DNA of 64,000 nt from Haematococcus lacustris (Eukaryota; Chlorophyta; Chlorophyceae; Chlamydomonadales; Haematococcaceae), in assembly GCA_030144725.1 (NCBI GenBank), contig JASKMD010000029.1, positions 4,579,559 through 4,643,558 of the forward strand, read 5' to 3'. The translations under genes and the position numbers were made by a program. Positions 1 to 64,000 of the stretch are shown piece by piece. The notes under the pieces were generated by a model. The model did no database searches and was not told the DNA's origin. It saw nothing but the letters and a program-made list of their open reading frames with translations. The number at the start of each line of letters is the position of its first letter. Positions within the stretch are counted from its first letter, which is position 1.

Positions 1-117
1 CGCTCGGGCTGCTGCCGCTTAGGCACCCTCAACCTCCCCTCCCGGGGCCCTGCTAACTCAACTACAGGGCTGTCACAAGAGGCCCCCAGCGAGCTGGCCA
101 GGCTAGCAGAGGGGCTG

Positions 118-485
118 AGCAACCCGTAGCGGCGCACGTGTGGGGACCCATGGCCAAGCTGCGCAGCACGCTGCCTGCCGGCTTGCCACGGCCTGGGCTG
201 AGCCTCTAGAAAGAGCCCTACCCGCAGAGCCTCCCTTCCCTCCGAGCTGGAACCGGAAGTGGGAATGCCATACCGGCGTCGGCTAGGCCCCCCTCTGGCT
301 GGCTGGGTAGCTGGCTGCGTGTTGCCTCGCCTCGACCTACACTGAGCCACCCGCTGCCGCTCCTCCCGCCTAGCCCTCCTGTCATCCGGGGAGGAGCGCG
401 GAGGTGCCCTCGCGGCGGTGTCAAGCCAGCGGGGAGGCTGACTACCCTGCAGCTCACCGGACCCAACCCGCACCGTGCCGAGCCG
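118..485 (-). other. LINE segment holding three paralogous empty sites
   Basis: This stretch matches 12389-12990 in the second LINE unit once the MITE at 12536 is removed. It therefore shows the uninterrupted state of three insertion points: TG at 116-117 (element G), GA at 263-264 (MITE) and CG at 484-485 (element H). No gene is recognised in it. Confidence 0.85.
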
Positions 486-1039
486 GGTGCCCAGCCCGGT
501 GGAGGGACCAAGCTCCTGGGCTGGGAGAGGGGCAACTGCACCAGGCCCCGTGACTTCCGTGCGGCAAGGGGCGGTGGGGGCCGCTGCCTCGGCGTCCATG
601 GGGTCAAGGGAGGGAGAGCTGGCGAAAGGTTCCCCACCCACCCACTGCCCGGCTGCGGCTAGGCCCCTAGCTGTGGCATCTCTCAGCTTACGGGCAGCGA
701 GCTTACCCTTGGAGGCCAGCACCACGCCCTTAGAGAGGGCCTTACCCAGCAACCCCAAATGCCCCGGGGAGCGCGGAGAGGTTGATGGGGGAATACCGGC
801 AAGGGAGCCAGAGGCAACAGACCCCTCAAGAGGCACGGGATGGACAGCGGGAGGATCAACAAGGGGGGTAGGGGCGGCCCAAGGGGGGTTTAGGGGGGAG
901 GTGAGCTGCTGGGGGGGAAAAGGGATGTGGGGGAGATACACGCCGCGGGGCGGGACAGAGCAAGGCGCATGCGCTCGGGACACAAACGCCCCTTGGGCGC
1001 TGGGCTGGAAGGTGGTGGGCGTTGGGAAGAGGGTAGAGA

Positions 1040-2266
1040 TCAAGGGTCGGTTAAGGCGTGGGCGATCCAAAACCATCGGAGAAGGCACGGCCCCAGCCCC
1101 AGCCTCAGCCCCAGCCCCAGCCCCAGCCCCAGCCCCAGCCCCAGCCCCAGCCTCAGCCCCAGCCCCAGCCCCAGCCCCAGCCCCAGCCCCAGCCCCAGCC
1201 CCAGCCCCAGCCCCAGCCCCAGCCCCAGCCCCAGCCCCAGCCCCAGCCCCAGCCCCAGCCCCAGCCCCAGCCCCAGCCCCAGCCCCAGCCCCAGCCCCAG
1301 CCCCAGCCCCAGCCCCAGCCCCAGCCCCAGCCCCAGCCCCAGCCCCAGCCCCAGCCCCAGCCCCAGCCCCAGCCCCAGCCCCAGCCCCAGCCCCAGCCCC
1401 AGCCCCAGCCCCAGCCCCAGCCCGTTGCAGTTGCTGCTGCTGCTGCTGCTGGTGCTGCTGGGCTGCATCTGCAGGTGCTGTTGCCGCTGCTGCTGCTGCT
1501 GTTGCTGTTGCTGCTGCGCTACTGGCGCCTCCAGCTGCCGCTCAACCTGCTCGGCCGCCCTGTCCTGCGGCGAGGGACGCGGGTGCGCCCCGGCGGAGGT
1601 GTCCAGCCAGCGAGGCGGTTGGCTGCCCTGCACCTCCTCGGGGAGCCGCTCTTCCACATCCCTGCCCTGCTGCTCCCGCTCCCCCGCTGCCCCCTGGTCT
1701 GCCACCTGCTGCGCGCTGGCCTCCCACTTGAGCTCCAGCTCCCTCAGGGCCACATCAGCTACCGCTGCCACCTCCGGTTCGTCTGCTGCCCGGGGGGGGC
1801 GCACGCCCAACAGCGCAAACCACAGGTATCCACTGGGTGGGTAGAGGGGGTCGGCACTGACGCGCTGGAGCTGGTGGAGGCGCACCCTGGCATGCTAGAC
1901 CGAGAAGTCCAGCAGGGTGGTGGTGCCCATGCCCCACACCTGAGGGTCCAGCTGCAGGTGAGCCTAGGGGCCCAAGAGCCACTCTTCCTTAGGCCAGGTG
2001 CCAGGCCCCTCGTCAGCTGGGTCGGCAGCCTGCCCTCCCGCCCCGCCCCCTGCGCCCCTACGCCCTCCACCTCCTCCACGCCCTCGCCCCCTGCCCCCGC
2101 CCCACCCCCTCGCCCGCCCCACTCCCCTGCAAACCGCCCTGGCTCCTCCTTGCTTCTGCCCTTGAGCCTCCTCCTGCGCCACGTGCTGCTGGGCGGGTAG
2201 AGGGCGGAGGTGGGTGGCTGGCTCCTCCGGAGTCAGCCTGTAGCTGGGCTGGTTGAGCCGGGCCAC
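1040..2266 (-). pseudogene. LINE C-terminal low-complexity tail (Q-rich, Gly-Leu repeat)
   Basis: Downstream of the RT region the minus strand stays largely readable but interrupted: a TAG near 2277 (AA*EPAAVARLNQ), an Arg/Gly-rich stretch, and a TAG near 1896 (DFSV*HARVRLHQ). Then comes a segment with [15 protein letters not shown], a run of Gln and a long Gly-Leu repeat produced by the hexanucleotide array. Whether the last part was ever translated as part of ORF2 is unclear. No domain is recognised. Confidence 0.45.
1091..1423 (+). repeat. (CCCCAG)n hexanucleotide array
   Basis: About 333 bp of nearly pure CCCCAG units with two CCTCAG variants near the left end. All six frames are open through it, giving artefactual Pro-Gln, Pro-Ser, Pro-Ala and Gly-Leu ORFs. 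Confidence 0.95.
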
Positions 2267-2278
2267 CGCAGCTGGCTC

Positions 2279-4493
2279 CTAGGCCGCCCCTCCCTCCGCC
2301 CAGAAAGCCCCTAGGGGCCCTTGCCTTGTGGGGTCTAGGGGGTAGAGGCGGCCGTTGGGGCCCACCCAGTGGGAAGGCTGGAGCATGGGGGTGCACCGCA
2401 TCACAAATCCCACCCCTAGCCCAACCCTCAGGCACTCCCACTCCGGCTGAGGAGGCTGCAGGCGGTCCACCATGCCCTGCCAGGGCTCGGGGAGGCAAGC
2501 CCTGACCAGGTCGGCAGCCCAGCGGGCCTCCCCCTCCAGCTGGGGGCTGTGCATGGCCTCCCTCACGTGTTGGACGTGGGTCCAACCCTGCTCAGCTGCT
2601 GCCTCCCTTGCTGCTGGGTTCATGCGGACTTGCGCGTTGTACCACAGCGGCTCTGCCTGCACCGAGAAGAAGGACTGGCTAGCGGGGGGCACCGCACGGA
2701 ACAGCTTGAGCTCAGCCAGGGCCGCCACGTGAGCTTGCAGCCGCGGGCTGATGCCTCGCGAGGGTGGGGCGGTGGGGTCGGTGGTGACCCACGTGCTGAG
2801 GCCGTGGGAGGGGTTTGCCAGCAGGCTGTGGGTCAGAGGCTGCCAGGGTCGAACCCTGGGCGACCAGAGCTGGGCCAGCATCTTCGCCAGCATGGCCGTG
2901 CTGGTGACCCCCAACTCGGGAAGCCCCACCCCTCCCTCCCCTCGGGGCATCCCGCAGATGGCCTTGCTAGGGTAGAGGCGGCTGCTGTTGGGGCTGCGCT
3001 CCTGGGGCAGGTCTGAGGCTGCCACAAAGCGGTTGACAGCCAAGGCCATGGCCTGCGCCAGGAGAGCGAAGGGTTGCACGAAAGCCATTTAGTAGATGGA
3101 CTTGGAGGCCAGGCACTGCTGTGCCACCTGCACCCGCCCCAGGAGGTTGAGGCCTTGGGGCCGCCAAGGGAGGGAGGCTGCCATCACGGCCGCCTCTGCC
3201 CCACCGAAGGCGGCCTCGCTAGTGGCAGCGTAGGAGGCCGCCCCAAGAGGGACCCCCAAGTGACGCACTGGCACCCCCGCTCGGATAGCTGGGATGACCA
3301 CCTCCGGCTCCTGCTCCCCACCCTGCTCCCGCCCGCCCTGCTGCTGCCCTTGCCCGCCACCTTCCCCCGGCCCACCCCCTAGCCCCTGCTCGCCCACCTG
3401 CCCCTGCCCGCCCCCTTCCCCCCCGTCACCCCCCTTTCTTCCCCTCCCCGCCACATCGGGGCCCGAGCTCTCCCGGTTACCCGGCCCAGGCTCTGGCAGG
3501 GCGCACGGCAGGGCTGAGCTCTTGCTCACGCTCAGCGCAGGGCCCCCAGCGGCGCGGAACAGGCCCAGGGCCTCCACTACCACCTTCCCGTCTCTGACCC
3601 GATCGAGCACCACGATGGTGAGGTCGTCCGCATACTCCTTGGAGGGGAACGCGGGGTTCAGGGCGGCCCTGTGCATGGCCAGAGAGCTGGAGGGGATGGT
3701 GGGGGTGCTGATGCGGCCTGCCAGCTGGAGCGAGCTGAGGTAGCTGACCAGCGGCTGGAGCAAGATGCACCAGTAGAGCGGGGAGGCCCGCTGCCCTGCA
3801 GCAGCCCCGACGCAAGGGGGAAGCTGTCGGTGAGGTGGCCGTTGACCAACACATGGCTCGTGGCACCCCGGTGCAGCAGCTAAGCCCAGCGCACATGCCC
3901 CTCCGGCAGAACCCCATGGCCTCCATTGTGTCCTCGAGCAAGCCCAAGGACACGTTGTCATAGGCCCCCGCCAGGTCTAGCAACAACAGCCAGGCTGGGC
4001 TGCCCCGCTGCTGCAGGTACTCCAGCAGGCCTAGGTGGAACTGCACGATGTCGTTGATGTCCCTGCCCAGGATGAAGGCGGACTGAGAGGGGGACACCAG
4101 CAGGTCCAAGGGCAGCTGCAGCCGGTCCTCCACTGCCCTGCCCACCAGGCGCACGTCGCAGTTGAGGAGCGTGATGGGGCGGTAGCCGGCCACCTGGTCC
4201 CTCGGCTTGCCAGCCTTGGGCACGAGGATGATGATGCCGGTCAGGAACTCAGCCAGGGGGGCAGGGTCAGTGGTGTCTTCCAGGGCCTCTCGCAACATGG
4301 CCCGCAGCGGCCGCCCCAGCTCCACCCACAGCCGGTCATAGACCTCCATGGGCAGCCCATCTAACCCCGGGGCCTTGCTGTGCGCCCAGCTCCTCCTCTG
4401 ACAGCATAGGGATGCCTTTGGGGCCCTCGGCAGCCCTGGCCTGGGTGGGGGTGAGGTGGGAGGTGAGGGTGCCGAGCAGCGTGGTGCGCGCAA
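2279..4493 (-). pseudogene. LINE reverse transcriptase and post-RT region, broken
   Basis: The minus strand encodes KAPGLDGLP (start of the RT palm), GIIILVPKAGKPRD, YRPITLLN, QSAFILGRDI and LLLLDLAGAYDNV (first catalytic Asp), then after frameshifts near 3850 and 3790 YADDLTIVVLD, the YxDD active-site motif. Downstream, GGVGLPEL and the region to about 2279 match the typical post-RT part of LINE ORF2. A TAA interrupts KSIY/MAFVQPF near 3089. The upstream linker (about 4336-5150) is in another frame, so a further frameshift lies near 4400. The domain identification is firm; it is a degenerate copy. Confidence 0.85.
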
Positions 4494-5149
4494 CTGTGTC
4501 CACCGGCTTGGCTGCGTAGACTCCGGTAGGCTCGGCGGCTGAGTAGTGCTGCTGGAAAGCCCTGCACGCTGCCTTCACCCCGGCCGGCGTGGTAAGGTCT
4601 GCTGGCTGACCTGGCTGGCCGGGAAGCTGGAGAGAGGAGATGAGGGTGGGGGTGTGCGCGGGCTGGTCGCGATGGTAGAAGAAGAAGGAGGAGCGGTCGC
4701 CGTAGTACTGGTCGAGGACTGTGCTGGCCAGCAGGGACTGCTGGGCCCCCTGCTCCCTCGCCCCCACACCCGCCAGGGCTGCGGCCTCTCCCAGGTGCTG
4801 CGCCGCCTGCACCTCAGCCTCCCCCTCTCGCTCCACCCGCACCAGCTGTCGCACGAGGCGAGCCCTAGCCGCTGCCGCCGCCTTCTCCCTGCGCTGCTGC
4901 AGGTCACGCTGCGCGCGACGCTGGGCCCGCAGGAAGTGCTGGGCACGCATGGCCATGCCCTGCTTGATGCGGGCCCACCTGGCCCTGTTCCCATCCCTAG
5001 GCAGCCCCAGCTGACTCGCAGCCTCGTGGTGATGTGCCTCCGCCTGGAGGAAGTCCTTGAGGCAGTCCAGCAGGTCAGGGTTGTCAAGGTGGGCGGGGTG
5101 CAGCTGCCATGGAGCGGGGACGGTGAGAGGCAGGTCGGGGGGGCACACT

Positions 5150-6079
5150 GCCACTGACACGGGCCGGTGGTCGGTGGGCACAGGCAGCACCCCGTGGATG
5201 GCGCTGTCCATCTGCCACTGCACCAGCTCCTCCGAGATGTACCACCGGTCGAGGCGTAGTGGGGACATGTCCAGCCTGTGTCCAACGTTTGGAGGTGGGA
5301 GCAGGCCGCGCCACAGGCGGAAGCTCCTCCCTTTATGCACGCCGGTTTTTACCGGAGTAGTTTTCTTTCTTTCTTTCTTTCCCGGTCGAGGCGCGCACCC
5401 GTCTGCCAACGCTCGATGAAATGGGTGAGGTCCCTCTTGGAGGGGTGAAGATGGCGCCACGGGTCCACCAACCCCCGCTCACCCACAGCTGCCGCAGCTG
5501 CTCCGCCCCCTGGCCCCGGCTGCCAACCCAGGCCTCCCCATGCTGCGAGCCCTGCGGGATGCCCACTCTGTCCACGGGGGCTAGGATGCAGTTGAAGTCG
5601 CCCCCCATGAGGAGGAGGCGGCGGTCGGCTGCTGGCGGCAGGCAAGCGGGGAGGCACTCTGCGTAGAACGCTGGCCGCTCTGCCTGCTGCGCCGGGGCGT
5701 ACACGCACACTAGGGACACCGGCCTGCCTGCGAGCTCCCTGTCTACCCGCAGCACCTGCCCCTGGGCCCCCTCTGCCTGCAGCTGCACCTGGGTGCACCT
5801 CTAGAGGATAGTGGAGGGCTTGACCAAAACCAGACAGCCTTGAGAGCTGCCGGTGCCAGGGGTGTAAAGCCACTGCCCCTGCCAGGCGGGCTTGGCCCCC
5901 GGTTGGGCTTCTGCCCACTGCCACACGCTCTCCGCCCTATGGCACTCTTGAAGGAGTACCACTTGCGCCGGGCTTTCAACGGCCCAGTCAAGCAGGGCCT
6001 GCAGCTTGTGCGGTTGGGCGAGGCCCTGCACGTTGAGGGTGACTGCCAAGAATCTGGCGGCCACACCTGGGCGCTGCAT
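5150..6079 (-). pseudogene. LINE APE-like endonuclease domain, broken
   Basis: In the transposition mechanism this domain would nick target DNA. The minus-strand translation shows, in order, TLNVQGL, then LLQECH (the catalytic Glu region), then VSLVCVYAP, then GGDFNCIL, and finally TDHRPVSV (the C-terminal Asp-His motif). This is the order expected of endonuclease/exonuclease/phosphatase-fold LINE endonucleases. The start at 6079 is an ATG just before the first beta strand. The frame is interrupted by an in-frame TAG at about 5799, where a Gln codon fits the surrounding sequence, and by a retroposon insertion at 5257-5381 that separates GARLDR from LDRWYIS. Not functional as read. Confidence 0.8.
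5257..5381 (+). mobile_element. 5'-truncated retroposon copy, 125 bp, (TTTC)n tail
   Basis: Flanked by a perfect 12-bp duplication CCGGTCGAGGCG at 5245-5256 and 5382-5393. The insert matches the last ~120 bp of the 603-bp retroposon at 32432-33034 and ends in a (TTTC)n tail. A target duplication, a 3' simple-sequence tail and 5' truncation are the hallmarks of target-primed reverse transcription. It sits inside the LINE endonuclease coding region. Confidence 0.9.
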
Positions 6080-6636
6080 GGCTAGTCCTGGCTTGCCCCC
6101 GCGCGGGCTGCGCGTGTGTGGAGGAGGGCGGGTGGGCTGGAAAGGGAAGGCGGACCTGGCAAAGGAGGAGGGCCGGGGGCGGGGGGCGGGGTGGCCTCAA
6201 TGCACGCCAACTTGGCCCCCAAGCGGCGCAGGCGGACCCGAGGCTCACGTGAATAGATGGCCAACGGGGGCCACAGGGGCAGAGGACCGAACTGCTCCTC
6301 CTCCTCCCCAAGCTGAGCTGCCTGCTCGGGCTGCTGCCGCTTAGGCACCCTCAACCTCCCCTCCCGGGGCCCTGCTGACTCAACTACAGGGCTGTCACAA
6401 GAGGCCCCCAGCGAGCTGGCCAGGCTAGCAAAGGGGCTGCACACAGGCAAATTAGTGCGGATATTCGTCATCCTAGGGGGGTAGTTTTTTTATGCGGTTC
6501 GCCTCGGATTGTCCTTGCGACTCCAACGCCACTTGACGCTTGTTGGAATTTTGAGTATGTGAGCAGTTGGAGTGTAGGTACCTACAGTACTGTAGATGTC
6601 TACAGTACTGTAGATGTCTACAGTACTGTAGGTCAG

Positions 6637-7351
6637 ATTTGACAAGGTCTCTTGTAAATAGGGTACCATGCTGTTCTCCACATTCAAACCACCATTTGCT
6701 ACCGCGATTGCACCGTCAGCTTCTGCGTGCTATAAATAGTGAGAGGCGTCAAAGCGTAGGCCCGCAAGCTCGATATGGATATTTGTGCCGAAAGTTGTGT
6801 CCACGCAATAAGGTCGCCATAGGGAGCTACATACATACGTGTAAGGTCTAAGGCCGGGGCCCGTCTCTATCGCAAGCTAGGTCCGTTCTGTCGGTTGTAC
6901 TGGGTACCTCGGCTTGCAAGCTCCCGCAAAGCTGTGGATGTTGATGATGCCCCGCAATCACAACAACCTCCTGCACCGCACCCTCCTATCTAATATCGAG
7001 TGCGGCAGAGATTGCCCCAAAAGTTGTTTGCGGTTGGCCCTCAACCATCCATCATTACATCTAACCTCACATCATTACATCATGACTCTTAGCCTACATC
7101 ATTACATCACCACTTGTGGTCTTGCCAATCACTGCATGCATGGTATGGGCAAGGGCTCTTGGGGGGCTGGTCTCAGGGTCGATACCTAACCCTAGAGGCT
7201 GAATAATGCTGGGCTCGGCAACATAGGCACGCTTTGTTGTCAGCGCATTTGCATAGCACTGTCGGGATAGCAAACGAGCTTGGGCTACATTGAGTTGTTC
7301 CTGCATGGGGGTGAAGGGGGCATGGGGGTTAAGGATGCATGGGGGAAGGCA
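6637..7351 (-). other. G interior, possible coding fragment at 7094-7310
   Basis: Mostly unassigned sequence following a short run of CTACAGTACTGTAG at 6588-6636. On the minus strand 7310-7094 reads as a plausible peptide beginning MQEQLNVAQARLLSRQ and including KRAYVAEPSIIQPLGL. Its composition resembles real coding sequence, but no family is recognised and no full gene can be assembled. It may be a captured exon. Confidence 0.3.
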
Positions 7352-8668
7352 GCTACAGTACTGTAGGGGTCTACAATACTGTAGACCCCTACAGTACTCA
7401 TGACCCCCATGAGTACTGTAGACCTCTACAGTACTCAAGACCCCCATGAGTACTGTAGACCTCTACAGTACTCAAGACCCCCATGAGTACTGTAGACCTC
7501 TACAGTACTCAAGACCCCCATGAGTACTGTAGACCTCTACAGTACTCAAGACCCCCATGAGTACTGTAGACCTCTACAGTACTCAAGACCCCCATGAGTA
7601 CTGTAGACCTCTACAGTACTCAAGACCCCCATGAGTACTGTAGACCTCTACAGTACTCAAGACCCCCATGAGTACTGTAGACCTCTACAGTACTCAAGAC
7701 CCCCATGAGTACTGTAGACCTCTACAGTACTCAAGACCCCCATGAGTACTGTAGACCTCTACAGTACTGTAGACCCCCATGAGTACTGTAGACCTCTACA
7801 GTACTCAAGACCCCCATGAGTACTGTAGACCTCTACAGTACTGTAAACCCCCATGAGTACTGTAGACCTCTACAGTACTCAAGACCCCCATGAGTACTGT
7901 AGACCTCTACAGTACTCAAGACCCCCATGAGTACTGTAGACCTCTACAGTACTCAAGACCTCCATGAGTACTGTAGACCTCTACAGTACTCAAGACCCCC
8001 ATGAGTACTGTAGACCTCTACAGTACTCAAGACCCCCATGAGTACTGTAGACCTCTACAGTACTCAAGACCCCCATGAGTACTGTAGACCTCTACAGTAC
8101 TCAAGACCCCCATGAGTACTGTAGACCTCTACAGTACTCAAGACCCCCATGAGTACTGTAGACCTCTACAGTACTCAAGACCTCCATGAGTACTGTAGAC
8201 CTCTACAGTACTCAAGACCCCCATGAGTACTGTAGACCTCTACAGTACTCAAGACCCCCATGAGTACTGTAGACCTCTACAGTACTCAAGACCCCCATGA
8301 GTACTGTAGACCTCTACAGTACTCAAGACCCCCATGAGTACTGTAGACCTCTACAGTACTCAAGACCCCCATGAGTACTGTAGACCTCTACAGTACTCAA
8401 GACCCCCATGAGTACTGTAGACCTCTACAGTACTCAAGACCCCCATGAGTACTGTAGACCTCTACAGTACTGTAGACCCCCATGAGTACTGTAGACCTCT
8501 ACAGTACTCAAGACCCCCATGAGTACTGTAGACCTCTACAGTACTCAAGACCCCCATGAGTACTGTAGACCTCTACAGTACTCAAGACCCCCATGAGTAC
8601 TGTAGACCTCTACAGTACTGTAGACCCCCATGAGTACTGTAGACCTCTACAGTACTCAAGACCCCCAT
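7352..8668. repeat. 37-bp tandem repeat with palindromic CTACAGTACT core (left array of G)
   Basis: About 35 head-to-tail copies of a 37-bp unit containing TAGACCTCTACAGTACTC and AAGACCCCCATGAGTACTG. Within a unit AGTACTGTAG and CTACAGTACT are inverted, so each junction forms a hairpin. A few units carry the full CTACAGTACTGTAG. Very low divergence suggests recent homogenisation. Confidence 0.95.
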
Positions 8669-8905
8669 GCAGGAACAGCAGCAGGGGGGCAGCAGCAGCA
8701 GCAGCAGCACCAGCAGGGGGGCAGCAGCAGCAGCAGCAGGGGGGCAGCAGCAGCAGCAGCAGGGGGGCAGCAGCAGCAGCAGGGGGGCAGCAGCAGCAGC
8801 AGGGGGGCAGCAGCAGCAGCAGGGGGGCAGTAGCAGCAGTAGGGGGGCAGCAGCAGGAGCAGGGGCGCAGCAGCAGCAGCAGCAGTGGCAGCAGCAGCAG
8901 ATATA
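8669..8905. repeat. (CAG)n-rich run with GGGG interruptions
   Basis: CAG trinucleotides separated every 10-20 bases by AGGGGGG. The same composition occurs in element E at 35122-35440 and 51990-52405. Confidence 0.9.
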
Positions 8906-10092
8906 GTAGGGGCACTGTAGCACCTACCTACCTTTTGGCTGCTTGATGACTGCTGCTAGGAAGGGGGGGGGATTGGAAGAGTGAAGGCGGGGAGGGGGGG
9001 TAGATGTGGAAGGCGGGAGGTGGGAGCCAGGGAGGCGGGAGACGGGGAGGCGGGAGGCAGGGAGGCGGGAGGTGGGGAGGCGGGAGGCTCAACCGGGTTG
9101 GGCTGGGCGGGGGTGGGTTGGGTTGGGGGCATGGGTTGGGGTGGGTGGGGGCATGGGTTGGGGGCATGGGTTGGGGTGGGTGGGGGCATGGGTGGGGGTG
9201 GGGGCGGGGGCGGGGGCGGGGGGGGATGAATTGGGAGGGGGTGGTTGTTTAGGGGAAAGGGAAGTGGAAGGGAGGTGCCCACTAGACCTGCAACCAAGGG
9301 GCGCGCACGTGCGGTAGGGTGACCAGGCTGGGCACTGTGTTAGCTATCACCGTGGCCTTACCTTTGTGGTCGTCCTGGCCTCCTACCTGCTCACACCAGG
9401 CAACATATCCCATGAGCCAGTGGGGTGGGACTGCGGTGGGGAGTGTAGGGTGTAGGGAAGGGAATGTGGGGTGAGGTGGGGGTTGCGATGCCACGTCAAT
9501 CAAAGGGTGGGAGAGGGGAAGAGGAGGCTTGACAAGTATGGGAGGGGAGAGGGAGGGAGAGGGGGAAGGGAGGGGTGGGAAGAGGGTGGGTGGGGTGGGC
9601 TTTCTCCTGGCTGCTGGGATGTCAGGGGAGAGGTGACGGGGAGGGGGGAAGTGGGGGGTGGGTAGAGGTGGAAGTGGAGGGACGACAAGCTGGGCGTTGG
9701 TGGTGGGCGTGGGAAAGGGGAGGAAAAGGGGATGGGGAAGGGTGTGACGATCAATCCTGCAACGGGACAAGGGGCATGCTAGCGGTTAAGGTGGGTACAG
9801 GGTGCCACATACCTGCACTCACCTTGTGCTGGGGTGTGGTGTATATGTGTGTGGGAGGAAGGGGAGGAAGGGAGGGAAGGGAAGGGGAGGTCCATGGGGA
9901 GGGCGAGAGAAGTGGGGAGGGCATTGATAGTCTTAGGTGTATGCGCACAAGACCTGCGGCAACGGTGTGACGATTTGTCAACGGAAGCAAACATTGGACA
10001 TGGGTACTGGATGCACTCACCATTAGAGTAGGGAGATGTAGAGCTGGCAGATGGAGGGGCAGGTGTAGCAGCCCTCCATTACAACCCACCTG
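8906..10092 (-). other. G-rich spacer with degenerate spliceable units
   Basis: The plus strand is strongly G-rich (polypyrimidine on the minus strand). Embedded at about 9282-9370, 9755-9830 and 9950-10030 are degenerate copies of the motif described in findings: on the minus strand a GTGAGT/GTAAGG donor, CAGCCTAAC-like and TTGCAGGT segments. No protein gene is recognised. Confidence 0.55.
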
Positions 10093-10582
10093 GGCTGGGC
10101 TGGGCTGGGCTGGGCTGGGCTGGGCTGGGCTGGGCTGGGCTGGGCTGGGCTGGGCTGGGCTGGGCTGGGCTGGGCTGGGCTGGGCTGGGCTGGGCTGGGC
10201 TGGGCTGGGCTGGGCTGGGCTGGGCTGGGCTGGGCTGGGCTGGGCTGGGCTGGGCTGGGCTGGGCTGGGCTGGGCTGGGCTGGGCTGGGCTGGGCTGGGC
10301 TGGGCTGGGCTGGGCTGGGCTGGGCTGGGCTGGGCTGGGCTGGGCTGGGCTGGGCTGGGCTGGGCTGGGCTGGGCTGGGCTGGGCTGGGCTGGGCTGGGC
10401 TGGGCTGGGCTGGGCTGGGCTGGGCTGGGCTGGGCTGGGCTGGGCTGGGCTGGGCTGGGCTGGGCTGGGCTGGGCTGGGCTGGGCTGGGCTGGGCTGGGC
10501 TGGGCTGGGCTGGGCTGGGCTGGGCTGGGCTGGGCTGGGCTGGGCTGGGCTGGGCTGGGCTGGGCTGGGCTGGGCTGGGCTG
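10093..10582. repeat. (GGGCT)n pentanucleotide array in G
   Basis: About 98 perfect GGGCT units (CCCAG on the other strand). The same pentamer array occurs in C, A and B. A short (TGG)n run follows at 10630-10672. Confidence 0.95.
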
Positions 10583-11378
10583 CAACACAAGGGAGGCAAC
10601 AGTGGGAACGTTGTGAGAAGTTATGAAATGGTGGTGGTGGTGGTGGTGGTGGTGGTGGTGGTGGTGGTGGTGAGGGGGACTGGGAGGGGGTGGTGAACAA
10701 GGGGGTACTAGGCGTGATTGTAAGACCTGCAGCAACCAGGTGTGGTAGCGGTTAGGCTGGATACTAAGGGCTATGCTGCGCAATGCTAGCTCCTTCTAAG
10801 CTCTTACCTTGGTCCTAAGCTCTTACCATAGTCCGTCTGGCCTCTTCGCTGCTCACAACACGTTGTACCTGCCTTGCGTTGGTGCATCAATGCTTGCGAT
10901 TCATTGCGGAGAATCGTTGCGAGGAAACTAGCCGCGAGGCTAGCTGCGATGCTGGCTGCGAGGCTGGCTGCGAGGCTGGCTGCGAAACTGGCTGCGAGGC
11001 TGGCTGCGAGGAAATGGCTGCGAGGTGGGCTGCGAGGTGAGATCCTCGCACCGAGCTGCCTCACAGGTATGCTTCTGCGTTGCTGGACCAGCTGTGTGGC
11101 CGCGAGGTTGTCTGCCGAGTATGTGGCTGCGAGTATGGGCTAGATGTGGCTGCGAGTATGGGTAACCTCGTGCGATGCCATCTGTGGACCAGCTATGTGG
11201 CCGCGAGGTTGTCTGCCGAGTATGTGGCTGCGAGTATGGGCTAGATGTGGCTGCGAGTATGGGTAACCTCGTGCGATGCCTTCGCTGCAATACCGGCTAC
11301 ACGATGCTGCGACTAAGTGTTGGACGGATGCCTTGAATGCAAGTGAGATGTTCAGAATTTTTCTAAGTGCTTAAAGGC
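10583..11378. other. GCGAGGCTGGCT-type repeats and a 101-bp tandem duplication in G
   Basis: 10915-11040 repeats GCTGGCTGCGAG. 11085-11185 is duplicated at 11186-11285 (period 101 bp) with very few differences. A spliceable-unit relic lies at 10720-10860. Similar GGCTGCGAGGCTG runs flank the chromovirus in element E (39230-39540, 47837-47870). No gene seen. Confidence 0.7.
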
Positions 11379-12247
11379 TACAGTACTGTAAGTGGTCTCT
11401 CGAGGTACCTCGAGGTACCTCGAGGTACTGTAGATGTCTACAGTACTGTAGATGTCTACAGTACTGTAGATGTCTACAGTACTGTAGATGTCTACAGTAC
11501 TGTAGGTACCTACAGTACTGTAAATGGTCTCTCGAGGTACCTCGAGGTACCTCGAGGTACTGTAGATGTCTACAGTACTGTAGATGTCTACAGTACTGTA
11601 GGTACCTACAGTACTGTAAATGGTCTCCCGAGGTACCTCGAGGTACCTCGAGGTACTGTAGATGTCTACAGTACTGTAGATGTCTACAGTACTGTAGATG
11701 TCTACAGTACTGTAGATGTCTACAGTACTGTAGATGTCTACAGTACTGTAGGTACCTACAGTACTGTAAATGATCTCTCGAGGTACCTCGAGGTACCTCG
11801 AGGTACTGTAGATGTCTACAGTACTGTAGATGTCTACAGTACTGTAGATGTCTACAGTACTGTAGATGTCTACAGTACTGTAGATGTCTACAGTACTGTA
11901 GATGTCTACAGTACTGTAGATGTCTACAGTACTGTAGGTACCTACAGTACTGTAATGGTCTCCCGAGGTACCTCGAGGTACCTCGAGGTACTGTAGATGT
12001 CTACAGTACTGTAGGTGTCTACAGTACTGTAGATGTCTACAGTACTTTAGATGTCTACAGTACTGTAGATGTCTACAGTACTGTAGGTACCTACAGTACT
12101 GTAAATGGTCTCCCGAGGTACCTCGAGATACCTCGAGGTACTGTAGATGTCTACAGTACTGTAGATGTCTACAGTACTGTAGATGTCTACAGTACTGTAA
12201 GTGGTCTCTCGAGGTACCCCGACAGTACTGTAGACACCTACAGTACT
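11379..12247. repeat. CTACAGTACTGTAG palindrome array (right array of G)
   Basis: Runs of TGTAGATGTCTACAGTAC (18-bp unit) grouped into higher-order blocks that begin with CTCGAGGTACCTCGAGGTAC and end with GGTACCTACAGTACTGTAA. Every unit is itself palindromic. The block length varies by whole 18-bp units. Confidence 0.95.
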
Positions 12248-12386
12248 GTAGCATGGCCGTATCTCACCAACCGCGCAAAATCACGAATTTTAGTTTCAAC
12301 CCCCAATCTTACAATGCCTTCATTTGACTATGTACCAAGTCCGAGGCTCTGAATCTCAAAAATGCTGTTACTAATTTGCCTGAGTG

Positions 12387-12990
12387 TGAGCAACCCGTAG
12401 CGGCGCACGTGTGGGGACCCATGGCCAAGCTGCGCAGCACGCTGCCTGCCGGCTTGCCACGGCCTGGGCTGAGCCTCTAGAAAGAGCCCTACCCGCAGAG
12501 CCTCCCTTCCCTCCGAGCTGGAACCGGTAGTGGGACACTCATAGAACTTAATCCTTGCATTTGTCCCTGCACTTTGCCGACCTTGCCCGATCAGGCTGAA
12601 ATTTTAATAGATGGTAGTTTGAAAAAAACAAAACATATTTTGCAAGGAAAATATTTTGAAAAAAGCTGCTTCGCTGTGACCCGCAACCTATCCCTGCACT
12701 CATCCTTGAAGACATGTTTTATTACTTGTGAACTACCATCTATTAAAAGGATTAAGTTCTATGAGTGGAATGCCATACCGGCGCCGGCTTGGCCCCCCTC
12801 TGGCTGGCTGGGTAGCTGGCTGCGTGTTGCCTCGCCTCGACCTACACTTAGCCACCCGCTGCCGCTCCTCCCGCCTAGCCCTCCTGTCATCCGGGGAGGA
12901 GCGCGGAGGTGCCCTCGCGGCGGTGTCAAGCCAGCGGGGAGGCTGACTACCCTGCAGCTCACCGGACCCAGCCCGCACTGTGCCGAGCCG
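12387..12990 (-). mobile_element. Second LINE unit fragment, between G and H
   Basis: 12389-12535 and 12768-12990 match 118-264 and 263-485 of the first unit, apart from the MITE at 12536. It is the continuation of 6324-6439 across element G. The rest of this unit should lie to the right of element H, outside the window. Confidence 0.9.
12536..12767. mobile_element. CACTC foldback MITE, 232 bp
   Basis: The left end CACTCATAGAACTTAATCC and the right end are inverted repeats. The 2-bp flanks are GA/GA, and the paralogous empty site GTGGGAATGCC is at 259-269. The interior carries long inverted arms with the ATAGATGGTAGTTTG segment shared by the MITEs at 14124, 30889 and 37905. Confidence 0.9.
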
Positions 12991-13479
12991 CACACAGGCA
13001 AATTAGCGCGAATATTCGTCATCCTAGGGGGGTAGTTTTTGATGCGGTTCGCCTCGGATTGTCCTTTCGACTCCAACGCCACTTGGCGCTTGTTGAAATT
13101 CTGAGTATGTGAGCAGTTGGAGTGGAGGTACCTACAGTACTGTAGAGGTCTACAGTACTGAAGGGGTCTACAGTACTGTAGAGGTCTACAGTACTGTAGG
13201 CAATTCTTAAGCTTTTTTTAGAGGTCATATATTTAAATCGTTCCTTTGCTTTTCATGGTGACTCTGCTTGTTTAGGCGACTAGTACAAGCACATGGGATT
13301 CGGCGGCTGACAGTTGTGGTCATGAGACGAGGTCGTGAGATGTTGAATGAACCATGTCGTGTGCTGGCGCGCAAAGTAATAGACGAAGGAGCTTGTAAGG
13401 GCCATTAATTCTTACACCATGCTTGACAGACATTGCAAGGTCATTCAACATGTTTGTGACTCATGCATGTCCCTGTTGC

Positions 13480-14995
13480 CTACTTGTCCATGGATTTGTT
13501 GCTGAATGGAACAAAGTACATGTCCCCCCCACCCTCCTTGTGCGGGAAGAAGGGCACCAGCAGGTGTGTGAGCTTAGCCCCATCTACCGCAAACCAGTCG
13601 TGAGGGCCAGCTGCTGAGTAAAGAGTGGCTGGGTGCCGGCCAACAAGTGAGCGCTGCTGGCGCACCGGTGTGGGAAGGGGAGCCTGGTAAAGCTGCCTCT
13701 GGCTTGGCTTGCGCCCTGAACGCCTGACCTGTGTTGGGGCCTCGTCCCCCTGGCTGTCTGACCCATGGCCATCACCTTGTGTGCCTGGGGGTGCAGCTGA
13801 AGGGACTGTAGCCGGCTGCTGATCTGCTTTCTGCTTCTTGCTGCGCTGTGTAGGTCGTGAAGGCTGCTTCCTTTTTGCAGGCACCCGCTTCTCTGCTGTT
13901 GCTGAGTCGTCCTCAGCAAGGGGTGTGCCTCGTGCTACCGCTAACGTGTCTAGCTGTGGAACAGGGGTGGTGCGGTATAGGCGTGCAATGGCAAGGCGCA
14001 GGAAAACACCCTGCTTGTGTGGGTGCTCCACCCGCACCCAGAACTAGATATGTGATGCATATGGTACCACCCCCCACACCGCAACCAACTCATGCTCCCC
14101 TGTGTATTGCCCGGGTATGATCTCACTCCTACAAATTAATCCCTGCGTCCGTCCCTGCGTGTTTCCAACCTTGTCCGATCGGGCTAAAATTTTAATAGAT
14201 GGTAGTTTGCACAAAATAAAACATATTTTGCAAGAAGAATAATTTGAAAAAATCAACAGCTGTTGCGCTGTGGCCCGCAACCTATCCCTGCACTCATCCC
14301 TGCACTCTAGCCACAGGGCCACAGCGCAGCCGCCTTTGATTTTTTTTAAAAATTTAATCTGGGAAAATATGTTTTATTGTCTGCAAACTACCATCTATCA
14401 AAATTTCAGCCCGATCGGACAAGGTCGGTCAACACGCAGAGACGGACGTAGGGATTAATTTGTAGGAGTGCTGTTGGTACTGGTTCATTACCCAGTTGCT
14501 GTTACGCACATGGACCTTGGTGTAGTCCACACTGTGCATGACCTGCCCGTTGCACTCTGCACGCTTAAAGTACTTGACACGCTGGGGCACTGCTGGGCTG
14601 GCACCACTAACAGGATCTGCAAACACTGCATTGAAGTCTGCATAGCTCCACTCTATGCTCTCAGCCAAGAACTCCTCCCTGAACTTGATGCATGCCTGGC
14701 GCACCCACTCCTCGCCTTCCCCACCATTCGGGCACTCACTGTAACCACACCCCAAGAGCTGGCACATCTCCTCCGCAGGCACAGGCTTAGCATCCCTGAC
14801 ACCCTTGCTCTTCTTTCGCCCCTGCTGGCTAGCTGCCTTGCTGCCCTCCTCATCCTTCTCACCCTCCTCATCCATTCCCTCACCCTCCTGGTCTTCAGCC
14901 CATGCATCCCTCCCATGCTTATGCCTGTGTGTGTTGAACCACTGCTGCATCTGTCGGCTCAAGCGCTCCCGCAAACACATGGCCAAGGTCACCTA
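13480..14995 (-). CDS. H transposase, C-terminal exon (broken by MITE and two TAG codons)
   Basis: The last exon of the tnp2-like gene. It continues in frame from the previous exon through a TAG (GL*VTLAMCLRERL) and then has an acidic linker and a basic Lys/Arg patch. After removal of the MITE at 14124-14470 with one CT duplication it reads MNQYQQIIPGQYTGEHEL without a frame change. A second in-frame TAG follows at about 14044 (ASHI*FWVRVEHPH). The C-terminus has KRKQPSRPTQRSKKQK (a likely nuclear localisation signal) and DWFAVDGAKLTHLL, ending NKSMDK. Both TAGs stand where CAG (Gln) would fit. The C-terminal domain itself is not recognised. As it stands the exon cannot give full-length protein. 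Confidence 0.65.
14124..14470. mobile_element. CACTC foldback MITE, 347 bp
   Basis: Ends CACTCCTACAAATTAATCC with a perfect inverted right end; flanks CT/CT (14122-14123, 14471-14472). It inserted into the last transposase exon. Compared with the 239-bp copy at 30889 it carries an extra central ~100 bp (GCTGTGGCCCGCAACC region) also found in the 37905 copy. Confidence 0.95.
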
Positions 14996-15618
14996 CAGCC
15001 CAGCAGCATGGGAGCCACTGAAGTGCTTGGCACGCTGCATGGCGCGCTCCACAAAGAACTCCGTCACCCAGCAAGCACGACCGCGCTCACGCTCTTGATC
15101 AGGCAACCTGCATGCATAGCACACGCACACCATTTCAAATGTATCAGCGTATTTATGACCTGTTGTATGAGATGGCCAATTGTAGGTGGAGCATGGTGAC
15201 ACCCACCGGCAGCACAACATATGGAGGTTGCTGGAGAACAAGGAGATTGGCACGTCCCCTCCCAGCCAGTCCTTCTCAGCCAGCAGATAGGCATAGGTGT
15301 GAATGGCGTCAGCGCCCTCGTCCATACCCGCTTTCAGCCGGGCCTCATACAGTGCCTCAGCCTCCGGTGTCTTGTCTGAGCTCCGCTGCGGATCTCCCTC
15401 TGAAGGGCATGATGACAGGGCCATGCAGTACTTCAAGGTGTACTCTCCTGGTGCAGCTGGTGTGGCTATCTTGGTTACCTGATGTCAGGTAGTGCAGCAC
15501 AGCCTTCACCAACGCCTTCCAAATGGGCAGGTGCCCGTTCTCCACTGTCACGATGTCTCGAAACACGTACTGCCAGCCATACCGGACGAAATGCATGGAG
15601 TCATCCATGATCCACCCC
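14996..15618 (-). CDS. H transposase, catalytic C-half exons
   Basis: Three exons with consistent phases: 15618-15479, 15447-15207 and 15107-14996. Joined, they read through LTSGEYTLKYCMALSS and NLHMLCCRLPDQER. The segment from LHMLCCRLPDQERERG to FFVERAMQRAKHFSG corresponds in position to the tnp2 C-terminal part, where a His/Leu-rich helix is followed by an ER-x-x-x-x-K motif. Donors are GTAACC, GTGGGT and the acceptors CAG. The call rests on motif order, not on an alignment search. Confidence 0.65.
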
Positions 15619-15683
15619 CTGCAGCATGATGGCTCACATCAGTGTTGTGAAGGGGAAGCTGTTTAATTGTGTCATTTGACCCC

Positions 15684-16390
15684 TACGGAACTGTAGACCC
15701 CTACAGCACTGTAGACACCTACAGTGTTGTAGACCTCTACAGTACTGTAGACCTCTACAACACTGTAGACCTCTACAGTACTGTAGACCCAAAGAGTACT
15801 GTAGACCTCTACAGTACTGTAGACCTCTACAGTACTGTAGACTTACAGAGTACTGTAGACCTCTACAGTACAGTAGACCTCTACAGTACTGTAGACCTCT
15901 ACAGTACTGTAGACCCACATAGTACTGTAGACCTCTACAGTACTGTAGACCTCTACAGTACTGTAGACCCACAGAGTACTGTAGACCTCTACAGTACTGT
16001 AGACCTCTACAGTACTGTAGACTTACAGAGTACTGTAGACACCTACAGTACTGTAGACCCACAGAGTACTGTAGACCTCTACAGTACTGTAGACCCACAG
16101 AGTACTGTAGACCTCTACAGTACTGTAGACCTGTAGAGTACTGTAGACCTCTACAGTACTTTAGACCTTTACAGTACTGTAGACCTCTACAGTACTGTAG
16201 ACACCTACAGTACTGTAGAGGTCTACAGTACTGTAGACCTCTACAGTACTGTAGACTTACAGAGTATTGTAGACCTCTACAGTACTGTAGACCTCTCCAG
16301 TACTGTAGACCTCTACAGTACTGTAGACACCTACAGATATAGACTTACAGAGTACTAATAGACCTCTACAGTACTGTAGACACCTCTCAG
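15684..16390. repeat. CTACAGTACTGTAG array inside a transposase intron
   Basis: About 700 bp of TAGACCTCTACAGTACTG units with CACAGAG and TTACAGAG spacers, between the exon ending at 16421 and the exon starting at 15618 (minus-strand sense). The same palindrome forms the subterminal arrays of G and H. Divergence between units is higher than in the G array. Confidence 0.9.
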
Positions 16391-16420
16391 ACCATGCCCT
16401 ACTCAGATCAGCACACTCAC

Positions 16421-17162
16421 GTGAAATCCTCTGTGTGCTTCAGTCGTCGTCCAAACGTCACAGGGAAGTGCATGTCCTTGAAGCGCTTGATCATCGTCTC
16501 ACGTGGACTCTCCTTGTCGTTGCCTTGGCGCTTGCTGAAAGGCCCGCTCTTGGAAAACAGCCACTGCATATGGTGCTTCAAAACACCAAACAGGAAGGCG
16601 TGCGCGATGGGTACCACATGCAGCCACTTGGCCTGCACGTACTTGAGGTACTTGGTCACTATAGGCCGGCCCCAACACCTGATGTCTGGGCCCTTCACCC
16701 AGCCACCTTCAACGGCTGCGCCTCGAGTCTGCATGTCCTCCTCTGACAAACGATTCCGACGTTCCCACATCCAAGCCTCAAACCACTCGCCCACCACACC
16801 CCTGCCCACCACGGGTTCGCCATCATGCCCCTGGCCACCACCAGCTCCTCCACCAATCTCACCACCACCACCCTCTGCCTCCTCATCTCGCCCTTCAAAC
16901 CGATCAGCATGCCCACCCTGATCGCCTTGTGGTGCAACGAAGCCCGCACCCTGGCTTGCACCCTGGCCAGCGCCCTGACCTCCACCCTGGCCTGCACCCT
17001 GGCTTCTCAATCCTTCACGCCCAGAGCCACCAACCACACTAGCCGCCCTGCCCGTATGGCGACCACCTCTCCCCTCCCCAGCACCCACACTAGCATCTTC
17101 TTCCAGGGGGGGAGGAGGATAGCGGCTCAGGTCTGGCACCAACACCTCCACCGGCAGCCAGT
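16421..17162 (-). CDS. H transposase, central exon (3' part, cut by element C)
   Basis: The minus strand reads WLPVEVLVPDLSRYPPPP, then about 100 residues of low-complexity Gly/Gln-rich insert, then GEWFEAWMWERRNRL, VKGPDIRCWGRPIVTKYLKYV, WLHVVPIAHAFLFGVLKHH and KRFKDMHFPVTFGRRLKHTEDF, ending at a GTGAGT donor. Excising element C with one GT duplication joins it to 26379-26478, giving VHPKGYWLPVEVLVPDL in one frame. It belongs to the tnp2-like transposase; the low-complexity insert varies in such genes. Confidence 0.7.
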
Positions 17163-17340
17163 CACTCACGATAAATAAGGCCGACGCGAGGGTCTTTTTT
17201 GCATCGGATGGACATTCCGCTCCGATAGGACGATGGCACGTTGAGTTTAAGGGGGACCTCGCCCTTGAATGAAGTCCTAACTCGCAGGGGTTGTGAAGAT
17301 ACATCGATCCGCGCGCGAGGTACCCCCCCCTTTTTGGGAA

Positions 17341-17697
17341 TCTGTGCAGATGTCGGTTAAATGAGCCCGAGATCTGTACAGATGCATGTCGATGCCTTTA
17401 GGACAAGCGACATCTGTGCAGATGCCGGTTATTTAATCTGTGCAGATGCATTAAAGGGCGACATCTGTGCAGATGCCGGTTATTAAATCTGTGCAGATGC
17501 ATTAAAGGGCGACATCTGTGCAGATGTCGGTTATTAAATCTGTGCAGATGCATTAAAAGGCGACATCTGTGCAGATGCCGGTAATAATTTAAGGGCGACA
17601 TCTGTGCAGATGCTTACAAGGGCGACATCTGTGCAGATGCCGGTTATACTTGAAGGGCACAGATGCATACCTCGACATCTGCACAGATGCCAAGTAG
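17341..17697. repeat. ATCTGTGCAGAT palindrome array (left array of C)
   Basis: Near-palindromic 12-mers ATCTGTGCAGAT/ATCTGCACAGAT spaced about 10-20 bp apart by degenerate GCCGGTTATTAA or GCATTAAAGGGCG spacers. Confidence 0.9.
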
Positions 17698-17823
17698 TGC
17701 AGCTGAGCACATGAAGAAAAGGCTTGCATTAAGGTTCCGCAAAGGCACCGCGAAGGAATTAAGACTCTTCCACTATTCAACAATCTGTGTGATATCTGCA
17801 TGAAGTTTTCGCAAAGGTGGCGC

Positions 17824-20800
17824 CAGTGTTACCAAAAACGGTCCAAGACGGTCCGTTTTCGCCGTATAATCGTTTTTTCGAAAATGGCATTGTATTTTTC
17901 CGTTTATACAGACCGTCTATACGGTGGTCCGCGGCCTTTGGCGGCACAAAGCGATGCCTCTACCCAAGGAGCTAAATAACGCTGTACATGATTCTTATCA
18001 CCGAGTTCAGCGAGATAGCGGGTCCCCGAGGTTCCAGTGCCGAAACTGCAACTTGGAGTTCGCCGCATCTAGCGTCACTCGCCTATGCCAACACATCACG
18101 GGCAGCGGAAGAGATGTCGCGACATGCCTGATGCCCGACAACGAACTGAAGTCTCAGCTTCTATCAAAGGAGGCAGAACGCAAGCGAACAGCAAGCCCAG
18201 AAGACAGCCCTCGGCAAAAGCAACGCGGGGAAGTGCATGCTGAAGAGCTGGACGACTTGGTACGTTACCACATCTGTCGTTGTAGACCAGTTGCAGCTAC
18301 GATATGCTAGTAAGTAGGAAGCATGCTGCAAGTTGCAAGTTGCAAGACTACCACATCCTGAGTTATTCTATCTTGATTGTACGCGCAGTGCATGGACCTC
18401 ATTGCTGAGCGAGGGTTGTCCATTAATCTCATGAGGAGTTCCACCTTTGCACGTCTACTAGAGAGGGCGTCACTATATGAAGGTCCGAACGCTTGCGGAC
18501 TGTGCTCTTGCAACGGGTGAGTGCTAAGTTGGTGGACATGGCAGCCCATTCTTAAGCCTCAACATTATCACTAGACAAGGCGCTTCTACCCCCACCTCCA
18601 TGCTAAGACCCACACCCCCATGATAAGACCACCCCCACTCCCCCCACCATGCTACCCCCACCATGCTACCCTCACCACAATGCACTTGGGTGCCTGGCTA
18701 TTGCGTTTAAGAAAGCAGCCTAGCGTTGCATGCGCAGGCTGTCCAACGCATGGACGACAAACTGGAGCCCATGCGTCTTGAGCGCCAGCGCTTTGGCTGT
18801 GGCGTTGCATGCGATGGCTTCACAAGCACATCCATTCGGCCTTTGCTGTGCTTCACAATCTGCAGCCCTTCTGGAGCTGAGCTGGAATCAGTCATCGACA
18901 CCAGCGGCCATGCTAAGACAGCTCAGTTCTACTATGAGCAGCTGAAGGCAGCCATTCAGCGTGTGGGGGTTGACGATGTGGTAGCCGTCTTCTCCGACAA
19001 TGCTCGTGCCTGTGTGAAGGCTGGCCAAAAGCTGGAGGAGGATGATGAGCTACGTGTGTTCTTCATGCCATGTGGCTCCCACAGCCTAGACCTCGCGCTT
19101 GAGGACATCGGCAAGTTGCCATGGGCTGCAGAGACCATCCTCCTTGCCAAGAGTCTCATCCACTTCATTCGTGCCCGCCATTTCCCATTGGACCTCTTCC
19201 GTACCGTTTCCCAAGAGCTAGCTGCAAAGGAGGCGGGTGCTAGAGGGGGTGGGGGTGGAGGGGGGGGCCTGGCTGCGGATGGCACAGCCCGCATGGGTGG
19301 GGGTGGGGTGGCCCGCATGGGTGGGGGTGGGGTGATGGGAGTGCGCACAGTTGGTGCAGCCCGCATGGGTGGGGGTGGGGTGGGGGGCGTGGGCGGGGCT
19401 GGCACAAGCCGCATGGGTGGAGGTGGGGTGATGGGACTGAATGCAGTCGGTGCAGGCCGCACGGGTCGGGGTGGGGTTGGAGGGTTGCGACAGGCACATG
19501 GGCCATTGCAAGCAGGTGCTTATGCTGGTGGTAGGGGCGTTGGAGGAGGGCCTGCGGCCGGACAGCCAGCTCCTCAGCATGCCCGGCCGCCATTCAAGGT
19601 GTTGGAGTTGCTGAGGGTGGGAGACACCCGCTTCGCCTCCGTGCTCATTATGCTGGAGCGCCTTGTGCGTGTGTTCCCCGTGCTGGACGCAATGGTGGTG
19701 GACAACAGGTACACCACTTGGGTCACTGCTCAAGATGCTGGCACTCGAAGCGGAGCAGCCAAGATCCGCAGCCTTGTCCAACAACAAGCTGGCATGCATT
19801 CATCTTCATGGCGGCAGCGTGTGCACCAGCTGGTGGGCATCATGACTCCCATCCGTGTGCTACTACGCAGAATGGACAGCAGTCAGCCCGTCGCCAGCAA
19901 GGTGTACTTCGGTGTCCAGCGGATGGTGCAAGAGGTGGAGGCAGCCATTGAGCAGTTGGGTGTGCCTGATGGTGACATCATCATGGCGGCGCTCCAGCGG
20001 CGCACCGCCATGTTCCTGAGACCCTTGCACGGTGCTACCGCTCTGTTGGACCAGGAGTACCGCGCCCACCTGGGTCGAGACCACACTTTGTGCCAAACCT
20101 TAAAAGAGGACTTCTTCAAGGTTGTGGACAAGCTCACCCCTGCCACCGCCGACGAGTGCAAGGTACAGCTGGTGGACTACTTGCGTGATCCCAAGTACAA
20201 CTGTTTCATGGCAATGGCCGTGCGCACACCACCTCACAAGTGGTGGGACGTGGTCAGCACCCGTGACAACGCAGCCCTCAGCAGCTTTGCACAGAGGATC
20301 ACCTCCCAGTCTGCCTCAGCCACATCATGCGAGCGGGCGTGGAGCTCCACAGACTTCATTCAGAACAAGCGCCGCAACCGGCTGAAGTCAGACACCGCTG
20401 ACAAGCTGATCCGCCTGTACTTCAACTCAAGGCTGTTGGAACGTGCAGCCAAGGGTGCAGCATCGAAAGCATGGGAGTGGGAAGGGGAGGAAGGGGAGGA
20501 AGGGGAGGGGGAGGTGGAGGGGGAGGAGGAGGAGCCAGGAATGTTTGCAAGGCTGTTGGCTGTGAATGAGCCAACTCTCAATGAGATGATGGCTCGCGAT
20601 GCTATGCGATTGCAAGTGGAGCAAGCGGCTCAGGATGCAGAGGAGGCAATCTTGGCTGGGTTGTAGTTATAAGCGAGCAAGCCCTTGGGTGCATGGTCAC
20701 CATCTCATGCGTACATCGTGAGACTTCATATTTGCCATTGGTCATGCTATAATGATCCGATCGTGCCACCGCCGTCATGTTGTGATCGTACTGTTGGTAT

Positions 20801-20933
20801 GGAAAAAGTTCATGAGTCACTAGGGTTTGAACATGCGACCTCTCGGCCATACGGTCAAGACGATTGTACAGTACAGTATATACGAAAAAACGGTGTACGA
20901 TAAAAGACGGCCCAACCGTATTTGGTAACACTG
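17824..20933 (+). mobile_element. Complete hAT transposon, 3.1 kb
   Basis: Perfect 8-bp target duplication GGTGGCGC (17816-17823, 20934-20941). The terminal inverted repeats begin CAGTGTTACCAAAAACGG on the left and CAGTGTTACCAAATACGG on the right (one mismatch). It contains a three-exon transposase gene. Terminal CAGTG ends and an 8-bp duplication are diagnostic of the hAT superfamily. It interrupts the conserved block of element C, whose equivalent in element A is continuous. Confidence 0.97.
17954..20666 (+). CDS. hAT transposase (BED-type finger, RNase H-like core, dimerisation domain)
   Basis: Three exons: 17954-18259, 18389-18516 and 18719-20666, phases consistent, about 793 residues. 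Exon 1 holds a BED-like zinc finger (FQCRNCNLEF, then TRLCQHI and ATC). Exon 2 reads MDLIAERGLSINLM. Exon 3 has VACDGFTSTSIRPLL (first catalytic Asp region), VVAVFSDNARAC (second Asp region) and FMPCGSHSLDLALEDIG. A Gly/Met-rich low-complexity insert of about 110 residues follows, then the C-terminal hAT dimerisation motif ATSCERAWSSTDFIQNKRR. The start at 17954 is the first ATG; a GTG at 17924 is in frame upstream. No internal stop or frameshift, so it may be functional. It would excise and reinsert hAT ends such as those at 17824 and 20933. Confidence 0.93.
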
Positions 20934-20941
20934 GGTGGCGC

Positions 20942-21429
20942 GAGGGAAGCCAAGGAACCGCGAAGGAGCTTAGATTGCCCCATATAGCAGCAATGAGCAG
21001 CCAGGAGCTGCCAACAAAAGTCGCCAAAAGGCTAGCTACGAGCCAGCCAGCCGCTTAGGCGACCAGATGCCATCAGGTTAAGCGATAGGATCAAGATATA
21101 GCGACAGAAAACGGAAGGAGGTGCAGCGATGCAGCGACACAGCGATGCAAAGATGCGGCATAAGAAATGCATGAGGTGCAACTAGGACACATAGCCCGAA
21201 GCCTGTGAGACGGAGCGGAAGAGGAGTGGAGGAGCCCGGAGGCGGTCAGGAGCCATGCATGAGACGAAGCTGGGTGCACTTGAGGCAAAGTTGGGTGCAC
21301 CCACACAAACCCCACCCTAGCGAATGGTGAGTAGTTTATCTTGCAGTCATGTGGCTCCAAATACCTTGCCCGACTATTTGCCAACCACTGAATTGTTGCA
21401 GGTTCAATGGTCCCAATGGCTTCCCTACA
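20942..21429. other. Conserved internal block of element C
   Basis: No gene. This sequence, together with 17698-17823, matches element A at 27600-28272 (GCCAAAAGGCTAGCTA and GATGCCATCAGGTT segments), and a diverged inverted copy occurs in B at 56090-56330. Confidence 0.75.
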
Positions 21430-22577
21430 CCCAGCCCAGCCCAGCCCAGCCCAGCCCAGCCCAGCCCAGCCCAGCCCAGCCCAGCCCAGCCCAGCCCAGC
21501 CCAGCCCAGCCCAGCCCAGCCCAGCCCAGCCCAGCCCAGCCCAGCCCAGCCCAGCCCAGCCCAGCCCAGCCCAGCCCAGCCCAGCCCAGCCCAGCCCAGC
21601 CCAGCCCAGCCCAGCCCAGCCCAGCCCAGCCCAGCCCAGCCCAGCCCAGCCCAGCCCAGCCCAGCCCAGCCCAGCCCAGCCCAGCCCAGCCCAGCCCAGC
21701 CCAGCCCAGCCCAGCCCAGCCCAGCCCAGCCCAGCCCAGCCCAGCCCAGCCCAGCCCAGCCCAGCCCAGCCCAGCCCAGCCCAGCCCAGCCCAGCCCAGC
21801 CCAGCCCAGCCCAGCCCAGCCCAGCCCAGCCCAGCCCAGCCCAGCCCAGCCCAGCCCAGCCCAGCCCAGCCCAGCCCAGCCCAGCCCAGCCCAGCCCAGC
21901 CCAGCCCAGCCCAGCCCAGCCCAGCCCAGCCCAGCCCAGCCCAGCCCAGCCCAGCCCAGCCCAGCCCAGCCCAGCCCAGCCCAGCCCAGCCCAGCCCAGC
22001 CCAGCCCAGCCCAGCCCAGCCCAGCCCAGCCCAGCCCAGCCCAGCCCAGCCCAGCCCAGCCCAGCCCAGCCCAGCCCAGCCCAGCCCAGCCCAGCCCAGC
22101 CCAGCCCAGCCCAGCCCAGCCCAGCCCAGCCCAGCCCAGCCCAGCCCAGCCCAGCCCAGCCCAGCCCAGCCCAGCCCAGCCCAGCCCAGCCCAGCCCAGC
22201 CCAGCCCAGCCCAGCCCAGCCCAGCCCAGCCCAGCCCAGCCCAGCCCAGCCCAGCCCAGCCCAGCCCAGCCCAGCCCAGCCCAGCCCAGCCCAGCCCAGC
22301 CCAGCCCAGCCCAGCCCAGCCCAGCCCAGCCCAGCCCAGCCCAGCCCAGCCCAGCCCAGCCCAGCCCAGCCCAGCCCAGCCCAGCCCAGCCCAGCCCAGC
22401 CCAGCCCAGCCCAGCCCAGCCCAGCCCAGCCCAGCCCAGCCCAGCCCAGCCCAGCCCAGCCCAGCCCAGCCCAGCCCAGCCCAGCCCAGCCCAGCCCAGC
22501 CCAGCCCAGCCCAGCCCAGCCCAGCCCAGCCCAGCCCAGCCCAGCCCAGCCCAGCCCAGCCCAGCCCAGCCCAGCCC
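21430..22577. repeat. (CCCAG)n pentanucleotide array, about 229 units, in C
   Basis: Almost perfectly pure over ~1.15 kb. The orthologous array in A has only about 58 units. Confidence 0.97.
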
Positions 22578-23250
22578 AACCCTCCCCTCCCTCCCCCACC
22601 ACCACCTCCTTCATCACCCTACCACAAGAAGCAGGTGCATGGCGCGCAGGAGCAGCCAGGAGCTGCAGCCATGGAGGCGCTGCCAGGTAGGTATAGAAGT
22701 GGCGCTAGCAAAGAGTGAGTGGCCAGCCCTTGCACATGGGTGGTCCGATGCCCAGCCTAACCGCAAAGATGCCCCTTGTTTACTGCAGGCCCCACGGTCA
22801 GCCCTTCCCTCTTCCCCCCTTCCTCCTTCCCCCTTCCCCCTCCCCTCCCCTGTCCCACCACCTCCTAGCCTGGCACCCCACCTACCTCCCGCCTTTCCCA
22901 CCCCCCGCCCCACGACACACGCTGCAGCCCTCTCCCTACCATACCCTTGGCGTAGCAGCCCTCTCCCTACCCTACCCTTGGCTTAGCAGCCCTCTCCCTA
23001 CCCTACCCTTGGCGTAGCAGCCCTCTCCCTACCCTACCCTTGGCGTAGCAACCTGGAGCGGGCAACCTGGAGCGGGCAGCTTGGAGTAGCAGCCCACCCA
23101 GCCCACCCTGGCCATGCCATGCCCACACACCACAATGACCCTACCCATCCCTCTCAAAAGGAATAGCTGAGCGCTTGGGTGGTTGTCAGCCCGTGCTTGT
23201 TGTCCTCGTCATCTTGCCGCCTTGCTGCGATGTTGTTGTGTTGTCACCTT
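22578..23250 (+). other. Pyrimidine-rich segment, spliceable unit and 31-bp repeats in C
   Basis: A short segment with GAGTGAGTGG, then CAGCCTAACCGC and TTTACTGCAG at 22705-22790 looks like a donor, branch point and acceptor. About 4 copies of a 31-bp unit (CCCTCTCCCTACCC, CTTGGCGTAG) lie at 22925-23050. No protein gene. Confidence 0.7.
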
Positions 23251-24878
23251 GGTGTGGTGTGGTGTGGTGTGGTGTGGTGTGGTGTGGTGTGGTGTGGTGT
23301 GGTGTGGTGTGGTGTGGTGTGGTGTGGTGTGGTGTGGTGTGGTGTGGTGTGGTGTGGTGTGGTGTGGTGTGGTGTGGTGTGGTGTGGTGTGGTGTGGTGT
23401 GGTGTGGTGTGGTGTGGTGTGGTGTGGTGTGGTGTGGTGTGGTGTGGTGTGGTGTGGTGTGGTGTGGTGTGGTGTGGTGTGGTGTGGTGTGGTGTGGTGT
23501 GGTGTGGTGTGGTGTGGTGTGGTGTGGTGTGGTGTGGTGTGGTGTGGTGTGGTGTGGTGTGGTGTGGTGTGGTGTGGTGTGGTGTGGTGTGGTGTGGTGT
23601 GGTGTGGTGTGGTGTGGTGTGGTGTGGTGTGGTGTGGTGTGGTGTGGTGTGGTGTGGTGTGGTGTGGTGTGGTGTGGTGTGGTGTGGTGTGGTGTGGTGT
23701 GGTGTGGTGTGGTGTGGTGTGGTGTGGTGTGGTGTGGTGTGGTGTGGTGTGGTGTGGTGTGGTGTGGTGTGGTGTGGTGTGGTGTGGTGTGGTGTGGTGT
23801 GGTGTGGTGTGGTGTGGTGTGGTGTGGTGTGGTGTGGTGTGGTGTGGTGTGGTGTGGTGTGGTGTGGTGTGGTGTGGTGTGGTGTGGTGTGGTGTGGTGT
23901 GGTGTGGTGTGGTGTGGTGTGGTGTGGTGTGGTGTGGTGTGGTGTGGTGTGGTGTGGTGTGGTGTGGTGTGGTGTGGTGTGGTGTGGTGTGGTGTGGTGT
24001 GGTGTGGTGTGGTGTGGTGTGGTGTGGTGTGGTGTGGTGTGGTGTGGTGTGGTGTGGTGTGGTGTGGTGTGGTGTGGTGTGGTGTGGTGTGGTGTGGTGT
24101 GGTGTGGTGTGGTGTGGTGTGGTGTGGTGTGGTGTGGTGTGGTGTGGTGTGGTGTGGTGTGGTGTGGTGTGGTGTGGTGTGGTGTGGTGTGGTGTGGTGT
24201 GGTGTGGTGTGGTGTGGTGTGGTGTGGTGTGGTGTGGTGTGGTGTGGTGTGGTGTGGTGTGGTGTGGTGTGGTGTGGTGTGGTGTGGTGTGGTGTGGTGT
24301 GGTGTGGTGTGGTGTGGTGTGGTGTGGTGTGGTGTGGTGTGGTGTGGTGTGGTGTGGTGTGGTGTGGTGTGGTGTGGTGTGGTGTGGTGTGGTGTGGTGT
24401 GGTGTGGTGTGGTGTGGTGTGGTGTGGTGTGGTGTGGTGTGGTGTGGTGTGGTGTGGTGTGGTGTGGTGTGGTGTGGTGTGGTGTTGTGTGGTGTTGTGT
24501 GGTGTTGTGTGGTGTTGTGTGGTGTTGGTGTGGTGTTGGTGTGGTGTTGGTGTGGTGATGGTGTGGTGATGGTGTGGTGTGGTGTGGTGTGGTGTGGTGT
24601 GGTGTGGTGTGGTGTGGTGTGGTGTGGTGTGGTGTGGTGTGGTGTGGTGTGGTGTGGTGTGGTGTGGTGTGGTGTGGTGTGGTGTGGTGTGGTGTGGTGT
24701 GGTGTGGTGTGGTGTGGTGTGGTGTGGTGTGGTGTGGTGTGGTGTGGTGTGGTGTGGTGTGGTGTGGTGTGGTGTGGTGTGGTGTGGTGTGGTGTGGTGT
24801 GGTGTGGTGTGGTGTGGTGTGGTGTGGTGTGGTGTGGTGTGGTGTGGTGTGGTGTGGTGTGGTGTGGTGTGGTGTGGT
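23251..24878. repeat. (GGTGT)n pentanucleotide array in C
   Basis: Pure GGTGT from 23251 to about 24480, then variant GTTGT/GTTGGT units to ~24575, then pure again to 24878, ending in GGTGAT units. Element A has only about 8 units at the same position (29507-29548). Confidence 0.97.
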
Positions 24879-25084
24879 GATGGTGATGGTGATGGTGATG
24901 TGTAATGTCACCTTCTTGTTGTGTTGTGTCGTTGCTACCTTGTCACATCGTAGGGAGGTGTTGCGGTCATTGGGTGCATCAATGCATGTGCTTAGCATTT
25001 CCATGTTGAGGTGTTGTGGAGTGATGGTGCATCAAGACTTGTGCTTGCAAGTCCCGTAGCGAGGTGTTGCGGGATGTTTGGGTG
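24879..25084. other. Short unique spacer of element C before the ~54-bp repeats
   Basis: Matches element A at roughly 29640-29775 (TTGTCACCTTGTCAC and CATTAATGCATATGCTTAGC-type sequence). No gene. Confidence 0.6.
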
Positions 25085-25189
25085 TCCAAACATGTGTTTT
25101 GCGGAGGTGTTGCGGGGTGTTTGGTCGTCAATACATGTGTTTTGCGGGGGTGTATCGAGGTGTTGCGGGGTGTTTGGGTGTCAATACAT

Positions 25190-25391
25190 GTGTAATTGAG
25201 TTTTACTCAGTTGTAATCGTTAATAGACCTCGTTTTAAGAATCGTTAACTGCAGCGACCTGGTGTATTAACAAAAAGTGCTTCCAACGAACACGTAACAG
25301 CCGGCCAGCATCATCGCAGGGGACAAGAAGCATCACATTGCGCGGCTTCGCCGCGCCAATAGAGCCTCGCCTACGTAAAACTCAATTACAC
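25190..25391. mobile_element. Foldback element with 17-bp terminal inverted repeat, 202 bp
   Basis: Perfect 17-bp inverted ends GTGTAATTGAGTTTTAC at 25190-25206 and 25375-25391. The target duplication is not resolvable because a second element abuts it. No coding capacity. Confidence 0.75.
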
Positions 25392-25592
25392 TAGATAATG
25401 GAGTCGCCAGGGCCGTTTACGGCAGTTGAAAAAGGCTCGGTCTCGGCCCTGGCGCGGGGCAGCTCTCGACCTCAGCCAGCGGTCACGTCGCTACGCTCCG
25501 TGACCGCTGGCTTCGGTCTCGAGCTGCCCCGCTCCAGGGCCTCGGCCTCGCCTTTTTAAACCGCCTAAAACGACCCGCGACACCATTATCTA
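25392..25592. mobile_element. Foldback element, ends TAGATAATGG, about 200 bp
   Basis: Imperfect ~45-bp inverted ends starting TAGATAATGG; a TA duplication around GATAATGG...CCATTATC would fit a Tc1/mariner-type MITE. The centre forms a strong hairpin (CAGCGGTCACG with CGTGACCGCTG). Superfamily assignment is tentative. Confidence 0.65.
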
Positions 25593-25929
25593 CTACGTTT
25601 TGCGGGGGTGTAGCGAGGTGTTGCGGGGTGTTTGGGTGTCAATACATGTGTTTTGCGGGGGTGTAGCGAGGTGTTGCGGGGTGTTTGGGTGTCAATACAT
25701 GTGTTTTGCGGGGGTGTAGCGAGGTGTTGCGGGGTGTTTGGGTGTCAATACATGTGTTTTGCGGGGGTGTAGCGAGGTGTTGCGGGGTGTTTGGGTGTCA
25801 ATACATGTGTTTTGCGGGGGTGTAGCGAGGTGTTGCGGGGTGTTTTGGGTGTCAATACATGTGTTTTGCGGGGGTGTAGCGAGGTCTTGCTGGATGTTTG
25901 GGTGTCAATGCATGTGCTTTGCGGATGTA

Positions 25930-26240
25930 ATAGTCGATGAAATAGTCGACATCTGTGCAAATGAAGCCACGACATCTGCACAGCCAAGGCTCGAATGTAA
26001 TAGTCGACATCTGTGCAGATGTCGTTGTCAGCAGCTGCACAGATGTTGGTCGCGGTATACGACATCTGCACAGCCAAGCATCAAATGTAATAGTCAACAT
26101 CTGTGCAGATGTCGTCATCAACAGCTGCACAGATGTTGGTCGCAGCTGTGCAGATGTCGGTGACGCTTGCATCTTTGCAGATGTCGGCTTACTGCAGCTG
26201 TGCAGATAATGAACAATCGACATCTGCAGATTGCTTGGTT
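25930..26240. repeat. ATCTGTGCAGAT array (right array of C)
   Basis: GTCGACATCTGTGCAGATGT and related 12-mers, with AATGTAATAGTCGACATC spacers. The palindrome is the same as at the left end of C. Confidence 0.9.
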
Positions 26241-26378
26241 GAGAAAGCCGCGGACCAACTACGTCGCAAAGGTTGCGCGGATTAGCGTAAGACTTGTACC
26301 GTTCGAACAGCCTTCTACTCCTCTTTCCAATGAGCTATGGTTGGTCCAATCGCGACCGGTCCTTGTTTATCATGAGTG

Positions 26379-26699
26379 GTAACCCTTGGGGTGCACACCA
26401 CCGTCTCCAGGGGTCCGCAGCCAGCACCAGGCACAGTTCATGCAAGCACCATGGCCTAGACTCTTCATCAAAAACATCCTGCAAAGCACCATGCATCATT
26501 GGCCTTACACCCAACTAGTTGGTGGTGTATATGTTACCCTTACTCACCGAGCCGGAGTGTCCGCCACCACGCTGGCCAGCATAAGGTATAGCCGGATCTT
26601 CGTGGGCTTATTGGCACCACGGTAGCCTTTGGGGGCGTGCAGGTGGACCCAACTGTCGCGCTTGCTTTCATCAAGCGCGTCACGGAGGTCCACCAGCAA
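26379..26699 (-). CDS. H transposase, central exons (LLVDL..., zinc motif exon)
   Basis: Exon 26699-26548 reads LLVDLRDALDESKRD through IRLYLMLASVVADTPAR (GTGAGT donor). Exon 26478-26379 begins MFLMKSLGHGACMNCAWC and runs into element C. The order, a conserved helix, then xxVxADTPAR, then GHGACMNCAWC, matches the tnp2 family region where the transposase core is followed by a His/Cys zinc motif. The second exon continues at 17162 once C is removed. Good coding statistics and spliced phases support it. Confidence 0.7.
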
Positions 26700-26950
26700 C
26701 TGCCAAACACACAAGCTACCTGTTAGTCATGTATCATGATGTTGTGGTTCTGAGAACATTTGTCATAGCTTGTTCACACTCACGATAAATAAGGCCGACG
26801 CGAGGGTCTTTTTTGCATCGGATGGACAATCCGCTCCGATAGAACGATAGATCGTTGAGTTTAAGGGGGACCTCGCTCTTGAATGAAGTCCTAACTCGCA
26901 GCGGTTGCGGAGATACAACGATCCGCGCGCGAGGTACCCCCCCAAAATAG

Positions 26951-27595
26951 GGCGGCTGCACAGATGCCGGTTAAATGAGCCCGGAATCTGCACAGATGCA
27001 TGTAGATGCCCTATGGACATACGACATCTGCACAGATGCATCCCTCGACATCTTCACAGATGCTGACAATGTCGACATCTGCACAGATGCATCCCTCGAC
27101 ATCTGCACAGCTGTCGACACACTCGACATCTGCACAGATGCATCCCTCGACATCTGCACAGCTGTCGACAAACTCGACATCTGCACAGCCAAGCATCCCT
27201 CGACATCTGTGCAGATGCCGACAATGTCGACATCTGCACAGATGCATCCCTCGACATCTGCACAGCTGTCGACACACTCGACATCTGCACAGCCAAGCAT
27301 CCCTCGACATCTGTGCAGATGCCGACAATGTCGACATCTGCACAGATGCATCCCTCGACATCTGCACAGCTGTCGACACACTCGACATCTGCACAGCCAA
27401 GCATCCCTCGACATCTGTGCAGATGCCGACAATGTCGACATCTGCACAGATGCATCCCTCGACATCTGCACAGCTGTCGACACAGTCGACATCTGCACAG
27501 ATGTATCCCTCGACATCTGCACAGCTGCCGGCACACTCGACATCTGCACAGCCCCATCCCTCGACATCTGCACAGATGCCAAGTCGTGCAGATGT
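26951..27595. repeat. ATCTGCACAGAT array with GTCGAC spacers (left array of A)
   Basis: Higher-order repeat of CTCGACATCTGCACAGC, GATGCATCCCTCGACATC and GTGCAGATGCCGACAATG; about 115-bp blocks repeat four to five times. Confidence 0.92.
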
Positions 27596-28272
27596 GCACA
27601 TGAAGAAAAGGCTTGCATGAAGGTTACGCAAAGGCACCGCGAAGGCAGCAAAGTAACCGCAAAGGAAGCAAGACTCTTCCAACATAACACGGTATGCCCT
27701 AAGGTTACAAAATAACCAGGTTGCATGGAGACCTGCATGAAGGTACCGCGAAGGAAGCAAAGGAATCACGCAAGGATCCAGACTAATAAGCTGGCATTGG
27801 CAGCCAGGAGCGGCCAGGAGCAGCCAACAAAACCGTCGCCAAAAGGCTAGCTATGAGCCGACCAGCCGCATAGCATTGGCGACCAGCCATAAAAAGATGC
27901 CATCAGGTTGAGCGATAGGATCAAGAGATAGCGACAGAAAACGGAAGGAGGTGCAGCGATGCAGCGACCCAGCGATGCAGCGATGCGGCATAAGAAATGC
28001 ACGAGGTGCAACTAGGACACGTAGCCCGAAGCCTATGAGACGGAGCGGAAGAGGAGTGGAGGAGCCCGGAGAGGCGGTCAGGAGCCATGCAAGAGACGAA
28101 GCTGGGTGCACATGAAACAAAGTTGGGTGCACCCACACAAACCCCACCCTAGCGAATGGTGAGTAGTTTATCTTGCAGTTATCTTGCAGTCTCCAAGTAC
28201 CTTGCCTAACTATTTGCCAACCACTCAATAGCTGCAGGTTCAATGGTCCCAACCTCCCCTTCCCTACACCAC
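27596..28272. other. Conserved internal block of element A
   Basis: No gene. It holds GAAGAAAAGGCTTGCAT, several AAGGTACCGCGAAGGAAG repeats and a region matching C at 20942-21429. It is followed directly by the (CCCAG)n array. Confidence 0.75.
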
Positions 28273-28561
28273 ACCCAGCCCAGCCCAGCCCAGCCCAGCC
28301 CAGCCCAGCCCAGCCCAGCCCAGCCCAGCCCAGCCCAGCCCAGCCCAGCCCAGCCCAGCCCAGCCCAGCCCAGCCCAGCCCAGCCCAGCCCAGCCCAGCC
28401 CAGCCCAGCCCAGCCCAGCCCAGCCCAGCCCAGCCCAGCCCAGCCCAGCCCAGCCCAGCCCAGCCCAGCCCAGCCCAGCCCAGCCCAGCCCAGCCCAGCC
28501 CAGCCCAGCCCAGCCCAGCCCAGCCCAGCCCAGCCCAGCCCAGCCCAGCCCAGCCCAGCCC
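28273..28561. repeat. (CCCAG)n array, about 58 units, in A
   Basis: Perfect pentamer array; short counterpart of 21430-22577. Confidence 0.97.
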
Positions 28562-30065
28562 TCCCCTCCCTCCCCCACCACCACCTCCTTCATCACCCTA
28601 CCACAAGAAGCAGGTGCATGGAGCGCAAGAGCAGCCAGGAGCTGCAGCCATGGTGGCGCTGCCAGGTAGATATAAAAGCGGCGCTAGCAAAGAGTGAGTG
28701 GCCATCCCATGCACATGGGTGGTCCGATGCCCAGCCTAACCGCAAAGATGCCCATTGTTTACTGCAGGTCCCACGGTCAGCCCTTCCCTCTTCCCCCCTT
28801 CCTCCTTCCCCCTTCCCCCTCCCCTCCCCTGTCCCACCACCTCCAAGCCTGGCACCCCACCTACCTCCCGCCTTTCCCGCCCCCCGCCCCACTACACACG
28901 CTGCAGCCCTCTCCCTACCCTAACCTTGGCGTAGCAGCCCTCTCCCTACCCTACCCTTGGCGTAGCAGCCCTCTCCCTACCCTAACCTTGGCGTAGCAGC
29001 CCCCTCCCTACCCTACCCTTGGCGTAGCAGCCCTCTCCCTACCCTACCCTTGGCGTAGCAGCCCCCTCCCTACCCTACCCTTGGCGTAGTAGCCCTCTCC
29101 CTACCCTACCCTTGGCGTAGCAGCCCTCTCCCTACCCTACCCTTGGCGTAGCAATCTGGAGCGGGCAACACGGAGCCGGCAGCTTGGAGTGGGATCCCGT
29201 AGTAGCAGCCCACCCAGCCCACCCTTGCCATGCCATGCACACACACCGCAATGACCCTACCCATCCCTCTCCTAAGGGGACGATAGCTTGATGGTATAGC
29301 ATTTGGGTGGTTGTCAGCCCGTGCTTGTTGTGGTGGGCGTCAATGGTAGTGTGGTGGGTCAAGGATAGCGGGAGCACGTAAGAGGAGCCTATGAAGTTGC
29401 ACCCGGTTTAGTACATTACCAAGGAGAGTGTAGCATCACCCTTGTTGTAGCGTCCATACTCGTTGTCATCTTGCCGCCTTGTTGCAATGTTGTTGTGTTG
29501 TCATTGTGGTGTGGTGTGGTGTGGTGTGGTGTGGTGTGGTGTGGTGTGTCGTTGTGTTCTTGTGTTGTCGCCATGGTGTGGTGTGGTGTTGTTGTTGTTG
29601 TTGTCGTTGGTGTTGGTGTTGGTGATGTCATTGTTGGTGTTTTATGGTGTTGTCACCTTGTCACCTTATGCGGCGGTGTTGCAAGTCGTTGATGCATTAA
29701 TGCATATGCTTAGCATTCCCATAGGGAGGTGTCTCGGGGTGATGGTGGACTAAGACATGTGTATAGGAGTAGCGTAGCGAGGTGTTGCGGGGTGTTCGGG
29801 TGTCCAAACATGTGTTTTGCGGGGATGTTGCGGGGTGTTTGGTCGTCAATACATGTGTTTTGCGGGGGTGTAGCGGAGTGTTGCGGGGTGTTTTGGGTGT
29901 CAATGCATGCGTTTTGCGGGGATGTAGCGAGGTGTTGCGGGGTGTTTTGGGTGTCAATGCATGTGTTTTGCGGGGGTGTAGCGAGGTGTTGCGGGGTGTT
30001 TAGTGGTCAATACATGTGTTTTGCGGGGATGTTGCGGGATGTTTGGGTGTCAATACATGTGTTTT
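28562..30065 (+). other. A interior: spliceable unit, 31-bp, GGTGT and ~54-bp repeats
   Basis: In order: a pyrimidine-rich segment with GAGTGAGTGG, CAGCCTAACCGC and TTTACTGCAG (28680-28770); about 8 copies of the 31-bp CCCTACCCTTGGCGTAG unit (28905-29155); unique sequence; about 8 GGTGT units (29507-29548); and ~54-bp GTGTTGCGGGGTGTTT units (29775-30065). No protein gene is supported. Confidence 0.8.
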
Positions 30066-30069
30066 GCGG

Positions 30070-30470
30070 ATGTAAGAGTCGATGAAATAGTCGACATCTG
30101 TGCAGGTGAAGCCACGACATCTGCACAGCCAAGCCGCGAATGTAATAGTCGACATCTGTGCAGATGCTACAAACAACATCTGCACAGCCAAGTCTCGAAT
30201 GTAATAGTCGACATCTGTGCAGATGTCGGTATCAGCGGCTGCACAGATGTCGTTATCGACATCTGCACAGCCGAGCATTGAATGTAATAGTCGACATCTG
30301 TGCAGATGTCGTCGTCAGCAGCTGCACAGATGTTGGTCGCGGTATACGACATCTGTGCAGATGTCGACTTCCCACAGCTGCACAGATGTCGACATCGCCT
30401 GCATCTGTGCAGATGTCGACTATCAGCAGCTGTGCAGACTAAAGACAACCGACATCTGCACAGATTGCTT
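30070..30470. repeat. ATCTGTGCAGAT array (right array of A)
   Basis: Same palindrome and AATGTAATAGTCGACATC spacers as 25930-26240 in C. Confidence 0.92.
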
Positions 30471-30615
30471 GGTTAGGAAAACCGCGGCCAAATTACGTCG
30501 CAACGGATGCACGGAGTTACGTAAGACTTATACCGTTCGAACGGCCTTCTACTCCTCTTTCCAATGAGCTATGGTCGGTCCAATCGCGACCGGTCCTTGT
30601 TTATCGTGAGTGCAC

Positions 30616-30723
30616 CTGGTTCACGTAGCCCTCCACAAACTTGGACTTGTCAGCACCCAAGATCACACCCACAATACCCCAGGTCTCGTCCTTGCTCATG
30701 TACTTGGTGGGCACATCCATGAC
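30616..30723 (-). CDS. H transposase exon VMDVPTKYMSKDETW
   Basis: Acceptor CCCCAG before 30723 and donor GTG at 30615-30614. The peptide reads VMDVPTKYMSKDETWG and ADKSKFVEGYVNQ. In tnp2 proteins this segment precedes the LVDEL-type helix, which is what the next exon (26699) encodes. Element A is inserted just past the donor. Confidence 0.65.
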
Positions 30724-30763
30724 CTGGGGTGGACACGCTTCATATGTATGGGCTACAGCTCAG

Positions 30764-31228
30764 GCTAGGGCTAGGGCTCAGACTAGGGCTAGGGCTAGGG
30801 CTAGGGCTAGGGCTAGGGCTAGGGCTAGGGCTAGGGCTAGGGCTAGGGCTAGGGCTAGGGCTAGGGCTAGGGCTAGGGCTAGGGCTAGCACTCCTACAAA
30901 TTAATCCCTGCATTCTTCCCTGCACTTTTGACCAACCTTGTCCGATCGGACTGAAATTTTGATAGATGGTGTTTTGCAGAAAATAAAACATATTGTTTTT
31001 TGGGAAAAAATTTCAAAAAACATTATGTATTATTTTCTGCAAAACACCATCTATCAAAGTTTCAGTCCGATCGGACAAGGTTGGTCAAAAGTGCAGGGAA
31101 GAACGCAGGGATTAATTTGTAGGAGTGAGGGCTAGGGCTAGGGATGGGCATGGACGTGGGGATGGGTTTGGTTTTGGGTTGGGGTTAGGGCTAGGGCTAG
31201 GGCTAGGGCTAGGGCTAGGGCTAGGGGG
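30764..31228. repeat. (GGGCTA)n telomere-like hexamer array split by a MITE
   Basis: About 20 units before the MITE (to 30888) and about 15, partly degenerate, after it (31128-31228). It lies in a transposase intron. GGGCTA differs by one base from TTAGGG-type telomere repeats (GGGTTA). Interstitial. Confidence 0.9.
30889..31127. mobile_element. CACTC foldback MITE, 239 bp
   Basis: Ends CACTCCTACAAATTAATCC, inverted at the right; flanks AG/AG. Nearly its whole length folds back on itself. Inserted into the (GGGCTA)n array. Confidence 0.95.
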
Positions 31229-31235
31229 CTCATAC

Positions 31236-31719
31236 CTGCAGAACAATAATCCCGACGGATTGTGTTTCAGTGATCTTCACCCAATCGATGCCCAGGCTCA
31301 AGCGCACTGCGTACGGGTTGTCGAACTGGTCAGCTCCCACGCTGTCTCGCATGAACTTGCCAGCCTCACCTGTGCCCATCCAGCAATCCCTTAAGTGTGT
31401 TCTATTCAACCACGCTGCATCTGATCAACGTTCACTCACTGGCATAGAAAGATCCCGGGCCCTTGTCCACGTCCCTGTTGAACCACATTTGCATCCCGGG
31501 CCTGAGGAGCATGGTATTCAGGGTCTCCTCCAGTTCTAGGTAGAATAGCTCTGCTCGAGGCCGCAGGTTATTGCGGTCACCTATAATCATGCATGCGCAC
31601 CGCCTGTTCACATCACATCCTTGCCCTCTGTGGTATTGGCCATGCAGGTTGTCTCACCCTCAAAACGTGTGAGCTTGCACTTGGGGCACACCTCCGTCTC
31701 GTGCAGAGTCCACTGATCC
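31236..31719 (-). CDS. H transposase, zinc-binding and core N-terminal exons
   Basis: Three exons: 31719-31658 (DQWTLHETEVCPKCKLTRFE), 31580-31440 (RAELFYLELEETLNTMLLRP, then MQMWFNRD) and 31369-31236 (DQFDNPYAVRLSLGIDWVKI to GIIVLQ). Splice sites are GTGAGA, GTGAGT and GTATGA with CAG/TAG acceptors. The CxxC-TRF motif followed by a helical segment and then VRLSLGIDW is the same order as in CACTA tnp2 transposases, where the RLGLxTDG stretch begins the core. This is the most diagnostic region of the gene. Confidence 0.72.
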
Positions 31720-31951
31720 CTGCAACGCATGGCACAAAGTCATGGGTTCACCCCTAACCCGCCGCATGTTTTGGCATGGCAACATATCACTCGCAGAAAA
31801 GATCGCATTATAGGTGCCACCTAAGGTTACTTTTTTTTTTTATGGAAGGCTGCAGTTGCTCATAAGCAAGCCAACGCTGTTGAAAAAAAAAATCAACTCC
31901 AAGTGGCTGGCGAGATTCGAGCGTTGGCCTGTCGTGCACTCCTGTGAGGGC

Positions 31952-32058
31952 AACCAGTACTGGTTGAGGTCCAGTACTGGTTGCTAACCAGTACTGGACC
32001 TCAACCAGTACTGGTTGGCATCCAGTACTGGTTGCCATCCAGTACTGGTTGTCAGCTT
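31952..32058. repeat. Short CCAGTACTGGTT array at the left of E
   Basis: Six CCAGTACTGG palindromes with GAGGT or GCAT spacers, about 160 bp inside the left end. Confidence 0.85.
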
Positions 32059-32431
32059 TGGTAGGGTTAGGGCATGGAGATATCAAAGTTCCCGCGTATC
32101 ACATTCAAGCCTTCCCATATGTAATACTTGCATCGCTGGTCTTAGCGCTTCGCTGTAAGCTCCCCAACGGCTGTCTACGTCGATGTGCGATGTCGAGTCG
32201 ATGTGCGCTACAATGTGCGCTTGTGATGGGTTAACATCCTCCATACTGCCAAGTCTTTCTGACGTGCGATGTCCAGTCGATGTGCGCTATCATGTGCGCT
32301 TGTAATGGGTCAACATCTCTCTATAATGTCAAGTCCTATCGATGAAGCGAGTATGCTTACAGACAATTGGATGATATCTGAAGGGTTAGGGCTGAGGACT
32401 GAGGTCAGGGCCAGGTAACTTGGTTAGGTAC
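32059..32431. other. E left-arm spacer with a duplicated ~110-bp segment
   Basis: GTGCGATGTC and TGTGCGCTTGTRATGGGT segments occur twice (32180-32245, 32263-32330). No gene. Confidence 0.5.
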
Positions 32432-33034
32432 GGGGCTGGCGGTGAGGCACCTCCACGCGGTGGCCCTGGTAACAATCCGCGTTGACTTCGGTCGCACGGA
32501 TTGGCTAAGCTACCTCACCACCGCACCCAGCGGTATATAAATTGGGATGCAACGGGAAAGCCTTCCCAGGCTTGAACGGGCACCGCTTTGTCCAGCGGAA
32601 TACAAATGAGGTCCGGGTGCCGCACACGACCGCTGCGGGTCATCGAGCTGTTGTGGAGTTGTTGGCGTCATCAAGGAGGGAGCAGAGCTACCTCAATGCG
32701 GGACGTTGGCTGACAGCTGAAGTTTGGACTTTTGGAGCCTGAACTTCAGCTTTTAGTGCGACATCCGGCGGACAAGGCTGGAATTGCTCTCGTCAACGAG
32801 GAGAAGAGATTAGGCCAGCTGCCAAGTGCACTAGTCTTTGCTCCTCTCATGCCTCTTTGTTTGCCTTGGGTGCTAGCTGTGGTCTGTGGCTACAGCTAGG
32901 GCAGCTTGATGGGGACATGTCCAGCCTGTGTCCAACGTTTGGAGGTGGGAGCAGGCCGCGCCACAGGCGGAAGCTCCTCCCTTAATGCACGCCGGTTTGT
33001 ACCGGAGTAGTTTTCTTTCTTTCTTCTTTCTTCT
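32432..33034 (+). mobile_element. SINE-like retroposon, 603 bp, with (TTTC)n tail
   Basis: A perfect 12-bp duplication TTGGTTAGGTAC at 32420-32431 and 33035-33046. The 5' part can fold (AATCCGCG with CGGATT; GGTGAGG with CCTCACC), and TATATAAATT lies at 32534. The 3' end has a small hairpin (CCGGTTTGTACCGG) followed by TTTTC/TTC repeats. Its last ~120 bp recur as the truncated copy at 5257-5381. No ORF with coding character. It could be a SINE or the 3' end of an unseen LINE. Confidence 0.88.
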
Positions 33035-33046
33035 TTGGTTAGGTAC

Positions 33047-33305
33047 TGTATAGGCACCGACTACAACAAGAGGACAACACGCTATAACACATTGCATGTG
33101 CTATCACTCAACTAAGCAATGTCATTGAGATTACTATGTACGTGTGTTTGTTATCACTATCACTAACATTACATAGTACACTGCTTCGCATGCTATGTAG
33201 CATCAACCAAGATACTCCATCCGTCCTCTATCTCATTCCCTTATAATGCAAGGCGACCTCAATGTGATGAAGGTAGTCGTCCAAGCTCCAGCCCCTGCAA
33301 AGTGA
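33047..33305 (-). other. E arm sequence, inverted copy of 51586-51850
   Basis: Shares GAGGACAACA, TACATAG and GCTATGTAGC blocks in inverted order with the right arm. Its right part (33240-33305) reads on the minus strand as an acceptor CACTTTGCAG followed by GGCTGGAGC, exon-like. No complete gene. Confidence 0.6.
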
Positions 33306-35106
33306 CACAGAGTCTGGCTGGCTGGCTGTGACCAGTACTGGCTGGCTGTGACCAGTACTGGCTGCTGGCTGTGACCAGTACTGGCTGGCTGACCAGTACT
33401 GGCTGGCTGACCAGTACTGGCTGGCTGGCTGTGACCAGTACTGGCTGGCTGGTGTGACCAGTACTGGCTGGCTGACCAGTACTGGCTGGCTGGCTGTGAC
33501 CAGTACTGGCTGGCTGACCAGTACTGGCTGGCTGGCTGTGACCAGTACTGGCTGGCTGACCAGTACTGGCTGGCTGGCTGTGACCAGTACTGGTGCTGGC
33601 TGTGACCAGTACTGGCTGGCTGACCAGTACTGGCTGGCTGGCTGTGACCAGTACTGGCTGGCTGACCAGTACTGGCTGGCTGGCTGTGACCAGTACTGGC
33701 TGGCTGACCAGTACTGGCTGGCTGGCTGTGACCAGTACTGGCTGGCTGACCAGTACTGGCTGGCTGGCTGTGACCAGTACTGGCTGGCTGACCAGTACTG
33801 GCTGGCTGACCAGTACTGGCTGGCTGGCTGTGACCAGTACTGGCTGGCTGACCAGTACTGGCTGGCTGACCAGTACTGGCTGGCTGACCAGTACTGGCTG
33901 GCTGGCTGTGACCAGTACTGGCTGGCTGACCAGTACTGGCTGGCTGGCTGTGACCAGTACTGGCTGGCTGGCTGTGACCAGTACTGGCTGGCTGACCAGT
34001 ACTGGTGGCTGGCTGTGACCAGTACTGGCTGGCTGACCAGTACTGGCTGGCTGGCTGTGACCAGTACTGGCTGGCTGACCAGTACTGGCTGGCTGGCTGT
34101 GACCAGTACTGGCTGGCTGACCAGTACTGGCTGGCTGACCAGTACTGGGTGGCTGGCTGTGACCAGTACTGGCTGGCTGACCAGTACTGGCTGGCTGACC
34201 AGTACTGGCTGCTGGCTGTGACCAGTACTGGCTGCTGGCTGTGACCAGTACTGGTGCTGGCTGTGACCAGTACTGGCTGGCTGACCAGTACTGGCTGGCT
34301 GGCTGTGACCAGTACTGGCTGGCTGACCAGTACTGGCTGGCTGGCTGAGACCAGTACTGGCTGGCTGACCAGTACTGGCTGGCTGGCTGTGACCAGTACT
34401 GGCTGGCTGACCAGTACTGGCTGGCTGGCTGTGACCAGTACTGGCTGGCTGACCAGTACTGGCTGGCTGGCTGTGACCAGTACTGGCTGGCTGACCAGTA
34501 CTGGCTGGCTGGCTGTGACCAGTACTGGGCTGGCTGACCAGTACTGGCTGGCTGACCAGTACTGGTGGCTGGCTGGACCAGTACTGGCTGGCTGGCTGTG
34601 ACCAGTACTGGCTGGCTGACCAGTACTGGCTGGCTGACCAGTACTGGCTGGCTGGTGTGACCAGTACTGGCTGGCTGACCAGTACTGGCTGGCTGACCAG
34701 TACTGGCTGGCTGACCAGTACTGGCTGGCTGACCAGTACTGGCTGGCTGGCTGTGACCAGTACTGGCTGGCTGGGACCAGTACTGGCTGGCTGGCTGTGA
34801 CCAGTACTGGCTGGCTGACCAGTACTGGCTGGCTGACCAGTACTGGCTGGCTGACCAGTACTGGCTGGCTGGCTGTGACCAGTACTGGCTGGCTGACCAG
34901 TACTGGCTGGCTGACCAGTACTGGTTGGCTGGCTGTGACCAGTACTGGTGCTGGCTGACCAGTACTGGATGGCTGGCTGACCAGTACTGGCTGGCTGGCT
35001 GTGACCAGTACTGGCTGGCTGACCAGTACTGGCTGGCTGGCTGTGACCAGTACTGGCTGGCTGACCAGTACTGGCTGGCTGGCTGTGACCAGTACTGGCT
35101 GGCTGA
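33306..35106. repeat. CCAGTACTGG array, 1.8 kb (left arm of E)
   Basis: About 75 units alternating TGACCAGTACTGGCTGGC and GGCTGTGACCAGTACTGGC (18- and 24-bp spacing). All frames are open, so the long ORFs across it are artefacts. Confidence 0.95.
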
Positions 35107-35121
35107 CCGACCAGCGCTGGT

Positions 35122-35440
35122 TCGACAGCGGCAGCAGCAGCAGGGGGCAGGGGGCGGCAGCAGCAGCAGCAGCAGCAGCAGCATGGGGGCAGCAACAGTA
35201 GCAGGGGGGCAGGGGGGCAGCAGCAGCAGTAGGGGGGCAGAAGCAGCAAGGGGGCAGCAGCAGCAGCAGCAGTAGGGGGGCAGCAGCAGCAGCAGGGGCT
35301 GGGGGGCAGCAGCAGCAGCTGCAGCAGCAGCAGGGGGGCAGCCAGCAGCAGGGGGGCAGCAGCAGCAGCGGGGGCAGGGGGGCAGCAGCAGCAGCTGGGG
35401 GGCGGGGGCGGCAGCAGCAGCAGCAGCAGCAGCAGGGGCG
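35122..35440. repeat. (CAG)n-rich run with GGGG interruptions in E
   Basis: Same type as 8669-8905; inverted counterpart at 50730-50990. Confidence 0.9.
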
Positions 35441-38400
35441 GGTTGGTGTGGGCAGGGTTGGTTGGGGTGGAGTGGCACTCACCTAGCAATGCGGGCAGAG
35501 GGGACATGCCATGGTACACGTTTCATGCTCTCACTGAAAGCAGGCAAGAGCTAGGTTTGGATCAGCAAGCACATTAGCAGCAGCACTAGCAAGCAGCAAG
35601 AGCACGCTATTGAGTGGCGCCGGCAGCAGAGTGGAGAGACCTCCTGCCTGCATGCTGCTCATTACTTGCCTTTCGCCTTTCGCACTTGCTGCCTGGTTGG
35701 GGAGGGTTGCTGCTTCTTGCCACTCATGTGAGAGGGGGCAGTGCAGCGTGGGAGGGTTGCTGCTCCTTGCCACCCATGTGAGAGGGGGCAGTGCAGCGTG
35801 GGAGGAGGGTGGGAGGGAGCGAGGGTTGCAATGGGGAGGGTAGGGGATGGGGAGGGGAGCAGTGGTGGGGTACACAGCTGTATCTCCAGGTGAGTGTGAT
35901 GGTGTAGTTGGAGGTGGTGGTCGGGGGGCTGGGCTAGGCGGGGACGGGGGTAGGGACAAGGGAGGGCAATAGTGTTGATGATCTGTATACATGGGATAGA
36001 GAAGGGGAGGGGCAGGGAGCAGGGAGCGAAAGGGGGAGCTTGTGTGTGGGCGGGGGGAGGAGCGGGAGCGGGGGCGGGGATGGGGGAAGCGTGTCGATGA
36101 ACTGGGAGGGGGTGATTGTGTAAGGGAAAGGAAGGCTGGGCGGGGGTAGGGGCAGGGGAGCGAGCGGGGGCGGGGGTAGGGGGGGGACGGGGTCGGGGGC
36201 AGGGGCGGGGGAGGGGGGAATGTGTTGATGGATTGTGTATCGGGGAAAGGGAAGGGGAAGGGAGTTGCCCATCAGACCTGCAGCCAAGGGGCGTGCATGT
36301 CAGGTAGGGAGATCAGGCTAGGCACTGAGTGTTAGCCACTTACCGGTAGCCACCAGCCACCACTCAATGGCAGGGAGCAGGGAGCGAAAGGGTCAGGAAG
36401 AAGAGGGGGAAGGGGGAGCTTGTGTGTGGAGGGGGGTGGGAAGGGGGTGGTAGTGACGCCAAGGTGCCAAGGTAGGTTGGTGAAGGTTTGCTCTTGGCTG
36501 CTGGGAAGGGTAGAGAGGGGAGGGCAGGTGGCTGCGATGCCAGGGGGATAGAAGGCGAGGGGGAAGAGAAAGGAGAGGGGGGAAGGTGGGGTGCTAGGAG
36601 TGACCATCAGACCTGCAGCAAACACGGTGCGTGCTAGTGGTTAGGCTGGGTGATAATGGACGCTGAATGGCAAGGGCGACCCACTCACCGCTAACGTTGT
36701 GCTGCTCCGTGTTGCACAATATTGGCTCTTACCTTGGAGTGGTGTTGGCGCTTACCTTGAAGTGGTGTTGTTAGTGGTGGGGGTGAAAGAGCCAGGGTAG
36801 GGTTGAGCGTCAAGGGTGGGGTGGGCTCTCTTCTGTCTGCTGGAACAAGGGAGGGGGCTTGGATGTCAGTGAGGAGGTTACGGGGAGGGAGGGAGAAAGG
36901 GAGGGAGGGAGGGGAGAGGAAGGGAGGGAGGGGGGGAGGGAGGGGGGCGGGGGGTGGGATGTTGGGGTAAGGACGGGGTAAGGGATGTTGGGGTAAGGGG
37001 GAATGTGACTTGGTGTAACTGTCAAACCTGCAGCAAACACGGGGCGTGCTAGCAGTTAGGATGGGTTATTGGACACTGAAAGGCGGGGGACTGGCCACTC
37101 AGCGCGCAGGTTGGTGCTCCATTCTACGCAATGCCAGTTCCTTGTTGGCTCCTTGTGAGCTGTCACCGTGGACTTACCTTTGTGGTGGTGTTGGTGGGAA
37201 GAGGGTGGGGTAGGGTGGGTAGGGAAGGGGGAAGGAGGCACGGGCGGGAGTATAGGCGTCGGACCAAGGTAAGGGAGGGGGCTGTGATGTCAGGGTGGAG
37301 GTGAGGGGGGAAGTGGGGGGAGCGGAAACGTGGCAGTGATGGTGACCAGGTGACGGGGTAGGGAAGGGGTAGGGAGGGAGACAAGGTAGGCCCGCAGTAT
37401 AGATAGGGGGGTAAGGGGCCCTGTAGTGGGGAGGGAGGAAGGGAGGGAGGTAGGCGATCGTGGTGATCTGGAGGAGAGGGAGGGAGGTCCCAAGTGTATC
37501 CTTAAGACCTGCAACAAATATGGGGTATGCTCACAATGAGGCTTGGTAATGAGAACCACCGAAAGGCGTGGGGCTGGCTACTCACCTCTTATGCTCCGTG
37601 CTCCTCCATGGAGGTTTGCTCTGGGCAGGGCTGGGCTGGGCGTGTCCTTGCTGGTGGGTGCTCTGGTGAGGGATGAGGGTGAAGGTGAGGGTGAGGGTGA
37701 GGGTGGGAGGTGACAGGTGGGGCCATCAGACCTGCAACAAACACGGTGCGTGCTAGTGGTTAGGCTGGGTGAGTAATGGACACTGATAGGCAACGGCGAC
37801 CCACTCACCGCTAATGCCGTGCTGCTCCATGCTGACCATGTTGGTTTCCTGTTGGCTCTTACCTTGGAGTGGAGTTGGCTCTTACCTTGGAGTGGTTTTA
37901 CCTTCACTCCTACAATTTAGTCCCTGCGTTTGTCCCTGCGTTCTACCGACCTTGTCTGATCGGGCTGAAAATTTGATAGATGGCAGTTTTCAGAAAATAA
38001 AACATATTTCTCAAGAAAATTACTTGGAAAAATCCAAAAGTTGTTGCGCTGTGGCCCGCAACCTATCCCTGCACTTATCCCTGCACCTACGCCCCAGGGC
38101 CACAGCGCAGCCGCCTTTGATTTTTTAACATATTCTTTCTAAAACATATGTTTTATTTTCTGCAAACTACCATCTATCAAAATTTCAGCCCGATCGGACA
38201 AGGTCGGTAGAACGCAGGGACAAACGCAGGGACTAAGTTGTAGGAGTGTTGGAGTGGTGTTGTTAGTGGTGGGGGTGGAAGAGCCAGGGTAGGGTTGGGC
38301 GTCAAGGGCGGGGTGGGCTCACTTCTGTCTGCTGGGGTAAGGGAGGGGGCTGGGATGTCAGGGGGGAGGTGACGGGGAGGGGGGAAGCAGGGGTTGGGGA

Positions 38401-39547
38401 GAGGTGAAAGTGGAATTGGTGGGACAGGGTAGGGAAGGGGAAGGGAGGCTAGTGGCATGACTGAAGGCGTCGGACCTGCAGCAAGCAAGGAGCGTGTTTA
38501 CGGTGAGGCTGGCATGACATCCTAGGAAGCCGTGCGTATTGCATGACGGAGGCACTCACCTGGCATAGAGCAAATATGATGGGATGTTGTGAAGAGGGGT
38601 ACAAGCCTTTTCGTGTCCTTGCTGTTTGCAATCATGCTTAGGCTTCCAAAGGCAAGGCAATACAACCCACAACATGCATGCTCACGCACCTGCCAGGGTG
38701 AGGGTGAGGGTGAGGGTGGGGGTGGGGGTGGAGAGGGGGAAATGTATTGTCAAACTGGGAGGGGGGGGTTGTATAGGGCAGAGGGAAGGGGAGGTGCCCA
38801 TTACACCTGCAGTCAGCCAAGGGGAAGGGAAAGGAGAGGGAGGGGGAGGGAGGGAGGGAGGGGGAGGGGGGGAGGGGGGAGGGGGGAGGGGGGGAGGGGG
38901 GAGGGGGGGAGGGGGGGGGGAGGGGGGAGGGGGGAGGGGGGAGGGGGGAGGGGGGAGGGGGGAGGGGGAGGGGGAGGGGGAGGGGGAGGGGAGGGAGGGG
39001 GGAGGGGGGGAGGGGGGAGGGGGAGGGGGGGAGGGGGGAGGGGGGGAGGGAGGGGACCATTAATCCTGCAGCAGCACAAAAGGCACGCTAGTGGTTAAGC
39101 TAGGTAGAGGGAGCCACATACCTGCACAGGGATAGCCACTCACCTTGACAACTTCGCATGGTTTGCATGGATGACGGCGCGGCTTGCTCGTAGTGTGTCG
39201 CTGCGTTGCTAGGCTGGCTACGTTGGCATCTCGCGTGGCTGCGTGGCTGCGACTTTGCGAGGTTGTGTAGCTGTGTCGCGATGCTGGTGAAGTGGCTGGA
39301 CTGCGGGGCTGAGCTAGCTACGTAAATGGCTGTACGCCTAGCTTCGAGGTTGGCTGCGTTGATGGAAATGGAAATGGAAATGGCTGCAACGCTAGTTGAA
39401 ACAACCTTGTGTGTCTGAGCTAGCTAGCTAGCTGCGATGTGGCTGGGAGCGAGCTGAGCATCGGGCCTGACTGCGAGGCTGGTTGCAAGGCTGCGAGGCT
39501 GCGAGGCTGGTTGCAAGGCGCCTGGCTACCTAGATGCGGGTCGCGGG
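35441..39547 (-). other. Tandem micro-exon/polypyrimidine units, left arm of E
   Basis: G-rich on the plus strand. At about 36300, 36600, 37020, 37500, 37720 and 38465 the minus strand repeats an ordered set: GTAAGAGCCA-type donor, short exon-like piece, GTGAGTGG donor, CAGCCTAAC branch-point-like motif, and TTTGCTGCAGGTC acceptor, then 100-300 bp of pyrimidine. 38820-39050 is an extreme (GGGGGA)n run. The right end (39160-39547) has GGCTGCGAGGCTG repeats. No conserved peptide was found. Confidence 0.6.
37905..38248. mobile_element. CACTC foldback MITE, 344 bp
   Basis: Ends CACTCCTACAATTTAGTCC with inverted right end; flanks TT/TT. Inserted into one of the spliceable units. Confidence 0.95.
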
Positions 39548-39552
39548 GGCAG

Positions 39553-39777
39553 TGTCACAAAGTGGCAATGCCAAAGGGCCTACTTGCCCGCGGAAATAGT
39601 GAAGTCGTGATTGGGTCGCTCCTTCCTCGCGACCAACGTCCGTAGCTTCCTTAGGGGTGAATCTCTTGTTGCCCTTGCACCAAGTCCCCGTTAGCTCTAC
39701 GGCCCGCGGTGGTATTTCACCGTCACACTTCGTGTAAACAGAGGTTAGGCCTCTCCCGAGCCATGCACTCTGTTACA
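39553..39777 (-). repeat. 3' LTR of chromovirus
   Basis: 225 bp, matching 47605-47831 with a few substitutions and small indels. The polypurine tract abuts it at 39778-39788 (minus GGGGGGAT). Confidence 0.95.
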
Positions 39778-40293
39778 ATCCCCCCGACTTGGCCAAAACC
39801 CGTCCTCGGGATAAAAGACCAAGGGAGCGCCATTCCACAAGGTAGCTAGTCTCATGAGGGCTCCGGCAGTGTTGGTGCACAGGATTAGAACCATTGCGTG
39901 ATCAGCGCGAATGATCTGGGCGTGTTCGGACCGGTACCGAGTTGTTACGCCGCACCAAGGACGACAGTGCACACATACAGACGGCTAAGAGCATTCTCGC
40001 TCATGATAGCCCTGCTTACACTGTTTGGGAGGTGCACACATACAGCAACCAGGGTCCTGCTCACACCACGTCTGGTGTGCACATACAGACGACCACATAG
40101 TCCTGCTTGCACTCCTGTCCTTATGTCACTGCACTGTGCTCTATGACAATTAACACTGGGGCTTTGCAACAACCACGCAGCTTGTCATGCACTTGTCAAA
40201 TGTGAAGCTCATGTTCACCATGGAGCAAACACAAATGCTTCGACACCCATGAGGTGCCGGCAGCTACTTCATCTGGCCTGATGAGTAGAGGGA

Positions 40294-43200
40294 CTAGATG
40301 ATCTCGGGGGTCGGGATCAAAGTACCTTTGTATTCTTTGATGAGATCCTTGGATATGTTCTTGGCAGGTTCCCATAAGTCGTGTTCGGGGCCATAGCCAG
40401 CCCACCTGACCAAGTATTCAACTCGACCCTTGACGGTCCTATGTTTCAGGATGCGCTCGACCAGGAACCACTGACCGTCGCCCAAGTCAAGGGGAGGAGG
40501 GGGTAGGATCATCCCCGGCCCATCTCTGTGGAGCTTGAGCTTAGACACATGGAATACATCATGTATCTTGAACCCATCGGGAAGCTTGACCCTGTAGGCT
40601 ACTTCATTGATCTTTGCCGTGATAGGCATCGGGCCAATGTACAAGGGTAGCAGCTTAGGAGATCCCGGGTTCTTGAACCTGAGGTGTTTGGTACTAAGAA
40701 GCACCTGATCACCCACTTGGAACTTAGCGTCCGTATGGTTCATGTCATAGTACGCCTTCTGCCTGTGCCGGGCAGCATGGATAGCCTGTTTGGCTTTTTC
40801 CAAGTTTGAGTAGATGACCTTTGTAAAGTCTCTTGCACTTTCATTTGCCGTGGACTCTAAATCCAGAGTGAGAGGGAGACGGGGGTCGAAGCCACTGTTC
40901 AACCGGAATGGCGTTGTCCGTATTGATGTGTGGAAGGAGTTGTTGATGGCAAACTCAATGGGTGCCAGGAACTGATCCCAATCATTAAACTCTGCCCCCA
41001 CATAATGTCTCAACATGTCTTCCATTACTTTGTTGACCCTCTCCGTTTGACCATCGGTCTGCGGATGGAAAGCAGTTGACATGCACTGCTTCGATTGCAT
41101 GATCTTCATAAGTCCTTTGAAGAACTCCCCTTGGAACCTTGTATCTCTATCAGAGATGATGGTCCTAGGCATGCCATGCAGTTTGAAGACATTGTCAAAG
41201 AAGAGCTTTGCTACTTGTATTCCTCCACTCTTTTCGGTCATGGCCATTAGGTGTACCATCTTGGTCAACCTATCGACGACCACGAGGATTGAGTCATTGC
41301 CAGCCTCGGACTTGGGTAGCTTGACCACAAAGTCCATACTCACACTATCCCATGGGTATTCAGGCACGGGAAGGGGTTGCAGCAAGCCAGCTGGTTTCTT
41401 TGTGCTTGACTTGTTTCGTTGACACACTTGGCACCCGCGCACATATGCTGTCACGAAAGCATGCATCCCTGGCCACCAGAAGTGTGAGGCCACTGCCTGG
41501 AATGTTTTCTCTAGACCTCCATGCCCGCTTGTGGTTGCGTTATGGAGCTCATAGAGGATACCCTTTCTCAACCCTGGGACGTCAGGCACGACCACTTGTT
41601 TGTCGCGGTACCATATGCCTGAATCACTAAGCCGCAGGTTCTGCGTATTGTGATCGTCCTCAAACCATGGGTCTTGTTTGTACCCTTCTTGAATGGTTAG
41701 GAGCACATTGTATGTGTCATCCGGGGTTTGGGGATTCCTTAGTTCTGTGTGAGTCACCTCAAAAGTGACCTTCTTCTTTGCAGGCCTCTTGGGTTTTGGC
41801 TTCTTAACCACCTCAGCGGGTATAGGTTGTTGCGTTGGTTTCGCATTACCTGTGCCGCTACGTGTCACGGCCATTAGAAGCGCCGTCACTCGTACGGGTG
41901 GATAGCGAGACAATGGATCGGCCACATTGATCTTGCCTGGTTTATACTCCCATGAGAGTTGTTTGAATCTCTGTAGAAATTCTGACCATCTGGTCTGCCG
42001 TCTTGAGAGGTTAGGCTGTGTTTGAAGGTATACCAATGGGTTGTGGTCTGTTATGACTCTGAACTTCACCCCCTCCAAAAAGCATCGCCATGTCTTTAGA
42101 GCATGGACGACTGCCAAGAGCTCCTGCTCACCCGTTGTGTAGTTAACTTCAGCTGGCAACAGGCGCCTGCTTTCGTAGGCGATAGGGTGTTTGTCTTGCA
42201 TTAACACCGCGCCTATGCCAGTCACAGATGCATCACAGAGCACCTGGAATTCCTTGTTGAAATCTGGCAATGATAACACGGGAGCATTTGATAGAGCGTG
42301 CTTGACGCCTTGAAAAGCCTCCTCACATTTGTCATCCCAGCACCACGTTACATCCTTTTTGGTAAGGTTCGTTAGCGGTTCCACCAGCTTGGCAAAACCT
42401 TGGATGAACATCCTAAAATAGGTGGCGAGGCCGACAAATGAGCGTATAGCGGCAACATCATTGAGTGGTGGCCAATCTTTAATGCTCTGTATCTTAGCTG
42501 GGTCAGGACGAATGCCATTGACACCGACTAGATGTCCGAGGAACTTAAGCTCAGACTTCTCAAACTCGCACTTTTTCAGCTTGGCATATAGTTCATGCTC
42601 CTTAAGGATGCGGAACACAATTTCCAAATGCTTCAAGTGCTCAGCTTTGTTTTTGCTGAACACAAGGATATCGTCGAGGTATACCACGACAAAGTCATTG
42701 AGGTAATCCCGGAATATATCATTCATGACCGCCTGGAACGTGGCGGGAGCATTGGTGAGGCCGAAGCTTAGCACTTTGAACTGGTAATGTCCATAAGGTG
42801 TGCGGAAAGCCGATTTGGGTACATCCTCCGGTTGGATGCGGATTTGATGATAGCCAGACTGCAAATCAAGGCTGCTAAATACTGTAGCACCATGCAGACG
42901 GTCGAGCAATTGATCTATCCGTGGCAAAGGGTATTTGTTCTTCACAGTAACCTTGTTCAATGCCCGGTAGTCAATGCACATGCGTAGAGAGCCATCTGCT
43001 TTGGTGACAAACAAAACAGGTGCACCAAAAGGTGAGGAGCTAGGTTCGATAAGATCATGAGCTAAGAGCTCTTTGATTTGCCTTTCGACCTCTTGCAGTT
43101 CCGCTGGAGACATCCGATACATGGGTCGGAATGGCGGCTTCGCTCCTGGCTCAAGGGGAATGGTATGCGCGACTTTGCGCGTTGGTGGGAGTCCCCGCAA

Positions 43201-44220
43201 CTCCTCCGAGAATATTGTGTGATATTCGTTGATCAACCTTTTTACAGGCGCGCTGACCTTTAGGTCGTTTAAGCGCTCGTCAATTGTCTCGACGATGGCT
43301 GAAGTCACATAGACCATGACCGCGTGTTGTCCCTTGCTTACATCGCGTTTGGCTTTACTCATGCTTATGCAAGAGATGCCAAGGGAATTAGCTTGGTCTG
43401 CCAGTGGTCTGGGAGTTAGTGTGCAACGCCGATTGTACGGCCCTTCAATTGCACAAACTTGTTCCTTGTAGTCCAACACCACTTTGTTGGCAAGCATGAA
43501 ATCTTGACCAAGTATAATATCCTGTTGAGAAGCCATGTCGATTACAAAACATGTACAGGCTTTAACAAGGCCATGCAATTTGACTTTGATGTTGCACCGT
43601 CCTTGGGTCTCACCCTGACTGCCATTGGCTAGTACGACGGGGCGAGAACAACCAATGGTTCTCAGCTGTAGCCTGGCAACAACATCCTTGCTTATGAAGC
43701 AATGGGTCGCGCCCGAATCCATGAGCACAGTCACAGGATTACACTTGACAGTGGCACCAAATGTCATCAGTGGGGCACTTGCAGTTTTGTTCACAGTTGT
43801 CACACACAACATGGAAACACTGACAGGCGCATCACTAAACACTTGAACAGCGCAGGACGGAGTTTCACCGTTGGTCCGCATTAAGCTGCCTTTAGGAAAA
43901 GTGTGTATCAAGTGCCAGCCTTCAGTAAGCTGCTTCCACTCACGCCAGGTATGGCCACGCTTGATCCTGGGTAGTAGCACACAAGCAGATGTAGTGGTCG
44001 GCAACACCTCTTTGCTATGTTTATAGTGTTGCAAGCACTCAGTGAGGTGTTCAGTTGCACAGTCTATCCATAAGTGCTTGCCAGGCACAAGACAAGACAT
44101 GAACTGTGCTTGTGAGGTGATTGTTTGAGCATCCGTCTGAGCATCATGCAACAGATCAAAGGGTTTACCCACTTTGGCAGCAATCAAGTTGACAAGATTT
44201 GCATGCACGGGAGCTCTCAC
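40294..44220 (-). CDS. pol: Chromovirus Pol polyprotein (PR-RT-RNase H-IN-chromodomain)
   Basis: About 1308 residues from the GTG at 44220; the frame is open back to the gag TGA. It encodes the enzymes for reverse transcription and integration. In order: aspartic protease [10 protein letters not shown] near residue 168; RT with [11 protein letters not shown] near 515; RNase H with [13 protein letters not shown]; the integrase zinc finger ([10 protein letters not shown] to CQVCQRN); the catalytic core with [17 protein letters not shown] and [13 protein letters not shown] (the DDE triad region); and a C-terminal chromodomain ([20 protein letters not shown], then [10 protein letters not shown]). 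RT before integrase plus a chromodomain places it in Ty3/gypsy chromoviruses. All catalytic motifs are present. Confidence 0.96.
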
Positions 44221-44253
44221 CTTGTCGGTCAGATGTCTTGCTGACCCGGATTG

Positions 44254-46863
44254 TCAGGTGCGGTTATCATGACCGCCCCGTCCCTCGCCGCGGCCACCGC
44301 GGCCACCTCGGCCTCCACGGTTGTTGTTCGGGTCGTTGTGGTGGTGCTCACGGGAATAGTCTCCACGTCCACGGGCACGGCCTCGGCCTCCGGTGCGGCC
44401 GCCGCGGCCGCCGCCACGGGCACCACAGCCACCGTCCTCACTGGGAGGTGCGCTTGCAGGGCGCTTGCGATCCTGTGAACCAGTGTTGGCATCAGAATCG
44501 TTGATGTGGCGGTGGGGGGATGGGTTGCTCTTTCGTTTGTGGGAAAGTTTAGAGGGTTGTGCCGTGTGCGCAGACTTCAAGTGCACAGGTCGTTGCGGCT
44601 CATCTGCACTTGACCGGGAGTGCAAATCAATTTGCAAGGTGAAGTCAGCCAACTCCTCAAAGTTGTCCCAGAACCTGCCGGTCTTAGGGTTCAACTTGCA
44701 TTGGTCACGCAATGTCTGCTTCAGACCAGTGTAGTAGAAGTTCAACAGGTCAGCATCAGCAGGTTTAGGTTCTGCGACCCTTGCCAGCAATAATCTGAAG
44801 TGCCGCAAGTACTCAGAGGTGCGGGTTTGCTGCCTGATTGAGTAGAGTGCCTTTCGAGCCTCAACTGGTATGTTGATATGGACAAAACTCTTTGCCATGG
44901 TGTCGGCCAAATTTTCCCAGGTTGGTTTGGTGCCCAATGCTCGCATGGGTTGAGCAACTGCAAGCCATGCTTGGAGTGCTTTGCCCTCAAGCATGTTCAA
45001 GACATGGTCAGGCCAATCTTGTTTAGGTACACGGCAAGTGTCCAGGTAAGACTCAAACTGAAATTTGAAGTCGTCCCAAATTTGTTTGTCCGCCCCAGAA
45101 AAGGGTGGCGGGTGTTTGGGTTTGATGGACAAAGGACGTGTGTCCTGTGTTTGTTGTGGGACAACGGGAAGTGAAGGGGTTTGCACTACCACATCCTTGG
45201 TACTGACCTTCTCCGCAAGTAGCGGTTTGACGCACTGCGCCCACTCATGGAAGTGGAGTCCACAGGCAGAAGGGCCCCAGTTGGGGTGGTTGGCCAGGTC
45301 GCCGAGCTTCATGTTGGCGGCGTACTCAAGGTAATGCTTTAGCCGGTTGGCAGGGCCGGTCGCAAACCACGCTTGCACAGCCTCATGCTCCTTTGGGCCC
45401 ATGTACGGGCCAGGACCCGCCTCCAGCTCGTCGGCAGTGAAGGCGTCCTCTTGCCAAAGCTCCTCATCCTCGGTGATGGGTGGGGGCAGCGGCGGGACAA
45501 CGTTTGACGGGCGAGGCGTTCCCGCTGCCGATGGCAGAGAAGGATTAGCACCTGCCGCCTCCGATGTGGCCATGAAGGAGAAGAGCACGTTCTCATTGAA
45601 GTTACGGTGCAGGCTTGCCTTTTGCGCTCGGGCTTGCTCAGTGGCACTGAGCTCATGGAGGTGCTTTTTGAGCATCGCCTCCACCCCGCCAAGAAACTGG
45701 CTCAGGATAGTTCGGGCGTTGCGCAGGCGGGACTCAAAAGAGTTGAGCTTGTTCTGCAGCGCGGCTTTGTCGCCCTGCACCACATCGTAGCTGTGCTTCA
45801 AGGACTCAATTTGCCCCTCCAGCTCACGGAAGCGCGCTTGGCTGTGGGCATTGCCCGTGCGCAGCTCTTCCTGAGCTCTCTCGCGCAGGGTGCGCTCGAG
45901 TTGAGTCTGGCGCTGTGCCGCCGCCAGCTCGTTTGCTGCGGCTTCAAGCTCGGCAGCTCCTGTCGCAGTTGCTGCTGTTGCGCAGCTGTTCACCTCGGCT
46001 GTGAGCCGGGCGATGTCTTGGCGCAGAGAAGTGTGCATTGCACTGGCTTTTGCCTGCTCCTCAGCCTGTTCAGCAGTGAGGAAAGGGAGGGAGAGTAGCT
46101 CCTGAAGCCGGGCTGTGACCCGCACCAGGTCACCAGACGCAGTCTGCAGCTGCGCTGTTGCGCTGGTGAAGCGCTCCCTCATCAGTCGGGTGTGCTCAAG
46201 TGGCTCCTGCTGAGCCACACGAGCACGCAGCTTTATGACTGCAACCTGCTCGGTCTGCAGCTTGGCCTGCAGGCTCACCATTTCCATCTGCAGCTGACCC
46301 ACTGTTGGTTCTGGGGCTGCCACAGCTCCAGCTGGTGCTGCTGGGCGGGATTGATGGTGAGGTGACACCAAAGGGGGCAGGCGTGCTGTAATAGCACCGC
46401 TTGCTGTTCCACCAATGGGTCCCATGCTAGTGGTTGAACCACCGGCTGCTGGTGACTGAGTGAGGCTTGAGACAGTGTTGTCTTGAGCCCCCACCTCCAG
46501 CTTCTGAAACCAGGTGGACAGGGCACATGCGCAAGCAGTCTTTAGCATCAGCCAATTCGTTACAGCTTCATGCCTGAGAGACTGAGACAACTTTAGTCTA
46601 GTTGCTGGTGTGCCTACTAGCACGGTGCACAACACTTGCTTGCGTTGCTTGGTTGTTGGCACCACAGCATGTACAAGCTCTTGCAGCTGTTGCAAGCAAA
46701 CTCTGACCTTGGGGTCTGTGGTTTGAAGAGCTTCCATGGCCATTGCGGCTTGCTCCACCCCAGGGCACTCTGGGCGTGGACAAGACTCAGATGAGTCGCT
46801 TTGCGCCTTAGAAGCTTGGCTTTTTCCGGCCAAGCCATTCCCGAGCTTCTTTGATCCGGGCAT
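44254..46863 (-). CDS. gag: Chromovirus Gag, RGG-tailed
   Basis: 869 residues. It builds the retrotransposon particle. Residues ~190-480 form an Ala/Gln/Glu-rich coiled coil. A retrotransposon gag capsid-like domain follows (WDDFKFQFESYLD, then QAWLAVAQPMRAL, SEYLRHFRLLLARV). The C-terminus is a basic Arg-Gly-Gly-rich tail instead of the usual CCHC zinc knuckle. It ends at a TGA that is in the same frame as pol. Confidence 0.9.
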   Translation of the reverse strand: MPGSKKLGNGLAGKSQASKAQSDSSESCPRPECPGVEQAAMAMEALQTTDPKVRVCLQQLQELVHAVVPTTKQRKQVLCTVLVGTPATRLKLSQSLRHEAVTNWLMLKTACACALSTWFQKLEVGAQDNTVSSLTQSPAAGGSTTSMGPIGGTASGAITARLPPLVSPHHQSRPAAPAGAVAAPEPTVGQLQMEMVSLQAKLQTEQVAVIKLRARVAQQEPLEHTRLMRERFTSATAQLQTASGDLVRVTARLQELLSLPFLTAEQAEEQAKASAMHTSLRQDIARLTAEVNSCATAATATGAAELEAAANELAAAQRQTQLERTLRERAQEELRTGNAHSQARFRELEGQIESLKHSYDVVQGDKAALQNKLNSFESRLRNARTILSQFLGGVEAMLKKHLHELSATEQARAQKASLHRNFNENVLFSFMATSEAAGANPSLPSAAGTPRPSNVVPPLPPPITEDEELWQEDAFTADELEAGPGPYMGPKEHEAVQAWFATGPANRLKHYLEYAANMKLGDLANHPNWGPSACGLHFHEWAQCVKPLLAEKVSTKDVVVQTPSLPVVPQQTQDTRPLSIKPKHPPPFSGADKQIWDDFKFQFESYLDTCRVPKQDWPDHVLNMLEGKALQAWLAVAQPMRALGTKPTWENLADTMAKSFVHINIPVEARKALYSIRQQTRTSEYLRHFRLLLARVAEPKPADADLLNFYYTGLKQTLRDQCKLNPKTGRFWDNFEELADFTLQIDLHSRSSADEPQRPVHLKSAHTAQPSKLSHKRKSNPSPHRHINDSDANTGSQDRKRPASAPPSEDGGCGARGGGRGGRTGGRGRARGRGDYSREHHHNDPNNNRGGRGGRGGRGEGRGGHDNRT

Positions 46864-47120
46864 CTATGAAGGCACGCAAAGCAAACACTTATGGGCCGTA
46901 TGGAGAGCCTCAACGGGATCCCTACGGGATTGCCCTAAGTGCGGGAATGCGGGTGGTGCCCTTTTGCGGGTTAACCGAGCACGCCCTTTGGGTTGGTGCG
47001 AGATAGGCTAAGGTGCTTGTAAGCCCCGCCAAAGAGGAAAAAAAAAAGAAAAAAAAAAGCGGGACAAGTGCCACGGCCAACGAAGGGGAGCCGAAGCCCC
47101 TCAACGTGGTCGGAAACCAC

Positions 47121-47185
47121 TGTAACAAAGGGATATCCGGAATGTACGAGTATTACCTATTTCGGTATATATATACTTCGTTACA
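47121..47185 (-). repeat. Mini LTR-like module c, 65 bp
   Basis: Begins TGTAAC and ends GTTACA on both strands. On the minus strand it is preceded by AAGGGGGGAGC (polypurine-like) and followed after 1 nt by TGGTTTCCGACC. It lies inside the chromovirus leader. Confidence 0.6.
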
Positions 47186-47299
47186 TAGCTCCCCCCTTAG
47201 CTGCGAACGTCTCTGTGAGCACCTCTTTGGGTTGTTCACTCGGAACCGTCGCTTTAGCTTGTCATGCCCCCCTCATGACTCGGGAGCATATCGCACTTT

Positions 47300-47372
47300 G
47301 CACAGGCCAAGACTCGAACCCGGGTTCGGAGCCCATCTCGTGGTGGGACTCTACCACTGGGTCACATGGTCG
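47300..47372 (-). other. tRNA-like segment 1 in chromovirus leader
   Basis: The minus strand has an A-box-like TGACCCAGTGGTAGAG and a B-box-like GGGTTCGAGTC, about 35 bp apart. No convincing acceptor stem pairs, so it is a relic or mimic, not a gene. Confidence 0.45.
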
Positions 47373-47380
47373 GAAACCAC

Positions 47381-47447
47381 TGTAACGACTAATAGGAGCT
47401 CATGAGATGACAACGTGCAACGCCTGTAGACTTATATGCACGTTACA
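47381..47447 (-). repeat. Mini LTR-like module b, 67 bp
   Basis: TGTAAC...GTTACA ends. The minus strand is preceded by TAGGGGGGGGAGG and followed after 1 nt by TGGTTTCCGACC (47368-47379). Sequence between the ends is unrelated to module c or the real LTR. Confidence 0.6.
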
Positions 47448-47515
47448 TTCCTCCCCCCCCTATTCGGCTGAAAGCACGATCCGATAGACATCGGCTAGGG
47501 GAGACCTCCACGCGT

Positions 47516-47582
47516 TTGCCGGGGATCGAACCTGGGTGGGCGCCCATCTCCACACCAAAGGTTACCCCTTGCACTACGGCAA
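47516..47582 (-). other. tRNA-like segment 2 in chromovirus leader
   Basis: Minus strand 67 nt: TTGCCG at the 5' end pairs perfectly with CGGCAA at the 3' end. A-box TAGTGCAAGGGG and B-box GGTTCGATCCC. The anticodon arm does not fold well. A degenerate tRNA-derived sequence is likely. Confidence 0.55.
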
Positions 47583-47590
47583 GGGCATCC

Positions 47591-47602
47591 GGTCGGAAAC
47601 CA
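47591..47602 (-). promoter_or_regulatory. Candidate primer binding site
   Basis: TGGTTTCCGACC on the minus strand, 2 nt after the 5' LTR, begins with TGG as required to pair with a tRNA 3' CCA end. The same 12-mer occurs at 47368-47379 and 47108-47119 after the two mini LTR-like modules. Confidence 0.65.
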
Positions 47603-47604
47603 AA

Positions 47605-47831
47605 TGTCACAAAGTGGCAATGCCAAAGGGCCTACTTGCCCGCGGAAATAGTGAAGTCGTGATTGGGTCGCTCCTTCCTCGCGACTCAACGTCCGTAGCT
47701 TCCGTTTGGGGTGAATCTCTTGTTGCCTTCGCACCAAGTCCCCGTTAGCTCTACGGCCCGCGGTGATCTTTCACCGTCACACTTCGTGTAAACAGAGGTT
47801 AGGCCTCTCCCGAGCCATGCACTCTGTTACA
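47605..47831 (-). repeat. 5' LTR of chromovirus
   Basis: 227 bp, TGTAACAGAGTGC... on the minus strand; flanking duplication GGCAG at 47832-47836. Confidence 0.95.
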
Positions 47832-47836
47832 GGCAG

Positions 47837-48298
47837 TGTGGCTGCAAGGCTGCGAGGCTGAGTTTTATAGGCTGCTTATCCTCAAGGCTGACCTTCTAGC
47901 TGGCACTAGCGGCTACGTTCCTAGCATGACTAGGATCGACGCTAGTTGACTATGGCGCGTACTGGGCGCATGTTAGTTTTTCATATTTCATGTCTAACAT
48001 GCAAGCCGATCTGCCGTTCGTGCCGCCCTTCACGCCCTCAATTCGGTAGCCCCTGCCCTCAATTCGGCAGCCAGGCTAGGTAGCCAGGCGGCCACTGAGC
48101 CAGCAGACCACGCAACATCGCCACATCGCAGCCAGGCAGCCACAGTCGGCCAGGCAGCCACTTCTCACGTAGCGGCCAGCCTCCTAGCCAATCTCGCAAC
48201 CTGGAGATCTCAGCCAACTCCGTAGCCACGCGTTGCGCGATAACACACGGGCATTACCTCGCCACGCTTTGCGCGTAGCCAATGCGTTGCGAGGTAAT
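47837..48298. other. E interior spacer right of chromovirus
   Basis: GGCTGCAAGGCTGCGAGGC repeats continue those left of the element, then CAGCCAGGCAGCCA-type sequence. A short imperfect palindrome GCATTACCTCGCC / GCGAGGTAAT lies at 48251-48298. No gene. Confidence 0.6.
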
Positions 48299-49430
48299 CA
48301 GGGCTGTGAAGACGACAAGACGAAAAGACGAGACCGTAGACGAACAGACGAAAGACGGATGTCTTTTCGTCTGCAGACGGCAACCGAACCGTCTGCTCCT
48401 TTTTTCGGCTGCATGCGACCAACATTTGTCACTTGCTAAGCTCCCTCTATTCTTCCTAGTTATATCTTTGTAAACTTGCAGCTGCTTTCACGATACTACA
48501 AAGGCTATTCTCCACTTCACATGCCTGAGGTCAGATCTGGCCTGATACTGACAAGCCAGAGCTCGAGCCAATCTTGCAGCCCACGACCTGGCTGTCACCA
48601 TACCGCCAATACGAGAGGGATAGCTTCTGCTAGCAGCTCCCTGCTGCCAGCCAGCCAAAACAGGGCAATTGCCACTGGGGTGCCTGCGAGGTGGGGCTGC
48701 ACGGAGAAGAGGGCGGGGTCTGCAAACTGGGAGGGGGTGGTTGGCTGCTTGGCAGCCACCGAACACGCGTGTAGTGAAGGTAACTGCCCATGAGCCACCA
48801 ATGCAGCCGGATCTTGATTGCTCACTGCGGCCCCCCCAGCTTGCTGTTCGCAGTGCATTTCAACAGCCGTCGCGCCGAAGAACACATCTGCCATGTTTGC
48901 TGTGTCAGACTGAAGGCTTTTGGGTCGAGCTTGCTGGCCACGCAGCTCTCAGCCTTTGCTATTTCCACTGCAGCAGTACTCGGTCGCCTTTTTTGAGCCG
49001 GGCACTGCTTGTCGTCGATGATGGGGCCGAAGTGACCGTGGAAGAACCCGAAATTTGTTGCACTGCCGCTTGCCGTCAACTATGGGGCCGAACTGACTGT
49101 AAAAGAAAGGTCTCTTAAAGCTCGACGCAGAGCCCAAGGACAATGGGCGCATTCCACCCGAAATTTGCTGCAGCAGTGGGCATCGAAGGCTGCTGCATCG
49201 TCGACTGCATCCGCCTACGCGCTTTTGATGAGCCTGGCGCATCCATTGCTTGCACAACGCTCAGAGCCACGGGCCGCAAGCGGTCACAGGGGCGGGCACC
49301 AGTCACACATCGACAGACGAAAGACAGAAAGACAGATTGACAGACGAAAGACGGGTGGTTGAGACGAAAAGACGACGTAGACAAAAGACGTCGTCTTTTC
49401 GTCTGCAGACGACGTCTTGTCACAGCCCTG
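48299..49430. mobile_element. Non-autonomous hAT-like element, 1.1 kb
   Basis: Perfect 8-bp duplication GAGGTAAT (48291-48298, 49431-49438). The terminal inverted repeats start CAGGGCTGTGA. Subterminal AGACGAAAGACG repeats occur at both ends (48305-48375, 49305-49415). The interior has no transposase and no gene that I recognise. Confidence 0.9.
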
Positions 49431-49438
49431 GAGGTAAT

Positions 49439-50999
49439 GCACCGTTTCACATGCAGCGACCCATTTTTTGCCACCATCTTCGAGCCCATCTTCCCTGCCC
49501 CTTCTGCATCAAATTCGGTGAGTGCATCTTGTACCCACCATTCATTGCTCCTCCTTTGACAACCTGTCACCTCCTTGCCGCAGGTCCACATCCCTTTACC
49601 CTCCTTCCCCTTTCACTCCCCTTCCTCCCCCCCTCCCCCGCACCTCCCTCCCTTACCCTCTCTCCCTCCCCTCCCCCGCTTTCATCACCCCGTACCCTCT
49701 CCATTGCAGCCCGTCCCACTACAAAGGTAAGACCAAGGTAAGAGCCAGCGAGGATGAAGCATGGAGGAGCATGGAGGATCAGGGAGCAAGCGGTGAGTGG
49801 CTCCGCTCCTGAACCTAGCCTCCGTCATGCACCTAGCTTCCTTAGATGTTTTGCTAGCCTCACTGTAAGTACGCTCCTTGCTTGCTGCAGGTCTGACGCC
49901 TATACTCCTGCCCCCTGCCTCCTTCACCCTTCCCTACCCTATCCCACCAATCCCACTTCTACTTCTCCCCAACCCCCCCTTCCCCTCTCCCCGTCACCTC
50001 TCCCCCACCCACCCTCTTCCCACCACCACCACCACCCCTTCCCTTCCCCCTTCTCCTTCTCCTTTCTCTTCCCCTTCTCCTTCTCCTCTCCCCTCTTCCC
50101 CTTCCCCTTCTCCTTTCTCTTCCCCCATCCCCCACCCCACCCTACCCCACCCTCCTACTCTACCCTCCTTTCCTACTCCCCCCCTCCCCCTCGCCTTCTA
50201 CCCCCTGACATCGCAGCCATCTGCCATCCCTTCCCTACCCTTCCCATCAGCCAAGAGCAAACCTTCACCAACATACCTCGGCACCGTGGCATCACTACCA
50301 ACCCCCTTCCCACCCCCCTCCACAAGCTCCCCCTTCCCCCCTTATCCCTACCCTTCGCTCCCTGGTTGCTGGTGGCTACCGGGAAGTGGCTAACACACAG
50401 CGCCCAACCTGATCTCCCTAACTCACGTGCACGCCCCTTGGCTGCAGGTCTGATGGGCTCCCCTTCTCTTTCCCCCATAGACAATTCATCAACCCCGCCC
50501 CCCCCTTCCCCCGCCCCCCTACCCCTATCCCCTATGCCCCCCTATGCGCACTGTACGAGCAGTCTGGAGGCAGCCACTCCCCATACCCCCTTCCCCTATC
50601 TCCCTCCCTCCCCCTCCCTATCAGTGAGAGCACAAAACGTGTACCATGGCGTAGCCCCTCTACCCACATTGCTAGGTGAGTGCCACTCCACCCCAATCAC
50701 CCCTCCCCACACCACCCCGCCGGTGCCCCTGTTGCTGCTTCTACTGCCCCCCTGCTGCTGCCCCTGCCCCCTGCTGCTGTTGCCGCCCCCCTGCCCCCCT
50801 GCTGCCCCCCTGCTGTTGCCGCCCCCCTGCTGCCCCTGCTGCTGCCCCCCTGCCCCCCTGCTGCTGCCCCTACTGCTGCAGTCCCCCTGCCCCCCTGCTG
50901 CTGTTGCAGCCCCCCTGCCGCCCTGCTGTTGCCCCCCCCTGACCCCTGCTGCTGCTGCCACCCCCCTGCCCCCCTGCTGCTGCAGTGCTTGTTGCTAAC
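49439..50999 (+). other. Micro-exon/polypyrimidine units, right arm of E
   Basis: Pyrimidine-rich plus strand, inverted counterpart of 35441-39100. Clear units: CTCACTGTAAGTACGC to TTGCTGCAGGTC at 49858-49895; TTGGCTGCAGGTCTGATGG at 50440-50460. A 50-nt exon-like piece (50620-50672) sits between CCCTATCAG and GTGAGTGCC, with its inverted homologue at 35480-35545. A (CTG)n/CCCC run at 50730-50990 ends it. Confidence 0.6.
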
Positions 51000-51585
51000 C
51001 AGTACTAGTTGCCAGCCAGTGCTGGTTGCAAACCAGTGCTGGTTGACAGCCAGTGCTGGTCGACAGCCAGTGCTGGTTGCCAGCCAGTGCTTGTTGCAAA
51101 CCAGTGTTGGTTGCCAACCAGTACTGGTTGCCAGCCAGTACTGGTCACAGCCAGCCAGCCAGTACTGGTCAGCCAGCTAGTACTGGTCAGCCAGCCAGTA
51201 CTGGTCACAGCCAGCCAGCCAGTACTGGTCAGCCAGCCAGTACTGGTCACAGCCAGCCAGCCAGTACTGGTCAGCCAGCTAGTACTGGTCACACCCAGCC
51301 AGCCAGTACTGGTCAGCCAGCCAGTACTGGTCAGCCAGCCAGTACTGGTCACAGCCATCCAGCCAGTACTGGTCAGCCAGCCAGTACTGGTCACAGCCAG
51401 CATGCCAGTACTGGTCAGCAGCCAGTACTGGTCACAGCCAGCCAGCCAGTACTGGTCAGCCAGCCAGTACTGGTCACAGCCAGCCAGCCAGTACTGGTCA
51501 GCCAGCCAGTACTGGTCAGCCAGCCAGTACTGGTCACAGCCAGCCAGTACTGGTCACAGCCAGCCAGCCAGACTCTGTGTCACTT
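51000..51585. repeat. CCAGTACTGG array (right arm of E, inverted)
   Basis: Units CCAGTACTGGTCAGCCAG and CCAGTACTGGTCACAGCCAG, the exact inverse of the 33306-35106 units; the left ~130 bp are degenerate (CCAGTGCTGG). Confidence 0.95.
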
Positions 51586-51989
51586 TGCAGGGGCTGGAGC
51601 ATGGACGAGTACCTTCATTACGTCAAGGTCGTTGGACCTTATCTAAAAGAGGGCATTAAATTAGGACAACCAGCACATGAGATTGTGGAGGGTGTTAGTT
51701 GACGCTACATAGCTTGATGGTTGCGTGGCGCTGTGTGCTATGTAACATTGTGATAACCAGGAGTGGGTCATAGCATGTGCATGTGGTTATAGAATGTTGT
51801 CCTCATGGTGATATATACTCAGTATACCTTGCAACATCTGCAGCTCAGTATCACGTGTAAGTACATCCAACGGCTCTAGCCCAACGTGTAATAATCTCCA
51901 GCTTGTTAACCGTTTCCGAGCAAGCCCCTTCCTTCAGCCCTTTACCCAGCCCTTCAACACTTGAGGGGGTCACACAGCCACCCATCCCT
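51586..51989 (+). other. E right-arm sequence, inverted copy of 33047-33305
   Basis: Begins with acceptor-like CACTTTGCAG then GGGCTGGAGC; shared blocks GCTACATAGC and GTTGTCCTC. No complete gene. Confidence 0.6.
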
Positions 51990-52405
51990 CTCGTTGCTGC
52001 TGCCCCCCTGCCCCCCTGCTGCTGTTGCTGCTGATCCCCTGCTGCTGCTGCTGCTGCTGCTGCTGCCCCCCTGCCCCCCTGCTGCTGTTGCTGCTGATCC
52101 CCTGCTGCTGCTGCTGCTGCCCCCCTGCCCCCCTGCTGCTGCTGCTGCTGCTGCCCCCCTGCCCCCCTGCTGCTGCTGCTGCTGCTGCCCCCCTGCCCCC
52201 CTGCTGCTGCTGCTGCTGCTGCCCCCCCTTCCTCCTGCTGCTGCTGCTGCTGCTGCCCCCCCTTCCCCCCTGCTGCTGCTGCTGATGCTGCCCCCCTGCC
52301 CCCCTGCTGCTGCTGCTGCTGCTGCCCCCCTGCCCCCCTGCTGCTGCTGCTGATGCTGCCCCCCTGCCCCCCTGCTGCTGCTGCTGCTGCTGCTGGCCCC
52401 CTGCC
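51990..52405. repeat. (CTG)n runs separated by CCCCCCTG
   Basis: About 10 blocks of 4-8 CTG units each followed by CCCCCCTGCCCCC. All frames open. Confidence 0.92.
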
Positions 52406-52429
52406 CCAAGCTCCTGCGGTCAGCCAGTA

Positions 52430-52918
52430 CTGGTTGGATGTGAACCAGTACTGGTTGGGGGTGGACAAGTACTGGTTAGGGGTGGACCAGTACTGGTTGG
52501 GGGTGGACCAGTACTGGTTGGGTGTGAACCAGTACTGGTTTGGGGTGGACCAGTACTGGTTGAGGGTGGACCAGTACTGGTTGGGGGTGGACCAGTACTG
52601 GTTGGGGGTGGACCAGTACTGGTTGGGGGTGGACCAGTACTGGTTGGGGGTGGACCAGTACTGGTTGAGGGTGGACCAGTACTGGTTGGATGTGGACTAG
52701 TACTGGTTGGGGGTGGACCAGTACTGGTTGGGGGTGGACCAGTACTGGTTGGGGGTGGACCAGTACTGGTTGGGGGTGGACCAGTACTGGTTGGATGTGG
52801 ACCAGTACTGGTTGGATGTGGACCAGTACTGGTTGGGGGTGAACCAGTACTGGTTGGGGGTGAACCAGTACTGGTTGGGGGTGAACCAGTACTGGGGGGG
52901 GGTGGACCAGTACTGGTT
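52430..52918. repeat. AACCAGTACTGGTT array at the right end of E
   Basis: About 24 units of GGACCAGTACTGGTTGGGGG (20 bp). 52919-53052 is the ~135-bp end block, nearly identical (inverted) to 60637-60772 of F. Confidence 0.95.
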
Positions 52919-53117
52919 TTCTCGTATCTCCTCAGCCCGATTTTTCCTCGATTTTAGGTTTACACCCCCATTCTTAGAACCGCTAAAAAATACAATCTAT
53001 CAAGCCACTTTGTCAAAAAATTCAACTTTTCTCATGAACTTTTCTGCGAGTGTATACAACCTGTGGCAAAGGACATGGGTCGTGGGTCATGGGTACTTGG
53101 GTAAACATAGCACCCAC

Positions 53118-53371
53118 CGAGGCAGGTGGCCAAAGGTGTGTCCACAAGGACGCTCAGCCGTGCCGTTGCAGACATGGAGCCGACTCTCTGGCTGGTCAAA
53201 GGTCTCCAATGTTTGCCGGTACAGGTACGGAGTGCTGGGGTGGTTGTGAGGCGTACGTAGCTCCCCTTGTCCGAACATGTAGCCAAGCTCCAGCAGATGC
53301 GCCTTCAACACCTTGGCGTCAGGAGTGATGGCCTTCATCCAGCTGTGGATCCTCTCCAAGTTGTCATACGT
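53118..53371 (-). CDS. H transposase exon (N-terminal Cys/His region), cut by element B
   Basis: Reads YDNLERIHSWMKAITPD through GYMFGQGELRTPHNH, HVCNGTAERPCGHTFGHLPR, then donor GTGGGT at 53117. Excising element B with one AG duplication joins it in frame to MTTT (57484 onwards), giving MTTTYDNLERIHSWMK. The Cys/His pattern would be the first half of the zinc-binding region completed by CPKCKLTRF in the exon at 31719. Element E lies in the following intron. Confidence 0.65.
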
Positions 53372-53532
53372 AGCACTCAGGATAAATAAGGACCGGTCGC
53401 GATGGGATCGACCATAGCTCATTGGATAGCTTGCATTTAGTCCGTTCGAACGGTACAAGTCTTACGTTGTAACTCGCTACCATCGCGACGAAAAAGGCCC
53501 AACAAAAAGTGTCCTGAAAAGTGCATCGCTTG

Positions 53533-53830
53533 CTGCGCAGCAACGTGACATCCGTCGCTGCGCAGCAACGTGACACCTCTTGCTGCGCAGCAACATGACA
53601 CCTCTTGCTGCGCAGCAACGTTACATCCCTTGCTGCGCAGCAACGTTACATCCTTTGCTGCGCAGCAACATTTACATCTCTTGCTGCGCAGCAACGTAAC
53701 ATCTCTTGCTGCGCAGCAACGTTACATCCATTGTTGCGCAGCAACGTTACATCTCTTGCTGCGCAGCAAGAGCTCATGCTCAGCTGCGCAACAATGTTAC
53801 ATCCTTTGCTGCGCAACAAGAGCTCATCCT
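53533..53830. repeat. TTGCTGCGCAGCAA array (left array of B)
   Basis: About 13 perfect or near-perfect 14-bp palindromes with CGTGACATC or CGTTACATC spacers at ~27-bp spacing. Confidence 0.95.
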
Positions 53831-54447
53831 TGCAACACCCCAATACACTACAAAATGTATGAAGCGACGCTCACCTATACCTCGCAACACCTCGCTACCC
53901 CCCTGCATCGACACCCAAACACTTCGCAACACCTCCTACGGGACTCCGATGTAGAGCACAAGTTTTGATGCACATTCACCTCACAACCTCTCTACGGGTA
54001 TGCTAATCACATGCATCGATGCGCCCCGCAACACGTTGCTACAAGGACAAACAACACAACATTACCAACAACAACAACACCAACACATGGTGACACCGCA
54101 CTAGCACAACAAGGTGACCCCCACCACCAACACCAACACTATCAACACAACATCAACACCATCAACATAACACCAACAACATCACCAACACAAGCCATGT
54201 CGCACAACAATTGCGGACTGGCAACCACCCAAGTGCTTGGCAATGCTTGGCTGTTTAGTTGATGTGTAGACATGGCATGGCAAGAGTGGGCTGGGTTAGT
54301 TGCTATTACTAGCGCCCTCTCCAAGCTGCCCGCTAGGGAGAGGGGATGTAGACGGGTGCCGGCCTTGGAGGTGGTGGTGGTGGGACAGGAGATGGTAGGG
54401 GTGGGTGGGTGAGGAGACGAGAGGGTGCCACGGGGTGCCCCTAAACC
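53831..54447. other. B interior, left part
   Basis: Contains CCTCGCAACACCTCGCTAC-type sequence, the reverse complement of the ~54-bp GCGAGGTGTTGCGGGG repeats of A/C, then AACAACACC-rich sequence. No gene. Confidence 0.65.
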
Positions 54448-54992
54448 TGGGCTGGGCTGGGCTGGGCTGGGCTGGGCTGGGCTGGGCTGGGCTGGGCTGG
54501 GCTGGGCTGGGCTGGGCTGGGCTGGGCTGGGCTGGGCTGGGCTGGGCTGGGCTGGGCTGGGCTGGGCTGGGCTGGGCTGGGCTGGGCTGGGCTGGGCTGG
54601 GCTGGGCTGGGCTGGGCTGGGCTGGGCTGGGCTGGGCTGGGCTGGGCTGGGCTGGGCTGGGCTGGGCTGGGCTGGGCTGGGCTGGGCTGGGCTGGGCTGG
54701 GCTGGGCTGGGCTGGGCTGGGCTGGGCTGGGCTGGGCTGGGCTGGGCTGGGCTGGGGTGGGCTGGGGTGGGCTGGGCTGGGCTGGGCTGGGCTGGGCTGG
54801 GCTGGGCTGGGCTGGGCTGGGCTGGGCTGGGCTGGGCTGGGCTGGGCTGGGCTGGGCTGGGCTGGGCTGGGCTGGGCTGGGCTGGGCTGGGCTGGGCTGG
54901 GCTGGGCTGGGCTGGGCTGGGCTGGGCTGGGCTGGGCTGGGCTGGGCTGGGCTGGGCTGGGCTGGGCTGGGCTGGGCTGGGCTGGGCTGGGC
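54448..54992. repeat. (GGGCT)n array, about 109 units, in B
   Basis: Pure except for two GGGGT variants near 54754 and 54764. Confidence 0.97.
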
Positions 54993-56329
54993 AAGGCGGG
55001 GCGGGGGACAGGGTGGGGACGTAACTGGAACTCCTGGCTGCTCCTTCTGGTTGCTTTTGGCGGCTGCTCATGGCTGCTCATGGCTCCGCTGCCGCCTTGC
55101 CTGCAACCACCATGCATGCTACACATGCTCATGCATAAGGCTGTTGCCACACTGCTGGCAAGCATGGAGGCATGGCTGCAGCAGCCTATGCTAGCGCCAC
55201 ACACATGTTGCCTTGCCGCTCTTGACTGCCGCTCTTGGCTGCTGCTCCTGGCTGCCACTCCATGCTGCCGCTCCTAGCTGCTGCTCCTGGCTGCCGCTCC
55301 TGGCTGCCACTCCAGGCTGCCGCTCCTAGCTGCTGCTCCTCTGTAAGGGTAAGCGGCAGCAGCAGCAGCAGCAACAGCAACAGCAGCAGGGTATCAGCAG
55401 CAGCAGGGTATCAGCAACAGCAGGGCAGCCGCAGCAGCAGCCGCAGGCGCAGGGGTTACGTTTCGGCTGGCTGTGCTGACACCCCAGCAGCATGTGCACT
55501 CACCTTCAGTCTTGGTTGCTTCACTCCAAGGGGGAGGGGAGGGGAGTTTGGCTGTTCGGCTGTTCCGCTGTTCCGCTGCTCCTCTGCTCCTCTGCTCCTC
55601 TGCTCCTGGCTGCAACTGATGGCTTGGGAGGTGGTGGTTGTGGTGCGGGGAGGAGAGGGTGCCTTGCTCCAGGTTACAAGGCAGGCAGGAAGGCAGGTGT
55701 TTCAGGGAGGGAAGGAGAGCGAGGCGAGTGGGATGATGCGTATTGCCTTGATACTGCAGCAAACACATGGCATGCAAGCGATTAGGCTAGGCACCTCGAG
55801 CTACATAACTACAAGACTAGCCACTCACCATTTCTTGCAAGGGCGTCGCTCCCGCTTCTGAATGCTCATGGTTGTTACCACCACGGGTACCTATCCTGGC
55901 CGCTCCCGCTTCTCCTTGCTGCTGAAGGACTCCTAACTCGAGGCTTCTGCACATGGCTCGCTCTCCTTCATGGCCCCCAACTGCCTTACGGGGCTTCTCC
56001 ACTCCTCCGCTCTATCGCTACCGGCTCCGCACCATGTTGTGTCTCTGCATTGCTGCACCTGCTGCCAATTTCTGTCGCTGACTCCAGATCCTGCGGCTGG
56101 TCGCCAATGCTATGAGGCTGCAGGCTAGCGACGGCTGGCTGGCTCGTAGCTACCCTTTTGGCGACGATTGGCTGCTCCTGGCTGCTCCTGGTTGCTATAT
56201 GCAGCATGCCATTTTGGCGGGGCAGTCTGCTTTCCTTCGCGATCCTTTCCTTACTTCGCGGTACCTCAGCGAAACCTACATGCAAGTCTGCATGCAACCT
56301 GAAAGTTTTGTAACCTGAATCAGGCCCAG
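54993..56329. other. B interior, right part
   Basis: CTGCTCCTGGCTGCCGCTCC repeats (55215-55345), (CAG)n (55355-55455), a spliceable-unit relic near 55740-55830 and a diverged inverted copy of the A/C internal block (56090-56330). No protein gene. Confidence 0.6.
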
Positions 56330-57302
56330 TTGCTGCGCAGCATGGGTCTTAGTTGCTGCGCAGCAAGGGCCTGATGCTGCTGCGCAGCAAGGGTTAGCTT
56401 AGTTGCTGCGCAGCAAGGGCCTGATGTTGCTGCGCAGCAAGGGGTAGCTTAGTTGCTGCGCAGCAAGGGCCTGACGTTGTTGCGCAGCAAGGGTTAGCTT
56501 AGTTGCTGCGCAGCAAGGGCCTGATGTTGCTGCGCAGCAAGGGTTAGCTTAGTTGCTGCGCAGCAAGGGCTTGATGTTGCTGCGCAGCAAGGGTGAGCTC
56601 TGTTGTTGCGCAGCAAGGGCCTTATGTTGTTGCGCAGCAAGGGCCTGTTGTTGCTGCGCAGCAAGGGTTAGCTTAGTTGTTGCCCAGCAAGAGCCTGATG
56701 TTGTTGCGCAGCAAGGGTGAGCTTAGTTGTTGCGCAGCAAGGGCCTTATGTTGTTGCGCAGCAAGGGCCTGATGTTGTTGCGCAGCAAGGGTTAGCTTAG
56801 TTGTTGCACAGCAAGAGCCTGATGTTGTTGCGCAGCAAGGGTGAGCTTAGTTGTTGCGCAGCAAGGGCCTGATGTTGTTGCGCAGCAAGGGTGAGCTTAG
56901 TTGTTGCGCAGCAAGGGCCTGATGTTGTTGCGCAGCAAGGGTGAGCTTTGTTGTTGCGCAGCAAGGGCCTTATGTTGTTGCGCAGCAAGGGTAAGCTTTG
57001 TTGTTGCGCAGCAAGGGCCTTATGTTGTTGCGCAGCAAGGGCCTGTTGTTGCTGCGCAGCAAGGGTTAGCTTAGTTGTTGCCCAGCAAGGGCCTTATGTT
57101 GTTGCGCAGCAAGGGTGAGCTTAGTTGTTGCGCAGCAAGGGCCTTATGTTGTTGCGCAGCAAGGGTGAGCTTTGTTGTTGCGCAGCAAGGGCCTGGTTTT
57201 GCTGCGCAGCAGCGAGGCACTTACACCGTTGCTGCGCAGCAACGTTGCACTTTGTACCCTTGCTGCGCAGCAACGTTGCACTTTATACCCTTGTTGCGCA
57301 GC
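56330..57302. repeat. TTGCTGCGCAGCAA array (right array of B)
   Basis: About 36 palindromes at ~27-bp spacing, GGGCCTGATG and GGGTTAGCTTAG spacers alternating; many carry one change (TTGTTGCGCAGCAA). Confidence 0.95.
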
Positions 57303-57483
57303 CGCACATGGAGGGGGGGGGTACCTCTCGCGCGGATCGTTATATCTCCGCAACCGCTGTGAGTTAGGACTTCGTTCCAGAGCGAGGTCCCTCTTAAACT
57401 CACTGTTCTATCGTTACATTGGAGCGGAATGTCCATCCGATGAAAAAAAGACTGATGCGTCGGCCTTATTTATCCTGAGTGAG

Positions 57484-58903
57484 TGGTCATAGGGTGCCAT
57501 GCAGAAACAGGCTCACTCAAGCGTCGCTAGATGTCTGTTGTCCTGCAACGCCTCCTCCCCTTCTCCAGACGGGGGCCCCTGTCTCTTCTATCCCCCCCCC
57601 TCCTACTGTTACGAGGGCGGCCAACACTACGTCCATGGGACCGGCCCCAGCCTCGACCTCTGTCGACACTACCGCCTCTGTTGCCTCGTCCACCCCGGGC
57701 AACACCTTCACCTCGCTGTGCATGCTGGGCGCCTCTTCCCCTGTTGCCTCTGTTGTTGCGGTCGCCACTGTCATCAGAGCTGGCACCTGTGTCCATAGAC
57801 TGCTCAGATACAACTTCAGACTCAGACTGGGAGGTGGTGGTGGAGGATTGGGAGGTGGTGGTGGATGCATGGGGGCAGCCCATGGAGCATCTGCCACCAA
57901 CACAACCACCTCTTGTACTGCCGCTGAGTGGGCTGCCTGTTGCATTGCCACTGGGTGGGCTGCCTGTTGCATGGGGTGAGGGGGGAAGGGGCGGGGGAGG
58001 GAATGGAGGGGAGGGGGGATTCACAGGGCTCAATCCAGGTGATGCCATGCCGCGAACTGCCGTGGGCCCACTAACACCGGCCCTCCTTGGCTGCTCCTCC
58101 TCAGCCGTCTCCATGTCGTCATCGTCACCCAACCAACCTTCTTCTCGTCTGCTCCTTGACTCCACCTCTGGCCGAAGAACAAGGTCGTCCTCGTAGTGGC
58201 GGGCCAGCAGGAGCCCTGCATCTCCTGGCCGCAGTGGAGCCTCCTCTGGCCTAAGAACAAGGTCGTCCTCGTAGTGGCGGGCCAGCAGGAGCCCTGCATC
58301 TCCTGGCCGCAGTGGAGCCTCCTCTGGCCTAAGAACAAGGTCGTCCTCGTAGTGGCGGGCCAGCAGGAGCCCTGCATCTCCTGGCCGCAGTGGCTCTCCA
58401 TTTGACAGATGGTGAAGGAGGGATTGTAGAGGCGGAGTTGTGGGATGCGGAGGTTGAGGAGCAGGGGGGGGAGGTGTGGGGGGGTTAGGATGTCTTGGGG
58501 TCCTACCGGGACGCAGTGGCGGCGTTGGAGAGCAGGGAGTTGGGTGGGATGAATTAGGGGGTAGGGGTGGTACCGGGCGGCCTAGGAAGGTGGTGGCGGG
58601 AGGCCGTGGCGGCCACACTTGGGAGGGAGGTGGCCAATCTATTGGTGGAGGTGTTGGTCTCAGCGGTGTGGGTGGGAGGCCTGGGAGCGGTGAGGGTGAG
58701 GGAGGGGGCCAAGCTGGTGGGGAACGAGCTGGCTTGGGGGGTGTGGGGGGCTGTGGCTGGGGACTAGGCGAGGGAGGAGGCCAAACTGGTTTGGAACGGG
58801 GTGGGGAACGGGGTGGGTGTGAGATCCCCGCTTGGGACTGTTGTCGAGCATGCTGCAATTGCTGAAGTACATAGGGTAAATTGGCCCTTGTAATCGGCCT
58901 CAA
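57484..58903 (-). CDS. H transposase N-terminal disordered exon
   Basis: About 458 residues, Pro-rich then acidic then RGG-rich. It contains three near-identical 26-residue tandem repeats (core DAGLLLARHYEDDLVL) at 58170-58400. It runs in frame through a TAG at 57527 (TTDI*RRLSEP) into MTTT at the element B junction; the TAG may be an intron boundary or a mutated Gln codon. The true start is unresolved: the open frame begins with TTG at 58903, and further exons (58940-59133) may lie upstream. Assigned to the transposase by position and frame only. Confidence 0.5.
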
Positions 58904-59401
58904 CGGCCGTGCTTGTAAGGCAGTCTACGGTGACAAAGCGCGATACCTGCAACCAATGTCGACCGCCGTAAGTAAACGTCCCCTACTTTTAGCATCGCCT
59001 TGTCGGCCACATACGAGGGCTCGGAGCGCGTCTCCGGTGGTTCCCGTGATGGCTGGGCGAGGTTAGGACGGCGTGAAGACCGGGTTGGGTCTGCATCAGA
59101 CCAATCACGAGTCACCACTATTTCAGGCGTCAACCCTGTCGCTAGCTGTCCCTATGGGTCCTGCGTGGTTGCCCCACCTGGCCGTGGCCGTGGCATTTAT
59201 TTGTGATGGGCCGTGCTAGACGAGGCTTTCAGCTGTATGTGGTAGTGTGGGTCGCTCGTTGCGCTATCGGCGGTGGCTGATGGCGGGTCGCGACTGTTGG
59301 GTTGGGTGTGGTGTTTGATGCAATACACAAGCGCAAAAATCGGACTCGCACTCATTGCTGTGTGCACTATCCTTCCCTCGTTGCTCAGTCTATTATCACC
59401 A
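58904..59401. promoter_or_regulatory. Divergent intergenic region between two H genes
   Basis: It separates the minus-strand transposase from the plus-strand gene at 59402. An additional minus-strand open segment at 59133-58940 (KVGDVYLRRSTLVAG) may be the first transposase exon. A plus-strand in-frame extension from the ATG at 59318 would add a hydrophobic stretch (IGLALIAVCTILPSLL). No clear TATA box. Confidence 0.35.
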
Positions 59402-60619
59402 ATGGCCGCCTCAACCATCATCGATGTAGAGGTCATCTTCAATGTTGGCGGTAGCGAAAGCGAGCCGATGAGCATTCATCGCCGTCGACCGCCATTCACC
59501 GCTGAAGCCTTGGAAGAGTTGCTGAAGAAAACGGGTACCTTGTATCGTGTGTACCTCGATGAAGATCGTGAGCCGGTTCTTGATGTGCCCTATACTACAG
59601 AGGACTACACCACCATGGCAGGCCACATGGTTGACCTGGGGACCAGCCTGGATACTTGGCGTAATCTATTCGACAAGACTGGCCTAGCGTTCGTGACATG
59701 GAGGAATGAGACCGGTGGCCTCGTCATCGAGGTGTACCTGTACCCATTGTCCACGTCTCAGCAGGTGAGGTGGCTCCTTGGTGCTTGCCTCATCCCCCCT
59801 ACATGCATTCAAAGCCTGATGTGGTAGGTGTACGTTGAGTTTGCATGTGATTGTGCAGGGCCCTGGTGAGGAACAGGCAGCAGAGCCCCTACTGGACGGT
59901 GTGTCGCAGGAGGCAGCCAGCGCACAACCTTTAAGCACACGGTCTGGTGCCGACAAGGCCTCGGCCCCCCCTGCAGCCCCCCTGCAGCCCCTACCCCAGC
60001 CGTCAGCCGCCAGCAGGCAGCGGAGACAGAAGGATGCCGCTGGCCCCTCGAAAGAGGCAGCCCAACCCCAGCCGCCCAGCTCAGCAGCTGCAGCAGCAGG
60101 ACGTAAACCTGGTCCTGCAGCAGCGGTGCATGTGGGAGGGACTAAGCGTGGCTCAGCCCAGGCAGTGAGGCAGGTGTGTGAACCACAGGGTGCATGCCGG
60201 TGTTTGTACATGTGCTCATGTTCCATCTGCCACCTGCCCAACACTCCACGGCCCTTGTGTCCCGTGGGCCATGCTGCACCATTATGGTGGTCGTGTGTGG
60301 CTGCAGCCGGCGGGGGACAGTGGCGAAGGCATGGTCGAGACCCAGCCTGTGCTTAAGAGGGTGGCTGGGAGCCGGCGTGCCGTGGGGTCCCCAGCTGGAC
60401 CCCATGCTCATGGAGCAGTCGGGAGCAGTGGTGTCAGTAAGGTGTGCTTGTGTGTGTGTGGTACGGTTATGTATGTGGTTATGAACCACATGTTATGGGT
60501 GTGAGTGTGGCCTTGCATGGTTGCTGATGTAGGCACCGGCAGCTGGCCCCCTCCTTTCCTCCCCGGCCTCGCCATCCACCCGCAGCATGGGACAGGTGGA
60601 AGTCGGAGGTGGCTCAATG
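59402..60619 (+). CDS. Second gene of H, unknown protein (3' end not seen)
   Basis: Four exons with matching phases: 59402-59764, 59859-60173, 60307-60436 and 60533-60619; donors GTGAGG, GTGTGT, GTAAGG and GTGAGT. The first exon encodes a compact folded-looking region (IIDVEVIFNVGG, EALEELLKKTGTLYRVYLDE, LVIEVYLYPL). The rest is Ala/Pro/Gln-rich and disordered. I do not recognise the family. Element F is inserted 18 bp past the last donor, so the remaining exons lie to the right. CACTA elements often carry a second, DNA-binding gene beside the transposase; that role is possible but unsupported by motifs. An upstream ATG at 59318 is an alternative start. Confidence 0.55.
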
Positions 60620-60772
60620 GTGAGTGTGTGTCTGTGCACTCGCAGAAAAGTTCATGAGAAAAGTTGAAAGTTTTGACAAAGTGGCTTGATAGAATGTATT
60701 TTTTAGCGGTTCTAAGAATGGGGGTGTAAACCTAAAATCGAGGAAAAATCGGGCTGAGGAGATACGAGAAAA

Positions 60773-61870
60773 CCAGTACTGGTCCACCCCCAACCAGTAC
60801 TGGTCCACCCCCAACCAGTACTGGCCGCCCCGCAACCAATACTGGTCCACCTCCAACCAGTACTGGTTTACCCCCCAACCAGTACTGGTTTACCCCAAAC
60901 CAGTACTGGTTTACACCCAACCAGTACTGGTTTACCCCAAACCAGTACTGGTTTACCCCAAACCAGTACTGGTTCACACTCAACCAGTACTGGCTGACCC
61001 CCAACCAGTACTGGCTGGCCCCCAACCAGTACTGGCTGGCCCCCAACCAGTACTGGTCCACACCCAACCAGTACTAGTCCGGCCCCCAACCAGTACTGGT
61101 CCGGCCCCCAACCAGTACTTGTTCACCCCAAACCAGTACTGGTCCACCCCCAACCAGTACTGGTTCACCCCCAACCAGTACTGGTCCTCCCCAAACCAGT
61201 ACTGGTCCACCCCCAACCAGTAATGGTCCACCCCCAACCAGTACTGGTCCACCCCCAACCAGTACTGGTCCACCCCCAACCAGTACTGGCTGACCCCCAA
61301 CCAGTACTGGTCCACCCCCAACCAGTAATGGTTCACCCCCAACCAGTACTGGCTGGCCCCCAACCAGTACTGGTCCACCCCCAACCAGTACTGGTCCACC
61401 CCCAACCAGTACTGGTCCACCCCCAACCAGTACTGGTCTACCCCCAACCAGTACTGGTCCACCCCCAACCAGTACTGGTCTACCCCCAACCAGTACTGGT
61501 CCACCCCCAACCAGTACTGGTTCACACCCAACCAGTACTGGCCACCCCCAACCAGTACTGGTCCACCCCCCAACCAGTATTGGTTTACCCCCAACCAGTA
61601 CTGGTCCGGCCCCCAACCAGTACTGGTTCACCCCCAACCAGTACTGGTCCACCCCCAACCAGTACTGGTTCACCCCCAACCAGTACTGGTCCACCCCCAA
61701 CCAGTACTGGTTCACCCCCAACCATTCTTAAACCAGTACTGGCTGGACTCAAACCAGTACTGGTTCACTATAGCCGACCAGCGCTGGTTCAGTAACCAGT
61801 ACTGGCTTGCCCCCTACCAGTACTGGCTGCCCCAAATCCAGTACTGGCCTAAGTCAACCTGTACTTGTTA
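60773..61870. repeat. AACCAGTACTGGTT array in F
   Basis: About 50 units of CCCCCAACCAGTACTGGTCC (20 bp), inverse of 52430-52918; degenerates after 61740. Confidence 0.95.
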
Positions 61871-62232
61871 GCCCATAACCAGTATTGGCTGGCCCCCAAC
61901 AGTTCTGGCTGGACTCAAACCAGTACCGGCTGTCCCTAAACCTCTGCCTTGTCTACCAGTGCTTGTTTACCGACCAGCGCTGGTCCATGAACTTGCTGAC
62001 TACCAACCAGTACTGTTTCTGGGTTGTGTATTAATTCTGTGGCGTGATTGGGCTCTGCTTTCTTATTGTTGGTTGGTGAATTATCTGATGTTTCACCAAC
62101 GTATGTAGCTGATTACATGTGCAAGGCATTCATGTCACAGCTAGCTCCATGTGTGCAGAGTCCGTCAAGGCAATGAACGCTGATGCATTCAATGTTCAGG
62201 CGTCACATTGATGTCTGGTCCCCTTCACTCTA
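61871..62232. other. Degenerate array tail and unique sequence of F
   Basis: CAGTATTGG, CAGCGCTGG variants to about 62015, then unique AT-richer sequence up to the stop codon of the next gene. No gene seen. Confidence 0.6.
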
Positions 62233-62949
62233 TCATGCACGCTTGGCCCTCTTAGCTGCCTGTTCTTTCGCCTTTTCCTGAGCCTTCTCTGCAGCATAAG
62301 CTGCTTCCTTATGGCTCAAGATATAGCTCAACACCTCCTGCACCTGTGCATCAGGTAACAGACTATCCGCCTCAAACAGCTCGTCCACAGGCTCCAATGC
62401 AGGAGGCACATATGGCACAGGCGGGCCAAACACGCCAGCTTGGTGCTCTCCCAAACCCAGTGGCCAATACTGCTCCTGCTCAATGAGACGCTGCGGTGGG
62501 CTGGTGGGTTGGCACTTGTACAGCAGCTGCTTGTGTATCGTTGCCACGAAGCATGTCTCGTCATTGACATACCCCTGGCTGCCATAGAAATGCACCCTGG
62601 TGGAGGCGCTGCCCTCCAGCCCACAATCTCCCGCATGGATCGTGTAGCCACGCATGCCCAGCACCTCCCCTGGCTGCAAGGTCACCCGGTACACCTGCAT
62701 CTTGTCCACAGCATCCATCTGCTCCTTGAACTGTTGTGCATCGAGGTCGCCCTTGTTCCTTGCCTCCACCAGCAACACCTTGACGTGGCTGTCTGGGATG
62801 ACCAGGACGCGTGTCAGCTCCAGTGCTATGATTAGCACCAGGCCATCACGATCCCAGCTGAACGGTGCAGGCCGTGCTGCTGAGGGTGCACCAGGCGTAG
62901 AGGTGGGGGGGGCCTGAGGTGGGTCGGGGCTACTGCTGGTGCTTGCTGC

Positions 62950-62988
<39 letters not shown>

Positions 62989-63593
62989 CCTTTGCTTGGC
63001 TGCCTTGCTTGATCTGCCCTTGCGTGAACTGCCCTTGCGTTTTTTGGGTGGCTGGGTCGGCACCAAGGCCACATGCAGCGCCTGTGCTGGCACCAACCGT
63101 GTGGCCGGCACCCGGGGCAGGTCTACCCCTTCCACGTCGCGTCCATACTTGGCATCATTCACCAGCACGGTGCCCCCACGCAGCGTGATCTGGGACAGGC
63201 TGACAGCGTACTGCTGCAAGCTGTTCAGGTAGTCCTTTGCAACATTGAATGCTGTCGCCCACTGCTTCAGCTTGTGCTGGGCTGCTTCTCCTGCCTCTCC
63301 CCCCTGGGCTGCTATGCCCTGCTGCCTCTCGATGCTGCGAATAGCCCGAGCTGTCGTGCAGGCTGACATGGATACGGAGTCAGGGAGGCTGCCATCTGTA
63401 TTGGGGGTGGTGAAGGGCATTTGGAGGCGCTGGCCGGTGCTGTAGTTCACGCCCTTCACTGCAGCCTGTAAGACCTTCTTGCAAAGGTGGATGTCGTGGA
63501 AGATGGCCCTGCCGAACTCCAATGCCAGCAACTGGCATGCCCACACACGGAGTTTGTTAGCCCTGAGGTGAGCTGGGAGGCGGGTCCTTGCAA
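62233..63593 (-). CDS. Beta-helix (cupin/2OG-oxygenase-like) protein, 5' end cut by element D
   Basis: An open frame of about 453 residues on the minus strand, ending in TGA at 62233-62235. The N-part is helical (LPAHLRANKLRVWACQLLAL), the centre is a Lys-rich basic segment and poly-Ala/Ser linker, and the C-part has VLVIPDSHVKVLLVEA, LQPGEVLGMRGYTIHAGD, TRVHFYGS. The PGxxLxxRGxxxHAG ... RxHxY pattern resembles the second half of double-stranded beta-helix folds. A full metal triad (HxD...H) is not evident, so catalytic function is uncertain. The C-terminus is a Lys/Ala-rich coiled coil. Element D interrupts it at 63594, so the start is missing. It may belong to F or H. Confidence 0.55.
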
Positions 63594-64000
63594 CACTCAC
63601 GATAAATAAGGCCGACGCGGGGGCCTTTTTTGCGTCGGAAGGACATTCTGCTCCGATAGGATGATAGAACGTTGAGTTTAAGGGGGACCTCGCTCTTGAA
63701 TGAAGTCCTAACTCGCAGCGGTTGCGGAGATACAACGATCCGCGCGCGAGGTACCCCCCCCTTTTTGGGAATCTGTACAGATGCCCGTCTAATGGGCCTG
63801 CCATCTGTACAGATGCTTGCCGATGGCCCCATGGATATGCGGCATCTGTACAGATGCCGTCTTCTTATCTGTACAGATGCAAATTGTTGTTATCTGTACA
63901 GATTCCAGTTAGCTGTCTGTTCAGATACGTGCATCTGTACAGATAAACCTCTAGTAATCTGTACAGATAGAACATAGGCTGTATCTGTACAGATACTTAA
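63594..64000 (+). mobile_element. Element D: CACTC-type transposon, left end only
   Basis: The left end CACTCACGATAAATAAGG and ~170-bp end block match A and C closely, with AA as the presumptive target dinucleotide (63592-63593). It continues beyond the window. Confidence 0.88.
63776..64000. repeat. ATCTGTACAGAT palindrome array (left array of D)
   Basis: Perfect 12-bp palindromes ATCTGTACAGAT spaced 15-25 bp; differs from the A/C palindrome in the central dinucleotide. Confidence 0.93.

What the first reader, a model, noticed from the sequence alone, without database searches (positions are those of the whole stretch)
6588..64000. Each family carries its own palindrome in subterminal arrays, and both ends of an element always match
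Both ends of G have CTACAGTACTGTAG; A and C have ATCTGYRCAGAT at both ends; B has TTGCTGCGCAGCAA at both ends; E has CCAGTACTGG at both ends, and F has it at its visible end. D, whose terminus equals that of A and C, has ATCTGTACAGAT. All are 10-14 bp with a CTG/CAG pair around a central dinucleotide or tetranucleotide. Co-variation between ends 4-20 kb apart suggests that the palindrome is recognised by a family-specific protein, as TNPA-type proteins bind subterminal repeats of En/Spm, and that both arrays were replaced together or homogenised across the element.
Basis: partly seen in the sequence, partly recalled or inferred. Interest (0 to 1): 0.9.

Follow-up and report, generated by a model that had tools for sequence, protein, structure and literature searches.

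The report
Matched palindrome arrays on algal transposons
In the green alga Haematococcus, jumping-gene families that share nearly the same outer ends carry rows of their own short palindrome just inside both ends, and the two ends matched in every array-bearing element read, which suggests a family-specific label read by a protein.

Summary
Confirmed and extended. The window is Haematococcus lacustris. Each array-bearing element with both ends visible (A, B, C, E, G1) has the same palindrome at both ends; 293 of 293 full palindromes lie in element ends or in an intron of the gene inside G2. In the genome, 46 of 46 elements of the A-D terminal lineage match end to end, 31 of them taken without regard to array; 45 of 46 have a 2-bp target duplication. 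CTACAGTACTGTAG occurs 32,756 times (control 1); the 100 listed places all lie inward of a G-type terminus. The two ends usually share the palindrome but not the spacers. Elements whose outer modules agree at 166 of 167 bp can carry different classes (ATCTG-TA-CAGAT versus ATCTG-TG/CA-CAGAT). Arrays and interiors travel together, so 'homogenised across the element' is not supported. Best reading: CACTA-like transposons whose arrays bind a family-specific dimeric protein, as TNPA does in En/Spm. Binding is inferred, and much of the matching is family descent. Motif divergence between CACTA subfamilies is published for soybean. The hAT gene inside A belongs to a separate nested element.

The parts
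6440..12386 (+). Element G1: 16-bp TIR CAC(A/T)CAGGCAAATTAG, TSD TG; palindrome CTACAGTACTGTAG at both ends
   Evidence: TIR pair; empty-site paralog at window 1-485
6582..6631 (.). G1 left subterminal array (18-bp units, 142 bp from the end)
7347..8669 (.). G1 second left array (37-bp units, mostly half sites; 4 full palindromes from 7353)
11379..12251 (.). G1 right subterminal array (135 bp from the end)
12991..64000 (.). Element G2, left end only; right end not found in the window; contains gene H and the nested A, C, E, B and F
   Evidence: TIR at 12991; right flank of the empty site not found again in the window
13132..13199 (.). G2 left subterminal array
15678..16385 (.). CTACAGTACTGTAG array inside an intron of gene H (between exons ending at 16420 and starting at 15617)
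13729..57729 (-). Gene H of G2 (minus strand, exons split by introns and insertions); collinear with residues 14-1087 of P0011
17163..26378 (+). Element A, TSD GT, palindrome ATCTG(TG/CA)CAGAT at both ends
17340..17689 (.). A left array
25948..26235 (.). A right array (limits approximate)
17824..20933 (+). Separate hAT element nested in A (8-bp TSD GGTGGCGC); not A's transposase
26777..30612 (+). Element C, TSD CA, palindrome ATCTG(CA/TG)CAGAT at both ends
26965..27580 (.). C left array
30093..30463 (.). C right array
31788..53052 (+). Element E, TIR CACTCGCAGAAAAG, flanks TAT/TAT; CCAGTACTGG arrays at both ends; holds a nested LTR retrotransposon
31954..32051 (.). E outer left array
33318..35108 (.). 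E inner left array
50983..51571 (.). E inner right array (inverted relative of the inner left one)
52424..52918 (.). E outer right array
53374..57481 (-). Element B (inverted relative to A), TSD AG, palindrome TTGCTGCGCAGCAA at both ends
53524..53819 (.). B array at its low-coordinate end
56329..57302 (.). B array at its high-coordinate end
60637..64000 (+). Element F, left end only; CCAGTACTGG array from 60771 to about 62015
63594..64000 (+). Element D, left end only; ATCTGTACAGAT array from 63771

Best explanation
These are DNA transposons of the CACTA-like (CMC/CMCT) kind with CAC...GTG termini and mostly 2-bp target duplications (shown). Each end has two layers. The outer module (about 140-180 bp) is shared across families and is presumably what the transposase cuts (inferred). 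The inner layer is an array of a family-specific 10-14 bp palindrome; in the A-D lineage the first site is at a nearly fixed distance and about three quarters of the site spacings are 23-27 bp (shown). The palindrome is most likely the site of a dimeric, element-encoded protein: a TNPA-like accessory protein, or a DNA-binding domain of the transposase (inferred). By binding both arrays that protein would pair the ends, so only elements with the same site at both ends keep moving (inferred). Families, meaning array plus interior, are inherited as units. The intron array in gene H could also regulate that gene (inferred).
For: 46 of 46 A-D-lineage elements are concordant by core 8-mer (26 YR, 16 TA, 4 CG); 31 of 31 in the sample taken without regard to array, and 12 of 1107 core sites differ from the class of the opposite end. 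Random pairing of the 31 predicts 0.49 concordance and reached at most 25 in 100,000 shuffles. Left and right arrays share the palindrome, not the spacers, in A, B, C and E's outer arrays and in the genome sample. Palindromes mutate less than spacers at p < 0.01 in 4 of 9 arrays (F 1.3% vs 11.7%, B left 3.6% vs 18.9%, B right 5.4% vs 16.4%, E outer right 0.8% vs 7.8%). At five homologous positions A, C and D carry coherent but different centres (14 of 15, permutation p 5e-5). First left site at 178/179 in 40 of 42 TA and YR elements; 716 of 965 spacings are 23-27 bp. TSD and empty sites.
Against: No binding protein was identified. H and its relatives have no Pfam match above a curated cut-off (best is a low-complexity keratin-like hit in P0012) and no NCBIfam match; the AlphaFold model of a relative failed (pLDDT 36.6). 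Copies of a family match partly by descent, so 46 elements are not 46 independent events; independent contrasts are roughly TA/YR/CG in one lineage and E-F/G in the other. Five of 9 arrays show no significant core/spacer difference (E inner left, where the core is slightly worse, E inner right p 0.054, G2 intron, C left, A left). Agreement of the core is partly by construction, because units were found by an 8-bp core. Some ends do share spacers (G1 left/right; E inner arrays). One related TIR pair with matching TC flanks (L039 4635-8811) shows no repeated palindrome by the same test, and the MITE-like elements have none. E departs from the 2-bp rule.
Confidence: 0.65

Rival explanations
1. 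Pure descent: families keep their arrays because copies are inherited, and the palindromes are satellite-like repeats without a binding protein; end matching needs no selection.
For: Array class goes with interior similarity (mean coverage TA-TA 0.53, YR-YR 0.71, TA-YR 0.19). Five of 9 tested arrays show no significant excess of core conservation. G1 ends and E inner arrays share spacers.
Against: Spacers at the two ends of an element are mostly unrelated while the palindrome is the same, so one motif had to be reached or kept twice. Core conservation in 4 of 9 arrays. Nearly fixed first-site position and 23-27 bp phasing. Coherent centre changes at homologous, non-repeated positions.
Confidence: 0.21
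2. The two arrays were homogenised across the element by gene conversion or replaced together (part of the first reader's reading).
For: E inner arrays are an 80-86% inverted repeat extending past the array; G1 left and right units share spacer bases.
Against: In A, B, C and the 46 genome elements the two ends share few spacer words; array class goes with the interior.
Confidence: 0.06
3. The palindromes serve the host or silencing rather than transposition, for example as paired CAG/CTG (CHG) methylation sites or chromatin sites.
For: Every palindrome holds a CAG and a CTG (sequence); CHG methylation of transposons is recalled from plants.
Against: Silencing would not obviously need a family-specific flank or centre, nor matching ends.
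Confidence: 0.06
4. The hAT transposase gene in A is A's own transposase and its DNA-binding domain binds the arrays.
For: DUF659 and hAT dimerisation domains at 18711-20663 inside A.
Against: It sits in its own element, 17824-20933, with a perfect 8-bp TSD and 13 of 14 matching terminal bases; A itself has a 2-bp TSD.
Confidence: 0.01

Closest known systems
En/Spm (CACTA) with TNPA binding of subterminal motifs; soybean Tgmt* and Tgm1 (Zabala and Vodkin 2008, PMC2613891; search listing and passages seen)
   Same: CAC...GTG termini, conserved outer ends, subterminal repeated motifs that differ between subfamilies in one species; the passages say motifs and their binding proteins may co-evolve and diversify within species.
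   Different: Here termini are CACTC/CACAC, TSD mostly 2 bp, the motif is itself a 10-14 bp palindrome in arrays of up to tens of copies, and two classes in one terminal lineage differ only at the central dinucleotide. No TNPA or Tnp2 homolog was recognised by Pfam.
[quoted passage not shown] passages seen)
   Same: CA...TG termini and 2-5 bp TSDs; the H relative P0011 has an acidic motif followed by C(2)C in the order given there.
   Different: No catalytic domain was detected by HMM; the word 'subterminal' does not occur in that paper's text.
hAT elements (Ac, Hermes) with transposase binding of subterminal repeats (recalled; starts of related abstracts seen)
   Same: Short motifs repeated at both ends that promote end recognition.
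   Different: hAT usually makes 8-bp TSDs; A-G do not. The hAT here is a nested bystander.

Membership tests
CACTA / EnSpm | CACTA terminus, CAC...GTG ends | tested here: inconclusive
   CAC...GTG met at the ends located; fifth base is C (CACTC), or CACAC at one G end
CACTA / EnSpm | 3-bp TSD (as reported for soybean Tgmt*) | tested here: not met
   2 bp at G1 and a MITE by an empty paralog, at A and B by the uninterrupted protein, and in 45 of 46 elements; E alone fits 3 bp
CACTA / EnSpm | Subterminal repeat arrays at both ends | tested here: met
   exceptions L039 4635-8811 and the MITE-like elements
CACTA / EnSpm | Transposase with Tnp2-type domain | tested here: inconclusive
   No Pfam match above cut-off and no NCBIfam match for H relatives; structure model unusable
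CACTA / EnSpm | TNPA-type protein binding the subterminal motif | not testable with these tools
   Needs a binding assay
CMCT clade (Kojima 2025) | CA...TG termini and TSD of 2-5 bp | tested here: met
   definition from PMC12730594 passages
[quoted passage not shown]
   P0011 has ADTPAR at 344, C(2)C at 361, H(3-4)H at 772 and 804, but also C(2)C at 164 and H(3-4)H at 146 before that; such short motifs are weak evidence and the catalytic residues are not established
hAT | 8-bp TSD | tested here: not met
   flanks of A, B, C, E and G1 lack it; only the nested element 17824-20933 has it

The most novel reading that the evidence does not exclude
In one terminal lineage the central dinucleotide of a 12-bp site (TA versus TG/CA, in identical ATCTG..CAGAT arms) is an identity code. 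Separate proteins, or one protein with switched specificity, read TA or YR arrays, so that elements with practically the same outer ends form separate mobilisation pools and mixed elements are dead.
Probability: 0.35. Interest if true: 0.82.

Novelty: new variant of a known kind. Interest (0 to 1): 0.64.

Why it matters
It gives a natural experiment on how transposon families that share outer ends stay distinct. Two array classes with the same arms and different centres are common in one genome (26 YR and 16 TA of the 46 elements read) and never mixed in an element read. That makes the old TNPA idea (shared cutter, family-specific pairing protein) directly testable by DAP-seq and array-swap assays. 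It also shows how far such arrays spread in this algal genome: one 14-bp word occurs 32,756 times.

Tried and rejected
Rejected: the hAT gene as A's transposase (own 8-bp TSD and TIR); exchange of arrays between the two ends as a general rule. Failed: Pfam, NCBIfam and AlphaFold identification of H. Led nowhere: viral-contig scans for termini and arrays. Searches found nothing; one search found 17 contigs with one or two CCAGTACTGG pairs each, which I did not study further. The genome-contig scan found nothing. The tree of outer modules was redone with 42 elements: class changes were 10 (left) and 8 (right) against shuffled means of 13.1 and 13.0 (P 0.049 and 0.001), and nearest neighbours are of the same class in 30.7 (left) and 38.2 (right) of 42, above chance. 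Outer modules thus keep some class signal, so I say 'shared', not 'freely exchanged'.

Limits of the counts. In one search the mask for the G1 second left array was a 20-bp stretch of two half sites and the link, not the palindrome, so that array (0.1% vs 2.0%) is left out of the '4 of 9'; G1 right was not scored; in C left only one site type was masked. Of 20 loci, 12 gave one element with both ends and were used; L031, L032, L033, L037, L040, L041, L044 and L045 did not. The second pair in L039 has no repeated palindrome and is not among the 46. Of adjacent plus/minus pairs in the first 100 places I took the 31 between 0.5 and 10 kb and left out one of 110 bp and those more than 10 kb apart (nearest 10.5 kb). 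L029 and L030 share flanks (probably one insertion duplicated), so 46 is at most 45 insertions. L065 (TT/TG) is the one TSD miss. In one search, 37 of 583 A-D-type sites were not within 2.6 kb inward of a detected terminus (L040 16, L037 10, L026 6, L032 5). In one search the sixth array is cut by the end of the 100-place list.

Not done because the machine did not answer: genome counts for the E/F terminus and for ACCAGTACTGGT, TTGCTGCGCAGCAA and ATCTGTACAGAT and for the B terminus. So E/F matching rests on element E in the window plus single ends in three loci (L027, L033, L034), and the second-end check for G in the genome on two position pairs without TSD.
Full report
What was given. I checked this in the window, then in the genome.

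Source. The hAT-like ORF at 18711-20663 has four relatives of 85-96% identity annotated as Haematococcus lacustris (the fifth hit is from Chara). All five relatives of gene H and four of five of the F ORF are from that species. The window lies at G000:C166:4579559-4643558 of a 308-Mb assembly.

Window check. The full palindromes number 293: 55 G-type, 31 A/C-type, 9 D-type, 20 B-type and 178 E/F-type. All 293 lie in the listed end regions or in the array inside gene H; 20 Markov sequences give means of 0 to 0.15. Only one site is off-family, a D-type site in A's left array. Array-bearing elements with both ends visible are G1, A, C, E and B; G2, F and D show one end.

Boundaries. TIR searches give 2-bp duplications for G1 (TG), A (GT), C (CA), B (AG) and for MITE-like pairs at 12536-12767 (GA), 14124-14470 (CT) and 37905-38248 (TT); the pair at 30889-31127 lies in a repeat and is ambiguous. 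E does not match at 2 bp but fits TAT/TAT. Window 1-485 is a copy of the flanks of G1 and of the 12536 MITE (98-99% where aligned) without either insertion, which shows both insertions and their 2-bp duplication. Joining the flanks of A and of B, with one copy of the duplication, restores the reading frame found in P0011 (GDGGVHPKGY|WLPVEV; HPMTT|TYDN). So A and B interrupt exons of gene H. C and E lie between exons: P0011 matches the window exon by exon, residues 14-1087 from 57729 down to 13729, with B, E, C and A in the gaps and no match inside them.

What is inside. G2 begins at 12991 and no right end was found in the window. Gene H (minus strand) lies in it. The array at 15678-16385 lies between two H exons (16420 and 15617) that are contiguous in P0011. 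The hAT ORF in A is in its own element, 17824-20933, with an 8-bp duplication.

Palindrome versus spacer. Aligning units on an 8-bp core, left and right arrays of A, B, C and of E's outer arrays agree in the central 10 positions (0.82-1.00, partly by construction) and to a degree in the next two (0.60-0.94), while positions 8-18 are near chance (0.26-0.37). G1 left/right and E inner arrays share spacers too (0.52-0.70), so there duplication or homogenisation may have happened. Wrap-around alignment shows fewer mismatches in the palindrome than in the spacer at p < 0.01 in 4 of 9 arrays (E outer right, F, B left, B right) and no significant difference in 5 (E inner left, E inner right, G2 intron, C left, A left); a tenth array, G1 second left, was masked differently.

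Same outer end, different label. A, C, D and B share a 167-bp left module at 85-95% identity, with the first site at the same place. At five homologous positions the centres read TG,TA,TG,TG,TG in A, CA x5 in C and TA x5 in D, while 47-50 of 50 arm bases agree (permutation p 5e-5). B has CG centres and TTG...CAA flanks. The right ends of A and C and B's other end also share their outer part. G1 right aligns with E right and F left, with the core CAGTACTG at the same place but other flanks.

Genome test. CACTCANGATAAAYAAGG has 1,079 exact matches, control 0. I read both ends of 46 elements: 3 in the window, 12 near relatives of A, and 31 taken in order from the list without regard to array. Class was called from 8-bp cores (CTGTACAG; CTGTGCAG or CTGCACAG; CTGCGCAG) in the first 532 bp or so of each end. 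All 46 have the same class at both ends: 26 YR, 16 TA, 4 CG. Of 1107 core sites, 12 do not fit the class of the opposite end. Random pairing of the 31 gives 0.49 concordance, maximum 25 in 100,000 shuffles. 45 of 46 have matching 2-bp duplications. Left and right arrays of an element share few centre-masked 10-mers: mean 0.010 (TA), 0.030 (YR), 0.088 (CG); arrays of the same side within a class share 0.29-0.62 and between classes 0.00-0.03. The first left site is at 178/179 in 40 of 42 TA and YR elements, and 716 of 965 spacings there are 23-27 bp.

Families versus outer modules. Interiors of the 26 fully fetched elements group by class (coverage TA-TA 0.53, YR-YR 0.71, TA-YR 0.19). Outer modules do not separate by mean identity (left 0.962, 0.944 and 0.949 for TA-TA, YR-YR and TA-YR; right 0.892, 0.896 and 0.887), though nearest neighbours are of the same class more often than chance. 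L083 (TA) and L091 (YR) agree at 166 of 167 left-module bases and have different arrays from the first site on. The simple account is families (array plus interior) with outer modules that are conserved or occasionally exchanged, rather than repeated simultaneous replacement of both arrays.

G and E/F in the genome. CAC(A/T)CAGGCAAATTAG has 1,294 matches, control 0. CTACAGTACTGTAG has 32,756, control 1. The 100 listed places, all on contig C1, lie within 2.4 kb inward of a G terminus; the nearest site is at exactly 135 or 142 bp in five of six arrays, as in G1, and the sixth is cut by the end of the list. Two position pairs (C1:1529326/1545581 and 1857090/1864631) have arrays at both ends; their TSDs were not read. 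In the other fetched loci, CCAGTACTGG arrays (L027, L033, L034) sit next to the E-type terminus and the G array (L035) next to the G-type one, 4 of 4.

Counter-evidence. The TIR pair in L039 (4635-8811; 4 and 3 mismatches, flanks TC/TC) shows no repeated palindrome in the same test, and the MITE-like elements have none of the five palindromes. No protein is shown to bind. H relatives have no domain match above cut-off. Concordance within families is partly descent, so the independent contrasts are few.

Mechanism. Shown: matched arrays, nearly fixed placement, mostly unrelated spacers, family-specific cores, 2-bp duplications. Inferred: a dimer binds each palindrome; the arrays pair the ends; the outer module serves the cutter. 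TNPA binding of subterminal repeats and the need for TNPA and TNPD in En/Spm are described in the soybean paper (PMC2613891, passages), whose authors already say that subterminal motifs and their binding proteins may co-evolve and diversify within a species. What I did not find in print is the palindromic form in long arrays in an alga, and two classes that differ only at the centre. The searches behind this cover an open-licence library only, and beyond the passages named I saw listings and starts of abstracts.

Filing. Termini and duplication length fit the CMCT clade as defined in PMC12730594 (passages). For CACTA in the strict sense the 3-bp duplication was tested and not met, and the Tnp2 domain was not found, so I call it CACTA-like.

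Change on checking: the count of arrays with a core excess went from 5 of 10 to 4 of 9, and confidence in the best explanation from 0.66 to 0.65 (the descent rival from 0.20 to 0.21).

Noticed in passing
17824-20933: hAT element nested in A: 8-bp TSD GGTGGCGC, TIR CAGTGTTACCAAA, DUF659 and hAT dimerisation domains; four H. lacustris relatives of 85-96% identity.
   Followed up: yes
39553-47831: Chromodomain LTR retrotransposon inside E: gag and pol ORFs on the minus strand, LTR-like direct repeats 97% identical.
   Followed up: no
12536-12767, 14124-14470, 30889-31127, 37905-38248: Short MITE-like elements with CACTC...GAGTG ends and 2-bp duplications (30889 ambiguous), holding none of the five palindromes.
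   Followed up: partly
62236-63591 (minus): F-encoded ORF that D interrupts; four of five relatives found are H. lacustris, the fifth is labelled a Bosea MAG and is probably algal contamination of that bin; the RGY..HAGD motif resembles cupin/2OG oxygenases (recalled).
   Followed up: partly
1-485: Empty-site copy of the flanks of G1 and of the 12536 MITE; the similarity also ends where G2 begins at 12991.
   Followed up: yes
P0011 and P0013 (relatives of H): Parts of both look like Fanzor/TnpB pieces (recalled, not tested), suggesting that Fanzor genes lie next to H-like genes in this genome.
   Followed up: no
10090-10582, 21430-22582, 28274-28561, 54447-54992: Long CTGGG/CCCAG pentanucleotide satellites inside G1, A, C and B.
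   Followed up: no
YR elements, left arrays: In YR elements the asymmetric centre has a direction: left arrays are TG-dominant in 20 and CA-dominant in 6 of 26. Possibly two subfamilies by orientation.
   Followed up: partly
L039:4635-8811: Related TIR pair with matching TC flanks but no repeated palindrome by the test used.
   Followed up: no
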